Below, piece after piece: positions 1 through 64,000 of a stretch of 64,000 bases of DNA. Made by a program: the position numbers and the translations under genes. How positions within the stretch are numbered: the stretch's first letter is position 1; each line of letters opens with the position of its first letter. The stretch comes from Dactylorhiza incarnata (lineage: Eukaryota; Streptophyta; Magnoliopsida; Asparagales; Orchidaceae). Location of the stretch: positions 22,674,001-22,738,000 of the forward strand of contig JAWHQI010000004.1 of the NCBI GenBank assembly GCA_033032865.1, in the 5' to 3' direction. The notes beneath the pieces were generated by a model. It did not search any database, had not been told where the DNA came from, and saw only the letters and a list, made by a program, of their open reading frames with translations.

Positions 1-158
1 TTCGTCGAACGCAGCTTTACTGCCATTCGTCGAACGCAGTCCAGAATCGGCGATTTAAATTACAGGCAAGTGACTTGAATCGTGGCCGTCAAATCCAGGG
101 CATTAAATCCAAGGGATGGGATTTATTTCTGGGTTTTCTTAGGGTTTGTCAAGAGGAG

Positions 159-169
159 TATATATATAT
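159..169 (+). promoter_or_regulatory. TATA box of the family S LTR copy
   Basis: A TATATATATAT run stands in GC-richer sequence, about 120 bp downstream of the two TCGTCGAACGCAG motifs and well before the LTR end. This is the expected U3/R layout. The assignment rests on position and sequence only. Confidence 0.45.
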
Positions 170-468
170 CCTCTTTAACTTGTACACTTTATCTTCTTCA
201 AGCGTGAGAAAGTAGGAAGCCGACAAAAGATCTTATTGGATGTTGGTTGCAGGTGCAGGTGAGGCTAGCAGGAAATAGCGGGCGCTGGCCCTTTTGCTGT
301 GTTGGCCCTCGAAGGACAGTCTCTTTTCTGCTTTTCATGTATTGCCGGCCTGGGTGCCGATTTATGTTTTGAGTTTCTATACATTTGATAAATGTAAGGC
401 CTTAAGGCCGTAACTCTATTTGTTTCATTTCTGGGATAGTGGACAATTCTAAAAGATGTTTAATCTAA

Positions 469-663
469 GGCTTCGTTTGGTTCGGCTTATTTGCTCCGGT
501 GAGTTTGGACAAAAACGTCATAGGCATACCAAACATTTTATGCTTATAACTAGTTTCTTTTTTTGATAATGGTAGTAATATTTGTCATACCAAACATACA
601 TTATATGCCAATGACGATTTTGTCCAAACTCACCGGAGCAAATAAGCCGAGCCAAACGAAGCC
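469..663 (+). mobile_element. Tourist-like (PIF/Harbinger) MITE, 195 bp
   Basis: The ends form a terminal inverted repeat of about 60 bp; the outer 46 bp have one mismatch and begin GGCTTCGTTTGG. The element is flanked by a 3-bp TAA duplication (466-468 and 664-666), the hallmark of PIF/Harbinger elements. It has no coding capacity. The paralogous LTR near 58345 has the empty site, running straight from AAATCTT into ATGCTTCCGCT. High TIR identity suggests a fairly recent insertion. Confidence 0.88.
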
Positions 664-839
664 TAAATGCTTCCGCTTACGCTTTTTATACTCTCGTGTA
701 GTTGTTGTTCTTTTCTGATTATCACCTTATAATGCCTAGCTAGTGTGTATAGTATGGCGTGGTGTCCCGGCTGGACCTACTGTTATATTATTTGTACTGG
801 TAGGGTGTTATAGCTTACTATGCAGAAATCCCGAATGGA

Positions 840-1016
840 ACAATAATACCCACCATAGGAGACTTCGTACTCTCCATTCACGTAGGGAGACTTCCAGAAC
901 CGGTCCAATACAACGTCCAGTTCATGATCATAGAAGATGATTCACCGTATGATGCGATATTTTTAGCATCCTACTTGACACGCTGCAGCATGACACCTCC
1001 ATGCCGGGCCGCATGG
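840..1016 (+). pseudogene. Degenerate Ty3/gypsy retropepsin C-terminal fragment
   Basis: One frame reads GDFVLSIHVGRLPEPVQYNV followed by VQFMIIEDDSPYDAIF. This resembles the C-terminal half of Tat-lineage aspartic proteases, where a strand ending FxVxDxxSPYNAI precedes LGRPxL. The catalytic DSG part is absent and the expected LGRP is not preserved. No RT follows. It is probably a scrap of an older element cut off by the family S LTR on its left. The lineage call is tentative. Confidence 0.4.
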
Positions 1017-1559
1017 CGAGCAAAGGGAAAATCCTCCAAATCTCAGTTTGTTACCTCAGCGTCGCAAGGACCGAGGTTCCATGGATTAGCCATGGGCCCC
1101 GACAAAGCTTGAATCCCAAGAAGCTTTGCCCAGAGAAGAGCCACGTGGCCCCAACACCGATAACATACATAAATCTCCCGACATCAATCAATCCATGAAA
1201 ACTCGAAACCGTGTGTCGGAAGAGAAAGGGACAATGACCGAGGCCGGTTGGCCTAACTAGATCCAGTTGGTCCGTCCCCGAGGGCTGATGAACCAAAACA
1301 CCCGGGTCTACACCCCGTAAAATTCCTCACAGGTGCATATCTTATCTGTAATCTACAACAACAAGATTGTCAAGTGGCCATGACCGCTCCCTCACAATAC
1401 TGGAAATCAGTTCTAGATTTGTGACTTTCACAGGGGCCTAGGGCACCATTCGAAGCAATGCATATGCTTGAAGGACAAAATCGAGCACCTCGTCCAGTTG
1501 GGGCACCTTAAGGCCTTTCACAAAACAACTCAGAAACAAGCAGCTCGGTAAAAGGCAAC
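1017..1559 (+). other. Old gypsy-derived sequence, no intact gene
   Basis: There is no open frame of note. At about 1467-1520 one frame reads LKDKIEHLVQLGHLKAF, which resembles the gag region before the zinc knuckle of Tat-lineage elements. It lies downstream of the protease-like fragment although gag should come first, so the remnants look rearranged. The rest (1017-1440) shows nothing I can assign. Confidence 0.3.
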
Positions 1560-1938
1560 TGTAACGCCCCTGATTTTCGTTAATTATTTACGTGGCCGCT
1601 GTGACGTAGTTTTGGCATAAGGGCGTTACGTCAGCTCGTCAGGTTTAGTTTTGAGCCTTAGCTTAGTTAAAGCTTGTAATTTATATCGAGCGCGCGAGTT
1701 TTCGTGTCGTTTTGAATTGTAGAGGAGATTCTGTGTAGATATTGAGAATTTAGCTTCGGGAAGCTTTTTGCCCGAGTTTGGCTCGTCGGAACTGAATTCT
1801 GACTTCGCCGTTGGATTCGTAGCACTGTGTCTTAGTTAAGGTGCGAATTTTGTAGAAATCCGAGGTGATCTAGTTTCCCTCGCGGTTTTAAGTAAATTGG
1901 GGAATATTTAATTATTTAAATATTAAATTAGGTTTTAG

Positions 1939-1945
1939 TATAAAA
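1939..1945 (+). promoter_or_regulatory. TATA box of the Tekay-A LTR
   Basis: TATAAAA follows a long A/T-rich stretch and is followed by a pyrimidine-rich leader. In the reverse copy the equivalent is near 22245 (TATATATAAACC on the + strand). The TCTCGAGA array lies downstream of this box, so it should be transcribed. Confidence 0.45.
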
Positions 1946-2454
1946 CCTAATGATCCTTTCCCTATTCACCTTCTTCTCCATCGGCCCCAAATCAGCCGCC
2001 GAGCGAAAGAGCGAGAGCGGAGCTTCGAGGAGCGTTCGGTTGGCGATTCCTAAGGCTGTGGTGGTCGGAATCGCGTTCAGAGGGTAGATTTGGAAAGCTC
2101 TCGGCGAGATCCTCATCTTCGAGGTAAGCTTTTCCCGTTTGAGGAGTTTTTTGGAGTTAGGGTAGTGACCTAACCCCTTCTTTCGACCCGAAAAGTTTCA
2201 AGAATCTGTGCTCGTGTGTTTTCCTGGCCGATCCATAACTTCCGGAGCGAAGATCTTCGAGTTTGCAAGGTTAAGGCAAGTGGCAATTTCTTTCTCCTTC
2301 TCTTTGATGTTGGAGTGTTGTTTCCTACTTGAGTTTGTATTGCATTATCTCAACTCTTGATCTTGGAGTGTTGCTTGGTTGAATTAACTCTTAGTCCCTT
2401 TGGAGATCTCCCTAAATGTCTATTTCTTTTCCCTCATACGATTCTCTGCAGCTT

Positions 2455-2925
2455 CTCAAGAAGGCCTCCTCAGGTTTCTCGAAAAGTGCCTAGTTGTACT
2501 CCCTTCTTACTCTTGAAAAAGACCAGTTTCCTCGAAAAGAGTCAAGTCTAGTTCTCGTGAAGGACCAGCCTTCTCGAGAGGTTTTCAGCCTTGTTCTCGA
2601 GAAATGCCTTAATTTCTCGAGAGATCCCCTGTCCTGATCCCTAAATTTTTTCTCGAGAGGTGCTATTGCTCTCGAGAAGTCCAGTGTTCTGATCCTAACC
2701 TCTCGAGAAGTCCCCTCCCGAGAAGTCCTCTCTCTCGATAAATCCCTGCACCTCTTGAGAAGTTCCCTCTCGAGAAGTGTCTCTCCCTCTCGATAAGTGT
2801 TCTCTCCCTCTCGAGAAGTCCCTGTCCTGCTCTTGAGATTCCTGCTGATAACCCCTTTGTTTTCTTTTGAGAAGCCCTTTTACCTTCCCTCGAGAAGTGT
2901 CTTCTCCTTCTCGAGGAATGCCTGC
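2455..2925 (+). repeat. Array of CTCGAGA palindromes in the Tekay-A LTR
   Basis: The stretch has about twenty degenerate copies of YTCTCGAGARG, built on the perfect 8-bp palindrome TCTCGAGA and separated by 8-30 bp of variable, pyrimidine-rich sequence. The homologous array in the reverse-oriented solo LTR is at 21295-21716. Copy number and spacing differ between the two, so the array has expanded or contracted since they diverged. Confidence 0.85.
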
Positions 2926-3581
2926 TTTGTGCCCGTAGTCATGATTACTTCTCCCATTTTGAAACCTCGTAATTGTTGTGGTTAAACCAATTGATAAGTT
3001 CTCTTATGTTTAGTATTGGAAGAATGTTTACCTTGTTGTGACCCTACTTCTTAGGGCATCCTAGAGGTTACCCTTTCAGGCAGCATCCCGTGTTTGTTTG
3101 AAAGTTAATTAATAAGAACCATTGTCTTTAGCCTTACACAGTAGTTGTGTTTGGGGGACAGTGGGTGAAATGTTATAGCCTTGCACGGTAGTCGTGTTTG
3201 GGTGGTTGGGTCTAGAGTACCCCCACCCGGTTTTTTTTTGGGCTTTGGGTGGCGGAGGTAGATAACGGCTCCCGTTTAATTGAGCTGATCAGTCTCTTTA
3301 AATGTAATCAACAAAATAAATGAACTTGTTTGTTCCTCTTTTGGTATATAGTGCACTCGATGCTTGCTAGTTCTTTGTTTGGAGCTTCTTTTCGGTAAAT
3401 ATGGCTTGGGTTGGTACCCCTTGTGCCTTATTTACTTTGCTTCTTGTTTTATTTATGCCACTTGTGATTCCTTGCTGAGGCGTTCTTGTTTTATTGAATG
3501 ACTCAGGTTCAGGGCCGTAGCGGTTAGTGGTGTAGCCTGAAGTCTTCGGGAGTTCTTAGCTGCTGTTTACCCCGCTACTGC

Positions 3582-3590
3582 GAGTCTTCT
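3582..3590. other. Recombination junction between the Tekay-A LTR and SIRE-A
   Basis: Left of this point the sequence follows the Tekay-A LTR; right of it, the SIRE-A LTR (compare 13655-13670). Both parental sequences share a few bases (GAG/GAGTC) at the join. About 980 bp of the SIRE-A 5' LTR, the left part of N's LTR and the end of the Tekay-A LTR are all missing, as expected for an illegitimate-recombination deletion. Confidence 0.65.
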
Positions 3591-4070
3591 CTGAGCATCT
3601 TGACAGATAAGAACACTATAAACTCTTTCTTACCTCTCTTGTACAGGGTTAATACTCCCTTCAAAAGTGTACCTCCTTGGTGGCAAGACACCTGATCAAA
3701 AAATCTAGTTGGTTTTGAGCACCTGAACAAAAGCTCTGTGGTGTGTGGACACCTGAACAAAAATCCCTTGGTGTGAGGGCACCTGATCAAAAATCCTAGT
3801 GGATTCCTACCAAGGGTGGTAGAAGAGTAGACGTACCCAGATTTATTGGGGAACTACTATAGCTCCTTGTGTCTTCTGTGTTTGGTTATTTTCTGTGCTT
3901 GTGCTGTTTGTTGTGTGATTTCATTTACTTAATTTTTCTGTTAATATAATTCTCACACTGCTTACACTTATATATAATACTATTTTGATTCCGCTATAAA
4001 AACTAAGGAAAAGTTTTAATACTCTATTCACCCCCCTCTAGAGTAACTTAAGATCTAACCTCCACTTTCA
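3587..4070 (+). repeat. SIRE-A 5' LTR, last 484 bp only
   Basis: It matches 13661-14146 nearly base for base, starting at GAGCATCTTGACAG and ending at ACCTCCACTTTCA, immediately before the primer site. It includes a run of short units on the pattern CACCTGAWCAAAAAT (about 3680-3800), also present in the 3' LTR. The promoter half of the LTR is lost. Confidence 0.92.
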
Positions 4071-4072
4071 AT

Positions 4073-4084
4073 TGGTATCAGAGG
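4073..4084 (+). promoter_or_regulatory. Primer-binding site, initiator tRNA-Met type (SIRE-A)
   Basis: TGGTATCAGAGG lies 2 bp after the LTR end and matches the initiator-Met primer site TGGTATCAGAGC except at the last base. It marks the start of minus-strand DNA synthesis and fixes the 3' end of the 5' LTR. Confidence 0.9.
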
Positions 4085-4184
4085 TAGGTTGATCTCACTT
4101 ACAGACTAACATCTGGATCACAAAGATCAATTAGATCTTAATTTAATTTAGAGTTTCTCTTTATCTATTTTCTGTTTAAAACTC

Positions 4185-6236
4185 ATGGCACAAAACAAGG
4201 AATACTCAAGCACAAGACCTCCTATGTGCAATCTTAGTAAGTTTGCACTGTGGAAAGCAAGGATTAGGCTTTACATGAATTCTATTGATGAGGATATATA
4301 TAATTCTATTTTGACAGGACCTCCACCAGCACAAGAACAATCATCAACCAATGCTGTACCTCCTCTAGGACACATAGATCCATTGAAGAAATACAAGAAT
4401 GCAGATGCCAAAGCAATGAATATATTGGCACAAACCATGTCAGATGATATATTCCAAAAAGTTGCTGAGTGCACTTCAGCAAGAGATATATGGAATACCC
4501 TAACTGCAATTGTTGCAGGTTCTGCTGATGAAAGGAAAGACAGAAGATCACACCTGATCTCTCTGTATGAGAACTTCAAGAAAGGTAATGAAGAATCAGT
4601 TGCAGACATGTACACTAGGTTAAGTGTAATTATAAGTGAACTCAGGACTCTTGACAAGGAAATCTCATTAACAGAGATTAATGACAAGATCCTAATGTGC
4701 TTCCCTAGCACTTGGGATTCAAGGATCTGGCCAATCAAGGAAGCCAGAAGTCTCAATGAGATCACCACTGAAACTTTGTTGGGAAAGCTCAAATCTTATG
4801 AGCAGCTCATCAAGTTCAGGGAAGCTGAAGCATCCACTTCATCTCCAGCACCAAAGAAAGAGAAGAGCATAGCTTTCAAGGCAGCTGATGCAGAACAAGA
4901 AAAGGCTCCAAAAGATGATGAACTCATGAGCCTCATAGCCAGAAGATTCTACAAAATGGCTAAGAATGATTTCAGAAGGAAAGAATCCAGATCAAGAGAT
5001 AAGCAAAGGTATGACAAATCAACTCCTAAAGAAGTTATTTGTTTTGGTTGCAGGAAATCTGGACACTACTTGACAGAATGTCCAGAGAAGCAAAAGAAAG
5101 ATAAGAAAAAGGATAAAGAAGAAAAGAGAAGCTCCAGCATGTCTTCCTCCCACAAGCACAAAAAGAAGGGAAGAGGATTTATAGCAGAATCCTGGAGTGA
5201 CACTGAATCTGAATCATCATCCAGCTCATCTGATGATGATGAAGAAAATTCAAAGGAAAATGACCAATGTCTTATGGCCATTTATGACTCAGACAGTGAG
5301 TCAGGAAATTCTTCTTCAACCAGTGATGATGAATGCTATGAAGAAGATAAGAACTTCTGCATGATGGCAATCAATGCCTCAGCAAACAATTCTGATGAAG
5401 AAGAATCAGAATCAGAAGCAGAAGATAATGCAGACCAGGTAATATCTAGTTTTGATTTCAATTCTAGTGAATTCAAAGATGAATTCAAAGGTCTTTGCTT
5501 AGATTTAATCAAATCTGAGAAAGAAATAATCTCTCTCAGAAATTAGTTGGCTGAAATGAATCAACTGGTGGCAGAAAATGTTAATCTTAAGAAAGATTTA
5601 ACTGCCTCTAGAGAACACATTATTCTCATTGAGAACAAGTTGTCTAAAGCTAAGGAATATGAAGAATTCCTCAATGGCAGTAGTGTTAAGCTGATGGACA
5701 TCACAAAAACAGTGAATGCTAGATTTAATAGCAAGCTGAGTTTGGGTGCATCATCAAGTGATCCATACCTTCTTAAGAAAAACATCCTCTCTACTCCAGT
5801 GATATTCAATTCTACTAAGAGCAAAGAGGCTGTAGAAATGAATAAAGATGTTTCGATCAAGTTTGTAGAGAATAAAAGAATTCAGAAGAATTCGTCGAAC
5901 GAAGCTCGACAAAAAGATTTCAATCCGTCGAACGGCGATCGACGAAAACTGAAAACAGATTTTCAGTATAGTAATTACATACACACTGTTCGACGAAATC
6001 AAGCACATTCGTCGAACGACAATCGACAAATTTACTCAAATCCGTCGAACAAACACTATACACAGAATTTCAGGAATTCTAATTCTAAACACACTAAAAA
6101 TCCTTTTACTGAGTGGACAATACCTCCAAGGAGATATCATCCCAAAGGCTATAAGGATCAGCCTGAAATGTCGTTTATTTCAGATTTCTGTGGAGATACA
6201 AAAAGACCCAAGGTAATCTGGGTCAGGAACAAATAG
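4185..6236 (+). pseudogene. gag: SIRE-A gag (capsid-nucleocapsid) with one in-frame TAG
   Basis: Copia gag, which forms the virus-like particle. The ATG at 4185 follows a short leader. The N-terminal part reads LSKFALWKARIRLYM, matching the copia capsid domain. A zinc knuckle CFGCRKSGHYLTEC (CX2CX4HX4C) lies at about 5041-5082, followed by Lys-rich and then Ser/Asp/Glu-rich acidic stretches, as in Sirevirus gag. A TAG at 5544-5546 interrupts a coiled-coil region that continues in the same frame to 6236; CAG (Gln) is the likely ancestral codon. The context is not the CARYYA readthrough type, so I read it as decay. The C-terminal part contains the hairpin array at 5891-6054. Pol follows in another frame. 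Confidence 0.85.
5891..6054 (+). repeat. Hairpin-unit array inside the gag reading frame
   Basis: Three complete units and two partial ones. Each complete unit is a 5- to 7-bp stem, TTYGTCG pairing with CGACRAA, around a loop of exactly 9 nt beginning AACG (for example stems 5891-5897 and 5907-5913). Because the array is coding, gag carries a matching repeat on the pattern (P/S)SNxxR. The same units recur at 9485-9694 and, in related form on the other strand, in the LTR at 12828-12990. Confidence 0.8.
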
Positions 6237-6261
6237 GTTTGTTTTGTCTTTGTTTTTGCAG

Positions 6262-9200
6262 GTACACAGCTGTCCAAGAACAAGTGAAAAATGTTATTTG
6301 GACAGTGGCTGTTCAAAGCATATGACAGGGAACAAGTTAAACCTGAACAGCTTCAAGGCAAAGCTTGGACCAAAAGTTATATTTGGAGACTCCAACTGTG
6401 GACAGACCAAAGGCTATGGAAAAGTCAAAGTTGGAAAAGTCACCTTCAAAGAGGTAGCCTATGTAAAGGGACTGAAGCATAACCTTATCAGCATAAGTCA
6501 ATTATGTGATGAAGGGTATCAGGTAACCTTTAATATATTGAAATGCCTTATTAAATCTACTGATGGTATTACTATTTTATCAGGCATTAGACAAGGTAAT
6601 ATATACTTAGTAAATTTCAATTCATCCACTATAGAAGTCTGTTTATTTAGTGATACAAGTAAATCTAGTGATCTTTGGCATAAGAGACTAGGACATGTAA
6701 ACCTTAGGACCATTGCTAAACTATCTAAGGACAAACTTGTTAGAGGTTTACCCTTAGGATCATATAAGAAAGAAGGATTATGTAGGGCATGTCAACTAGG
6801 CAAGCAAACTAAAAACCGCTTTAAATCATTATCTAAAAGTGATTCACCTAGAATCTTATATTTGCTACATATGGACCTTTTTGGACCTATAACAACAAAG
6901 AGTTTAGGGGGGAAGTCTTACTCTCTAGTTATTGTGGATGACTTCTCTAGATTCACTTGGGTGTTCTTTTTGAGAGAAAAGTCAGATAACTTTAAAGTTC
7001 TTACAGACTTTCTTAAGAGCATAAAGATTGAGTACTCAACTGAAGTTGCATTGATTAGAAGTGATCATGGCAGTGAGTTTGAGTCTCTTCTTATGCAAGA
7101 ATTCTGTGAGATGGAAGGTATCAGGCATTGTTTCTCAGCTCCTAGAACTCCTCAACAAAATGGGGTAGTTGAAATGAAAGATAGAACTCTAATTGAAACA
7201 GCAAGAACATTGCTTGCAGATGCTAATTTGCCCCTATACTTTTGGGCAGAGGCTATCAGCACAGCAAATTATGTTCTGAATAGAAGATTGATACACAAGC
7301 TTAAGGGAAAGACTCCTTATGAATTACTTAACGGGAAGAAACCTAAAGTTAGCTATTTTAGATCATTTGGGTGTAGATGTTTCATTCACAATAATGATAA
7401 GAAATATCTTAGAAAATTTGACCCAAAATCAGATGAAGGAATTTTCTTAGGATATTCAATAACCAGCAAAGCATATAGGATTTATAATAAATCTACCCTC
7501 AAGATAGAAGAATCTATGCATGTTACTTTTGATGAGACTAACATGTTTTACAAGGAGAAGATTTCTTCTACCATAAAAAATCTGCAGGTACCTATATTAT
7601 GTGAGCAGCTAGATCAATTAGCTCTACATAAAGAAGGAATTCTGAATCCTGAACAGCAGAATGCTGAGGAGAGTGAAGAAGAAAATCTCCCAGATTTTGT
7701 TGAAAGTTCAGAACAGATAACAACAGATAATCCTCCACAGAATATAGCAGCTGAACAAATTCGCCAAATGGAAATTATTGCTGAACCAACTCCAACTGTT
7801 GACCACATCACAGTTAGAGATCATCCAATATCACAAGTAATTGGTGATATTTCAGCAGGTGTGCAAACAAGGAATCAAGTACATCAGAACTTGATGCACA
7901 CATGCTTTCTCTCCCAGATTGAACCTCAAACTATAAAAGATGCAGAACAAGATCCCAACTGGATCATTGCTATGCAAGAGGAACTCAATCAGTTTGAGAC
8001 AAACAAAGTATGGGATTTGGTTCCTAGACCAAAAGACCATCCAGTGATTGGCACCAAATGGGTCTTCAGGAACAAACTAGATGAACAAGGCAACATTGTA
8101 AGAAATAAAGCAAGACTGGTAGCCCAAGGATATTCACAAGAAGAAGGGATTGATTATGATCAAACCTTTGCTCCTGTTGCAAGACTTGAAACAATCAGAA
8201 TATTTCTTGCATTTGGTGCATACAAAAAGTTCAAGGTATATCAAATGGATGTAAAGAGTGCTTTCTTGAATGGGGAAATCAAAGAAGAAGTATATGTGGA
8301 ACAACCCCCAGTTTTCCTCTCTCCAACTCAACCCTCTTTTGTATTTAAGCTTAAGAAAGCTCTCTATGGTCTCAAACAAGCTCGCAGAGCATGGTATGAA
8401 ACTTTAGCTAGTTTTCTTTTGGAAAACAATTTCTGTAGGGGTTTAATAGATAAAACCTTATTTTTCAGGATACATAAAAATTAAACTCTGCTAGTTCAAA
8501 TATATGTAGATGATTTTATTTTTGGATCTACTGATTCAAATTTGTGTAAAAGATTTTCAAATCTAATGCAATCTAAATTTGAAATGAGTAGTATGGGTGA
8601 GTTATCATACTTCCTTGGTCTCCAAGTGAAGCAAACTTCAAATGGAATCTTCATATCCCAATCTAAGTATGCTAAGGAATTAGTGAAAAGATTTGGTATG
8701 TCAGATTCTTCCACCATGAAAACACCCATGCCCTCAAATGTTGTTGTTGATAATGATGAATCAGGGAAACCTGTTGATTCAAAAGTATATAGAGCAATTG
8801 TTGGCTCATTACTCTATTTAACAGCAAGTAGGCCTGACATAATGTTTGCTACTTGTATTTGTGCTAGGTTTCAAGTTAACCCCAAGGAATCTCACTTAAT
8901 TTTGCTAAAAAGGATTTTGAGATATATAAAGGGTTGCCCTAATCTAGGACTTTGGTATCCAACAGCATCTGAATTTGAATTAACTGGATTCTCAGATTCA
9001 GATTATGCTGGATGCAGAGTAGACAGGAAAAACACATCAGGGACTTGCCAATTCCTTGGTGATAGGCTTGTGTCTTGGTTTTGTAAGAAACAAACATCTG
9101 TGTCAACATCAACAGCTGAAGCTGAATATATAGCTGCTGGCAGTTGCTGCTCACAGATATTGTGGATACAAAATCAACTTCTAGACTATGGAGTCAACTT

Positions 9201-9456
9201 AAATAATTCAACTATATTTTGTGACAATACTAGTGCAATATCTATAGCACAAAATCCAGTTCTCCATAGTAGGACTAAACACATAGAAATTAGGCACCAC
9301 TTCCTTAGGGATAATGTGGATAAAAATAAAATTTGCCTACAATTTATTCCTACTGATTTATAAAGAGCTGACATTTTCACCAAGCCATTGGATGAAAAGA
9401 AGCATATCTTCTTTATAAATCAACTTGGAATGATAGATGGAGACTCAATCTGCTAG
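6262..9456 (+). pseudogene. pol: SIRE-A pol: protease, integrase, RT, RNase H
   Basis: The domain order protease-integrase-RT-RNaseH is copia-type. Protease: DSG at 6301. Integrase: HKRLGH...CRACQLGK zinc domain near 6676-6810, then Asp 6874, Asp 7063 and Glu 7171, with 35 residues between the last two (D-D35-E). [12 protein letters not shown] near 8245 and the catalytic YVDD at 8503-8514. RNase H: SDSDYAG, AEAEYIAAG and ADIFTKPL near the end. A TAA at 8482-8484 lies just before YVDD, and a TAA at 9361-9363 replaces a residue just before ADIFTK (Gln CAA expected). All parts are otherwise in one frame. The first 25 nt after the gag stop (6237-6261) look like a tiny GT...AG segment, too short to be a normal plant intron; pol is offset in frame from gag. 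Confidence 0.92.
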
Positions 9457-9484
9457 TAAATTAAGTTCTCTATTTACCTCAAAA

Positions 9485-9694
9485 ATTTGTCGAACGGAGA
9501 ACGACGAATTTATATCATTTGTTGAACGGTGGTCGACAAAACCTTATATTTTCAGAATCGATAAAGAAATGTTACCTGCCGAACAGCGGTCGACGAAAAG
9601 GATATTTTTTTGTCGAACGCTGTCTGACAAAAACTTAAAGTCTTTTCGGCTTCTGTCTTTATCAGGGTTAGTTGCTGAACGCCGCTCCACAAAT
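9485..9694 (+). repeat. Hairpin-unit array between pol and the accessory ORF
   Basis: Five units at roughly 40-50 bp spacing, each a 6- to 7-bp stem of the TTTGTCG / CGACAAA type with a 9-nt loop starting AAC. Both stem and loop length are kept although the loop sequences vary after AACG. The array ends about 17 bp before a TATA box and 120 bp before the accessory-ORF ATG, which suggests a regulatory role. Confidence 0.82.
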
Positions 9695-9710
9695 GCGCCT
9701 CTTTCTCTCA

Positions 9711-9718
9711 TATATATA
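9711..9718 (+). promoter_or_regulatory. Putative internal promoter TATA box for the SIRE-A accessory ORF
   Basis: TATATATA directly follows the hairpin array and precedes a pyrimidine-rich leader. A good 3' splice site (CTCTTTTGCAG) stands 8 bp before the ATG at 9814, so the message may be spliced from an upstream exon. No experimental support can be read from the sequence. Confidence 0.45.
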
Positions 9719-9813
9719 TTTACTACTTGTATTTCTTAAGAGCGCGCCTACAGAAATCGTTTCCCTCCAGTTCCCCTTTTGCACTTGATCTTTCTCCTCT
9801 TTTGCAGGACTCA

Positions 9814-12463
9814 ATGGCGATTTCTCAAGCCTCGCTCTATTCCATGAAGTTCGATGCTGGGTTTGACATAGATATGGAATCCTTCGCAACATCTGATCAA
9901 ATCTTCAAGGACATCCTTCAACTCTTTGAAAAGCAATTGTTGAGGAAGTTAATGAGCTTGAGGATAAAGCTTCACACAGCTGAAATCAATGAATGGTGTT
10001 TCATAGTTAAGCAGGAAGATGAATGTCTGACGGGCACAATCTCAGGACACCAGGTTTCTCTTACCCCTACCATTCTAACTGAAATTTTTGGGCTTGTGAA
10101 TGGTGATGAAGATATTGAAATTAGTTCTGATGAATTTGAAGCAGCTTTAGTCAAAATGGGTCACTCCTCTGGAAACCCTAATCATCTGCTTAAGAAAAAT
10201 CTGTCTTTGGAATATAAATTCTTATCAGATATAGTTGGCAAAGTGTTGTTAGGAAAAACAACAGGACATGACTATGTTAAAAGGCACCAATTTCTGTTGA
10301 TGGTGGCCTTGTTGGAGAAAAAGAAAGTGAACTGGGGATCACTTTTGTTTAATTTGATTAAGAAAAAGATTTCCAAGGAGAATGTTAGCTTTGGAAGAAT
10401 TTTAGGAATTGTTCTGCAGGAAAGGCATCCAGACCTTCTGGTCTCCCCAAAGGTAACAATCAATGCTAGCAAGAAGCTGACCTCAGCTCTCTTTGCTAAG
10501 TGGGAAAAGGGTATTTCCAAAGAAGAATCCAAAGTCAGTCAAGCAAGATTCTGAAGACACAAGGACTTATTCAGTCTCTTCCCTAACCCTTCCAGAAGTT
10601 CCTCCTTTGGTCTCCTCCCTTCCTCTCCCACCTCCTACTACTCAAAGTTTTTCCCCTGCACAATCTCCACCTTTCAATTCTTCTACACATATTGATGACA
10701 TTCCCCCTCCTTCTTTTGATCTCCTCCCTCATCACTCTTCTCCACCTCCATCTCCTACTCATAATGATTCCCAATGCCTTATCCATCATTCTTCTTCTAC
10801 TCATCAAGAACCCTCTCAACAAGGTGCAGATGTCTCAAACATCTTTGTACCAATCTCTATTCCTCCCTCTTCTGAGCCATCCTCCTCTCATTCTCACGAA
10901 TTCACTTATTTAAATCTTTTCTCTGTAGCTGATCAGATACTTGGTCTCATCCTTCCCAAAATAGACCAGTTATTGGATGCAAAACTTGCTCCAATTGTTC
11001 AATCTATTTCTGCTTTATCTGAAAAGATTTCTTCCTTCCCCTCATTTCAATCTGTCCCTTCTTCTAGGGGCCTAGATTCAGGTTTCCCTGAAGCTAGGCA
11101 GGGGGAGATGTCTGATGAAGAAGCTCCAGATGCTCCAGATGCTCAAGCACTTGGAAATTCAGTTCTTCCAATTTCAGAAGAACCAGTTCTACCAGGTCCA
11201 GAAGAAATAAATAATGTTTCTATTAATCCCTCTATAGATTTTATTTATTTGCTTTCTCAGTTTAGTACAGTTCTACCAGTTTTACCTCAACAGCATAATT
11301 ATTCTAGAGCAATTGTCCCATACACTGCTCCAGTTAACGAAGCTCTGTTAAATAAGATAATTAGAAGTTTTGAAGTTAAGATTACAGATACAGTTTTCAT
11401 TCAAGATCAAGCTCTCAGTCAAGAAGAAAAACTAGTTGTAATGTCAGAAGAAGCAATCACAAATTCTGACTTTCCAACTTTTATCTTTGATGAAACTCCA
11501 ATTCCAGACTTTGATGAGATCTGGAAAGCAGAAGATGAAGCTTATGAAGCTGAAGAGCAAAGGATCAAAGCTCTTAAATTGATAGCAGATTTATATGATA
11601 CACCAATCTCTTCTTCTGATTCTGATGAAGAAGATAATGATAGTGATTCTGATGATACACTGTCAAGGAAAAGAAAGAAAACAAAGGCTAAGTCTAAATC
11701 TATCCCCAAGCCTCCTAATCCAGATAATGATATCCCATATTATATTCTCCACAATATCTCTCTTGACAAAGTCTCACATCATTGGATGACACTCTCCAGA
11801 AATGAGCAGAAAAGAAAAAAGAAGTTCAAGAAAACTGGTTATATTCTTGATAATCATGTTAAGTTCAATCACCCTCCTCCTCCTCCAGCAGCAGGATCAG
11901 CAGGGATGTCTTCCTCCTTCTCTAGATCTGCCCCCCAACAGTCTAGGAGATATGAAGGAACTCATAAAAGCTCCAGTGGCTCTCAAAGTTCTACACCAGC
12001 CAGAGCTCCTCCCTCAAGTTCTTCCAGACCAATTTCAGATTACAGATATACTTTTTCAAATGGCTTATTTCACAGCAGAATGAATCTTCAAGATAATAAA
12101 ACCTCAGAGCAGGCAAATGATTCTGTTGAAAGGTCTCCTTCTCCAGAAATTCAAGAAACAGATGAAATAGGTCACATGGCTAGATTCAGAGAATCAGTAG
12201 CTATTGCTCAGATCAATAAAGCTAAGGCTGAAGGTGAGGACCATTCTCAATTTTCTACATTGTCTGAATTCAGAAAGCAAGAGCTTGAAAAGTACAATTC
12301 CAGAAAATTTTTTAATGCTGAAAGATTTTTAAAGAAGTATCCAGCAGCAGTAGTTCTTCCTACTACATCTCAAACAATCATAAGTCCAGAAAATTGCTAC
12401 ATGAGCAAGAATCAAGCTGAAGATCCCAACAGGGAAATCATTTTCAAGCCTTCCTCACAGTGA
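9814..12463 (+). pseudogene. SIRE-A accessory ORF, plant-transposon-protein-like, frameshifted
   Basis: I chose ATG 9814 because it follows a splice-acceptor-like TTTTGCAG and opens the conserved part. The first about 230 residues resemble the C element's ORF (44535-45515): both share a DIVGKxLL motif, then a KKxNWG motif, then GRxLxxxLxxxxPE/D, and end in AKWEK. I place this in the 'putative plant transposon protein' class. A 1-bp frameshift near 10510 joins it to a long Pro/Ser-rich tail with a basic patch SRKRKKTKAKSK near 11670, a likely nuclear signal, and acidic Ser/Asp runs. I see no signal peptide or membrane span, so the 'envelope-like' label sometimes used for Sirevirus third ORFs is not supported here. 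Function unknown. Confidence 0.72.
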
Positions 12464-12652
12464 AAAAGTACAGTTTCAAATTCCTTCTGTCTTTGAACTA
12501 CTTGAATTCAGTATAAATGTTTCTAAACTTAGAGCATTTTATTTCAATATTATCTGCTGAAGCGCTTCAATTCTGTCAGATATATTTCTGCTCTGTTGTT
12601 TATCTTTGTGTTATTTATTATTTGATTTATTTGTCAAATAGTATCCTAACCC

Positions 12653-12666
12653 AAATAGGGGGAGAT
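12653..12666 (+). promoter_or_regulatory. Polypurine tract (SIRE-A)
   Basis: AATAGGGGGAGAT lies immediately upstream of the 3' LTR start TGTTGAAG. It serves as the plus-strand primer in reverse transcription. The 12464-12652 stretch before it is A/T-rich and non-coding. Confidence 0.88.
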
Positions 12667-14146
12667 TGTTGAAGCAACCCTTTTACTGTTTTGGGCTAGG
12701 ATCACTATGTACTGATTAGGATCAGTTGACCCCATTGTATAGTTTAAGGGTCAAGTCTTTAGGCTGATAAATTAGCTAGAACTTGAGATAAAATCTAAAG
12801 TTCCCAGCAGTCAAAAAATGGCTAGCAGTGCTCGACAGATGGCTCCCAGCGTTCAATAGTTTTTGTTGCAAGCGCTCGACAGTTTCCAGCCAGCGTTCAA
12901 CATCTTCTGGACGGCGCTCGACAGATTACAGCCATCGTTCAACATCTTCTGGACGGCGCTCGACAGATTATAGCCAGCGTTCGACAGATCATTTATTGAA
13001 GCCCAGATTTGTTATCAGCTACATTCTATTTATCCTAACAGCAAAATGATGACTATAATGGATCTATTTAATATCTTTGGACGTATTCTGACAGATAAGG
13101 AAGGATATTAAACTCAGTTAATATATTCCCTTCTTTCCTTTTTCCAAGACAGCAATAGCCGTTGACATTTAATGAAAAGGAATCTTTTCACGGCCAAGGA
13201 ATTAAAGGACCTGCCAGAGTCATTTGAGTTTTGTTGTTATTCCAAGAATATCTTAAAGACTGATTATTCTATTCACAAATATAGAATACATTAAAGATAG
13301 TTTTTGTTTTTGGACATATATGAATCAGTCGACAGAATTCAAACATCATTCTATTACAGAATACAAAGAATATATGCAGCAGAAAAAGAAGAAAGAGATA
13401 CAACATCTCTCCCAGCAAGTATTTCTTCTTCTTCTATAAGCAGCACAAAAATTTCTTCTGAGAACATCTTCCTCAAGAGCATTCTCTCAGAATCTGCTGC
13501 AAATTCAGATCTTCTAAAAGAGCAACAAGCAATCTGAAGAACCTGTTCTTCCAGATCAATCTGCTATAGGAGATCTTAGTTTTCAAGAGAAAGCTTCTCC
13601 ATCTTCTGTCAAATACTTCAATCAGACAGGGGGAGCTTTACAACAACATCCACTAGAGTCATCTCTCAGCATCTTGACAGAGAAGAACACTATAAACTCT
13701 TTCTTACCTCTCTTGTACAGGGTTAATACTCCCTTCAAAAGTGTACCTCCTTGGTGGCAAGACACCTGTTCAAAAAAATCTAGTTGGTTTTGAGCACCTG
13801 AACAAAAGCTCTGTGGTGTGTGGACACCTGAACAAAAATCCATTGGTGTGAGGGCACCTGATCAAAAATCCTAGTGGATTCCTACCAAGGGTGGTAGAAG
13901 AGTAGACGTACCCAGATTTATTGGGGAACTACTATAGCTCCTTGTGTCTTCTGTGTTTGGTTATTTTCTGTGCTTGTGCTGTTTGTTGTGTGATTTCATT
14001 TACTTAATTTTTCTGTTAATATAATTCTCACACTGCTTACACTTATATATAATACTATTTTAATTCCACTATAAAAACTAAGGAAAAGTTTTAATACTCT
14101 ATTCACCCCCCCTCCAGAGTAACTTAAGATCTAACCTCCACTTTCA
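12667..14146 (+). repeat. SIRE-A 3' LTR, complete (1480 bp)
   Basis: It starts TGTTGAAGCAACC just after the polypurine tract and ends CCACTTTCA, where the Athila-like LTR of N resumes (TCCTTGGAGACC). The last 486 bp match the 5' LTR remnant. The first third contains the CGACAG/GTTCAAC array. The Sirevirus-typical CTATTCACCCCCC lies 50 bp from the end. Confidence 0.92.
12828..12990 (+). repeat. GCGTTCRACA / GCGCTCGACAG array in the SIRE-A LTR
   Basis: Eight units at about 20-22 bp periodicity. Read on the minus strand each begins YTGTCGARCGC or TGTTGAACG, the same core as the internal hairpin units but in the opposite direction. A block of about 47 bp around CATCTTCTGGACGGCGCTCG is tandemly duplicated, showing growth by duplication. 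Confidence 0.8.
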
Positions 14147-14807
14147 TCCTTGGAGACCATAGAAGTGCTGTAGATCACTGGAGAAGTGACAGCCTCCTTC
14201 GAGTCCGCACACCATCTGAGGGCCGAGCCCGGAGAGAGACCGACAACCTCTCATTCCGGCTGAGAACCCAGGATACGGTGACATCTTCCGTTGGGTCCTT
14301 TCTAAACCTTGAGCTTGTGCTTCTTTTAGTGTTGTTGTAATGAACTCTGGTTAGATTTATGTTATAGATCCTTTGTTTGATGTTCATGTGCAATGATGCT
14401 ATGGTTGTGAGAATCACTTTGCTTTTCGTTGTGATATTCTGAGTTGCTTGCGTGTGAATCCATCTAGCAATTGCTAGTGGTGATGTTTGTGAAGAGGTGA
14501 ATACGACCCTCGCAAAACCCCACTCTGTGGTCATTTTACCCGCTTACCGAAGCGCGGCATCGCGGCCGCTGCACTCACCCCCACTTTGCAAAGCGGTGCT
14601 TTCGACCCGCATTTATCTTATTTCTGCAATAGCTTAGGACACCAATCACAACACCATTAGTTTTTTACTTTCTTCGCTCGTGTAACTATTGACTCACAAC
14701 GCAATTCATTCACCATATCCTGCATTCCTCAAGAGATCGACATTTGGGGAAACTATTCCCATAATTATTACTTGACAGCAACCGGTGCACTTGCCAAACA
14801 CGCATCA
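14147..14807 (+). repeat. N 5' LTR, right 661 bp
   Basis: It matches 28707-29365 with few differences, from CCTTGGAGACCAT to CACGCATCA. The left about 790 bp, including the promoter and its palindromes, were displaced by the SIRE-A insertion and then lost. Confidence 0.92.
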
Positions 14808-14812
14808 AGTTT

Positions 14813-14831
14813 TGGGCGCCGTTGCCGGGGA
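14813..14831 (+). promoter_or_regulatory. Primer-binding site, tRNA-Asp type (N)
   Basis: TGGGCGCCGTTGCCGGGGA lies 5 bp after the LTR end. TGGCGCCGTTGCCGGGGA is the well-known primer site of Athila/Tat gypsy elements; one extra G is present here. Confidence 0.88.
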
Positions 14832-14923
14832 ACGCAGACATGTAATGTTTTGTGTTGTGATCCATTATTATAGGAGCAGTTGTTATTTATTTTTGTTTTT
14901 CTTTTTGTCTTCTTTTTGTGCAT

Positions 14924-17407
14924 GCAGAGACAAGCCGGAAGGGAAGTAGTACCCTTCGATCCTGAAATTGAACGGACTGCTCGCGCACTAAGGCGTGCTA
15001 CAGCCGTGCAAGCAACAATGAGAGATAACCTGAACCCCGGATGTGAACCGAGAGCACCCAATGTAGAGAGGATGTGAATCCTAGAGTGCCCCATGTGGGG
15101 CAGAATCATCTTGGGGATGAGCAGGAGGCGGTTAGACCGAGACCCCAAACATGAGAGATTATACCACTCCAACAGCTGGGAGTGTGTATCCAGGGTTCGG
15201 GCCTAACATCATGAACAACCAGTTTGAGATCAAACCGGACATCCTGAACATCATCCGCAACAATACACAATTCTCTGGGATGACTAGTGAAGACCCACAT
15301 CTTCACTTGGCGGAGTTCGCCGATATTTGCGGGACCTTCCGTTACGAAGGAATTCCTGATGATACAGTCAAGCTGAGACTGTTCCCATTCTCGTTGCGTG
15401 ACAAAGCAAAGGTCTGGCTCCACTCTATCTTTTGGTGCAGTTGGTTGCGCTGGGTCCTCTCAATTGGTATCAGAGGGGGTCGCGGGTTCGAAACCCCGGG
15501 GTCGTTTCTTGGGGGGGGGGGGATTGTTGGAACTGAGGTTCAGAATCGCCCCGGTGCTGCGGTGCTATTCGAAGCAGGATGTGATTCCTGTGGTCCTAAC
15601 TGGCTGCCCCGTGGATCTGCCCGAGGACCAAGTTGATACAAAGAGCAGTTGCGTCTTTGACCAACAGACCGGTCTTTTGGTGCAGTTGGTTGCGCTGGGT
15701 CCTCTCAATCCCCCAGGAACTGCTGCAATATGGGATGCTCTCGCATCCAAATTTCTCGCTAAATTCCACCAGGTGGACAAAATCGTGAGCCTTCGGCGGG
15801 AGATCGCCACTTTCCGTCAAGCAGATCAAGAAACTCTCGCAGAGGCTTGGGAGCGTCTTAGTGACCTTCTTCATAGATGCCCGAATCACGAGCTCCAGCC
15901 ATGGAATATTGTGGAAACCTTCTACTTCACCATTGAGCCCAACCACCGGGCAATGATTGACACTGCTGCTGGAGGGACCTTGATGAACCATACGCCGGAG
16001 GAAGCTCTTAGGATTCTGCAAGACACCGCCTCTCACAACACCTTCTGGACTGCGGGGAGAAATGCGCCGAGAAGCGCTCGGGGACTTTTGGTGGTGGATT
16101 CATTACCTCCTGCAGCCGCTCCCGCTACTAGCATTACTTGCGAAGGATGCGGAGGTGGTGGTCACCACGCATGCGAATGCCCAGGTAGCGAGCTGTCAGG
16201 TGAATTTTCCCATTTTAATTTGAATGAATCTGTCAATTATGTTGGAAATCAAGCTAGGGGGGCACCCTACGACAATTTTTATAATCCTGGTGTGAGAAAT
16301 CACCCGAATTTCTCATGGAACCCAAACGCGGCAGGCCAACGATGGCAACCGGGGCAGCAGCAAAATGATGCTTTTGCCTCTGGAAGTCAACCGAGGCCGC
16401 CTCATCCGGGTTATAATCAAGGCGCCCTGGCCCCCAAGAAAAGTAATCTAGAAGAAATGATGGAGAGATTTATGGAAGCTGCCAACTCTAACATGGCTAA
16501 CCAAACCGCGTCCATGCGAAACTTGGAGACGCAATTGGGCCAATTGGCTCAAGTGCTGACCGAGCGCTCGCAAGGGACCCTTCCCAGCAACACTAAAAAG
16601 AATCCAATCAATCAAGGGAAGAGTCTCGCCCATGCGGAAGTAAGTGACCCAAGTGAGTTGGTAATCACATGCTCCATCAATAATGTTGAAACTACTGCCT
16701 TGTGTGATTCCGGTTCATCTCGCAACATCCTCGCATCGCAGGATGTTGCTAAATTGCAACTTGAAATGAATACAGATGACCGGAAGTCCTTAGTGCCTGC
16801 TAACGGGACTGTCATTCAGGCGGAGGGAGAACTGAAAAATGTTGAAGTCATAGTCGAGGGGAAGATGGTGGTCGCCGATTTCCAAGTATTGGGACCCCAT
16901 GAGAATCAATCTATTCCCATCTTGGGAGTGCCGTTCTTGAAAGAGAGCGGTGCCACTTTGGATTTCTCTACGGGGTGTGTTATCTTACCTAATAAGGTAA
17001 CACCCCCTACTTGCCCCAAGATTGCTGCTGAAACATTGTCTCGCTCCCCCCAATTTATTAATGATGAATCTCTGAGTAATGTAGAAGACAAAAAAGAAAA
17101 AGTATCGTTGGAGGGAGAAAAGGAAGAGGAGCAGTCGAGCGGAAAAGAAGAAGTTGACTTTCGAAAGGAATGTGACCCAGAAAGGAAGGAGAGCCTCGTT
17201 TCTGAACCAGCCAAGCAGAACTTAACTCGGGACAACGTCCCATTTTTATCTAGCAAAAAATCTTGTAATAAACTTCTTAAACAGTCTGTCTCTTGGGCTG
17301 ATCCAGTTGCCACGGCGGCAACAAAAGTGATGCCACCCACCACCAAGGTGGGAAATTCTGAAGTTTATCAATGTTGGCACTCTCTAACAGTGGAGAAGCT
17401 TAAATAA
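14924..17407 (+). pseudogene. gag: N gag-protease polyprotein, broken by frameshifts and a TRIM
   Basis: The start region reads VVPFDPEIERTARALRRA after a pyrimidine-rich stretch ending TGCATGCAG. The frame shifts near 15065 and again near 15145. Capsid-type gag (FPFSLRDKAKVWLHS) reaches 15429, where a TRIM is inserted. Gag resumes at 15710 with PPGTAAIWDALASKF in another frame. A zinc knuckle CEGCGGGGHHACEC (CX2CX4HX4C) lies near 16140-16180. The retropepsin has LCDSGSSRNIL near 16700 and ILGVPFL near 16920. A Lys/Glu-rich tail of about 130 residues ends at the stop 17405-17407. The domain order fits Athila gag-protease. No RT follows. Confidence 0.85.
15430..15707 (+). mobile_element. TRIM/SMART-type mini LTR element inserted in N gag
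   Basis: A complete 3' LTR (15525-15707, TGTTGGAAC...CTCTCA, 183 bp) and only the last 33-35 bp of a 5' LTR (ending 15462) flank a 62-bp interior. The interior starts with the primer site TGGTATCAGAGG (15465-15476) and ends with a poly-G polypurine tract (about 15511-15522). The 37-bp direct repeat at 15428-15464 and 15673-15709 is what remains of the LTR pair. The interior also contains GGTTCGAAACC (15485-15495), a tRNA B-box-like sequence. The insertion interrupts the gag codons LHS|PPGT. Confidence 0.8.
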
Positions 17408-18758
17408 GAATGACTGTTGCGCGGTGTACGCTCCGCTGCCCTCCGACGCGAGAAGGAGGAGGTTAGGGGCAAGGGGGAGACATCCTCCTTGGGCCCTAAA
17501 GCCTTCACCTCTCTTCCATCTCGCGTGGCTGGGGAGAACCACCATAAATCAGCATATAGTTGATACGTGATGGGGTCTCCGGGTTTTGGTTGTGCTGTGT
17601 CTTCTGCTCTGATTTTTGTGCGTCATTAATCTGCCATGCTGTGTTGTGTTTTTATTTAGTTTGGAACATTTTTCATAACTGCTGCTATCAAACTTTAATA
17701 CATGTATTTGGTCCACCTTTAAGGACGTTAAACAAAAGGGCTTCTTGGGAGACAACCCATGAGAACCACCCAGTTCTGTTTGCATATTTAATTTCTATAT
17801 TGTTCTGTTGTTTGCTTTATGCTGACATCGCAGGGTTAAGCTCTTGCTTGGGGATTGAGGAAGGAGAAAGTCAAAGAAGGAATTACCGCACTTCTGGCAT
17901 GCTCATTCGTGAGCATAGGTCCACTCTACCCCTATTTTCCTTATTCTGAATTCTTTATTTTATATGGTTTGATCAAGTTCGGGGGAGAGTTCGAGTTATG
18001 CACGTGCACGCACATTGCATATCATGGTAGAATGTGCTGAGTTAGGATTTTCAATTTTATTGCACACATTGCATACAATTGCACCTAGTTCACGCGTACT
18101 TGATCACACGCGCTTATTGGGACTTGCTGTGAGGTTCCCCGCTCGTAAGAATTGGATTGTTAGTGTAGGAGTGAAGGGTGGAGAAAAATGTCGACTCGAG
18201 TAGTGCTCTAGTCGAGTGCTCCGGTCACGCCTAGAAATTCAATTAGAGTAGAATAAAATTCAATGTTATAATTTAATTATTTCTATTATAGTAACTGCAA
18301 TTTATTTTACTCTAGCGGTGAATCCGGTGAATCCAACGGTAGCATAGGGTCGAGTGTAGCTGGATTAGTAGTAGCTTATTACTAGGGTCAAAAGGAAGGA
18401 TAACCTTTCTCGGTGGCTAGAACTTGCACTAGGCGACTCTTGAAACGATTGCGTTGAATAACTCGTTATAAAGCATGATATAGGCCGTCTCTGGATCCGT
18501 TTGTGCTTTTGAAATCCTTACCAATGCAATCACCCTTGCAAGCCCACTTGAGCCGACCTTTCCTCCTTGTTTAGCTCCACTTAAATTTCACCAAAGCCAT
18601 ACGGCCAAACCTATTTTCGCACCAACAAATGAGTTGAAAGAAATATATATATCGTTCGTTTGTTGTTATCTCTGAGTGTATGGTAGCTGTGTAAAAGCTA
18701 ACGGAGAAGTTTATATTGTGCCTACAAATGACATACTGTCGAGAAGAGAAAAAGAAAA
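17408..18758 (+). other. N internal non-coding region
   Basis: No frame shows RT, RNase H or integrase motifs. It contains short purine-rich stretches (GGCAAGGGGGAGACATCC near 17469, TCGGGGGAGAGTTCG near 17978) and the phrase CTTGGGAGACAACCCATGAG near 17742, which I associate with Athila-type post-gag sequence. Element G begins at 18759. Confidence 0.6.
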
Positions 18759-18988
18759 TGATGGCTATGACGCCCTGCCATATGTTCGTGACCAGTTCCT
18801 TGACGACGACGACTCGACGCATTATTTTTATCGCTGCCGCAACACTACATTTGAAGACTCGGATGGACGATGCCGCAACAACAATCTTGGTGTACGCCAT
18901 CGCCGCGACAACAATTTTGAAGAACGCCATCGCCGCACCGTCACGACGAACGCCATCACCGTTACAACCTTCGTCCGCGGCTCAAGAT

Positions 18989-19155
18989 TAATAATTAATA
19001 ATTATAATTATTTTTATTATAATTATTAATTAAAATTTTACCAAGCTTTGTCTTTTATTTTGGACTTTGTTTATGTCCATGTTTTATTTTTTATTTTGGT
19101 CTGTATTTAGATAAATAATAATTATAATTATTCTATTATAATTATTAATTATCAT
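18989..19155 (+). repeat. A/T-only inverted repeats in the G LTR promoter
   Basis: Two hairpins built from AATTATAATTATT: one around 18989-19035 and one around 19112-19152, with a stem AATAATTATAAT and its complement. Both are conserved in the 3' LTR (26100-26265). They lie about 200 bp upstream of the TATA box, so they may be this family's counterpart of the G/C-rich arrays seen elsewhere. Confidence 0.7.
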
Positions 19156-19348
19156 TATCATGTTTATTTATATTTTGGTATACATTTAGTGAGGTTTATT
19201 TCGTTTAATTGGGGATTATATATTTCCTTATTTTCGTTATTTGATTTGCGCTGCATGTAGCCATAATTTATTCTGCATTCATGATAGACTATTTTTGAGC
19301 CATCTAATTTTAGAATTATATCTTGGAGAAGATTGAGTGGTGTAGCCT

Positions 19349-19356
19349 ATAAATAA
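19349..19356 (+). promoter_or_regulatory. TATA box of the G 5' LTR
   Basis: TATAAATA in the context GCCTATAAATAAGCC, repeated as GCCTATAAATAGGCC at 26459-26466 in the 3' LTR. A CT-rich leader typical of plant 5' UTRs follows. Confidence 0.65.
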
Positions 19357-19791
19357 GCCATATATTGTAATGAGATGATTATTGAATGATAAAAAAATTG
19401 AATCCTAAAATTTGAATTCCCTCTTTTGGTTTCCCCCTCTCTAGTTCCTTCATTGGAAATTTCGGCCCCCCTCTTGGCCTCCCCCTCTCTCCTTCCTCCT
19501 CTTGGCCGCCGACCACTACCTCTCCTCCCCTCGTTTTCTTCTCTCGACTGGAACAGCCCTCTCCTTTAGCCGCCCCCTTCTCATCCTTCTCTTCTTTGAA
19601 TTTTCGACCAAGGGAAAACAAGGTGGTGATCTCGTGGAACCAAGATCCGACGTGAAGCAACCAATGCGAACGAGTTTCTCTCCATTCAACGCGGTTCTGG
19701 TGGATCCATTGAAGAACGACTCGGGCGAGTGCATGCTTGAGGATAATCCCATCGCAAGCGGGGTAACGAAATTTCTACTCGTGAGGTTTTC

Positions 19792-22632
19792 TGTCACAAC
19801 CCGCATTTTCCCCGAATTTAAGAATATCAGAGTAAGAGAAAATGCACGTCGTGATGCCACGTCATGCAGGAGACAACTGCAGACGCTCAGGCGGGAACCT
19901 ATTACTTATTAAAATAAACCATGTTTTCATGATAATTCGTCATTTGAAATCATTTATAGGGTTTGAGGTAAGAACTGTGTCTCTCAGTTCGTGGATCAAC
20001 TAGTCCACCGAGAAAGTATATTTAATTGCAGCGGAAAGTACTTGATTTAGTTTACTTAAAATCCTTAAATGTATGAAATGTCAGGATATAAGTAAATGAT
20101 ATGCACATGACTAGGCGTATTATAAGTATAGAAAATACTTTTAGGCGACTTTAAAGATAAGATTTTCATTTCAAAAGAATGCAATGAGGATGAAGGAAAA
20201 GCCATTTATAACTATAGTGCACCTAACATAAATTCTTCCCAGAGAGTAGGATAACACAGGATCTAAAAGTAGTGGCATAATCTGGCAAATAAACTATAAA
20301 GTATAAAAGAGGGGCACAATGGGCGTCAACAACATGACACTAACCCATTGGCACCAACTAGTATGTCTGAGCACAAGAAGTAACTAAAAACAACTACCTC
20401 GCAACAGCGAGGTGAACAGCTACAGAGACTCTAAACTTCAGGCTACACCACTAGCCGCTACGGCTCTGAACCTGAGGCATTCAATAAAACAAAGAACGCC
20501 TCAGCAAGGGATTACAAGTGGCAGAAAACTAGCAGAAAAACAAGCAAGGCATAAGGGGTACCAACCCAAGCCAAATTTACCGAAAGAGAGCTCTGAACAA
20601 AGAACCAACAAGCATCAAGTGCACTAAATATCAAAAGAGAAACAACACGTTCATTTAGTTAGTTTTATCAATTATAGAGACTGATCGGCTCAAATTATAC
20701 GGGAGCGGTTAACTACCTCCGCTACCCAAAGCCCAAAACCAGGTGGGGGTACCACTAGACCCAACCACCCAGACACGACTACCGTGAAAGGCTGTAACAT
20801 TTTCCCCCCCACTGTCCCCCAGACACAACTACTGTGTAAGGCTAAAGACAGTAGTTCTTATTACTTAAATTTTAATTAAACACGGGATGCTGCCCGAAAG
20901 GATAATCACTGGAAGGCCCTAAGAAATAGGGTCAAGGAAAAGTACACATCGATCAATATAAATCATAAGGGTGACTCAAATGTCAACAGACCACAACGAG
21001 TAAAAAGAGGGCCAAACGAGAGGGATTCGAGGTCAGGAGCACCGAAGGGTTACTGGCAATCATCCAAGTATACCCGAGGGGACACGAGATTCAAACACAG
21101 AAACTCAACGAAATCACATGCGTTCCGGGCGGGTTCCAAGGGGCCGCGCCCCTGGCGGGGTCTTAGGGGCAGAGCCCCTAACGGGGTCCAAGGGGCAGCG
21201 CCCCTGGCGGTGGTCTCGCGGTATGTCTGAGCACAAGAAGAAACCACACAAAAACACAGCAGAATTTAGGACGTCTTGAAAACTACAAGGAACTTCTCGA
21301 GAGATAAAAGGGTTTCTCGAGAGAAGGGCAATTTCTCGAGAGAAGTGTAATTTCTCGAGAGAAGTGCAATTTCGCGAGGGAAGGGCAATTTCTCGAGAGA
21401 AGTGAAATTTCTCGAGAGAAGGGCAATTTCTCGAGAGAAGAGTAGGATTTCTCGAGAGAAGGATTTTTGGGTTCTCGAGAGGAAGGCAGGGATTTCTCGA
21501 GAGAAGACAAGGGATTTCTCGAGAGGGATCAGGGGATTTCTCGAGAAATCAAGCATTTCTCGAGAGGGATCAGGGGATTTCTCGAGAAATCAAGCATTTC
21601 TCGAGAGGGATCAGGGGATTTCTCGAGAAATCAAGCATTTCTCGAGAGGTAGAGGGGTCTTCTCGAAAACTTGGCTAAAACAACTGCTCGAGACTCTCGA
21701 AGACTTCTCGAGAGGGACCAAACAGCGACTAAAATTCAGGGAACGACGGTGTCTTCCGGGAGAAAATGCCCGGACTCTACGCGGGGAAGAAAAATTTAGG
21801 GTTTCTAACTATCACACAAGACGCTCGAAACACGAGCCCATAGTTTATCAAGCGTCTATCAGGAGAAAGACAAACCACGACTTAACCAAACAAAGAGGAG
21901 GAGGAAGCCACTTGCCTTAAACCTCGCAAACTCGAAGACCTCCGCTCCGAAAGCTATGGATCGGCTAGGGAAACACACGAGCACAGATTCCTGAAACTTT
22001 TTGGATCAAAAGGAGGGGTTAGGTCACCACCAAAGCTCCCAAAACTCCACGAAACGAGAAAGGCTTACCGCTAGAACGAAGATCTCGCCGAGAGCTTTCC
22101 AAATCTTCAAACCAAACTCGATTCCGACCACTACAGCCCTAGGAATCGCCGGTTGAAGGCTCCACGAAGTTCCGCTCTCGCCCTAACCCTCGGCGGCTGC
22201 TTTTGATCGAGGAAGAGGAAGAATAGGGAAAGGGGAAGGCTTTAGGCTTATATATAAACCTAAATTTGTTATTTAAATAATTAATTAATTCCCCAATTTA
22301 CTTAAACTGCGAGGGCGACCAAAACACCTCGGATTTCTATGAAATTCGCACCCTAGCTGAAAAACGGCGCTACGAATCCAACGGCGAAGTCAGAATTCCA
22401 TTCCGACGAGCCAAACCCCAGATAAAGCCTTCCAAAGCTAAAATCTTGATATCCACTCAAAATCTTCACTTTAACTCGAAACGACGTGAAATCTCGCACG
22501 CTTGACCTAAATCACAAGCTTTAACTAAGCTAAAACTCGAAACACTACCAGATGAGCTAACATAACGCCCTTACGCCAAAATTATGACATAGAGGGTACG
22601 TAAAATAATTAACGAAAATCAGGGGCGTTACA
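19792..22632 (-). mobile_element. Complete Tekay-A solo LTR (2841 bp), reverse orientation
   Basis: On the minus strand it begins TGTAACGCCCCTGATTTTCG (at 22632) and ends GGGTTGTGACA (at 19792). Perfect TTTTC duplications flank it (19787-19791 and 22633-22637). The paralogous G 3' LTR shows the empty site near 26898. The interior and second LTR were lost by LTR-LTR recombination. The LTR ends are those of Tekay/Del chromoviruses. Confidence 0.95.
21295..21716 (-). repeat. TCTCGAGA array in the Tekay-A solo LTR
   Basis: About 25 copies of TTTCTCGAGAG with spacers of 6-20 bp. It includes a clean tandem 41-bp unit repeated three times around 21530-21640 (GGGATCAGGGGATTTCTCG plus AAATCAAGCA). 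This copy is more regular than the one at 2455-2925. Confidence 0.9.
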
Positions 22633-23067
22633 TTTTCCCTCTTGTTAATTTCTTGTGGTGGTAAATTTTGGCGTGATCTTCGAATCAGTTGGATGATCGT
22701 GGTTTTCTTCGATTGATTTGTGTGATCTTCTTATTTCTTTTAATTTTCAAAGAGGATTGGCGAACCTCAACTTTTTGTTGGGAGAGATTTACCCTTTTTG
22801 AATCGTGATTTTTTGGTAGATCTCTTTTGGTACAACTCAAGCTCGTTCGGACCGGGTGGGTCCTTTTAGTCGGGAAGAATATTGGCATATAGTCATCTAT
22901 TCAACCCCTAATGGCGTGACTACCCATTCGTTAGCATCTAATTGATAATTATTGTGTTGTGTGTACGCTGCGAGTATTTTTGTGCGAACGTATTAATTGG
23001 GAGCATTGAGAGGTAACGCGTGCGTGTTTCGTAGCGGTCGTGTCAAAGAGCGTAGCCTGCATCAATT

Positions 23068-23079
23068 TGGTATCAAAGC
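23068..23079 (+). promoter_or_regulatory. Primer-binding site, iMet type (G)
   Basis: TGGTATCAAAGC, one mismatch from the initiator-Met site, 3 bp after the LTR end. Confidence 0.85.
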
Positions 23080-23439
23080 GAGGTTCGTGTCAATTTCCTA
23101 ATTGATGTATTCCTAAAATTTTCTTAGAACGCCGGCACACACAATCTTCACATGAATTCGTGTTCAAAATTTCAAAATTTCGAAATTTTTAATTTCTGGT
23201 CTGCGAATAGCGGCCTAAAAAATTTATTTCTCAGCGAAAATCGAAAAAAAAAATTCTGGGAATTCTCCATATTTTTGTCAGTAAGAAAATCAAAAAAATA
23301 TTTTCATTACCCTAGTTATTAGGCTGGAATAAAATTAGATTTCATAAAATTTGGCCTGTTTAAAATTTCTGGTCTGTGAACAGCGGCCATAAAAAATTAA
23401 AAACAACAAATTTTGCAAATCTGCGTACTATTTTCTACA

Positions 23440-23720
23440 GGAAAAAAAATTAATTCTGGAAAGTTAAATTCAAATTTTTGAAATTAAAATTCAAATTTTG
23501 AAATTCAAATCCAAAATTCAAAATTTTGAAATTCAAATTCAAAATTCAAATTTTTGAAATTCAAATTCAAAAATAAAAATTCAAATTTTAATTTTCACAT
23601 TCAAAATTCAAATTTTTGAATTTCAAATTCAAACTTTTGAAATTTAAAATTCAAATTTGTGAAATTCAAATATTTCTGGAAATTCAAATATTTCTGAAAA
23701 TTCAATATTTTTCTGGAATT
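23440..23720 (+). repeat. A/T-rich AATTCAAA-TTTGAATT array in the G leader
   Basis: Some fifteen alternating ATTCAAA and TTTGAAATT words make overlapping inverted repeats just upstream of gag. The region could fold into many alternative short hairpins. It is unique to this element in the window. Confidence 0.75.
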
Positions 23721-23840
23721 TCAAAAAATTTCTCCTTATAAAATCATCTTTTATAAATCTGTCTAGTATAGATTCAAAATTTTTCTATCATTGCATGTCC
23801 ATTAGTTCTGTTCCCGAGTACACACCTACTCACTCCGAAT

Positions 23841-24536
23841 ATGGCTCAAGACATTTATGTTTCCCGATTAGATTATTTGTATGCTAAAGTTATGGCTAAT
23901 CACACCCCAACTTCGCCTACATGCCATAGGAAAACCAACCGTCCACGCACTTTTCCTCACACGAGAAAACATACACCCATTTATGATGGTTATGGGAATC
24001 CACAAATTTTTCAAGATTTGCTTAAGGGAATGGAATATTATTTTGATTGTTACGATTGGGATGACCACCACTAGGTTGTTGTCATAGCTCGGGAGAGGTT
24101 ATATGGTCAAGCTCGGGTGTTTTGGCTAAATGAAGAGCGTCTTGTGGGTAATTATCAATATGCCTGGCCGCACATGCGTAGCCTTCTCACTTCTCAATAT
24201 GACCCAGACTACCTCCGTACTACTAGCACAAAGTCCGCGAGTGCGTACAACTCCAAGCCAGTGTGTGGGTATAACACCACAACTGTGAGCGAGTATAATT
24301 ACGGCACTAGACCCGTATCTGCTTATAGGAGTGACCATATGCCCCAGGCTAGATCCTTTCCCCACAAATGTAGGACTATCCAAAGTGTGCCTACTTCCAC
24401 CTTTAGGGAAAATAAGCAGTTTATGCCCTATGTTTCAGACTCGATAGATGTTACTGTTAGGGATGCCATGAGCCAGCGTGGTGAGAGTATTCCGGATAGT
24501 GAGGGCCATCCCATAATTTGTACACATAATGCGTAG
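23841..24536 (+). pseudogene. gag: G gag fragment with in-frame TAG
   Basis: ATG 23841 opens a frame with PIYDGYGNPQIFQDLLKGME, typical of gypsy gag capsid. A TAG at 24072-24074 interrupts it. The same frame continues with ARERLYGQARVFWLNEE, WPHMRSLL and a Tyr/Ser-rich tail to the stop 24534-24536. No zinc knuckle is visible, so the C-terminal part has been lost or replaced. Confidence 0.75.
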
Positions 24537-24539
24537 GGA

Positions 24540-25223
24540 ATGTCTCCTCCCGAATTTCCTGATATAGTTTTTAAATCTTCTGACAATACTGAGTTTGTGC
24601 CCTTGACTGAGCTTATCGCTGAGGGCGATGTCGTTCTTACAGAAGATCTTAGCGACGATGAGGACTTTGGTTACCCTAGTGATATGGAAGAGGTCCTCCC
24701 CTCTGATCCAGTTTTAGATTTGTCTGATGATTCTGATTTGGAGGACATACCTAGTGTATTGGAAGATTTACCTTGCGAGGAAAGGTTATCTTTGGGTGAC
24801 TTTGACGTTGAGAACCTGGAAGATATTTCTTTGATATTATCACCTTTGCCTGAAGCTCATTATGAATTAGAAATTGTGTCAGGTTCGATTTTGTCGGTCC
24901 TCCCTCCTGACCCGTGGACTCGACCTGCAGAATTTTTAGAACATGAATTTATTATGCCGCGTCCTAGCCAGTTGGTTTTGCCTATGTTACTAGCCCCTCC
25001 GTTGGCCATGTCCCGTCGGACATGTTTTGTTGTGTTGTTAGATTTTGTGCTCGATCTTTTCACCACCCTTCGTAGATCGGACTACGCGTCACCTTTGATT
25101 GACAATTTTTTTGAGTGCCCGTCTACGGATTTGTTGGCGGTCGCGAGCGATTATGATTCCGTGGCGACTGTACCACTAGACTTAGTTTCTTCACGATGTA
25201 CTTACTCATCCGGTCCAGTTTAG
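24540..25223 (+). pseudogene. Acidic open frame after G gag, unknown
   Basis: This is the same frame as gag, after one stop codon. The first about 110 residues are rich in Asp/Glu with LSDDEDFGYPSD and LSDDSDLEDIPS repeats. The second half is hydrophobic-mixed and I do not recognise it. It has no protease DSG or RT motif. It ends where integrase-tail homology begins, so the pol deletion breakpoint is probably near 25200. Confidence 0.5.
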
Positions 25224-25634
25224 CCGAATGAAATCGTGCACGGTTATAAGGCACTAGTGCCACTTGACTTGACTCTGTTACCTTCATCTTATAAGTCAAG
25301 TCAATTTGCACAAGACTTTGCCTCTCACGTTCATAATTTACACAAGCACATTAAGGACACACTAGCTACTCAATACGCATATTATCAATCTTAAGCTAAC
25401 GTACATATGAGAGCGTCTCACTTGAAAGTTGGCGATTTGGTTATGGTGCGTCTCATCCCTGAACGGTTACCTTCGGGCACCATAAGAAATTTAGCAAATC
25501 GGCGAGCGGGTCCTTTTCGAATCTTAAAGCGATTAGGAGAAAATGCTTTTCTTTTGGAGTTACCCACTGATTGGGGAATCTCCCCTATTTTCAATGCTTC
25601 GGATTTAACTCCATATATTTCTCCACCGCTTTAA
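25224..25634 (+). pseudogene. G integrase C-terminal domain remnant
   Basis: The frame starts NEIVHGYKALVPLDL (the usual PxEIVxGxxPxxPLDL of gypsy integrase) and continues through a TAA near 25393. It then gives LKVGDLVMVRLIPERLPSGT, AGPFRILKRLGENAFLLELP and GISPIFNASDLTPY, a complete integrase tail. The catalytic core is missing. I see no chromodomain. Confidence 0.85.
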
Positions 25635-25856
25635 TTAACCGACTGCCCGTTTGGTTCCTCTACACTTTCTAATGGGTTGGGGGGTGAGCTTGTGCCCGGT
25701 TCGCTCTCTTCTTCGGATCCTACTGGAGGTACGTCTAATGTTGATGATGAAACTTTTTCTCCTTATTTGCCTAACGCATTTCCAAGGGTTCCACAAACCT
25801 TTGCTTTGTCTGACAGGTGTTTGTTGATGTCCTACTCATCGGTGATGAGTGATTTT

Positions 25857-25870
25857 GAGTGGAGGAGGAT
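25857..25870 (+). promoter_or_regulatory. Polypurine tract (G)
   Basis: GAGTGGAGGAGGAT stands directly before the 3' LTR start TGATGGCGATG. Confidence 0.75.
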
Positions 25871-27283
25871 TGATGGCGATGACGCCCTGCCATATATTCG
25901 TGACCAGTTCCTTGACGACGATGACTCGACGCATTATTTTTATCGCTTCCGCAACACTACATTTGAAGACTCGGATGGATGATGCCGCAACAACAATCAT
26001 GGTGTACGCCATCGCCGCGAAAACCATTTTGAAGAACGCCATCGCCGCACCGTCACGACGAACGCCATCGCCGTTACAACCTTCGTCCGCGACGCAAGAT
26101 TAATAATTAATAATTATAATTATTTTTATTATAATTATTAATTAAAATTTTACCAAGCTTTGTCTTTTATTTTGGACTTTGTTTATGTCCATGTTTTATT
26201 TTTATTTTGGTCTGTATTTAGATAAATAATAATTATAATTATTCTATTATAATTATTAATTATCATTATCATGTTTATTTATATTTTGGTCTGCATTTAG
26301 TGAGGTTTATTTTGTTTAATTAGGGATTATAGATTTCCTTATTTTCGTTATTTGATTTGGGCTGCATGTAGCCATAATTTATTCTGCATTCATGATGGAC
26401 TATTTTTGAGCCATCTAATTTTAGAATTATATCTTGGAGAAGATTGAGTGGTGTAGCCTATAAATAGGCCATATATTGTAATGAGATGATTATTGAATGA
26501 TAGAAAAATTGAATCCTAAAATTTGAATCCCCTCTTTTGGTTTCCCCCTCTCTAGTTCCTTCATTGGAAATTTCGGCCCCCCTCTTGGCCGCCCCCTCTC
26601 ACCATCCTCCTCTTGGCCGCCGGCCACTACCTCTCCTCCCCTCATTTTCTTCTCTCAACTGGAACGGCCCTCTCCATTAGCCATCCCTTCTCATCCTTCT
26701 CTTCTTTGAATTTTCGGCCAAGGGAAAACAAGGTGGTGATCTCGTGGAACCAAGATCCGGTGTGAAGCAACCAAGGCGAACGAGTTTCTCTCCATTCGAC
26801 GCGGTTCCGGTGGATCCGTTGAAGAATGACTCGGGCGAGTGCATGCTTGAGGATAATCCCATCTCAAGCGGGGTAACGAAATTTCTACTCGCGAGGTTTT
26901 CGCTCTTGTTAATTTTTTGTGGTGGTAAATTTTGGCGTGATCTTCGAATCACTTGGATGATCGTGGTTTTCTTCGATTGATTTGTGTGATCTTCTTATTT
27001 CTTTTAATTTTCGAAGAGGATTGGCGAACCTCAACTTTTTGTTGGGAGAGATTTACACTTTTTGAATCGTGATTTTTTGGTAGATCTCTTTTGGTACAAC
27101 TCAAGCTCGTTCGGACCGGGTGGGTCCTTTTAGTCGGGAAGAATATTGGTATATAGTCATCTATTCAACCCCTAACAGTGTGTACGATGCGAGTATTTTT
27201 GTGCGAACGTATTAATTGGGAGCATTGAGATGTAACGCGTGCGTGTTTCGTAGCGGTCGTGTCGGAGAGCGTAGCCTGCATCA
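25871..27283 (+). repeat. G 3' LTR (1413 bp)
   Basis: TGATGGCG...GCCTGCATCA, followed by GAAAA, the target duplication. It holds the pre-insertion version of the site used by the Tekay-A element in the 5' LTR (GAGGTTTTCGCTCTTG near 26893). Confidence 0.95.
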
Positions 27284-27915
27284 GAAAAGAAAAAAAAACA
27301 TTGTGCAAAAAGAACTTTCAAATACATTCTCTCGACAAAAACAATGTATGTTCGGCTTAGCACACACCTAGTGTCCAGTTGTAGTCTGGGGGTGTTGTGT
27401 GGATCTTGAATTTGTTGTATTGGTGATTTTATTCTCTTAAGTACTCTGACTATGTTGAGTGCATTGCCCGTCTTTCTTCTACTTATCTCACCTAAACTCA
27501 ACCTAAGCCAAATCATAACCTATAAGTCCTATTGACTTTAGATATGAGTCGTCTCATGCAGTAGAGAGAGTGTGAATGTGCAAGCCTATGGACACCGACA
27601 TTGATGGATTTCTTAATAGATTGTCCCGAGCTTTTATTCGAGTAATACTCTACTCATTAGTCACGCTATTTTCCCTTGTGCGTGACCGAAAGATTCACCG
27701 GGATTCACCAACCGAGCAAACTAGATTTCGAATTACTATTCTAGAAATAATTAAATATAATCTTGAGTTAAATTCTTTTCTAATGTATTTATACGCACGT
27801 GAGCATGCGACTTCGCATGGGTCTCTACCGCTCAAACTCACTCTAACACCTAATTGTTCCGACAGGAGAGCTGAGTAGTTTGCCCGAGACGTGCAAATGG
27901 TTATGTCTGGGGGTG
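27284..27915 (+). other. N 3' non-coding region and polypurine tract
   Basis: This is N sequence resuming after G. There is no coding signature. The 3' polypurine tract TCTGGGGGTG is at 27906-27915, directly before the 3' LTR. A near-identical TCTGGGGGTGTTGTG occurs at about 27386, possibly an extra or ancestral tract. Confidence 0.65.
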
Positions 27916-29365
27916 TGATGAGTCCCATTTATATACACATTTATGGGCTCATCTGGGCCGATTATCTAGTCTATGCACTACACTTTAGGGATGTTTTTAT
28001 TCATATTCGTTATTCTATGCTAAGTGCACTCTTAGGCCCGTTTTGGTGTGCGTTTGCGATCCATGTTATTGGGGGTAAGCACATGGTGCTCCCCAATCCT
28101 TTTTCTTTGTTTGATTGGTGCTGGAGGTGTATTCCCAGCTGGATTGCTGTGCTTGCAGGTGGTTGGATCATCTCCTTTTTGCCCAGAATTCATGACTATG
28201 TATATAGCATGGTCGTGCATTTTCTTGACGCACGGACGGCTGTCGTCGTGCGCTTTCATCTGGGGAGAAACCGGTGATCTGAATTTGATCGTGCGTTTTA
28301 CGCACGGGCGGATTCGCCCGTGAGCGAAGGAATCGCACGATCACCCTGTTTAGCCTTGTTTTTGGCCAATCTGAGTTTGTCCGTGTGGTTTTAAGCACGT
28401 GCGGATTTGCCCGTGCGTGAGTAAAACGCATGGGCGCGGCTGCTTCTTCCTCAAGTCTATTTTTTATCGTAAATAATGCACGGTCATGCGTTCGCCCGTG
28501 CGTGACCAAAAATCTGACTGTTTAGTATTTAAGGCAGGGAATCAGCTGTAGTCGAGGAGGACGATTCCCCTCGCTGGAAAAGCCAGAGAAGCCCGCCATT
28601 TTCACCCTTTCCACCGTAGGAGACCAAATCCGATGATCTCCTCCACCATACTTCCATCCGGGATCTTTTGCAAGCTCTCTCCACCACGAGTTCAAGCATT
28701 CTTCACCTTGGAGACCATAAAAGTGTTGTAGATCGCTGGAGAAGTGACAGCCTCCTTCGAGTCCGCACACCATCTGAGGGCCGAGCCCGGAGAGAGACCG
28801 ACAACCTCTCATTCCGGCCGAGAAACCCAGGATACGGTGACATCTTCTGTTGGGTCCTTTCAAAACCTTGAGCTTGTGCTTCTTTTAGTGTTGTTGTAAT
28901 GAACTCTGGTTAGATTTATGTTATAGATCCTTTGTTTGGTGTTCATGTGCAATGATGCTATGGTTGTGAGAATCGCTTTGCTTTTCGTAGTGATATTCTG
29001 AGTTGCTTGCGTGTGAAGCCATCTAGCAATTGCTAATGGTGATGTTGGCGAAGAGGTGAATACGACCCTCGCAAAACCCCGCTCTGTGGTCATTTCACCA
29101 GCTTACCGAAGTGCGGCATCGCGGCCGCTGCACTCAACCCCACTTTGCGAAGCGGTGCTTTCGACCCGCATTTCTCTTATTTCTGCAATAGCTTAGGACA
29201 CCAATCACAATGCCCTTAGTTTTTACTTTCTTCGCTCGTGTAACAATTGACTCATAACGCAATTCATTCACCATTTCCTGCATTCCTCAAGAGATCGACA
29301 TTCGGGGAAACTATTCCCATAATTATTACTTGACGGCGACCGGTGCACTTGCCAAACACGCATCA
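27916..29365 (+). repeat. N 3' LTR, complete (1450 bp)
   Basis: TGATGAGTCCC...ACACGCATCA, with matching TGATG/CATCA ends. The right half matches 14147-14807. The left half keeps the promoter region that the 5' LTR lost, with palindromes at 28195-28510 and a TATA-like AGTATTTAAGG at 28524-28533. Confidence 0.92.
28195..28510 (+). repeat. CGTGCG / CGCACG hairpin array in the N LTR
   Basis: There are about ten copies of GTGCGT or CGCACGG. One nested structure has outer arms TGATCGTGCG (28286-28295) and CGCACGATCA (28334-28343). Its inner hairpin is CACGGGCG-GATT-CGCCCGTG (28303-28322). The array stops about 15 bp before the TATA-like box. Confidence 0.75.
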
Positions 29366-30137
29366 GCAAGTCACGACTGTAACGCCCCAGAATTTTAAAT
29401 TTATATTTAAATCGATACTTCAGTTGTAGTGAGGGCGTTACAGTCTTAGGTCGTCGTCATAGTTCTTCTCGAGTGTTCGCGAGGTCGCGTTTGATCGAAT
29501 CTTTATTTATCATGGTGCCCATATTTAATTAGCATATAAAATATCTTATAAAGACTTTTTATCAAGTTCTCTACCAAACTTATACAAAAATATATTCTTA
29601 TAAAAATTTTATATTAAAAAAGTTTTGATAAAATTTATATGAAATTCCTGTATAAAAATTCTAATAAAAAGATTTATATATAAAATAAACTTCTTATAAA
29701 AATCTTTTTTTTTGCAAAGAGAAAGTGGAGTCCAGATGGAATCCACCATCATCGTCTATTAAAAGGTTTCTCGTTTTTTCCGATAGAAGTCGTCTCCCAG
29801 TCTCGTTTCGTGAGCTCCAGTTGAGAGAAAGAGGAGGTCGGAGGCTAGGGTTTCATCAGAGGTGATTTCTGGTGGAGGAGGTGGTCGGATCTCTTGCCGG
29901 AGCGTGGTTTAGGAGAGCTCTCGTCGATTTCTTCCTCGGTGAAGGAGGCTTTGCGGCGTTGGCTTCCAGTTAACGCAAGAAGTATTCTTCTTCCTCTTCT
30001 TATTCTTCATCTTCTTCTTTTTATTTGAAACGTTGGTTTGATTATGTAAGTAAAGGAAAAAAATTAGGTAAATGGTGAGTTTTTCTGTTTTCAAAGGGTT
30101 TAGGGTATCTGCGTAGAAATTTTTGGGTACTAAGTAA

Positions 30138-30541
30138 ATTCATCGAGTGAACTCGTGAAGTCAAGTTAAATTTGTCTAGCGAACTCGTGTAACCCACTGA
30201 GCATAAGTTAATTCGTCGAATGAACTCATGAAGTCAAGTTAAATTCGTCGAGTGGACTCCTTTAACCCGCTGAGTATAAGTGAATTCGTCGAGTGAACTC
30301 GAGTAACCCGCTGAGTAAAAGTCAATTCATCAAGTGAGCTCATGTAACCCACTGAGTATCAGTTAATTCGTCGAGCGAACTCGTGTAACTCGCTAAGTAT
30401 AAGTGAAATTCGTCGAGCCATCTCGAGTGGTTAAGTAATTTCGTCGAGTCATCTCGAGAGGTTTAGATAAATTCATCGAGTAATCTCATTTCATCGAGTG
30501 AACTCGTGAGGCTAAGTTATATTCGTCGAGTGAATTCCTGA
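30138..30541 (+). repeat. TTCGTCGAGTGAACTCGTG array in Tekay-B LTR
   Basis: About ten units spaced near 40-45 bp. The core CGAGT-GA-ACTCG is a 5-bp hairpin. Linkers on the pattern AACCCGCTGAGTATAAGT alternate with GAAGTCAAGTTAAA. The matching array in the 3' LTR is 63045-63445. Confidence 0.88.
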
Positions 30542-30596
30542 GGGTGAGTTCTTGTTGCGATATGGTAAGTTGGAAATGTTAAATACTATTGTGCGG

Positions 30597-30860
30597 TTGA
30601 TCAGTTTGACCATCACCTCTGAGCCGCACTGACGGACAAGTGGTTGGCCTTGATTAGTTTGACCATCACCTCTGAGCCGCACTGACGAACAAGTGAACGA
30701 CCTTGATCAGTTGACCATCACCGCTGAGCCGCACTGACGAACAAGTGGTTGGTTTTGATCAGTTTGACCATCACCTCTGAGGCGCACTGATAAACAAGTG
30801 GTTGGCTTTGATCATTTTGACCATCACCACTGATCCGCAGAGACGGACACGTGATTGGTT
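30597..30860 (+). repeat. About 60-bp tandem repeat, TTGATCAGTTTGACCATCACC
   Basis: Five units, each with TTTGACCATCACCTCTGAG, then CCGCACTGACGGACAAGTG and a short GGTTGGCC linker. The same five-unit array occurs at 63506-63765 in the 3' LTR, so it predates the insertion of this copy. Confidence 0.88.
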
Positions 30861-31280
30861 ATGCTCGCTTGGTGCTAGTTCCCCTTTGTTCCCGTTTATT
30901 GAGCTTACTTTATTAATGTATATTAATCCTACTTCTCTAGCTATATGGTAATCCTACCTACCTTTAGTGCGACTTTCTTGCTCCCCTTTTTGGGCTGAGG
31001 CGTTCCTTTCTTTTTGAATGCATCATGTTCAGGTGTGTAGTTGAGCTGGTGGTCAGGTGGCCTCTCCCAGCTCTTGAAGGTGGTGTCTTCTTCTCTCCTC
31101 AGTGAGGAGTCCTTTTGTTTATTTGTAGACACTTTTGTGTATCTCTATAGGTTCATGTCAGCTTGTTGACGCCCAAAGTAGTTTCTAGTGGTGTACTGTT
31201 AATTTTGCTGCTCTTCTGGTACATCTTGGTGATGAGTATTTGCTCTCTGGGAATTCTTTATGTTAGGTGGCATGATATGT

Positions 31281-32173
31281 TGTGATGACCCTGACCACAT
31301 CCTGGCGCACCAGAGCTGCCTTTCATCCCAGACCCTCACATGGGCCGCAGCCCATGCCACCCCAACCCATCTCCGTGCTTCTTCGGCCACTGCGGGTTGT
31401 TGGAGACCGCAGCCTCCCTTTGATGAGAAGTGATCCAGTTAAGCGCCTCTACGGGGACTTCCCAAGAGGTCTCCCAACCCAGAATTGCTCCCATCCGAGC
31501 ATGCTTAACTATAGAGTTCTTTCACTTCTCATCACCAATCGTGTCAGATGGGAGCAATTCTGGGATGGGTGACCCTGACCACAGCCTGGCGCACCAGCGC
31601 TGCCTTTTGTCCCAGGCCCTCACATGGGCCGCAACCCATGCCACCCCAACCCCTCTCCATGGCCCTTTGGCCACGACGGTTTGTTGGAGACTGCAACCTC
31701 CATTTGACGAGAAGTGATCCAGTTAAGCTCCTCTACGAGGACTTCCCAGGAGGTCACCCATCCCGAAATTGCTCCCATCCAAGCATGCTTAACAATAGAG
31801 TTCTTTCACTTCTCATCACCAATTGAGCTTTCTTTTTAAGTGAGGACCTTGACCATAGCATGGCGCACCAGCGCTGCCTTTCGTTCCATGCCCTCATATG
31901 GGCCGCAACCCATGCCAACCCAACCCCACTCCGTTCCCCTTTGACCATAGAGGGTTGTTGGAGACCGCAGTCTCCCTTTGATGAGAAGTGATCCAGTTAA
32001 GAGCCTCTACGAGGACTTTCCAGGAGGTCACCCATCCCAGAATTGCTCCCATCTGAGCACGCTTAACTATAGAATTCTTTCACTTCTCATCACCAATTGA
32101 GCTGCACTTTTTATGTGAGGGCCTGGGATGAAAGGCAGCGCTGGTGCGCCAGGCTGTGGTCAGGGTCCTCACA
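31281..32173 (-). repeat. Three 5S-rDNA-derived units (Cassandra-like)
   Basis: Each of three tandem units (starting near 31281, 31570 and 31841) contains, on the minus strand, a stretch matching the 3' half of plant 5S rRNA: GTTAAGCRTGCTC..., GGATGGGTGACCTCCTGG and AAGTCCTCG (cores 31449-31510, 31731-31793, 32004-32067). This covers the A-box, intermediate element and C-box of the pol III promoter. The last 60 bp (32114-32173) are an inverted copy of the unit start. Cassandra TRIM LTRs are known to carry such 5S sequence. I do not see clear primer sites between the units, so the TRIM assignment is likely rather than proven. Confidence 0.75.
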
Positions 32174-32614
32174 TATGTATTTTAAGTATCAAGAAAATTG
32201 CATTTCAATTTCATAGCATGGTTTTATATGATTATCATCTACTTTAAACTGCGTATATGAAAACCTTCTATGTATAATAAACTCAAGAAATTCCAAATCC
32301 TCAGGGCTTCTTTTCTTGGTTGTCGTACTCACTTAGAATAAAGTTAAAGTATTTTTTCGCTGTGTATTTATATACCTTTTCAGGTGGACTAGTTGATCCA
32401 CTGGGCCGAGGGACACGGTTTCAAGATAAACTTACTTCAACTTTAAAACATTAAATATGTTTTCTTGGAAAGATTATCCTTGCATTTAAGAGGCCGGAGC
32501 GTCGGAAGTTGTCCCCTACCGGACGTTGCATCGTTGCATCACATCACGTATTTTCCCCGATTCTGATCATATATTTATATATATATGTATGAGGAAAAAT
32601 GCGGGTTGTGACAG

Positions 32615-32631
32615 TTGGTATCAGAGCTAGG
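32615..32631 (+). promoter_or_regulatory. Primer-binding site, iMet type (Tekay-B)
   Basis: TTGGTATCAGAGCTAGG, a full match to the initiator-Met site, 1 bp after the LTR end. Confidence 0.93.
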
Positions 32632-33307
32632 TTGGTTTTGTTCGTTTTGTTCGTTAGACGAGTTAGTCGAACAACCATTCGTTCTTAGAATCTTGATTCA
32701 TTGCATACACACACCAAAGTGTCATCCGTACGTCTTGGCTGAAGCATGAAAACTACACTCATAAGCATTACAAAAGTATACGGGGCATATTATGTAGTAT
32801 GGGATGCATAATATGTATTTGTATATGGGTTCTCATAGGCATAGCAACATGTGACTGTTATGTAGTATGAGATGCATAACAATCATCACATGGATGTTCC
32901 ATTAGATTTTTCTTTTCGTTACGTGCGATATTATGTAGTATGAGATGCATAATATTTCATGTGTACGCCGCACATAACATGCATTAAGGCTTTCTTAGAA
33001 TGCATAACACAGCATGCACATCATAATATCGCATAAGCACCCGTGCCAAGCTAAAGATTAATATGATGACACTCGTATAAACATGATTTGAAAAAGAAAT
33101 TTAAACATTCATGCAAACATATGACATGCACAAAAGTCAAAGGACGATAGTACATCAACTTAAATTTAAAGCATGACATCATTTATCAAATCCCCGGAGC
33201 AGTGCAGCAGCAAGAGCATGTGTCTTTGTTCGTTTAGTCAGATCTAAGTGGAGTAGTTCTAGTTCTGAGCTAGAGTTTTGATGAGTTATTTGTTCGTATG
33301 CATAGAT
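32632..33307 (+). other. Tekay-B untranslated leader with three hairpin repeats
   Basis: No gene. Three copies of TTATGTAGTATGRGATGCATAA (near 32788, 32859 and 32932) each form an ATTATG...CATAAT hairpin. Otherwise it is A/T-rich. Confidence 0.65.
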
Positions 33308-34566
33308 ATGCTGCCAAAGCGTATTGCGACAAGGTTGACTCCACAATCTGAGGGCGAGTCTTTGGGTGCACATAGTGAGGCTGTGATCGAAAGTCTACGA
33401 TAGAGTAATGAGGCTCTGTCATAGCAGTTGGTTGCAATGCAATCATAGATTCAGACGTTGTTGACTGCCGCCACTCGGTAGCAGCCGAGGGTGCAGAACC
33501 ATGCTGTAGGTCAGCCTGTACCGGCTCTTCTCGCTCCTCTGGTGCCTCCTGTTTCATTGCCTCCAGAGATTAACTTCATCTCGCACTTCCAACGATAAGG
33601 ACCCCTGACCTATGACGGGAGAGCCAACTTTATGGCGCTAGATGATTGGAACATAACAATGGAGGAGATGTTTTCCTACTCGTGAATTTACGCCGATCAA
33701 AAAGCTATGGTCACTGCTTTCCAGTTGAAGGGCCTTGCGGAAAGCTAGTGGATTAGAGATAAGGAAGGGTTTACTGATGGTTGTTCGTGGGATCGGTTCA
33801 AGGGATGTTGTTGAAGAAGTTTCTGCCGACAATTGAGCAGGACAGATTGATGAATAATTTTCTGCACTTAAAGCAAATGCAGCTCACAGTTGGTGAATAT
33901 GAGATAGAATTCAGCAAATTGAGCAAGTTTGCACCAGATTTAGTGTCCTCGGAAGAGGGTAGGGTGAAGCGGTTTCTAGGAGGTCTGCGCAGCGAGACTC
34001 AGCAGATAGCATGCGCTTATCGATCTTAGAGCTTTTCGGATGCGGTAGAAGTTGCTCCAAAGGTTGAGGCGATTGATAACGCCAAGAACCGTGGAAAAGA
34101 GTTAAGGAAAACTAAGAGAAAAGGTGAGGAGAGCAGAAGCCCAGCTCCAAGCAAAAAGGGGGTGCCAGCGTGCAGTTTTTGTGGCCGCAGTTACCCATTC
34201 GAAAAGTGCTTTAAGCGGTTGGCCGCGTAGAGGCAACGTCAAGTGCAAGCAATCCAAGTTGAGTCGAAAGGTGAGGTTACCTATTGGTCGTGCAAGCGGA
34301 AGGGGCATGATGTGGCCCACTGCTGGTCTAAAGAGAAGATGTACTTGCAGTGTGTTCGAAAGGGGCATGAGGCTACCCGCTGCCGGGTGAAGGAGCGATT
34401 GTGCTTCCAGTGCGGTCAGAAAGGGCATATGAAGTCTCAGTGCCCGTAGTTCCAGCCAGCTAGCCAGGCTATTCCTCTTCAGGCATTGCCGCTGCCGCAG
34501 CAGTAGCAGCAGCAGCTGGATCAGGGAAAAGCTGCATTGAATGTCGTGACTAAGGAAGAAGCCTAA
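33308..34566 (+). pseudogene. gag: Tekay-B gag, multiple stops and one frameshift
   Basis: ATG 33308 opens MLPKRIATRLTPQ. The capsid part includes GPLTYDGRANFMALDDW and MVTAFQLKGLAES. A 1-bp frameshift near 33808 precedes MLLKKFLPTIEQDRL. Four knuckle-like motifs follow at 34165-34440: CSFCGRSYPFEKC, a copy with Trp in place of the first Cys (WSCKRKGHDVAHC), QCVRKGHEATRC and CFQCGQKGHMKSQC. Repeated knuckles occur in this chromovirus group. In-frame stops mostly fit CAG/CAA/CGA turned into TAG/TAA/TGA. Confidence 0.85.
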
Positions 34567-34668
34567 TGTTCTACCCAAGTGATTTCAGGTTAATTTTCAT
34601 TCTAGTCGTTAACTTCTCTTGTATGACTTTTTGATCTTACACTATCATTGTGTTATGATGGTTCTTTA

Positions 34669-35036
34669 GGCGAGTTTAAGGTAAGGAATCAATGTGTGCA
34701 TGTTCTCTTTGATTCTGGTGCCACCCATTCTTTTGTGGTGAAAAAGTTCGTTGACCGTCATCGCTGGACCGTTTATTAAGTCGGCAAGCTTCTCTGTACC
34801 CATTTTCCGTCTGGTGATTATGTGGTAGCAAACAAGAGTGTCAAGAGGTATCCAATTCTGTTAGGAGGGTTCCTAGCTATTGCTGATCTCAAGGTGTTAG
34901 AGTTGGAAGACTTTGACGTGATTTTGGGCATGGATTGGTTATCCAAAAATAATGATGCATCCAATGCAAGGCTAAGCGTTTGGATCTTCTAATGGATAAT
35001 GTCCAGCCCCTGAGTGTGTATGGTTTTCCACGTTAG
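34669..35036 (+). pseudogene. Tekay-B retropepsin
   Basis: VLFDSGATHSFV carries the catalytic Asp (near 34710), and DFDVILGMDWL marks the C-terminal strand. It cleaves the polyprotein. One stop lies after RHRWTVY, and the frame degrades after the DWL motif. Confidence 0.85.
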
Positions 35037-35057
35037 GATTCCCTGATTATCTTCGCC

Positions 35058-36827
35058 ATGTGTGATCGAAAATATTTGGACTCCGGTGGTAGTGCCTACC
35101 TTGTTTCTCTTTTAGAAACTGCTTGTAGAGTACCTCAGGTTGAGGGTATTTTGGTGGTGCAAGAGTTTCTAGATGAGTTTCCCGCCAGTCTTCCTGGTCC
35201 TCCTCCTAAGCGTGAGGTAGAGTTTGTTATTGACCTTGAGCCCGGTGCTCGTCCGATTACAAAGGCACCCTATCGTACGACACCGCATGAGTTGGAGGAG
35301 CTGCATACCTAGTTGGATTAGCTTTTGCAGTGTTACTTCATTAGGCCTAATTCTTCTCCTTGGGGTGCCCCTGTTCTGTTTGTGAAGAAGAAGGATGGAT
35401 CGATGAGGCTGTGCATTCACTATCGGGAGTTGAATAAAGTGACAATCAAGAACAGATACCCGTAACCACAAATTGATGATCTGTTTGATCAATTGCGGGG
35501 TAGCTGTGTTTACTCGATGATTGATCTCCGTTCGGGTTATCACCAATTGAGGATTCGAGAGTCAGATGTGCCGCGTACTACTTTTCGATCCCGGTATGGA
35601 CATTTTGAGTACTTGGTAATGTCTTTTGGGTTGACAAATGCACCCTCTGCCTTCATGGATTTGATGAATAGAGTATTCAAAGACTTTCTGGATCAGATTG
35701 TTGTGGTGTTTATCGATGATGTGCTAGTGTTTTCGCGGAGCGCGGAAGATCATGCCCTGCATTTGCATTTGGTTCTATCAACTTTGAGAGAACATAAGTT
35801 TTATGCCAAGTTGAGCAAGTGCGAATTCTGGCTTTCTCAGGTATCTTTTCTTGGCCATGTCGTCAGTAAAGAGTGTATTTCTGTGGACCCGATAAAGATT
35901 TCTACGGTCTTGGAATGGAAGAGACCGGCCTCGCCGAAGGAAATAAGAATTTTCTTGGGATTAGCGGGGTATTATCGAAGATTTGTGCAAGGATTTTCTG
36001 TGCTGTCTGCGCCATTGACTAAGCTTACTTAGAAGAACACAACTTTTGTTTGGAGTGATGAGTGTGAAGAAGCTTTTCAAGAGTTGAATGGGAAGTTGTG
36101 TGCTGCCCCTGTCTTGGCTCTGCTTACTGAAAATGTAGAGTTTGTAGTTTATGTGGCATCTCGAGTTGGTCTCAGCTATGTTCTGATGCAAGAAGGGAGA
36201 GTGATTACATACGGGTCTAGGTAATTGATGGTTCATGAAAAAAATTACCCTACACATGGCTTGGAATTTGTAGCCGCGATCTATGTTTTGAAGCTGTGGA
36301 GGCATCTGTTATATGGAGTGTCCTGCAAGATCTATTCAGACCATAAGAGCTTGATTTATGTTTTCTCTCAGAAGGAGCTTAATTTGCGTCAGCACAGATG
36401 GATGGAGTATGTTGCGGATTACGAAGTGGAAATTCTTTATCATCCAGGAAAGGCGAATGTGGTAGCTGATGCTTTGAGTAGAATGTCAGCTTATGTATTT
36501 AATCTCTCTGGTCAATCTCTAGTGGGGGAGTTATATTTGAAGGATATAGCTGTGAAGCCCGCCGTTGGGCCATCTAGTGTGAAAATTGAAGATCCTTCTT
36601 GGATTGCTCTTACGAGGTTACATCAGAATGATTATCCCGACCTGCAACATCTTCGAGGTAGGGCCGAAAAGGGAGAGTTGTCAAATTTCTCGATTGATGA
36701 AGATGGTACCTTAAGATATCGTGGTAGATTCTGTGTTCCCACTGTTGATGAGATTCGGTCAATGGTTTGTGATGAAGCTCATGATTCTAGCCTTGTCTAC
36801 ACCCTAGATCTACGAAAATGTACCTGA
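35058..36827 (+). pseudogene. pol: Tekay-B reverse transcriptase and RNase H
   Basis: One frame runs throughout, with stops at 35310, 35319, 35463, 36030 and 36222. [51 protein letters not shown] and the catalytic FIDDVLVFS near 35710. Connection: [12 protein letters not shown]. RNase H: SDHKSLIYVF and a HPGKANVVADALSR tail near 36440. At three of the stops the family consensus has Gln (CAG or CAA). The frame shifts near 36815 into the integrase. Confidence 0.93.
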
Positions 36828-38023
36828 GTTTGAAGCAAATTATTTGGTGGTCAGGTATGAAGAATGATATTGCAAAGTTTGTGTCTAAATGTTATACCTG
36901 TCAGCGTGTCAAGACAGATCATAAGAGACCTGAAGGTAAGTTGTCGCCTCTGGATATTCCAACTTGGAAGTAGGAGAGTCTCTCAATGGATTTCATCACC
37001 GGTCTACCGAAGTCTCCCCGAGAGCATGATGCTGTGTGGGTGAACGTTGATTGGTTGACCAAGTGTGCCCATTTCATGCCTTATAAGATTGATTATTCTA
37101 TGGAAAAGATTGCCACGCTTTATTTGCAAGAAGTTATTAGATTGCATGGTGTGTAGGTAAACATTGTGTCAGATTGGGATTCCAGGTATATGTCTCGTTT
37201 CTGGCAGAGTTTAAAAGGAGACTTAGGCACCAATCTCAGATACTCTACCGCTTATCATCCGCAAAGTAATGGGCAGACAGAAAGGGTGAATCAAATCGTG
37301 GAGGATATGATTAGGTGTTATGTTCTGGATCATGGAGCGGCTTGGGATGAGCGTCTTGGGCTCATGGAGTTTGCTTACAATAATAGCTATCAAGAGAGCC
37401 TGCAGATGGCCCCTTTTGAAGTTCTGTATGTGAGGCATTGCCGGACTCCCCTATTTTGTGCTGAAGTGGGTGAAAGACTGTTGTTAGGTCCAGAGACCCT
37501 GGAGGTGATGAGCGTTGCAATATCTCAGGTTCGTGAGAAGCTTCGTGCGACGCAGGAGCGCTATGAAAAGTACGCTAATCGGCGAAGGGCTGACCTGGAG
37601 TTTTCAATCGGGGAAATGGTTTTCTTGAAGGTTTCTCTGATTCATAGTATTAAGAGATTTGGGAAGAACCGTATGTTGGATCCCAGGTATGTGGGACCTT
37701 TCAAGATTGTTGAGCGCATGATTGTGTCTGTGTATAGACTGGAATTGCCTGCTTTGTTTCCTTATGTTCACGATGTGTTTCATGTGAGCCAATTGTGAAA
37801 GTGTGTGCTTAGTGATTGGCATGTCTTAGACTCTGTGCCCCACCTGCAACCCAATTTGTTGTATGTTGAGGAGCCTGTCTGAATTTTGGAAACGCAAGAT
37901 CGGGTTTCTCGCAGGAAGACGATTCCTATGATGAAAGTTCTCTAGAGAAATCAAGATGTCAGAAGTGCAACCTGGGAGCTGGAATCTGCGATGAGGGAAT
38001 CTTACCCTCATCTATTCGTTTAG
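36818..38023 (+). pseudogene. Tekay-B integrase with chromodomain-like tail
   Basis: CYTCQRVK is the end of the HHCC zinc domain. The core has LSMDFITGLPKS (first Asp), IVSDWDSRYMSRFW (second Asp) and the Glu in STAYHPQSNGQTERVNQ. The C-terminal part has YVGPFKIVERM and HDVFHVSQL. After a TGA at 37796-37798 the same frame continues with LLYVEEPV, RKTIPMMKVL and SATWELESAM, the truncated chromodomain of Tekay-type integrases, which is thought to steer insertion to heterochromatin. Stops at 36971, 37154, 37880 and near 37942 fit TGG to TAG or CGA to TGA changes. The end is at 38021-38023. Confidence 0.9.
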
Positions 38024-38132
38024 TTCCTTTCAGTGAGTGTTCCTCCTAGTAAAGTCTATCTTTTCCTTGTTTCCTTGATTAGCGTTTGTGTTGTAAAGTT
38101 TTGGGGCAAAACTTTCTCGTAGGAGGGTTGGT

Positions 38133-38744
38133 TGTAACGCCCCAGAAGTTTTGATTTATATTTAAATTGATAATTCAGTTATAGCGAGGGCGTTCCGTCT
38201 TAGGTGCGTCGCTGTAGTTCGTCTCGAGTGTTCGCGAGGTCGCATTTGATCGAATATTTATTTATCTTGGTGCCCATATTTAATTAGCATACAAAATATC
38301 TTATAAAGTCTTTTTATCAACTTCTCTACCAAACTTATACAAAAATATATTCTTATAATAATTTTATATAAAAAAAAGTTCTGATAAGATTTATATGAAA
38401 TTACCGTATAAAAATTCTGATAAAGAGATTTATATATAAAATAAACTTCTTATGAAAATCTTTTTTTGCAAAGAGAAAGTGGAGTCCATATAGAATCCAC
38501 CATCATTGTCTATAAAAAGGTTTCTCATTTCTTCCAATAGAAGTCACCTACCAATCTCGTTTCGTGAGCTCCAGTCGAGAGAAAGAGGAGGTCGGAGGCT
38601 TGGGTTTTGTCCGAGGTGATTTCTGGTGGAGGAGGTGGTCAGATATCTCGCAGGAGCGTGGTTTAGGAGAGCTCTCGTACGTCGAGTTCTTCCTCGGTGA
38701 AGGAGGCTTTGTGGCATTGGCTTCCGGTTAAGGCAAGAAGACTT
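38133..38744 (+). repeat. Tekay-B 3' LTR, left part (split by E)
   Basis: TGTAACGCCCCAGAAGTTTT follows a purine tract AGGAGGGTTGGT. The sequence follows 29378-29990 with about one difference per ten bases, then breaks at the E insertion. GACTT at 38740-38744 is E's left target duplication. Confidence 0.92.
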
Positions 38745-40066
38745 TGTTGGATCGTGAGGAGCCCTTAGAGGAGGGGGGGGGGGGGGTGAATAAGGGTTTT
38801 TAAAAACATGATTATTTAATATAAAAACTTTTGTTGTTTTTCTTTAAAACAAATTTAAATCAAATTTAAATCAAAACTTAATAGGAGTGAATCAATTTAA
38901 AACAAAACAAAATGAACATGATTTTCATGAAGATTTAAGACTACAAAATATGTGATTTCTATAACGCTAGAAATCGAAGGGGAAATATGGAATCTTATTT
39001 TTGTTTTCTATACCGACTCTTCTCACCAAGAACCGGTTGGCTTTAGCCGATCTTCCCCAGATCTGGCCTTAAGCTGCTCTAGCCTTCCTATACCCAGAAA
39101 AGGCCTCGTGCACCCCCTAGATCTACTTCCTAGACCCAGTCGCCAACACGAGGTGAATTGCTCCTTAAGTCCTACCCAGACCTAGTCGCCAACACAAGGC
39201 GAATTTACTTCCCAGAAAATAACAAAAAGGTTACAAAATATTTGAACACATAAACTAAAAACTCCCTTTGAAAAATTTTGGAGATGGCGAAGGCCACTGA
39301 ATGTTCTTGAAGTCGAAGCGCGCGTTCTTCGCATTGAGTAAGCGTTGATCCAGTTCTCCTTGAATTCTTTGATCGAATATGTGCAGGAGTTGAAGTTCTG
39401 GAAAATACGTCTCTGATTGAGTTTTTGGAGTACTGGAGTAAGGCTCAAATCAATCAGTAGTCAGAGATGACGAAGCCATCCAATTTATAGATTTTGAGCT
39501 AACGCCAGCGTTAAGTTCTAATGCCAGACATTGACCATGTATAGCAACATATTGATGACTCGGATATTCAGAAGAGGAAGGAGATTCTGCACTTTTGGAA
39601 TTGTTTTATTTTAGGCAATATTAACGCCGACGTTAAGGCTAACGCAGGCATTGGGTAAATCATTCCTAAAGTTTTTCCTGCAATCACAGCTACTTCCTTC
39701 ATGCCATAATCGTCGATCGATAATGCCCAACGTTAAGACCTAACACCTGGCGTTGATTTTCTCTCTCTTTTTATTCAGTCAGCAAGCCATCCCGTCGATC
39801 GGCATCCCATCCCGTCGATCGGCATCCCATCCCATCAATCGGCAAACCGTCCCGTCGATCGCTAACGCTCAGTGTTAAGACCTAACGACTGGTGTTAGAC
39901 ATCTTTCAATCCTTTTGCTCGTGGATAGTGCCAGACCAGTATTGTAGCAACTTGGTGTCATATCTGTCCAAACCTGCATGCTAAAAACACAATGACAAAC
40001 AAGATCAAATACAAGTAGGATTTGTTATTCTCAAATTAATGGGATGCGGAAAGCCATGTTCCAACA
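38745..40066 (-). repeat. E 3' LTR (1322 bp)
   Basis: It matches 61706-62854, with extra copies of the CCCGTCGATCGGCA unit and about 130 bp absent from the other LTR. On the minus strand the TAACGCCAGCGTTA-type palindromes and GTCGATCG units (39900-39490) lead directly into a TATA box, CTATAAATTGG (39480-39490). A G-rich run is at about 38776-38788 next to GTGAATAAGGG. Confidence 0.9.
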
Positions 40067-41926
40067 ATCTCCCCCTTTTGATAATAATAAATCCTATAGA
40101 GATAAATCATAATCATATATAAGATACGTGTTTTTAGAAGGATATATGACAAAAAGTATCATATAGTTAATAATATGAGTTATAGTTCTTTTTGCATTGT
40201 GCTCCCCCTACTTAAGTGCTCCCCCTTAGTGTATGCACCCATAGACTAGATTCATGCTCCCCCTTAATATAGTGAATCCTACTCCTTGTGATTTATCATT
40301 TTATTCTCCCCATTTTGTTATTAGCAAAAGAGGGTGGAGTGTAAAGAAAAGAGAGGGCAAAAGGTAGAACATAACTAAGAGAGGAAGAAGAGATTTGTTT
40401 TTAACATAAGATAAATTGTGATTGAGCTAAGGGAGAGAGTGGCACAGTGGAAAAAAATATATGATAAGCGTGAGAACATCATTCAAAGATTATACCAAAG
40501 AATTGTAATCACTTGCTTTTTAAATTTGTTTTAAGAGTAATACTACTTATTAATAGAGATGTAATTTTGTTTAACAAAGCACAAGTGAAAACAAACTGTA
40601 GAAATAAGCATGAGAACACATGGTATAAGGATACATGATCAAATAGTAATGCGGAAAGATAAAACAAAGTTATTAAGATTAATATTTTTGTAATAGTTTG
40701 ACTATTTCAACAATAAATTTTTGCTCTTCACATTTGAGCATTTTAAATTTGAAAATTTTCATAACACATAGGCAAGCATGAATCATCATATTCATAAGGA
40801 TAATAACTACAATGTAACCAATTCGTATTTCAAGTAAAGAAAACATTGTAGAACTCATGCATTGCAATCTAGTGCTTTTCCTTACGTTTTGAGAGAATTA
40901 TGTAAATTTGCTTTAGGATCCAATTATCATGAGTAGAAGCTTTATGAAAATCAATGATATGTGCATAAGGTGTCTTGAAAAAGTATACAAGTGAAATAAT
41001 CAAAACACATGTCATATGTAATGAACTAGTAATAACAACATTAAGAATGCAATCTTATAATTGATTTCACACATCATATTTAGAATGAAATTTCAAAGCA
41101 CAAAACATAAGTACAACTACCAATGTGCATCGCCCACACAATGCTCATTAAGACTTATCAGGGAGCGAAGTATTGCTTGGGGGATCACATAAGCATTTGT
41201 ATACAAATTTTATTTAAATGATCCGGTGTACAAATAGAAGTGAGAAAAAGAGATATGTTTGCACAAGACACTTTACAATTCTTTCCAAGGTGCTCAACCT
41301 CACAATGCTCATTAAGAATTATCAGGAGGATGAGTAGTGCTTGGTGGAGTTATCTTTGGCATATTATTAATTGATTTTTTGTTGAGGCCAAAAGTCTCTG
41401 AATTCACTTGTTGTTGCAAACATGTATAATTTTGAAGTAACACTTCTATGTGTGCAAGAAATTTATTTTTAAAAAACGATGTAGGTAATTTAGACATACA
41501 ACTTAATGAGTTAAAACTATTACACTACACAAACATGCAAGACTAAGATTATGAACACATGTAGATTATCCAAATAGTGAGTGTCTGAATCATTGATAAA
41601 CATAAAGCATTACTCATACTTAGAGGCATGCTAGGCAATCATACACAATTATCTATAGACTATTTCATTCCACATAATCAGATTAAGGTCAAGGCATGAT
41701 ACAAACAATGTTTAGAAAATTTGAAATAAAAATTAGACAATGAATAAAATCCTTGTGAGTATGCCAAAATCAATTTTGACCATTGAAAACAAAAAATAAC
41801 AAAGATGTTTGCTCATGTGAAGTTTATACTCAAACCATAATTTTTGTAAAGAGTTAAAGCAAAACAAATAACAAAAACATATTTTTGATCATTTTGAATT
41901 ATTAATTTTTTTTTGTATTTTGGAAT
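40067..41926 (-). other. E 3' non-coding region with repeated polypurine tracts
   Basis: There is no gene; the sequence is A/T-rich. On the minus strand AGGGGGAG-type tracts occur next to the LTR (about 40069) and again near 40202, 40220 and 40255, with GGGGAG near 40308. A 60-bp segment around ACAATGCTCATTAAG is repeated (41135 and 41300). Multiple tracts of this kind are a known Sirevirus trait. Confidence 0.65.
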
Positions 41927-43479
41927 TGTTGTTTATGGGGTGTCTACTTAATCACCTAGAGGGGGAGGGGGGTGAATAGGTTTTCCTTTTTATAAAATCC
42001 CCCTTTAGGTTTTTCTTCTTTCTGGTTAATAGATTTAAGAAATAAAGAACAAACCACAGAAAGCACGCAACGATCTATAGAGGTTCCTCAAGACCGGGTG
42101 TCTTGAGTAGTCCTCTCTCCCTCTACGCCTACCCAACAGTGTGCTGGACTTGGCAAATGCCGCCAAAACTTTCAGGCCCTCAAGCCTTACAACACGGACC
42201 CGCAAGTCCCAACAACCTAGGCCCTCAAGCCCCTACTGCCCCCGAGCCCGCAAGCTCGACACTCAGGCCCTCAATCCCTACTACACGGACCCGCAAGTCC
42301 TAATAGCCTAAGCCCGCATGCCCCTACTGCCCCCGAGCCCGCAAGCTCGACAGATCGCACCCGCAAGCGCACCGCCCTGGCCCTCAAGCCTCGCAGCTCT
42401 CCAGCCCTCAAGCTAGACAACGTCGGACCCGCAAGTCCACTGCCCTGGCCCTCAAGCCTTACAAATCTCCAGCCCTCAAGCTAGACAAATTGGCCCGCAA
42501 GTCTTACAAGAAAATACAGTAAATAAACTGCTTCTTCTGCTGGATGGTGATCGACAACTTAGCTTGATGAAGATTGGCTTCTTACGGTTGAAGAGGATGC
42601 TTTAGATTTGATCTTTATGACTCGGCTCCTTCTTCAATCTTCTTCTTTAGCCTGATGTTGAATGACAACTTCTCAGTCAATGGAGATGACTGATTCTTAT
42701 AAGAACTCTTGAATCTTGTTCTCTTTCTTCTCCGCTGAAAAATACTGTTCTATTGAAGAGCGGCGGGATCCTTTTTCTCGTTCTTTTCTTACATAGCCAA
42801 AAAAAACTCTCCTGTTCTAGGGCAATACTGTTCCCTTTTAAAGGATAGATAAGCCGCATAACGGTAATATCTGTTGTCCTTTAATATCAGACGCCCATTC
42901 CATAAGAGCACGCGCTGATTGGACAATCAGGCGGCCACATTAATTTCTGACATCACGTCCGCAAGATTTGAATTCTGTCTTCAGGATATTTGCATCATTA
43001 CGACGGCAAACTGTCTCCGACTTTGTCGTCGCGATCTTTCTTCTGCCTCAGATGGTGGTATCTCGACGATACAGGATATCATGGAGATCCTGTATATACG
43101 ACGATCTTCTTTCTCTAACAGTGTCGTCGTGAGCTTTCTTCTTGCATCATGTCATCGTAATCATTCTCAACGACATGTGTTCCACACGACGATGTCCGGT
43201 GTCTTCTCTGCGTTCGACGATCTCGCCACGTCTCAGCATTCAATGAATACTTTGCTTCTCAGCGGCTGCTACTCTGCCCATCATTACGATGACAAGCACG
43301 CATTGTCGACGATATCGCCTGTTCTTCTCGACGACATAGTACTTAGTATAACTAGAGTACATGACATGTTGTCGATTCCTGCAAGCAAGAACTAGATGGA
43401 ATGTCAAATACAACTTGCATTTATCATTGAGCTGAGCACTTCTTCAAATCAGGAACATTGCAGTGCACTGTTCCCAACA
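41927..43479 (-). repeat. C 3' LTR
   Basis: It pairs with 47735-49293. It contains GAGGGGGAGGGGGGTGAATAGG near the left end (the Sirevirus motif), a mini-hairpin array (42174-42510), a TATA-like TTTTAAAAGGG (42834-42850, minus) and a CGTCG/CGACG-rich zone (42950-43400). Confidence 0.92.
42174..42510. repeat. Mini-hairpin array with constant CC(G/T)CAA loop (C 3' LTR)
   Basis: About fifteen units share the loop CCGCAA or CCTCAA but have different, still complementary arms: AGGC/GCCT (42174-42187), GGAC/GTCC (42196-42209), GAGC/GCTC (42244-42257), AGC/GCT (42403-42414). Arms covary while the loop stays fixed, which points to selection for the hairpin rather than the sequence. The copy in the other LTR is 47994-48325. 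Confidence 0.85.
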
Positions 43480-43660
43480 ATCTCCCCCAATTTGAAGAAG
43501 TCATAACCAATCAATGATAAATGCCATTCTCATAACAAATATTAACATTTAAGCAGACAATCACGTTATGATATCATTTCAGCAAAATTAAGTAAACACA
43601 GAATATTTGACAAATGTTCAGAATGTTCAGAAGAGTTTTGACATTTCTATATTTAACCAT

Positions 43661-44206
43661 CTATATATCTTGTGCATTGGTATCAGCAGCTCTCTTTGCT
43701 TTCTTGGTACCGACTTCCTGCTCCTTTTTCTCCAACTCTTCCCTGTACTTTCTCTTTCTAATTTCTTCAGTCTCAATTGTTTCTTTCTCCATATCTGTAC
43801 AGGGACCTATGGTAGGCTCGTCATAACACAGGGAAGGAAGATTCATTGCTTCCCTGATCGTGTTCGAGGTCCAGATGGCATGATCATAGCTGGCCTTTAT
43901 CATTGATCTCTCCCCCTTTATGATTTCTTCAGATATCCCTTTTTGGAGGTTCTCTTCGGAGGCTAATATTTTGTTTTTGAGCATGTGAATTCCATCTTCT
44001 AAGTGATTCTTGGTCTCAAGCAAATGGCTATCGAGCTCTTTATTGTGGTGATCTAAACTTCCTTGAAGATCAGTTTTGTGTTCAGCCATCTTCTTGGTTG
44101 ATGCAACATTGGCCTTTTCTATGCTGTCGATAATCGATGACTGATTGATTCCTAGGTTAGTTAGAGCTTTGTGAGAGCGGGTATTGTAATCTTGTAGGCT
44201 TTTCAC
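43661..44206 (-). pseudogene. C accessory ORF, C-terminal coiled-coil part
   Basis: The frame is open without an ATG of its own. It is predicted to be strongly helical, with charged heptad-like text such as HNKELDSHLLETKNHLEDGI and a Lys-rich end (KKEQEVGTKKAKRAAD). It follows the domain ORF on the minus strand after several stops or shifts (44207-44534), so it is probably the remainder of the same protein. The function is unknown. Confidence 0.55.
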
Positions 44207-44534
44207 ATCATTTCTTAGGTTTGCTGTTTCAGCATACAGTTCCTATCATAGATCATTGATGGCAGAGGTGACATGTGTTTCTAGTTTTATCCTTTGCTCT
44301 TCCAGGAGCATCTTTATTTGAGATAGAAGGGAGGGATCTTATTGTCTATTCTCCGTAGATGATTCCTCTTGATCCTCTTCTTCATCCCCTTCCAGTATTG
44401 GAGATAGAGATTTTCCTGTTGGTGAGTGGCTTGGCTTACTCACCTTTTCAGGGCCTTGCTGATCACTACTAGTTCCATCACCAGGGATTTCTTGATTGTC
44501 CTCTTGCATTGCAGACTCAGAATGTTCAGCATCC

Positions 44535-45515
44535 TCAGCCCTCAGCCCCTATGATCTTTTGGATCACTGTTTCAACTTGAGCAGGGATCTCATTGTTTTT
44601 CTCCCCCTCAGTTTTAGCACCTCTTGGATCTGTGCCTGCAGATATCCTGAATCCCTGACTTAGATCAGAGGTCTGGAGGGCGACATGCCGTGTTTCGGTA
44701 GCTGCCTCTGAGCCACAAGGAGGAGAGCTGTTCCCTGACTTACTCTCTTCAGATGATCTTTCTCCCTTCCTCTTTGCATCTTCCGCAGTTTCTGTCTTCG
44801 TGGGAGGCTTAGTCAGAGTTTTCTCCCATCTTGCAAGGATTTTGATGTCCATTCTTTTCATGTGATGTATTTTGACTCCATACTTTTTGTTGAAGCTTTC
44901 AGGGTAGGAAAGCAGAAGATAAAGTGATAGAAATCTTCCAAGATTCGGGGCCTGAAAGCTTTCTTGGAATCTCATAAAAATTTGCTGACCCCAATTGGTC
45001 TTCTTACTCAGAATTATCCTTGCCATTATTTCGAACATGGGCTTGGATATTCTATCATGCGACCCTACCTTGCAGAGGAGGGCCTTTCCCACTATGTCCG
45101 CCATCAGCTTTCCTTGATGATTGAAGCTCTTCCTTTCTAGAGACCCATAGGTCTTGCTGGAGAGTCCGCACCATGCTAGAGCCTTGGAAAGGTCTTCCTG
45201 GGTGATCTTTTCATATTCCTCCCACTTGGCAAAGACCGGCATCCGAAGAGCCGAGTTCAATCTTTTAGGGTTTACCTTGACACTTATCCCATTGATTACG
45301 CTCTTCACAGATGTTCCCTTTGAGCCACCCTTGGCATTCGAGTAGAACTCCAACACTTCTCTTCTTAATATTACTGTGGGCTCAGAGAGGGCGAATTCCA
45401 GGCCGATGGTCTCAAGCATCTTAATAGTGACCTGGATTTCTTCTAAGCCTTCTGAGAATCCATTCCTCACCACTTCACATCCTTCAAATAGAAGATCTTC
45501 CTTCATTGGCGCCAT
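44535..45515 (-). CDS. C accessory ORF, plant-transposon-protein-like domain
   Basis: I chose ATG 45515 (MAPMKEDLLFEG) because the open frame upstream offers only GTG. The first about 230 residues resemble the SIRE-A accessory ORF: MADIVGKALL, SKKTNWGQQI, LGRFLSLYLLLSYPE and ARWEKTLTKP occur in the same order. A Ser/Glu-rich tail follows, to the stop at 44535. There is no signal peptide or membrane segment. It is uninterrupted for 327 codons in an element that has lost all of pol, which is unexpected if it were dispensable. Confidence 0.7.
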   Translation of the reverse strand: MAPMKEDLLFEGCEVVRNGFSEGLEEIQVTIKMLETIGLEFALSEPTVILRREVLEFYSNAKGGSKGTSVKSVINGISVKVNPKRLNSALRMPVFAKWEEYEKITQEDLSKALAWCGLSSKTYGSLERKSFNHQGKLMADIVGKALLCKVGSHDRISKPMFEIMARIILSKKTNWGQQIFMRFQESFQAPNLGRFLSLYLLLSYPESFNKKYGVKIHHMKRMDIKILARWEKTLTKPPTKTETAEDAKRKGERSSEESKSGNSSPPCGSEAATETRHVALQTSDLSQGFRISAGTDPRGAKTEGEKNNEIPAQVETVIQKIIGAEG

Positions 45516-45557
45516 ATTTTTGATTCCAGAGGATTTCAGCTCAGTCGACTCGTTCAC

Positions 45558-45810
45558 TCTTAGATGACGTGGGGAACACGACAGATTTTTAGGGCTAATG
45601 TAGAGAGCGTTTTAACCTTAAGATATTTGACCTTATTTATCGTGTCTGAGTTGGAAGTTGAAGTGTCATTTGTTAAATGTCTGACTAACTTGAGTTTAGC
45701 TGTACTGATTGATCTTAGACCTAATTAAGAGTCCGCTGATGATTGGGTATCGTCGTAATGCAGATCTTTCGACTATACTAATGACCATTCCGACGATATT
45801 TTTTTTTGAA
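45558..45810 (-). promoter_or_regulatory. Candidate internal promoter of the C accessory ORF
   Basis: On the minus strand, copies of the C LTR motif (TATCGTCGTAAT at 45749-45760 and CCGACGATAT near 45796 on the + strand) lie upstream of ATAAATAAGG (45631-45640), which is about 115 bp before the ATG. The same motif words (ATTACGACG, CGACGATATCG) occur in the C LTR near 42997 and 43308. Confidence 0.4.
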
Positions 45811-46148
45811 AGATTACCTTTACAATATTAGATGAAGATGTGTTTATGTGATAAACATTAACATGGTTACCTTCACCGTGGCCTCTAAGTCTCCTTGAGC
45901 CGGTTGCTTCCCTTCGATGGAATGTCCACTTATCTTTACTTCCAGCTCCCCCTAGATTAGTGCACCTTAGTGTGTGGTGAGTTTATCTTAGTCCAGAGTT
46001 GAGCCTGGAGCACTTATTGTCCATTAACCTTGTTTATTGGCTAATTGGACTATCCTGCAAAACAGATTTTAATATCCCTTAGAAACCCAAGATGAGTTGG
46101 GTCCTAGGTTCTCGTTAGTATAATAGGGAATCCCTCTACTCACCGCAG
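45811..46148 (-). other. C spacer between gag and the accessory ORF
   Basis: I find no coding homology. It contains AGCTCCCCCTAG near 45947, a polypurine-like tract on the minus strand. In an intact Sirevirus about 3.5 kb of pol would lie in this interval. Confidence 0.5.
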
Positions 46149-47653
46149 TCAGTCCAAGAGGTCTCTCCTTTTAAGCACACTAGGTTTGTGCCAACAGTCG
46201 ATGGCAAAGTGTCCCACTTTGCCACGACACCAGCATTCATGGATGTTGTACCTTCTTTTCTGAACAATTTTTGAAGTCTGTTCAGTAGAGAGGGCAGCAG
46301 CATTCTTCATATCTCTCTTAGCCAAGAGCTGACTTGCTTCTATAGTATAATTATTCCTTCTTGGCTTTATCTGATTATCAGCAACGGATGTCAGCTTTGT
46401 AGCTGACATGGTGTTGATGGCATCAGATATGATCAAGTGAGACTTGATAATACTGGGGCTACCAGTCTGCTTCTTATCAGGAAGAGATTGGGAAGATGTT
46501 GCTTCCTTATCCTTGAGTGTGGGGGCTGGGACACCAAACACAAATGGTCCATGATGGGCCATTTGGATTTCCTCATGGGGTGCCTTCAATGCGCTCATCC
46601 CCATGCCCTTTCTCTTTCCATAGTCATGAGCATTTTCATGACTAGTGGAGCTTCCATTCATCCATTCCCAACATCTGTTGCCCCTTCCTTGTAACCTAAC
46701 CCCCTCCTATTTTTATAGGATGAGAAGGTGTCAATGATGGGCAGAACAGTTTTGGGCTTAGAGAATTGAGCTACCAAGCTTCTTTCCTTAAGAAGATCAC
46801 TCTCAAGTTTCTTGATAAGTTCTTTCCTTTGGCTTCTCTCATCATATAGTTTGTCTATGACTCTCTTGAGCTCATGTGGATTGGTGTCCTTACAGTAGGA
46901 CATACCCAGTTCCCCATCAGACTCAACCCAATGAGGCTTGAGTGATTCTAGCTCCCTAGCTTGTTTCTTAACAAGCCTCTTGCTCTTCCTCAGAGCTTCC
47001 AAGAGATCACCAAACTGTTCTAATAGATCAGCATGGTTCTTATTGTTGCATGATGAGCAGTCTTCTGCATCATCTTCAAAAGATAAATAATTTTCTGATG
47101 CACTCTTGGTTTTCTTAAATGAAGCAGGTAGTAAAGATTTGTGAGTGGTGCATACCTGATCATGATGCAATTCATCATGATCTTCTTCATCTGATAGAGC
47201 CATCAATCCATGAACCTCTTCATCCTCAGAGTCACAGTCTGTAGGAGACATGGGTGCTCTTATCCCCTCTTTTGCTCCAGAGCAATCATCATCTTCTGAT
47301 TCATTGTCTGAAGTAGTCAGTGGTGCTCTGATGCATACCTCTTCATGAGAGGTCTCTTCTTCAAAATCTTCATCTTACCCTTCCATGAGAACTTCTAAGA
47401 AGTCCCACATGTCCTTTGCTGATGAGCAACGACTCAGCTTCTGATGTGTTGCCAGATCTACAACACCAGCTAGAATGCTTCTAGCTTCTTTGTCCAAGCT
47501 GGCAAGAAGAAGTTCATCTTTTAACATTATCATGGAGGGACCATTTTGAACAATCAAAAACATTCTTGGATCCATCGCCTCCATGAATATTCTTGCTCTG
47601 ACTTTCCCGATGGCAAAGTTCTCCCTGGAGCAGATAGCTATTCTTGATTCCAT
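46149..47653 (-). pseudogene. gag: C gag with one stop and one frameshift
   Basis: The first ATG in the conserved frame is at 47653. The capsid N-terminus shows RARIFMEAMDPRMFLIVQNG, and WDFLEVLMEG ends at an in-frame TAA (47375-47377). The same frame continues through an acidic stretch and a Leu/Lys-rich coiled coil to 46658. It then shifts to a frame ending at 46149 that contains a degenerate knuckle, CWCRGKVGHFAIDC. The order (capsid, acidic, coiled coil, knuckle-like) is unusual compared with SIRE-A, where the knuckle precedes the acidic part. Confidence 0.75.
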
Positions 47654-47734
47654 GGCTATGATACTTAGACACCCAAAGGTAGATTTGTTCAAGCTGTTAA
47701 GCTTTTCTTTGAACAACCTTACTTTGATTCAACT

Positions 47735-49293
47735 TGTTGTTTATGGGGTGTCAACTTAATCACCTAGAGGGGGGGGGGGGGGGGGGGGGGGTGAATAGGT
47801 TTTCCTTTTTATAAAATCCCCCTTTAGGTTTTTCTTCTTTCTGGTTAATAGATTTAAGAAATAAAGAACAAACCACAGAAAGCACACAACGATATATAGA
47901 GGTTCCTCAAGACCGGGTGTCTTGAGTAGTCCTCTCTCCCTCTGCGCCTACCCAGCAGTGTGCTGGACTCGGCAAATGCCACCAAAATTTTCTGGCCCTC
48001 AAGCCTTACAACACGGACCCACAAGTCCCAACAGCCAAGGCCCTCAAGCCCCTACTGCCGCCGAGCCCGCAAGCTCGGCACTCAGGCCCTCAAGCCTACC
48101 ACACGGACCCGCAAGTCCCAACAGCCTAAGCCCGCAAGCCCCTACTGCCCCCGAGCCTGCAAGCTCGACAGATAGCACCCGAAAGCGCACTGCCCTGGCC
48201 CTCAAGCCTCGCAGCTCTCCAGCCCTCAAGCTAGACAAAGTCGGACCCGCAAGTCCATTGCCCTGCCCTCAAGCCTCACAGCTCTCCAGCCCTCAAGCTA
48301 GACAAATTGGCCAGCAAGCCTTATAAGAAAATAAAGTAAATAAAACTGCTTCTTCTGCCGGATGGTGACCAGCAACTTAGCCTGATGAAGATTGGCTTCT
48401 TACGGTTAAAGAGGACGCTTTAGATTTGATCTTTATGACTCAGCTCCTTCTTCAATCTTCTTCTTTAGCCTGATGTTGAACGGCGACTTCTCAGTCAATG
48501 GAGATGACTGATTCTTATGAGAACTCTTGTTCTCTTTCTTCTCCGCTGAAAAATACTGTTCTATTGAAGAGCGGCGGGATCCTTTTTCTCGTTCTTTTTC
48601 TTGCACAGCCAAAAAAACTCTCCTGTTCTAGGGCAATACTGTTCCCTTTTAAAGGACAGATAAGTTGCATAATGGTAACATCTGTTGTCCTTTAATGTCA
48701 GATGCCCATTCCATAAGAGCACGCGCTGATTGGACAATCAGGCGGCGGCATTAATTTCTGACATCACGTCCGCAAGATTTGAATTCTATCTTCAAGATAT
48801 TTGCATCATTACGACGACAAACTGTCTCTGACTTTGTCGTCGCGATCTTTCTTCTGCCTCAGATGGTGGTATCTCGACGATACAGGATATCCTGGCGATC
48901 CTGTATATACGACGATCTTCTTTCTCTGACAGTGTCGTCGTGAGCTTTCTTCTTGCATCATGTCGTCGTAATCATTCTCGATGACATGTGTTCCACACGA
49001 CGATGTCCAGTGTCTTCTCTGCGTTCGACGATCTCACCACGTCTCAGCGTTCGATGAATACTTTGCTTCTCAGCAGTTGCTGCTCTGCCCGTCATTACGG
49101 CGACAAGCACGCATTGTCGACGATATCGGTTGTTCTTCTCAACGACATAGTACTTAGTAAAATAACTAGAGTTCATGACATGTTATCGATTCTTGCAAGC
49201 ATGAACTAGATGGAATGTCAAATACAACTTGCATTTATCATTGAGCTGAGCACTTCTTCAAATCAGGAACATTGCAGGGCACTGTTCCCAACA
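47735..49293 (-). repeat. C 5' LTR
   Basis: It is bounded by a degenerate primer site on its left (minus-strand AGTTGAATCAAAG, 47722-47734) and the GGAAT duplication on its right. It has a run of about 24 G at 47768-47792, where the other LTR has a mixed GA tract. It contains the mini-hairpin array (47994-48325). Confidence 0.92.
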
Positions 49294-49379
49294 GGAATAA
49301 AACAACAACATTAATAGCAAAATAATTTGAAATCAAACAAAATAAATAGAGAAAAATCAATATAAAATACTAGAAATAT

Positions 49380-50957
49380 TGATGGTCAAAACTATGCTTG
49401 CAAACGATAACGGCAAGTGTACCGTATCGAATGTAGTATAAGTTATTAAAACAAGGTCGTATTAGACTCGAGGCGGTTGAATACTCTTACTTCGGAAAAT
49501 CTCTATTATTTTATCGAATAGAATTTGAGAGTGATTTTGCAAAAGGAAAATTAAAATAAGAATTAAAAGAACGATTAGCACTCGATCTTGAATCACCTTG
49601 GAGATAAAAATAAGAACGAAGAATAAAAGCGCATTCTCTTAATAAAATTGCTTTGACCGTGGAGATTCCCGAATTATGAATGCACCTCTCTCGAGGATGC
49701 ACTCACCTGAGTTTAGGTTGATCAATCGAACTCTCGTTCTAGAATCGAAACCCCTAAAACTCGCCTTATCGAAGTGAATCCCGCTATTGGCTTTTACTCC
49801 AATCCGGAAGGGTAGCATCGTCCTCTCTCGAGGATTGCATTCTACTCTTTTTATCCTTGAATGATCGATTCGCCTTACGAGCTTGTTCGGCTAACTAAAG
49901 AACGAAAACAAGAACGAGAATTATAATTCGAAAGTATAATCTCATTTCATTAAAATCAAGGATAAATCTTACGCGCTTTTAGAAAAGAGAAAGAGCAATT
50001 CTAAATTACTTCAAAACCAATATTATTCCTTGGATCATCTCGATCGAGTACCAATAGAGATTTTAGGTACTCATTGAGATTGAGGAATTAAAAGAAAATA
50101 AAAGAAATACATGAAGAGGTGAGAGAAAAATAAGAGAATAGAACTATTTTATTAATTGCAATTGAAAAGAAATACAAGCTAGAAATTGAAAATTACAACT
50201 ATTGAAATAAAAGAACAACTACAAGACTACTAAAACATGAAAATAAAACAAGAAATGGAGATTTGAACTCCCAAAATTTGTCCCTGAAGATCTGGAGAAG
50301 CTCCCTTTATATAGCTGAAAAGTTGAGGTTACACGCCCTTGGTCACGCCCGTGACCAAGGGCGTGTAAGGGGCGTGATCGAAGTAGTAGCGGAGAGGGCG
50401 CCTTCTGGAGTAATTGCGAGCGTTTCGGCCGTGTCACGCCCTAGGTCACGCCCGTGACCTGGGGCGTGTAATCTTGAAATAGTGCTGATGGCGGGAAACT
50501 CTGGCGGGAAGAAGCGCGGGGCGAGTCACGCCCGTGACCTGATGTCACGCCATAGGTCACGCCCGTGACCTGGGGCGTGTAACTTTAAATGACGTGGCAG
50601 GCGTGCTCTGGATGTTGTGGCGAGTCGCGGCCGTGACACTGGGTCACGCCCTTGGTCACGCCCGTGACTTGGGGCGTGTACTTGGCGAATTCTTCACGGA
50701 ACGCTCCCTGGTGGCGGAATTGGGTCTGGAACACATCTTTGACTGTCACGCCCTTGGTCACGCCCGTGACCTTGGGCGTGTACTTTGGATTTTTACTCAA
50801 AGTGCCCAGAAAATCTGCAAAACATAAAATAAGCTTAAATTAGTTGAAGAAATTAAAAAGGAACAGATTAAATAAGAAAATACATATAAATTATATAAAT
50901 TCAATTTAAAACTATATTAAAATAATACTAAAAGATGAGTACAAAAAGTACTCATCA
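49380..50957 (-). repeat. D 3' LTR
   Basis: It pairs with 54043-55607; the main difference is a 13-bp indel near 50495. On the minus strand the hairpin array (50785-50329) runs into a TATA box TATATAAAG (50305-50313). Confidence 0.94.
50329..50785. repeat. Long hairpins with GCCC loop, GTCACGCCCGTGAC array (D 3' LTR)
   Basis: Five units. The best is a perfect 18-bp stem, 50329-50346 pairing with 50351-50368, around GCCC. Others keep CACGCCC...GGTCAC-GCCC-GTGACC...GGGCGTG with paired TTGG/CCAA or CTAGG/CCTGG variation. The same array is at 54992-55433 in the 5' LTR. Confidence 0.92.
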
Positions 50958-52342
50958 AACACCCCCATACTTGAGTTTTTGCTATTCCAGAGCAAAAGAG
51001 TGAGGAAAGAATTACAAGACATCGATATTATTTCTAATTAACTAAAATTTTATTAAACCATGAATAAGTTAAAGACAAATTTTAGGAATTCAAGAATTAA
51101 GTCATAAGTTATGTTGATAATTTAAAAAGAGAAATTTATTTAGCTAACTACTTCTCAAGATAACTATTTAGCAATCAAAATTATAGAAATTTTCAAACAA
51201 AATTAGATTAAAATTATAGACACTCTAACATAAAAGAAGCTTAAGGAAAAGACACCTACTAAAATACTGCTCTCTTAATAATTTAGTTTAGGACTAGAAA
51301 CAATGAAATTGGCTAGGGATGGGTTTGAACGAAATGGCAAATGAAGAGTTCTTGAATAGAGGTGATGAATTTTATCCTCTCACCTCATTTGAATACGAAA
51401 TTGTATATGCTTAGGAAAATAATGAATTTTATCCTCTTATTTTCCATGCCATATAATCTTTTAACAATTCTCTTCAATCAAAAACCCAAAATGTATATGT
51501 TTTAGATGTAATGAATTTTATCCTCTTACATCATGACATATAATCTTTTAAATGATTTTGGGTGCATATGTTTTAGGAAATAATGAATTTTATCCTCTTA
51601 TTTCCATGACATATGATCTTTTTCTACATTTTTTTTGCCAACAAAGGGTGAGGGGGGGGGGGGGGGGGGAATACTTCTAGTTTATAAATTAAACTATTTT
51701 GAGAGCAACATTTTAGTGGAATGAGATTTCCTAAGATCTTAAAGTTAAAAGTGAATATAATAAAAAAAATCTAAAGATGTTTAGCCAATTTACCACAAAG
51801 TGAAGCTATTTAAAATTAAACGGAGAAGTAGTGCTAAATTAACTCTCTAATCGAATTAAAAACATAAAGTGTTTCTTAAAACTAAATTACTTCAAATTTA
51901 GATTTAACAAATTCTGATCAAATAAAATAATTAGCTAAATTAAAAATGTAGGAATTCTTATAATCGTACCTCAAACTAAATTTCTAGAACATTAAAAACA
52001 ACAAGGCTAGGCGTATTTTTTTTTATTATTTCTTGGACTTCCCAAGGGCTACCCGGTGAAGGGTTCGCAAGGTACTAGGAGCTGTGATGGGAATTCAAGC
52101 CCAAAACGCCCTTTCCAAGAAATTAGATTTTTATAAGTTATATATATATATATTTCAAATAAAAATACAAAAAAAAGCTAAGCTACACCCCCATACTTAA
52201 AATTAAACATTGTCCCCAATGTTTAAAACTAAGTATGAAGAACACTTGAAAATAAATTTTTGTAAAACTGAAATTAAAGATAAGCAAGGGGTGCCTCCCA
52301 AGAGCGCTTTCTTTTTCCCGTCTTTAAGCTAGACGGTTATTG
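50958..52342 (-). other. D 3' non-coding region
   Basis: The polypurine tract is at 50959-50970 on the minus strand. A degenerate repeat with the core ATGAATTTTATCCTCT occurs four times between 51365 and 51605. A G-run of about 20 is at 51650-51669. There is no coding signal. Confidence 0.65.
52035..52129. repeat. D internal direct repeat, copy 1
   Basis: About 95 bp (GACTTCCCAAGGGCTACCCGG to TTAGATTT) is repeated at 53825-53918 with about ten differences. The two copies flank the D ORF. Confidence 0.85.
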
Positions 52343-53731
52343 TTAGGAAAAAGGAAATTTAAAAGAGAGGTGGACAGGCAACTCCCTTAATTTGCGCTGA
52401 GCTGAATGTGCCGGTGTCAGTCGCCCGGCTACTCCTCCGTTTATCTTGTGATTCTCCTTTTGTCCTTGAACTTGAATATGTAAATCCAAATCACCTATAC
52501 ATACCTGAGGTGATTTGAATTTATAAAGATGAGCGGCATATGGATCATTGATTATTTGGGGTGGCAGCGGCTCATCCTTAACCTGAAAATTATTAGAATA
52601 AAGCGAATCACAAATAAACGAGTCAGAAAAATTTTCGCAAGGAGGAGGCACTTGCGAAATTATAAAATCAAGCTCCGGTTGTTCCTTTTCTATAATAACA
52701 TTTTCATTTGAGAAATCTAGTGTGTTACCAAGCGGAATAAAATTTTCGGACACAAAATTTTCATGAATTTTTGGTTGGATAGAAGAAATTTGCGAATATT
52801 CATGACAATAAAATCCGGGTGAAGTAGGGGAAGAAACTTGTTCTTCTTCTATTTCATCCGGGGTGCCCATAACTTTAAGAAATTCTTGGTAAAGTAATTT
52901 TTCTTCATATTCGGTAAAAGAAGTTATGGGATTACATGAAACCACATGTTCGTCCATAACTAAATCATCCAAAGGTGGAGAAAAAGTACTAGTAGAAATA
53001 AAATTTTCCTCTAAAATTTGGGGGGTAGTATCTATTTGAATCGGCGGACATTCCCCAAAATTAGAGTACGAAGGTTGCGGCGCAAAAGAAGAAGAACAAG
53101 AATTCAGTTCTAAAGATTTATCTTCATCGCCCCGTAAACTATCCGGGTGACCTTGCCACCAAGAATAATCTGCTTCGGGGCTAGAAGACAAATTTTTAGA
53201 GGCCGAAAAATTATTCTCGTGAAAATTAGAAAAATTATTTTCCTCTAAATTTTGGGGGGAATTATCTATTTGGATCTGCAAAATTTCCCCCAAATTAGAG
53301 AACGAAGACTGCGGTGTATAAGAAGAAAAACAAAAATTCGGATCTAAAGATTTATCTTCGTTGCTCCGGGAACTATCCGGGTGAGCTTGCCACCAAGAAT
53401 AATCAACTTCGGAACTAGAAGAACAATTATTAAATGCCAAAAATTTGTTTTCATTATAATTTGAAAAATTATTTTCTTCAAAGTTTGAAAAATTATTCTC
53501 ATTAAAAGTGGAAAAATTATGATCGTAATTACTATCAAAATTATTTGCATAATATTGAGGAAAATTATTTTCATAATAATTATTTTGATAATAAGAATGT
53601 AAATAACATTTCTCACTTTGATGAGGCGCACCACAATAATGACAACTAAATTGGCGTTCTCGCGCGGCTTGTAAGAGATAAAGTTGGTTTCGAAGCTCGG
53701 CAACCTTAACAGCCAATTCAGATTCTCTCAT
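52343..53731 (-). CDS. D ORF: knuckle protein with Asn-rich repeats (462 aa)
   Basis: ATG 53731 follows the leader. The N-terminal 28 residues form a short helix (LAVKVAELRNQLYLLQAAR). Then a knuckle CHYCGAPHQSEKC, residues 30-42 (CX2CX3HX4C), has the spacing seen in Athila gag. Residues 48-100 are repeats of NNF, such as ENNFSNFEENNFSNY. A unit of about 60 residues beginning DYSWWQxHPDS is present twice (about 110-170 and 188-247), with a period near 78. The rest is acidic. The capsid domain is missing, so this is the gag C-terminus plus novel sequence. It is intact for 462 codons. It may bind element RNA through the knuckle; that is inference. Confidence 0.72.
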   Translation of the reverse strand: MRESELAVKVAELRNQLYLLQAARERQFSCHYCGAPHQSEKCYLHSYYQNNYYENNFPQYYANNFDSNYDHNFSTFNENNFSNFEENNFSNYNENKFLAFNNCSSSSEVDYSWWQAHPDSSRSNEDKSLDPNFCFSSYTPQSSFSNLGEILQIQIDNSPQNLEENNFSNFHENNFSASKNLSSSPEADYSWWQGHPDSLRGDEDKSLELNSCSSSFAPQPSYSNFGECPPIQIDTTPQILEENFISTSTFSPPLDDLVMDEHVVSCNPITSFTEYEEKLLYQEFLKVMGTPDEIEEEQVSSPTSPGFYCHEYSQISSIQPKIHENFVSENFIPLGNTLDFSNENVIIEKEQPELDFIISQVPPPCENFSDSFICDSLYSNNFQVKDEPLPPQIINDPYAAHLYKFKSPQVCIGDLDLHIQVQGQKENHKINGGVAGRLTPAHSAQRKLRELPVHLSFKFPFS

Positions 53732-53824
53732 AATAAAAAATAAAAAAATAACAACCTTTACTCAAATGAATAGAATTTTTTTTAATTATATATATTTTTT
53801 GAAAAAGCGGGTTAAATTAGTCCC

Positions 53825-53918
53825 GGACTTCCCAAGATCTACCCGGTGAAGGGTTTGCAAGGTACTAGAGGCTGTGATGGGAATTCAAGCCCAAAGCGTC
53901 CTTTCCGAGAATTTAGAT
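53825..53918. repeat. D internal direct repeat, copy 2
   Basis: Partner of 52035-52129, located in the D leader between the primer site and the ORF. Confidence 0.85.
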
Positions 53919-54018
53919 TGCGCTTTTTAATTTTTTTAAATTTTTTTTAAGAAAAAGGGGGAGAAGAAACGGAATGATAAAATTAATAAATATTTCTTTT
54001 TTCGAAATATCAACCGTG

Positions 54019-54036
54019 TCCCTGGCAACGACGCCA
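54019..54036 (-). promoter_or_regulatory. Primer-binding site, tRNA-Asp type (D)
   Basis: The minus strand reads TGGCGTCGTTGCCAGGGA, two bases from the Athila/Tat consensus, 6 bp inside the LTR boundary at 54043. Confidence 0.88.
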
Positions 54037-54042
54037 AAAACT

Positions 54043-55607
54043 TGATGGTCAAAATTATGCTTGCAAACAATAACGGCAAGTGTACCGCATCGAATGTAGT
54101 ATAAGTTATTAACACAAGGTCGTATTAGACTCGGGGCGGTTGAATACTCTTACTTCGGAAAATCTCTATTATTTTATCGAATAGAATTTGAGAGTGATTT
54201 TGCAAAAGGAATATTAAAATAAGAATTAAAAGAACGATTAGCACTCGATCTTGAATCACCTTGGAGATAAAAATAAGAACGAAGAATAAAAGCGCATTCT
54301 CTTAATAAAATTGCTTTGACCGTGGAGATTCCCGAATTATGAATGCACCTCTCTCGAGGATGCACTCACCTGAGTTTAGGTTGATCAATCGAACTCTCGT
54401 TCTAGAATCGAAACCCCTAAAACTCGCCTTATCGAAGTGAATCCCGCTATTGGCTTTTACTCCAATCCGGAAGGGTAGCATCATCCTCTCTCGAGGATTG
54501 CATTCTACTTTTTTTATCCTTGAATGATCGATTCGCCTTACGAGCTTGTTCGGCTAACTAAAGAACGAAAACAAGAACGAGAATTATAATTCGAAAGTAT
54601 AATCTCATTTCATTAAAATCAAGGATAAATCTTACGCGTTTTTAGAAAAGAGAAAGAGAAATTCTAAATTACTTCAAAACCAATATTATTCCTTGGATCA
54701 TCTCGATCGAGTACCAATAGAGATTTTAGGTACTCATTGAGATTGAGGAATTAAAAGAAAATAAAAGAAATACATGAAGAGGTGCGAGAAAAATAAGAGA
54801 ATAGAACTATTTTATTAATTACAATTGAAAAGAAATACAAGCTAGAAATTGAAAATTACAACTATTGAAATAAAAGAATAACTACAAGACTACTAAAACA
54901 TGAAAATAAAACAAGAAATGGAGATTTGAACTCCCAAAATTCGTCCCTGAAGATCTGGAGAAGCTCCCTTTATATAGCTGAAAAGTTGAGGTTACACGCC
55001 CTTGGTCACGCCCGTGACCAAGGGCGTGTAAGGGGCGTGATCGAAGCAGCAGCGGAGAGGGCGCCTTCTGGAGTAATTGCGAGCATTTCGGCCGTGTCAC
55101 GCCCTAGGTCACACCCGTGACCTGGGGCGTGTAATCTTGAAATAGTGCTGCTGGCGGGAAGAAGCGCGGGGCGAGTCACGCCCGTGACCTGATGTCACGC
55201 CATAGGTCACGCCCGTGACCTGGGGCGTGTAACTTTAAATGACATGGCAGGCGTGCTCTGGATGTTGTGGCGAGTCGCGACCGTGACACTGGGTCATGCC
55301 CTTGGTCACGCCCGTGACTTGGGGCGTGTACTTGGCGAATTCTTCACGGAACGCTCCCTGGTGGCGGAATTGGGTCTGGAACACATCTTTGACTGTCACG
55401 CCATTGGTCACGCCCGTGACCTTGGGCGTGTACTTTGGATTTTTACTCAAAGTGCCCAGAAAATCTGCAAAACATAAAATAAGCTTAAATTAGTTAAAGA
55501 AATTAAAAAGGAACAGATTAAATAAGAAAATACATATAAATTATATAAATTCAATTTAAAACTATATTAAAATAATACTAAAAGATGAGTACAAAAAGTA
55601 CTCATCA
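54043..55607 (-). repeat. D 5' LTR
   Basis: Its first perfect hairpin is 54992-55031 (18-bp arms, GCCC loop), and its TATA box TATATAAAG (54968-54976, minus) stands next to the array. Near-identical to the 3' LTR. Confidence 0.94.
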
Positions 55608-55612
55608 AATAT

Positions 55613-56477
55613 ACTAGTGAATGTAGAATTTTGATCTGGAGAAAATGGCTAATGCCTGCCATTAAGTAGTTAACGTCGAAACAGTACTTGATTTTTGAGG
55701 TTTTTGAAAAAAAATTCATTGGAATAGGGAGTTTGTACATAGACCTTCTTAGTGTAACAATTTCAGAGAAAATGGAAATGAGGAGAAGTTTTATTTAAGC
55801 ATATTTTGGTGGTTTTTAAAATAATTTTATCTTTTATATTTGATTTTTTGATTTTTCAATAATGTGGGGGGTAAATATGGTGTATATATATAATGGTTCA
55901 TAGATAGATATGCAGTAAGGAATTTTTGCAAATGTGTAGAAAACTGGGCCAACGCCTGACGTTAGAGTCAACGTTGGCATTAAGTTTACTTTATATAAAA
56001 GGCCTAAACCGGGTTCTTTCCGTTTTCCCATTATTTTAACCCATTTCTCTTCAGGTTTCGCCGACTGCACTTCTCAGATCTAGGTAAATTTCTTACTTTT
56101 CTTCTTCTATTTTGTGATTAAAGCATTTCTCTTTCCCTAAAATGAAATCCTTTGAAGTATTGAAGTGTTTTGATATGTTATATGATAGATCTATGGTAAT
56201 GAGATATAGGGTTTTCAGGTTTTGAGTTGAAGAAAGGGTTTTTGAGATCTCCAAAGAAAATGAGTCTTTCCATTACCCTTTTTGTTGTTTTTGAGTTGTG
56301 TTGGTAATTTTCAATTATCCCTATCATTTTACGAAATTTTTTGATTTATAAGTGTTTCTGAAGGCTGTCATTGTGTACTGGTAGTAATAGGAAATTACAG
56401 AGCATGCGCCAGGCGTTAACAATAATGCCTGGCCTAGATAAGAAAAATTTTGTTGATGTTTTATTGTGTGTAGTTTT
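55613..56477 (+). promoter_or_regulatory. Candidate promoter and leader of the antisense ORF in E
   Basis: E-type motifs (GCCATTAAGTAGTTAACG near 55658; AACGCCTGACGTTAGAGTC near 55953, then AACGTTGGCATTAAG) lie just upstream of TATATAAAA (55993-56000). A CT-rich leader follows and AGATCTAGGTAAATTTC near 56078 looks like a 5' splice site. Another E motif pair (GCCAGGCGTTAACAATAATG) is at about 56407. The arrangement motif-TATA-leader-ATG mirrors that upstream of the SIRE-A accessory ORF. Confidence 0.45.
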
Positions 56478-56508
56478 ATGTCTTCTTCCAGTGGTCATGG
56501 AGTTCGTG

Positions 56509-58486
56509 TGTAACACCCCAAAGATCATGGTTCAGCGAGGTAGGCGGAATGGTAGTGTTGCGCTCGGGATAGGCTCAAGATTCCAGATCAGGTCAATGCG
56601 CACGACCATTATCCTCTTCGCGCACGACCAGTGATCGTGCGCCAGCGATCGTGTGTTAATTCAGAAGAGAATCGAGTTCTGTCTCGGACAGTGCGCACGA
56701 CCATTTCCCTCTTCGCGCATGACCAGTGATCGTGCGCCAGCGATCGTGCGCCCTGTTTATTCTGTTCCGCGATTTTGAGCGGAGAAGAAGATCGGACCGT
56801 CCAAATCTTTTGGAAATTGATCCAGCGGCTAGGTTTAGTTGCGGGAGACATTTAGGGCTGATGAGAGGGGGTTAAACCTCATATTCTCTAAGCCATTCTC
56901 TCTCCAAACCCTAGAGAAAGAAGGAGGAGCCAAGGAAGAAGAAGGGAGATTCCGCCATTGACGGAGCTGCGGAGCTCCGTTTCGCGAACCGTTTCCAGAT
57001 CTGGAGAGTGCAGCCCGGTGCGGTCTTTTCCCTCCGTCTAGAATCTCGGATCCATGGCGAAAAAGAACGCTCCTAGGGTAACGATTTCTTCTCCCGTTGT
57101 TTGGACTTGTCTTTTGTCCTCTCCTTCGTTTCTCTATGCTTGCATGAGGGATCCCTTTCACCAAATGGGTGAAGTGTAGGATTCCCTCAAGTTCTCCGGA
57201 ACTCCGGGTCGATTGTGTCCGTCCCCGGCATATTACATGTAGAAAATCCGGTAGTCGTGCGGATTTAGGCATTTTGTGTGAAGCCTATTCGTGGCCGTGA
57301 GCCCGAATCGGTGATGCTTGGATTGCGACGTTGCATTTAGGTTAAGCCTAGAATGCGTGCCGGAGAATGACTCCATGAAATCATCTATAGTATTGCGGGA
57401 TTTAAGTGTAGGCGTCTTGTGAAGATCCTAACGAAAGCCCCATGCTTTGAGATTGGATGAAGGCAAACCTTCACCGTGAAATTGGTGCGGAGCGTATTAT
57501 ACCTCCCCTTTTTGAGTATTTGTGAAGCCTAGATCCTTGTGAAGGGATTAGGTGCGTAGCTTATATTTGTGTAGCACTTGAAGGTGCTAAACCCTTACGG
57601 GCCGAGGCGAAGCCGTACCCGCGTCGTGCGACAGATCGCGACGATTAGAGCACGGGCAAAGCTAAACCGAACCCGTTTCCATGCAGATCGGTAAGAGGTC
57701 CCTACCTCATGTAGCCGTGTGATCATGGGAGAGGTCGTGGAAGGTGGTTTACCTAGACCGACCAAAAGCTCTTTTTCCCACATAAGGCGATGGCCCTTAC
57801 GGTGGAGTGTTTGTGGAATTGATGTTGTTAGCCTCATGCGGTTGTTTAGGCGGTTGCGGGGAACCTTCGGGTGAACCCAACCAACATCATGTGCATACCT
57901 AGGTTCCCTCCTTTTTGATGCTCAACCTACAAGATTGAATGTGCTTGAAACCTCACCTTGTGTAGTTGCACTTTCTTTATTTTAGTACTTGTGCTAGTAT
58001 GGCTTGCTTGCAGGGTAGAATCTCCGCCACCCCGGGAAAGGGGTGGGGTCGTTATAATTTGGTCAGCTGTGCTGACCGTTACCTTGTTTGCCACCGCTTG
58101 GTGGAATGTTCTTATGCAGGTGCAGGTGAGCCTAGCGGGAAATAGCGGGCGGTGGCCCCTTTTGCTTAGTTGGCCCTTGAAGGCCAGCCCCCTTTTTAGC
58201 TTTCTCATGTATTGCCGGCCTGCGTGCCGATGTATGTTTTGGAGTTTTTAGTACATTTGCTAAATGTAAGGCCTTAAGGCCATAACTCTCTTTCTTGGTT
58301 TCATTCCTATGATAGTGGACAATTCTAATGGAAATGTTAAATCTTTATGCTTCCGCTAGTGTTTAGTATACTCTGTTGTAGTTTCTTTCTGTTTATCACC
58401 TTTTAACTCCTAGCTAGTGTGGTTAGTATGGCGTGGGGTCCCGGCCGGACCTACTGTTATATTATTCGTACTGGCAGGGTGTTACA
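56509..58486 (+). mobile_element. Complete family S solo LTR (1978 bp)
   Basis: TGTAACACCC and GGGTGTTACA form a perfect 10-bp terminal inverted repeat, flanked by TCGTG duplications (56504-56508 and 58487-58491). The right 370 bp match 245-812. There is no interior or second LTR. The ends are of the Tekay-like chromovirus type. Confidence 0.95.
56597..56752. repeat. GCGCACGA-TCGTGCGC hairpins in the S solo LTR
   Basis: Two tandem blocks about 95 bp apart. In each, GCGCACGA pairs with TCGTGCGC around the 7-nt loop CCAGTGA (56620-56642 perfect; 56715-56737 with one C-to-T change), followed by CAGCGATCGTG. The other S copy (1-812) has a different motif in its promoter half. Confidence 0.85.
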
Positions 58487-59561
58487 TCGTGCCAGAAAGT
58501 CATCAGCCCGTTCACCACAAGAGTCTTATCAATATAATGTGGGGATTAAAAAGGCGACTGTTGGAGTAGGCATGGTGTTGCAAAGAGACCTCCCACGTCA
58601 TGCTCATATTCAGAACCTCCTAGCAACATCATGAGTGTTATCAGTGATTACTGACGACTGCTTTCCAACTGATTTTGCTCGAGAGTTTTATAACAATTTG
58701 GTTGATCCGTCTGAAATAGAGCTATATGGAGGTGTGATGTCTCTGATTCAGTTTGAGATTGTCCATATTACACATGAAGACTTATGGAATCATTTTGGGT
58801 TAATAAAAAGTGAGAATCGTTTGGATGTGGTGGAGTAGTATAGGGCAGAGCGAGACTGGACACATGTGAATTCTGTTTTGCATGGGAAGGAGACAAGAGA
58901 GTAGAATACAAATGTTTCTTCACTTAGGGAAGAAGCATTCATAATTCAAGATATTTTGCGACACACAGTAATGTTGAAGTCCGGAGATACAAAGAAGATC
59001 ACTGCACAACTGAGTATAGTGACTTATCACATTATGCAGGAAGAAACTTTTGATGTCCCAGATCTCATACTTTCTCAGATTCGTTATACTTTTAAGTTGA
59101 AGGATCTAAGGAGGTCTCGTCTCAACACACCTCCCTTGGTAAGAATCATATAGAGGGTGGTGATAGAGAAATATGCGTATATAGTTAGAACCAACTATAT
59201 TAATGATCTTATCCCAGAGTTGTATTCTACTTGTTCCATTCAAGTTCCTAGGTCATGAGATATACCATCATCTTCTCGACCATATTTATGACAAGGAGCA
59301 TCACTCTGTGAGTCAAATTGGGAGCATCAAGAGTCGTTTGAAGAATTCAAGGAGAATGCGACACGAAGAATGTCACGGATCGAGAAAATGATGTGATACA
59401 TGATCAGGGCCCTGAAGTTGAAACTTACACTGGCAGAAGAAAGGGATTGGGAGGTTCCCGTGGAGGACCCGCCACGTCAGTCGACTCGTCGTACTCGAAG
59501 GTCAAGGGAACGAGGCAGTTCAACTACAGGTGAATCAGACTCAATTAGTAGACAATTTTAA

Positions 59562-60188
59562 AGTGCTTTTCAGGTCTGTAATAACAGATTTTAGTGTTTG
59601 GACAATATTGTCTAATGCCTGGCGTTACTGCTTGCGCCCAGCGTTAGCTGTTATCATACTTTTCCTTTTATTTTTGGTTTCATCTAATCTGTGAACTGTT
59701 TATGTGTTGTGTTCAAGTATTTATCCAGGATTTAATAGTTTTTAATGTTGGAGCACAACAAATTTCACTTAATCTTTGGTGAGTTTTTCAATAAAAAAAT
59801 ATCTAAGATATTTTATAGGTATCGGATTAGAATATTGAATTGTTTAAGGATGTAATGCTATGTTTTTCTAGTTTTAAATTTGTTTGATGACTTGTACAGA
59901 TAAGCATTGGTGTGATATTTTATTTTATGATTTTGTATTAGGGTTTCAACATCACTCCTAATTAATTTTAAGAGTTTTGAACAATCATTTGATATTATAG
60001 GATACTCATATCTTATGTGATAATAGATTGATCATTTAAGAGATAGAAACTTGACTTTTAATTTGATTTAATTTGTAAAATTTAATTTTTTAAGAAAAGT
60101 TAAACTTTCAAATATAGAAAAAACTTAAAGTGAATCATGAAGTAGATATTTGCACACAAAAAAATCTACTTCATGCATTTGATGGTTC
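59562..60188 (+). other. E spacer downstream of the antisense ORF
   Basis: It is A/T-rich and non-coding. E-type motifs TGCCTGGCGTTACTGC and GCCCAGCGTTAGCTG occur at about 59614-59648, so E's palindromic motif is present on both sides of the antisense ORF. No pol homology on either strand. Confidence 0.55.
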
Positions 60189-61656
60189 TTAATGGATTTG
60201 AGATTTAGGTATCCAAAGAGGACCAAGAGGGATGGTTCCTTTGGGTACCCAAATACATCGAGTTGGCCTTTGGGGAGACAAAGATGAGTGGGCCCTTTTA
60301 TTTGAGATTAGTGCATCATTCTTGAGTATGGGTCTCCATTCATACTTTAGGTAAATATTTTTATACTTGAAATTTCCATGATGATTTTTTAAAACATTGT
60401 TTATAGGAAATTTGCTCATTTTCAATTTTATGTTGTGAGAAGAGTTTTGTTGTAAATGATAATGATGACAGTGTTTTGTAGTTTCATTTGCAAGCTTTTG
60501 ATGTTTTTCATTTCTTTTATTTGGCTTAGATAAATTATGAAAATTTCTATTCAACTTGCTTTTGGATTTTGCTTGATATTGTGAGTGTGTGTTTTGAAAA
60601 TATTTCGTTATAATTTTCTTAAGCAAGTTGACATTATTTTCTAATTCATTGTTTTTAACTTTGAGATTATGTCTAGCATTATTTTATGCAATTGTGCTAC
60701 TTTTAAGAGTGGAAACAATTGAATCAATATTATTTTGATATTTTTTTTCATATTCCTCAAATGTTTCAGCCATCTCTTCAATTTCAATTTTATAGTCTTC
60801 ACACTTAGCACAATCAATTTTCAAAGATGGGTTTTCTAAACATAATATATCATGTTGTTCTTTTACAAGAGTATATTCTTTTTCAAGTTCTTTGTATTTT
60901 TCTTTTAATTCATTATAATCAATACAAGGTGCGGAGTTTTCAAATGAAGAGCGTGATGGAGATTTAAACACATCATTTTTGGATTCTACATTCATATTTG
61001 CTTTCAAAGTTTTATTTTCTAAACGTAGTTTTGCATTAGACCTTTTTAATTTCTTAATCTTACGTTTAGTAGTTTATAGCAAATGAAATGTAGAAATAGA
61101 GGTACAAAAGATGGATTTTGATTTCCTTACATTGCTTGTGGACGATGCGATATTCGAACATATAGTTCCTTTGACATTTTTTGGCACTCCTCTTCCAAAG
61201 ATAAGATTTCTTCTTCTCTTCCACTTGATGTGCACTCCATTGATCCATCATGAGAGGAGCTTTCTTCAATATTTGTGCAAGCTTGTATGTTCTCCATGTC
61301 TTGCATTTGTTCAATACCTGTAGAAGAAGAATCATAAGTTCTTTCAAGAGAAATCCAAATTTCGTATGCGGTAGGTAAATTATAAATAAGTTTGAAAATA
61401 TTTTGATCTAGTGCACAAAATAAACAATTCATAGATTTTGCATTTACAACCATTTCATTTCAATTTAATACGCTAGGTGAATTTTCAATAGTAATGTTCC
61501 AAACATCTATGCCTAAGGACTTGAGAGAAAATTTTCCATTAAATTTTTCCACCATTTATAAATTTTCCCTTCGAATAAAGGTGGTGCAAGTGATTTTTCA
61601 TTTATATAAAAATTTTCCCCACTAGTAGAAGTGAGATCATGATCAAGAGATGCCAT
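60189..61656 (-). pseudogene. gag: E gag, decayed
   Basis: ATG 61656 opens MASLDHDLTSTSGENFYI. Further frames give LAPPLFEGKIYKWWK and VVNAKSMNCLFCALDQNIFK with YEIWISLERTYD, a copia gag capsid of Sirevirus type. A Glu/Lys-rich coiled coil follows (YNELKEKYKELEKEYTLV, near 60900), then a Lys/Asn/His-rich part ending TRCIWVPKG near 60240. WVPK is a usual mark of the Sirevirus gag end. Several shifts and stops separate the pieces. No clear zinc knuckle survives. Confidence 0.7.
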
Positions 61657-61691
61657 TATTCCCAGTGGTGAAACCGTTTTGGAAAAACCTA

Positions 61692-61703
61692 GCTTTGATA
61701 CCA
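61692..61703 (-). promoter_or_regulatory. Primer-binding site, iMet type (E)
   Basis: TGGTATCAAAGC on the minus strand, 2 bp inside the 5' LTR end (61706). It fixes E's orientation. Confidence 0.9.
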
Positions 61704-61705
61704 CT

Positions 61706-62854
61706 TGTTGGATCGTGAGGCGCCCTTAGAGGGGGGGGGGGGGTGAATAAGGGTTTTTAAAAGCTTGATTATTTAATATAAAAACTTTTGTTGTTTTTCT
61801 TTGAAACAAATTTAAATCAAAACTTAAGAGGAGTGAATCAATTTAAAACAAAACAAAAAGAATCGGTTGGCTTTAGCTGATCTTCCCCAGATCCGGCCTC
61901 AGGACGCTCTAGCCTTCCTATACCCAGAAAAGGCCTCCAGCACCCCCTAGATCTACTTCCTAGACCCAGTCGCCAACATGAGTCAAATTGCTCCCTAAGT
62001 CTTACCCAGACCTAGTCACCAACACGAGGCAAATTTACTTCCCAGAAAATAACAAAAATGTTACAAAATATTTGAACACATAAACTAAAAACATCCTCTG
62101 AAAAATTCTAGAGATGACGAAGGCCGCTGAATGTTCTTGAAGTCAAAGTGCGCGTTCTTCACGTTGAGTAAGCGTTGATCCGGTTCTCCTTGAATTCTTT
62201 GCTCGAATATGTGCGGGAGTTGAAGTTCTAGAAAATATGTCTCTGATTGAGTTTCTGGAGACTGGAGTAAGGCTCAAATCAATCAGTAGTCAGAGACGAC
62301 GAAGCCATCCAATTTATAGACTTTAAGCTAACGCCGACGTTAAGTTCTAACGCCAGGCATTGACCATATATATCAACATATTGATGGCTCGGATCTTCAA
62401 AAGAGGAAGGAGATTCAGCACTTTAGGAATTTTTTTATTTTACGCAATACTAACGCCGGCGTTAAGGCTAATGCAGGCGTTGGGCAAATCATTTCTAAAG
62501 TTCCTCCTGCAATCACGGCTGCTTGCTTCATGCCATAATCGTCGATCGAGAACGCCAGCGTTAAGACCTAACGCCTGATGTTGAGTTTCTCACTCTTTTT
62601 ATTCAGTCAGCAAGCCATCCCGTCGATCGACAGACCATCCCGTCGATCGCTAACGCCCATCGTTAAGACCTAACGACTGGCGTTAGACATCATTCAATCC
62701 TTCGGCTTGTGGATAGTGCAAGACCAGTATTGCAGTAACCTGGTGTCATATCTGTCCAAACCTGCATGCTAAAAACACAATGGCAAACAAGATCAAATAC
62801 AAGTAGGATTTATTATTCTCAAATTAAAGGGATGTGGAAAGCCATGTTCCAACA
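61706..62854 (-). repeat. E 5' LTR (1149 bp)
   Basis: It pairs with 38745-40066. It has the perfect 14-bp palindrome TAACGCCGGCGTTA (62451-62464), further TAACGC/GCGTTA pairs and CCGTCGATCGAC units, which end beside the TATA box (TATAAATT, minus, 62311-62318). A poly-G run is at 61731-61742. Confidence 0.92.
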
Positions 62855-62858
62855 GTCT

Positions 62859-62893
<35 letters not shown>

Positions 62894-62930
62894 TTCATCT
62901 TCTACTTCTTCTTCTTCTTCTTATTCTTTT
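62855..62930 (+). repeat. (CTT)n microsatellite
   Basis: CTT/CTTCTT with minor interruptions, in the Tekay-B 3' LTR at the E insertion site. The 5' LTR has a shorter version at 29985-30025. GTCTT (62855-62859) is E's right target duplication. Confidence 0.88.
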
Positions 62931-64000
62931 TATTTGAAAAGCTTGTTTGATTATGTAAGTAAAGGAAAAAAATTAGGTAAATGGTGAGTTTTTTGGTTTT
63001 CAAAGGGTTTAGGGTAGCTGTGTAGAAATTTCTGGGTACTAAGTAAATTCGTCGAGTGAACTCGTGAAGTCAAGTTAAATTCGTCGAGTGAACCCGTGTA
63101 TCCCGCTAAGTATAAGTTAATTTGTCGAGTGAACTCGTGAAATCAAGTTAAATTTGTCGAGTGAACTAGTGTAACCCGCTGAGTATGAGTGAATTCGTCG
63201 AGTGAACTCGTGTAACCCGCTAAGTATAAGTCAATTCGTCGAGTGAACTCGTGTAACCCGCTGAGTATAAGATAATTCGTCGAGTGAACTCGTGTAACCC
63301 GCTGAGTATAAGTAAAATTCGTCGAGTCATCTTGAGTGATTAAGTAAATTTGTTGAGTCATCTCGAGAGGTTTAGTAAAATTCATCGAGTGATCTCATTT
63401 CGTCGAGTGAACACGTGAGGCTAAGTTAAATTTGTCGAGTGAATTCCTGAGGGTGAGTTCTTGTTGCGAAATGGTAAGTTGGAAATGTTAAATATTGTTG
63501 TGCGGTTGATCAGTTTGACCATCACCTCTGAGCCGCACTTATGGACAAGTGGTTGGCCTTGATCAGTTTGACCATCACCTCTGAGCCACACTGACAGACA
63601 AGTGTATGGCCTTGATCAGTTGACCATCACCTCTCAGCCGCATTGACGGACAAGTGCTTGGTTTTGATCAGTTTGAACTTCACCTCTGAGGCGCACTGAT
63701 AAACAAGTGGTTGGCTTTGATCATTTTGACCATCACCTCTGATCCGCACGGACGGACACATGGTAGGTTATGCTCACTTGGTGCTAGTTCCCTTTTATTC
63801 TCGTTTATTGAGCTGACTTTATTGATGTATATTACTCCTATTTCTCTTGCTATCTAGTAATCCTACCTAGTTTTGGTGCGGCTTTCTTGCTCCCCTTTTT
63901 GGACTGAGGCGTTCCTTTCTTTTTGAATGACTAATGTTCAGGTGTATAGCTGAGCTGGTGGTCAGGTGGCCTCTCCCAGGCTCTTGAAGGTCTTGCCTTC
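62860..64000 (+). repeat. Tekay-B 3' LTR, right part, runs off the window
   Basis: It resumes at the position equivalent to 29990 and follows the 5' LTR to the equivalent of about 31085. It includes the CGAGTGAACTCG array (63045-63445) and the five-unit TTGACCATCACC array (63506-63765). The window ends before the position of the 5S-derived units. Confidence 0.93.

Follow-up and report, generated by a model that had tools for sequence, protein, structure and literature searches.

Palindromic arrays in orchid LTR retrotransposons: putative regulatory dyad sites in most families and, in one Sirevirus-like element, a covarying hairpin array that probably acts as RNA

Sireviruses carry RM boxes, family-specific palindromes that occur in many copies in the LTR upstream of the TATA and, in elements having an ENV-like gene, also in the linker before that gene (Bousios et al. 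2010, PMC2829016). That study treats RM boxes as Sirevirus-specific within Ty1/copia, and palindromic LTR boxes have so far been described as a speciality of Sireviruses among Ty1/copia elements. In maize, the palindromic cis-regions of Sirevirus LTRs form palindrome clusters with strong predicted folding (Bousios et al. 2016, as relayed in excerpts of PMC10760457 and PMC5311732).

We analyzed a window of 64,000 nucleotides from the orchid Dactylorhiza incarnata, for which a sequence-only reading had proposed that nearly every LTR family carries its own array of short hairpin units. The proposal holds in part. The motifs that it quoted are present, and palindrome arrays do span Ty1/copia to Ty3/gypsy elements within one genome (Table 1). 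Like the maize palindromes known from these excerpts, the arrays are clustered, with strong predicted folding, and the SIRE-A linker array and the arrays of E and of the U3 of C fit the available description of RM boxes (PMC2829016). This genome departs from that description in that similar arrays lie in Ty3/gypsy LTRs, with one motif found across superfamilies; and whereas the maize data, as excerpted in PMC10760457, have no obvious Ty3 peak, here D, TekA, the relatives of S and other gypsy-type LTRs carry arrays. We assign a probability of roughly 58% to a mixture of two kinds of array: cis-regulatory dyad modules in most families, and in family C an additional hairpin array that likely works as RNA.

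Table 1 Arrays and elements in the window
Feature	Positions	Strand	Remarks
TekA truncated LTR, TCTCGAGA array	2453..2917	+	
SIRE-A internal class I array	5891..6049	+	within gag-side ORF, not LTR
SIRE-A linker palindromes	9486..9690	+	before ORF3, not LTR
TekA solo LTR, TCTCGAGA array	21294..21714	-	LTR 19792-22632, target duplication TTTTC
M 3' LTR, A/T-only inverted repeats	26098..26270	+	low complexity
N LTR, diverged CGCACG/CGTGCG dyads	28228..28510	+	
TekB 5' LTR, TTCGTCGAGTGAACTCG tandem array	30131..30550	+	dyads not above shuffles
E 3' LTR, TAACGC/GCGTTA units	39480..39900	-	more decayed
Element C, Sirevirus-like	41927..49293	-	LTRs about 41927-43479 and 47735-49293; target duplication GGAAT
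C 3' LTR, 15 hairpin units, loop TTG[AC]GG	42171..42507	-	stems differ between units, stay complementary
C 3' LTR U3 counterpart, class I half-sites	about 42980-43350		
C 5' LTR, counterpart hairpin array	47990..48330	-	
C 5' LTR U3, dispersed TCGTCGA/CGACGA half-sites (class I)	48790..49160	-	
D element	49380-55607		target duplication AATAT
D 3' LTR, GGTCACGGGCGTGACC array	50329..50790	-	19-bp-arm hairpin included
D 5' LTR, GGTCACGGGCGTGACC array	54992..55440	-	as in D 3' LTR
S LTR, two units GCGCACGA..TCGTGCGC (class II)	56596..56755	+	
E 5' LTR, imperfect TAACGC/GCGTTA units	62330..62690	-	
TekB 3' LTR, TTCGTCGAGTGAACTCG tandem array	63040..63460	+	dyads not above shuffles

Nine LTR families were delimited and scored for approximate dyads (7-mers with up to one mismatch whose starts lie at most 24 nt apart) against 25 dinucleotide shuffles each, with the reversed and the complemented sequence as further controls. 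The count was reached by 0/25 shuffles in TekA (both copies), N, D and S, in both internal arrays of SIRE-A and in one copy of the C U3, the other copy being equalled by 1/25; in all of these the reversed and complemented sequences scored lower. E gave a mixed result (1/25 and 3/25 shuffles reached the count, and the reversed sequence was equally high). M exceeded its shuffles, yet the sequence, its reverse and its complement scored nearly alike (112, 86 and 84), and its dyads are therefore ascribed to low-complexity A/T sequence. No excess was seen in TekB (25/25 and 17/25 shuffles reached the count), in the SIRE-A LTR (12/25) or, by this measure, in the second, hairpin array of C (25/25 and 14/25), because the arms of the latter are short. 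"Nearly every LTR family" was thus too strong: approximate dyads exceed both the shuffles and the reversed and complemented controls in five of the nine families, and perfect arms of at least 6, compared with 100 shuffles, in three of the eight tested (TekA, D and C, the last in its 5' LTR and not in its 3' LTR). The units described for N, S and E are there, few or diverged as they are.

The arrays had also been held to be unrelated in sequence, and they are not: two motifs are found in more than one family, and one of these in both superfamilies. Across 264 kb, class I, TTCGTCGAA, is clustered at 21 places and class II, GCGCACGA, at 5, whereas five block-shuffled copies have no cluster of either. 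Class I clusters were found in Ty1/copia Sireviruses, beside copia gag/pol, and in LTRs adjoining gypsy reverse transcriptase; at two loci (L010 and L019) no more than a few kb separate the class I LTRs from a gypsy enzyme encoded on their strand, and order and orientation suggest that LTR and enzyme belong to one element. Gypsy reverse transcriptase was found for TekB as well. Class II, GCGCACGA/TCGTGCGC, occurs in S and other LTRs and has core words in common with N. Arrays of different families have 13 seven-mers in common, where a naive estimate would give about 1.7; TCGTCGA occurs 31 times (3.6 expected) and CGTGCG 23 times (6.3 expected). Along about 1.4 kb of LTR, S and its three relatives agree at 81-82%, yet the arrays that they carry differ. 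Families of this genome share such sites or, on our proposal, exchange them, class I among copia Sireviruses and gypsy LTRs and class II among S and others. If the same boxes are common to copia and gypsy elements, a small set of host factors may have been converged on, or its sites traded, by retrotransposons. CGTG[CT]G of class II may be a brassinosteroid element, and TGTCGA-N7-TCGACA in the SIRE-A linker may have an auxin-factor spacing.

For most arrays, the reading that best fits these sequences is that of enhancer-like arrays of binding sites. In such an array a site of dyad symmetry is repeated many times, as a rule in the U3 ahead of the core promoter; dimers of host transcription factors would bind to adjacent copies and thereby activate the element, and selection would keep the arms, as half-sites, and not the hairpin. 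Dimeric host factors had been among the roles first suggested, and for most arrays they remain the best fit, the array often lying just upstream where a TATA is clear; the C hairpin array is of a different kind. A TATA follows the arrays of D and of the 5' copy of E at 12-16 nt (in sense, CTATAAATTGG at 12 nt in the E 5' LTR and TATATAAA at 16 nt in the D 3' LTR). The distance is 125-135 nt for the three relatives of S and 20 nt at L023 and L024; M and L016 also have a TATA downstream of the array. By a strict TATA pattern, none was found downstream of the TekA, TekB, S and N arrays.

Two arrays credited to LTRs turned out to be internal. The TTYGTCG/CGACRAA arrays of SIRE-A both sit outside its LTRs: one lies between pol and ORF3, in the linker position of RM boxes, and the other in the gag-side ORF, a position not described for RM boxes in the available parts of PMC2829016. 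The SIRE-A LTR itself holds no TTCGTCGAA cluster, its units being weak GGTG..CACC pairs. Similarly, the G array (23466-23733) is internal to M. Viral contigs contained no relative of SIRE-A pol.

Element C shows several Sirevirus hallmarks: an AT/TG junction between polypurine tract and 3' LTR (GGGGGAGAT/TGTTGGG), a stretch of C close to the 3' end of the LTR, as in the Sirevirus polyC signal, and a homologue of SIRE-A ORF3 (28%, E 3e-17). No pol domain, of Ty1/copia type or other, was detected in the four C ORFs scanned, and together with the ORF3 homologue this leads us to call C "Sirevirus-like, non-autonomous". Its second array does not follow the RM pattern of conserved palindromic arms with a CGG-CCG core: published RMs (PMC2829016) conserve their arms, whereas here the loop is fixed and the stems vary freely.

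These stems covary, as structured RNA would. Watson-Crick pairs number 52 in the 3' LTR (39.2 expected) and 53 in the 5' LTR (39.5 expected), and 0/5000 re-pairings reached the observed value in either LTR; over the seven unit types the exact p is 12/5040. Cells are paired in 90.4% of cases against 75.1% (0/500), with slid partners far lower, and 0/1600 neutral simulations reached the covariation. A blind scan of 2058 clusters left ten above z 3, eight of them in C. Among mismatches, A.C is depleted (1 vs 7.7 expected) and G.T is not (9 vs 10.5), and the fold z of the two arrays is -2.79 and -3.84 in sense, against +0.51 and -0.58 in antisense. A covariance model of the units gave 30 matches over 264 kb at E up to 1; all but two, both weak, fall within the two C arrays, and 15 of those 28 had served to build it. 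At the same threshold Rfam had no entry matching the array. Across 40 genomic copies the loops are the least variable part of the units, and variability of stems and spacers did not differ significantly (p 0.14). Judged by sequence, a fixed loop beside varying, complementary stems is the signature of selected hairpins, which most likely act as RNA.

The LTR sequence is part of the genomic RNA whether the array belongs to R/U5 or to U3, and for this reason the array most likely works as RNA. It would act as a folded sense-strand RNA whose loops are read by a protein, a candidate reader being Gag from whichever element provides C with its proteins. Structured RNA had been offered as a general option; it fits family C, a single family. 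Retroviral packaging signals are repeated stem-loops of the genomic RNA that are recognised through the loop, with short stems and a conserved G-rich loop. The proposed C array would resemble them in its short stems and conserved G-rich loop; it differs in having about 15 similar units inside the LTR and no Rfam match, and its binding is putative. In C, sequence evidence by itself points to RNA structure, and not to a DNA site, as the target of selection, and the array offers a candidate RNA handle for a non-autonomous element. A fuller version, which we put at well under even odds, has about 15 selected hairpins, their UUG[A/C]GG loop fixed and their stems exchanged freely, serving as a multivalent handle for an autonomous partner's Gag or another RNA-binding protein; separately, palindromic enhancer modules would pass between copia and gypsy families, or be common to them, in identical form.

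On a different account, which we consider unlikely, the arrays are by-products of the way in which short units amplify and call for no function: slippage and jumps of the reverse transcriptase would multiply units of any kind, template switching at quasi-palindromes would match the arms, and the covariation in C would reflect arm-to-arm copying. Many arrays are indeed tandem with higher-order periods, that of TekB has no dyad excess, and the C units are related through higher-order duplication. The polymorphism test in the 40 copies of C also has no clear advantage over mock stems: shared and singleton variants differ (7/8 vs 17/65, p 0.0013) and mock stems partly match that contrast (21/34 vs 74/355), and we dropped the test, which had looked strong, as support. 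Arm-to-arm copying, however, predicts no fixed loop beside diverging stems and no depletion of A.C without that of G.U, and the by-product account leaves one motif in both copia and gypsy families unexplained.

Less probable still is a DNA-level reading of C, as a cruciform or as a monomeric site, CTTG[AC]GGG, whose flanks are symmetric by chance. CTTGMGGG occurs 27 times (3.0 expected), 24 of them within the two C arrays, as such a site would have it; a plain site, however, leaves the complementary, unit-specific flanks unexplained, and in a cruciform G.T and A.C should fare equally, whereas A.C alone is depleted and better-than-shuffled folding is confined to the sense strand.

Fold energy fell below z -3 in 24 of 85 folding windows over 19 listed arrays (three internal), against 19/342 in the rest of the LTRs and 31/638 elsewhere, a contrast biased upward because the arrays were listed after the sequence had been seen; the TekB, S and SIRE-A LTR arrays had no such folding window. 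It is very improbable that the arrays are primarily sources of double-stranded or small RNA recognised by the host, as in maize Sireviruses, where predicted LTR hairpins have more small RNAs and CHH methylation (PMC10760457, in excerpt): the arrays do fold better than other LTR sequence, but several fold no better than shuffles, and silencing, which burdens the element, would not alone maintain arms, loops or shared sites.

At gathering scores the window had no Rfam match. Arm covariation was absent in D (p 0.20) and TekA (p 0.76) and slight in TekB (p 0.016), a test with little power where arms are conserved. Exact words served poorly: pairs without mismatches were too blunt an array test for C and E, as was a top-word symmetry test, which picked TekA, D and one SIRE-A gag word only, and an exact-word covariation scan placed 7/5565 clusters above z 3 and none in C, because the two loop spellings are split. 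N has an Asp-type primer-binding site at 14814. Several internal regions also exceed their shuffles for perfect arms.

The window, part of a 3.27-Gb assembly of 3184 contigs, consists of LTR retrotransposons nested in one another, which we delimited by self-comparison, ORFs, Pfam, PBS sites and boundaries, and which carry working family names. Its Sirevirus pol has its best match, among 7994 scored candidates, in the orchid Platanthera zijinensis (74%), which makes an orchid or a close relative of orchids the probable host. For TekA, TekB and S, 'chromovirus' is a label taken from the LTR start, not from a chromodomain. Direct repeats also occur: a tandem unit of 274-284 bp, present three times in the TekB 5' LTR (31282-32120, downstream of the palindrome region), about 2.7 copies of a 42-bp repeat between the third ORF and 3' LTR of SIRE-A (12871-12989), and a 20-bp unit in tandem, CCATCCCGTCGATCGGCATC, that is more numerous in the E 3' LTR (39787-39861) than in its 5' counterpart.

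Elements and palindrome arrays of the window, with related arrays outside it (L-numbers)
Feature	Position	Remarks
TekA, second LTR	1560-3581	truncated
SIRE-A	3582-14147	copia Sirevirus
SIRE-A, class I array	5891-6049; L011:2776-2934; L020:8133-8277	between gag and pol homology; in the window, in gag-side ORF
SIRE-A, second internal array	9486-9690	before ORF3
M, LTRs	18759-22911 (interrupted) and 25871-27175	
TekA, solo LTR	19792-22632	within M; target duplication TTTTC
M, A/T array	23466-23733	internal
N, LTR	about 27917-29366	Asp-type PBS, gag and protease
TekB	29378 to beyond window end	gypsy RT
E	inside TekB	minus strand; Sirevirus-like
C	41927-49293, inside E	target duplication GGAAT
D	49380-55607, inside E	target duplication AATAT
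S, LTR start	56510	first letters TGTAACACCCC
S, U3 palindrome array	56596-56755	class II
U3 palindrome arrays of relatives of S	L009:7333-7753; L010:4616-5053; L019:2505-2846	class I

Family C carries a hairpin array whose arms covary around a constant loop. On the sense strand, 15 units with the core CTTG[AC]GGG follow one another in each LTR at intervals of about 21-25 nt, and the arms differ from unit to unit with matching partners (AGC/GCT, GGC/GCC, GGAC/GTCC, GCGC/GTGC, CGAGC/GCTCG, AGGC/GCCT). Units were chosen by loop, not by stem, with the 5' LTR pattern widened to keep three altered units, and the right arms were dealt anew among units 5000 times. The 3' and 5' LTRs form 52 and 53 Watson-Crick pairs, against 39.2 and 39.5 after re-pairing, and no draw reached either observed value; A.C mismatches numbered 1 and 0 against 7.7 and 6.9 expected, and G.U pairs 9 and 9 against 10.5 and 11.5. 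Collapsing the units to seven types gave an exact permutation p of 12/5040. An independent count found 90.4% of cells paired against 75.1% (0/500), a covariation of 0.564 against 0.267 (0/500) and 8 further pair types against 5.5 (3/500), while pairs with both members changed (3 against 2.1, 164/500) were not significantly enriched. The pairing values fell far lower once the partner was slid, and none of 1600 neutral simulations along random duplication trees reached the observed excess. The array folds better than shuffles on the sense strand (z -2.79 and -3.84) and no better on the antisense strand (z +0.51 and -0.58).

An exact-word covariation scan missed this array. When 2058 approximate-word clusters of the window were scanned blind, eight of the ten with z > 3 fell within it, three of these beyond the limits that the scan had set for the array, and among 5785 clusters in the neighbourhood (18 with z > 3, largest 3.57) none combined 60% pairing with z > 2.3. 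Arm covariation was absent from D and TekA and slight in TekB. Among the papers listed by our literature searches, largely outside subscription journals, we met neither a fixed-loop covarying LTR array nor palindromes common to different superfamilies.

Searching the genome with the array and its flanks yielded 40 scored copies of 89-100% identity, including the two of the window (from 5798 first-look candidates), which by position form about 27 loci: 13 nearby pairs and 14 singles. Because the query was the array itself, C copies lacking it escape detection. Across all 40 aligned copies, column variability was 0.028 in the loop, 0.032 in the stem, 0.053 in the spacer and 0.071 in the flank; the loop differed from the spacer (p 0.008) and the stem did not (p 0.14). 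A median of 14 of the 15 units per copy (range 10-15) retain three consecutive pairs. Pairing is preserved by 7 of 8 variants found in at least three copies and by 17 of 65 singletons (Fisher p 0.0013), with 39-44% expected under neutrality. Mock stems built from arms of different units give 21/34 for shared against 74/355 for singleton variants, so that the contrast in C owes much to the composition of older variants; it is compatible with selected stems and does not prove them.

The sequence-only reading had assigned nearly every LTR family a hairpin array of its own. Its quoted motif strings are present, as motif counts and direct reading confirm, yet not all are arrays in LTRs: the A/T array of M is internal, as are both TTYGTCG/CGACRAA arrays of SIRE-A, whose LTR holds only weak GGTG..CACC units. 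The N array comprises about four diverged units and that of S two. The expected excess of inverted repeats was borne out in part. With perfect arms (at least 6 nt, loops up to 12, 100 dinucleotide shuffles) it appeared in TekA, D and one of the two C LTRs, as well as in several internal regions, and was missing from SIRE-A, M, N, TekB and E. With approximate 7-mer dyads, controlled by reversed and complemented strings that preserve repetition, it extended to TekA, N, D, S, the U3 array of C and both SIRE-A internal arrays, and not to TekB or the SIRE-A LTR; E was mixed, and the excess in M reflects low complexity. Among 20 regions, top words whose reverse complement was also a top word occurred in TekA and D, with one in SIRE-A gag. 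Sliding fold energy fell below z -3 in 24 of 85 array windows, the arrays having been picked after inspection of the sequence, compared with 19 of the 342 windows elsewhere in LTRs and 31 of the 638 in the remaining sequence. Outside the listed arrays, internal C and D (46201-46400 and 52741-53101) fold strongly, with z to about -6. At its sense start, next to the PPT, the D LTR bears a perfect hairpin with 9-bp arms, GATGAGTAC-5 nt-GTACTCATC (50934-50956 and 55584-55606), where folding is among the strongest of any window (z -6.3 at 55501).

The array sequences had also been held unrelated between families, which proved incorrect. Different regions have in common thirteen seven-letter words that recur within arrays, against a naive expectation of about 1.7, and the window holds 31 matches to TCGTCGA (3.6 expected) and 23 to CGTGCG (6.3 expected). 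Allowing one mismatch and requiring four or more sites per cluster, we found 21 clusters of TTCGTCGAA (class I) and five of GCGCACGA (class II, with N below threshold) in the window and its 200-kb neighbourhood; five block-shuffled versions (1-kb blocks) contained none of either. Clusters of class I adjoin copia gag/pol (e.g., L011, L020) and also lie in LTRs that have a gypsy RT close by in the same orientation (L010, L019). The LTRs in L009, L010 and L019 are 81-82% identical to S over about the last 1.4 kb and carry class I units, CGTTCGTCGAACGCAG, where S has class II units. Because such similar LTRs carry different classes, array modules may have been exchanged with the rest of the LTR kept, or else acquired by convergence; the array in S and its three relatives looks like a swappable module. 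In the window, the SIRE-A class I array lies inside an open reading frame and would therefore also be translated. ATTCGTCGAAC of class I is contained in plant small RNAs, namely miR5564 in a report on cumin (PMC10180537) and two in a report on sugarcane (PMC3464620); going by the accessible parts of these reports, this is probably chance, and possibly repeat-derived small RNA.

Sirevirus LTRs are described as carrying many copies of family-specific palindromic boxes upstream of a TATA box (Bousios et al. 2010, PMC2829016). Published accounts, in their accessible parts, note U3 tandem repeats (PMC3601003), family-specific tandem repeats located after pol and before the 3' LTR in Retand elements (PMC11963269), palindrome-rich regions as small-RNA hotspots (PMC5311732), and at best a slight preference for palindromes as insertion targets (PMC6911290). 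In TekA, D, N, S and the class I and II arrays, the arms are the conserved part, as dimeric DNA-binding factors would select, and for this reason we read these as probable enhancer arrays. In C the loop is fixed and the stem free provided that pairing stays, which is what a loop-reading RNA-binding protein would select. Given the LTR life cycle, the C hairpin array would be transcribed whether its place is R/U5 or the U3 of the 3' LTR; candidates bearing on this placing are TATATA at offset 1397 of the 5' LTR and TTTAAAAGG near offset 643. Scanning the C ORFs revealed no pol domain. C encodes an ORF3 homologue and, by visual inspection, a CCHC-like motif, and resembles SIRE-A gag only weakly (E 0.02); recognition of the array by the Gag of a partner element would thus be a natural candidate role. 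A strict TATAWAW was not found after the arrays of TekA, TekB (before the LTR end), S or N. TATA boxes do follow arrays elsewhere: 125-135 nt past the class I arrays of L009, L010 and L019, 135 nt in L016, 195 nt in M, 20 nt in two class II LTRs (L023, L024), 16 nt in both D LTRs and 12 nt in the E 5' LTR.
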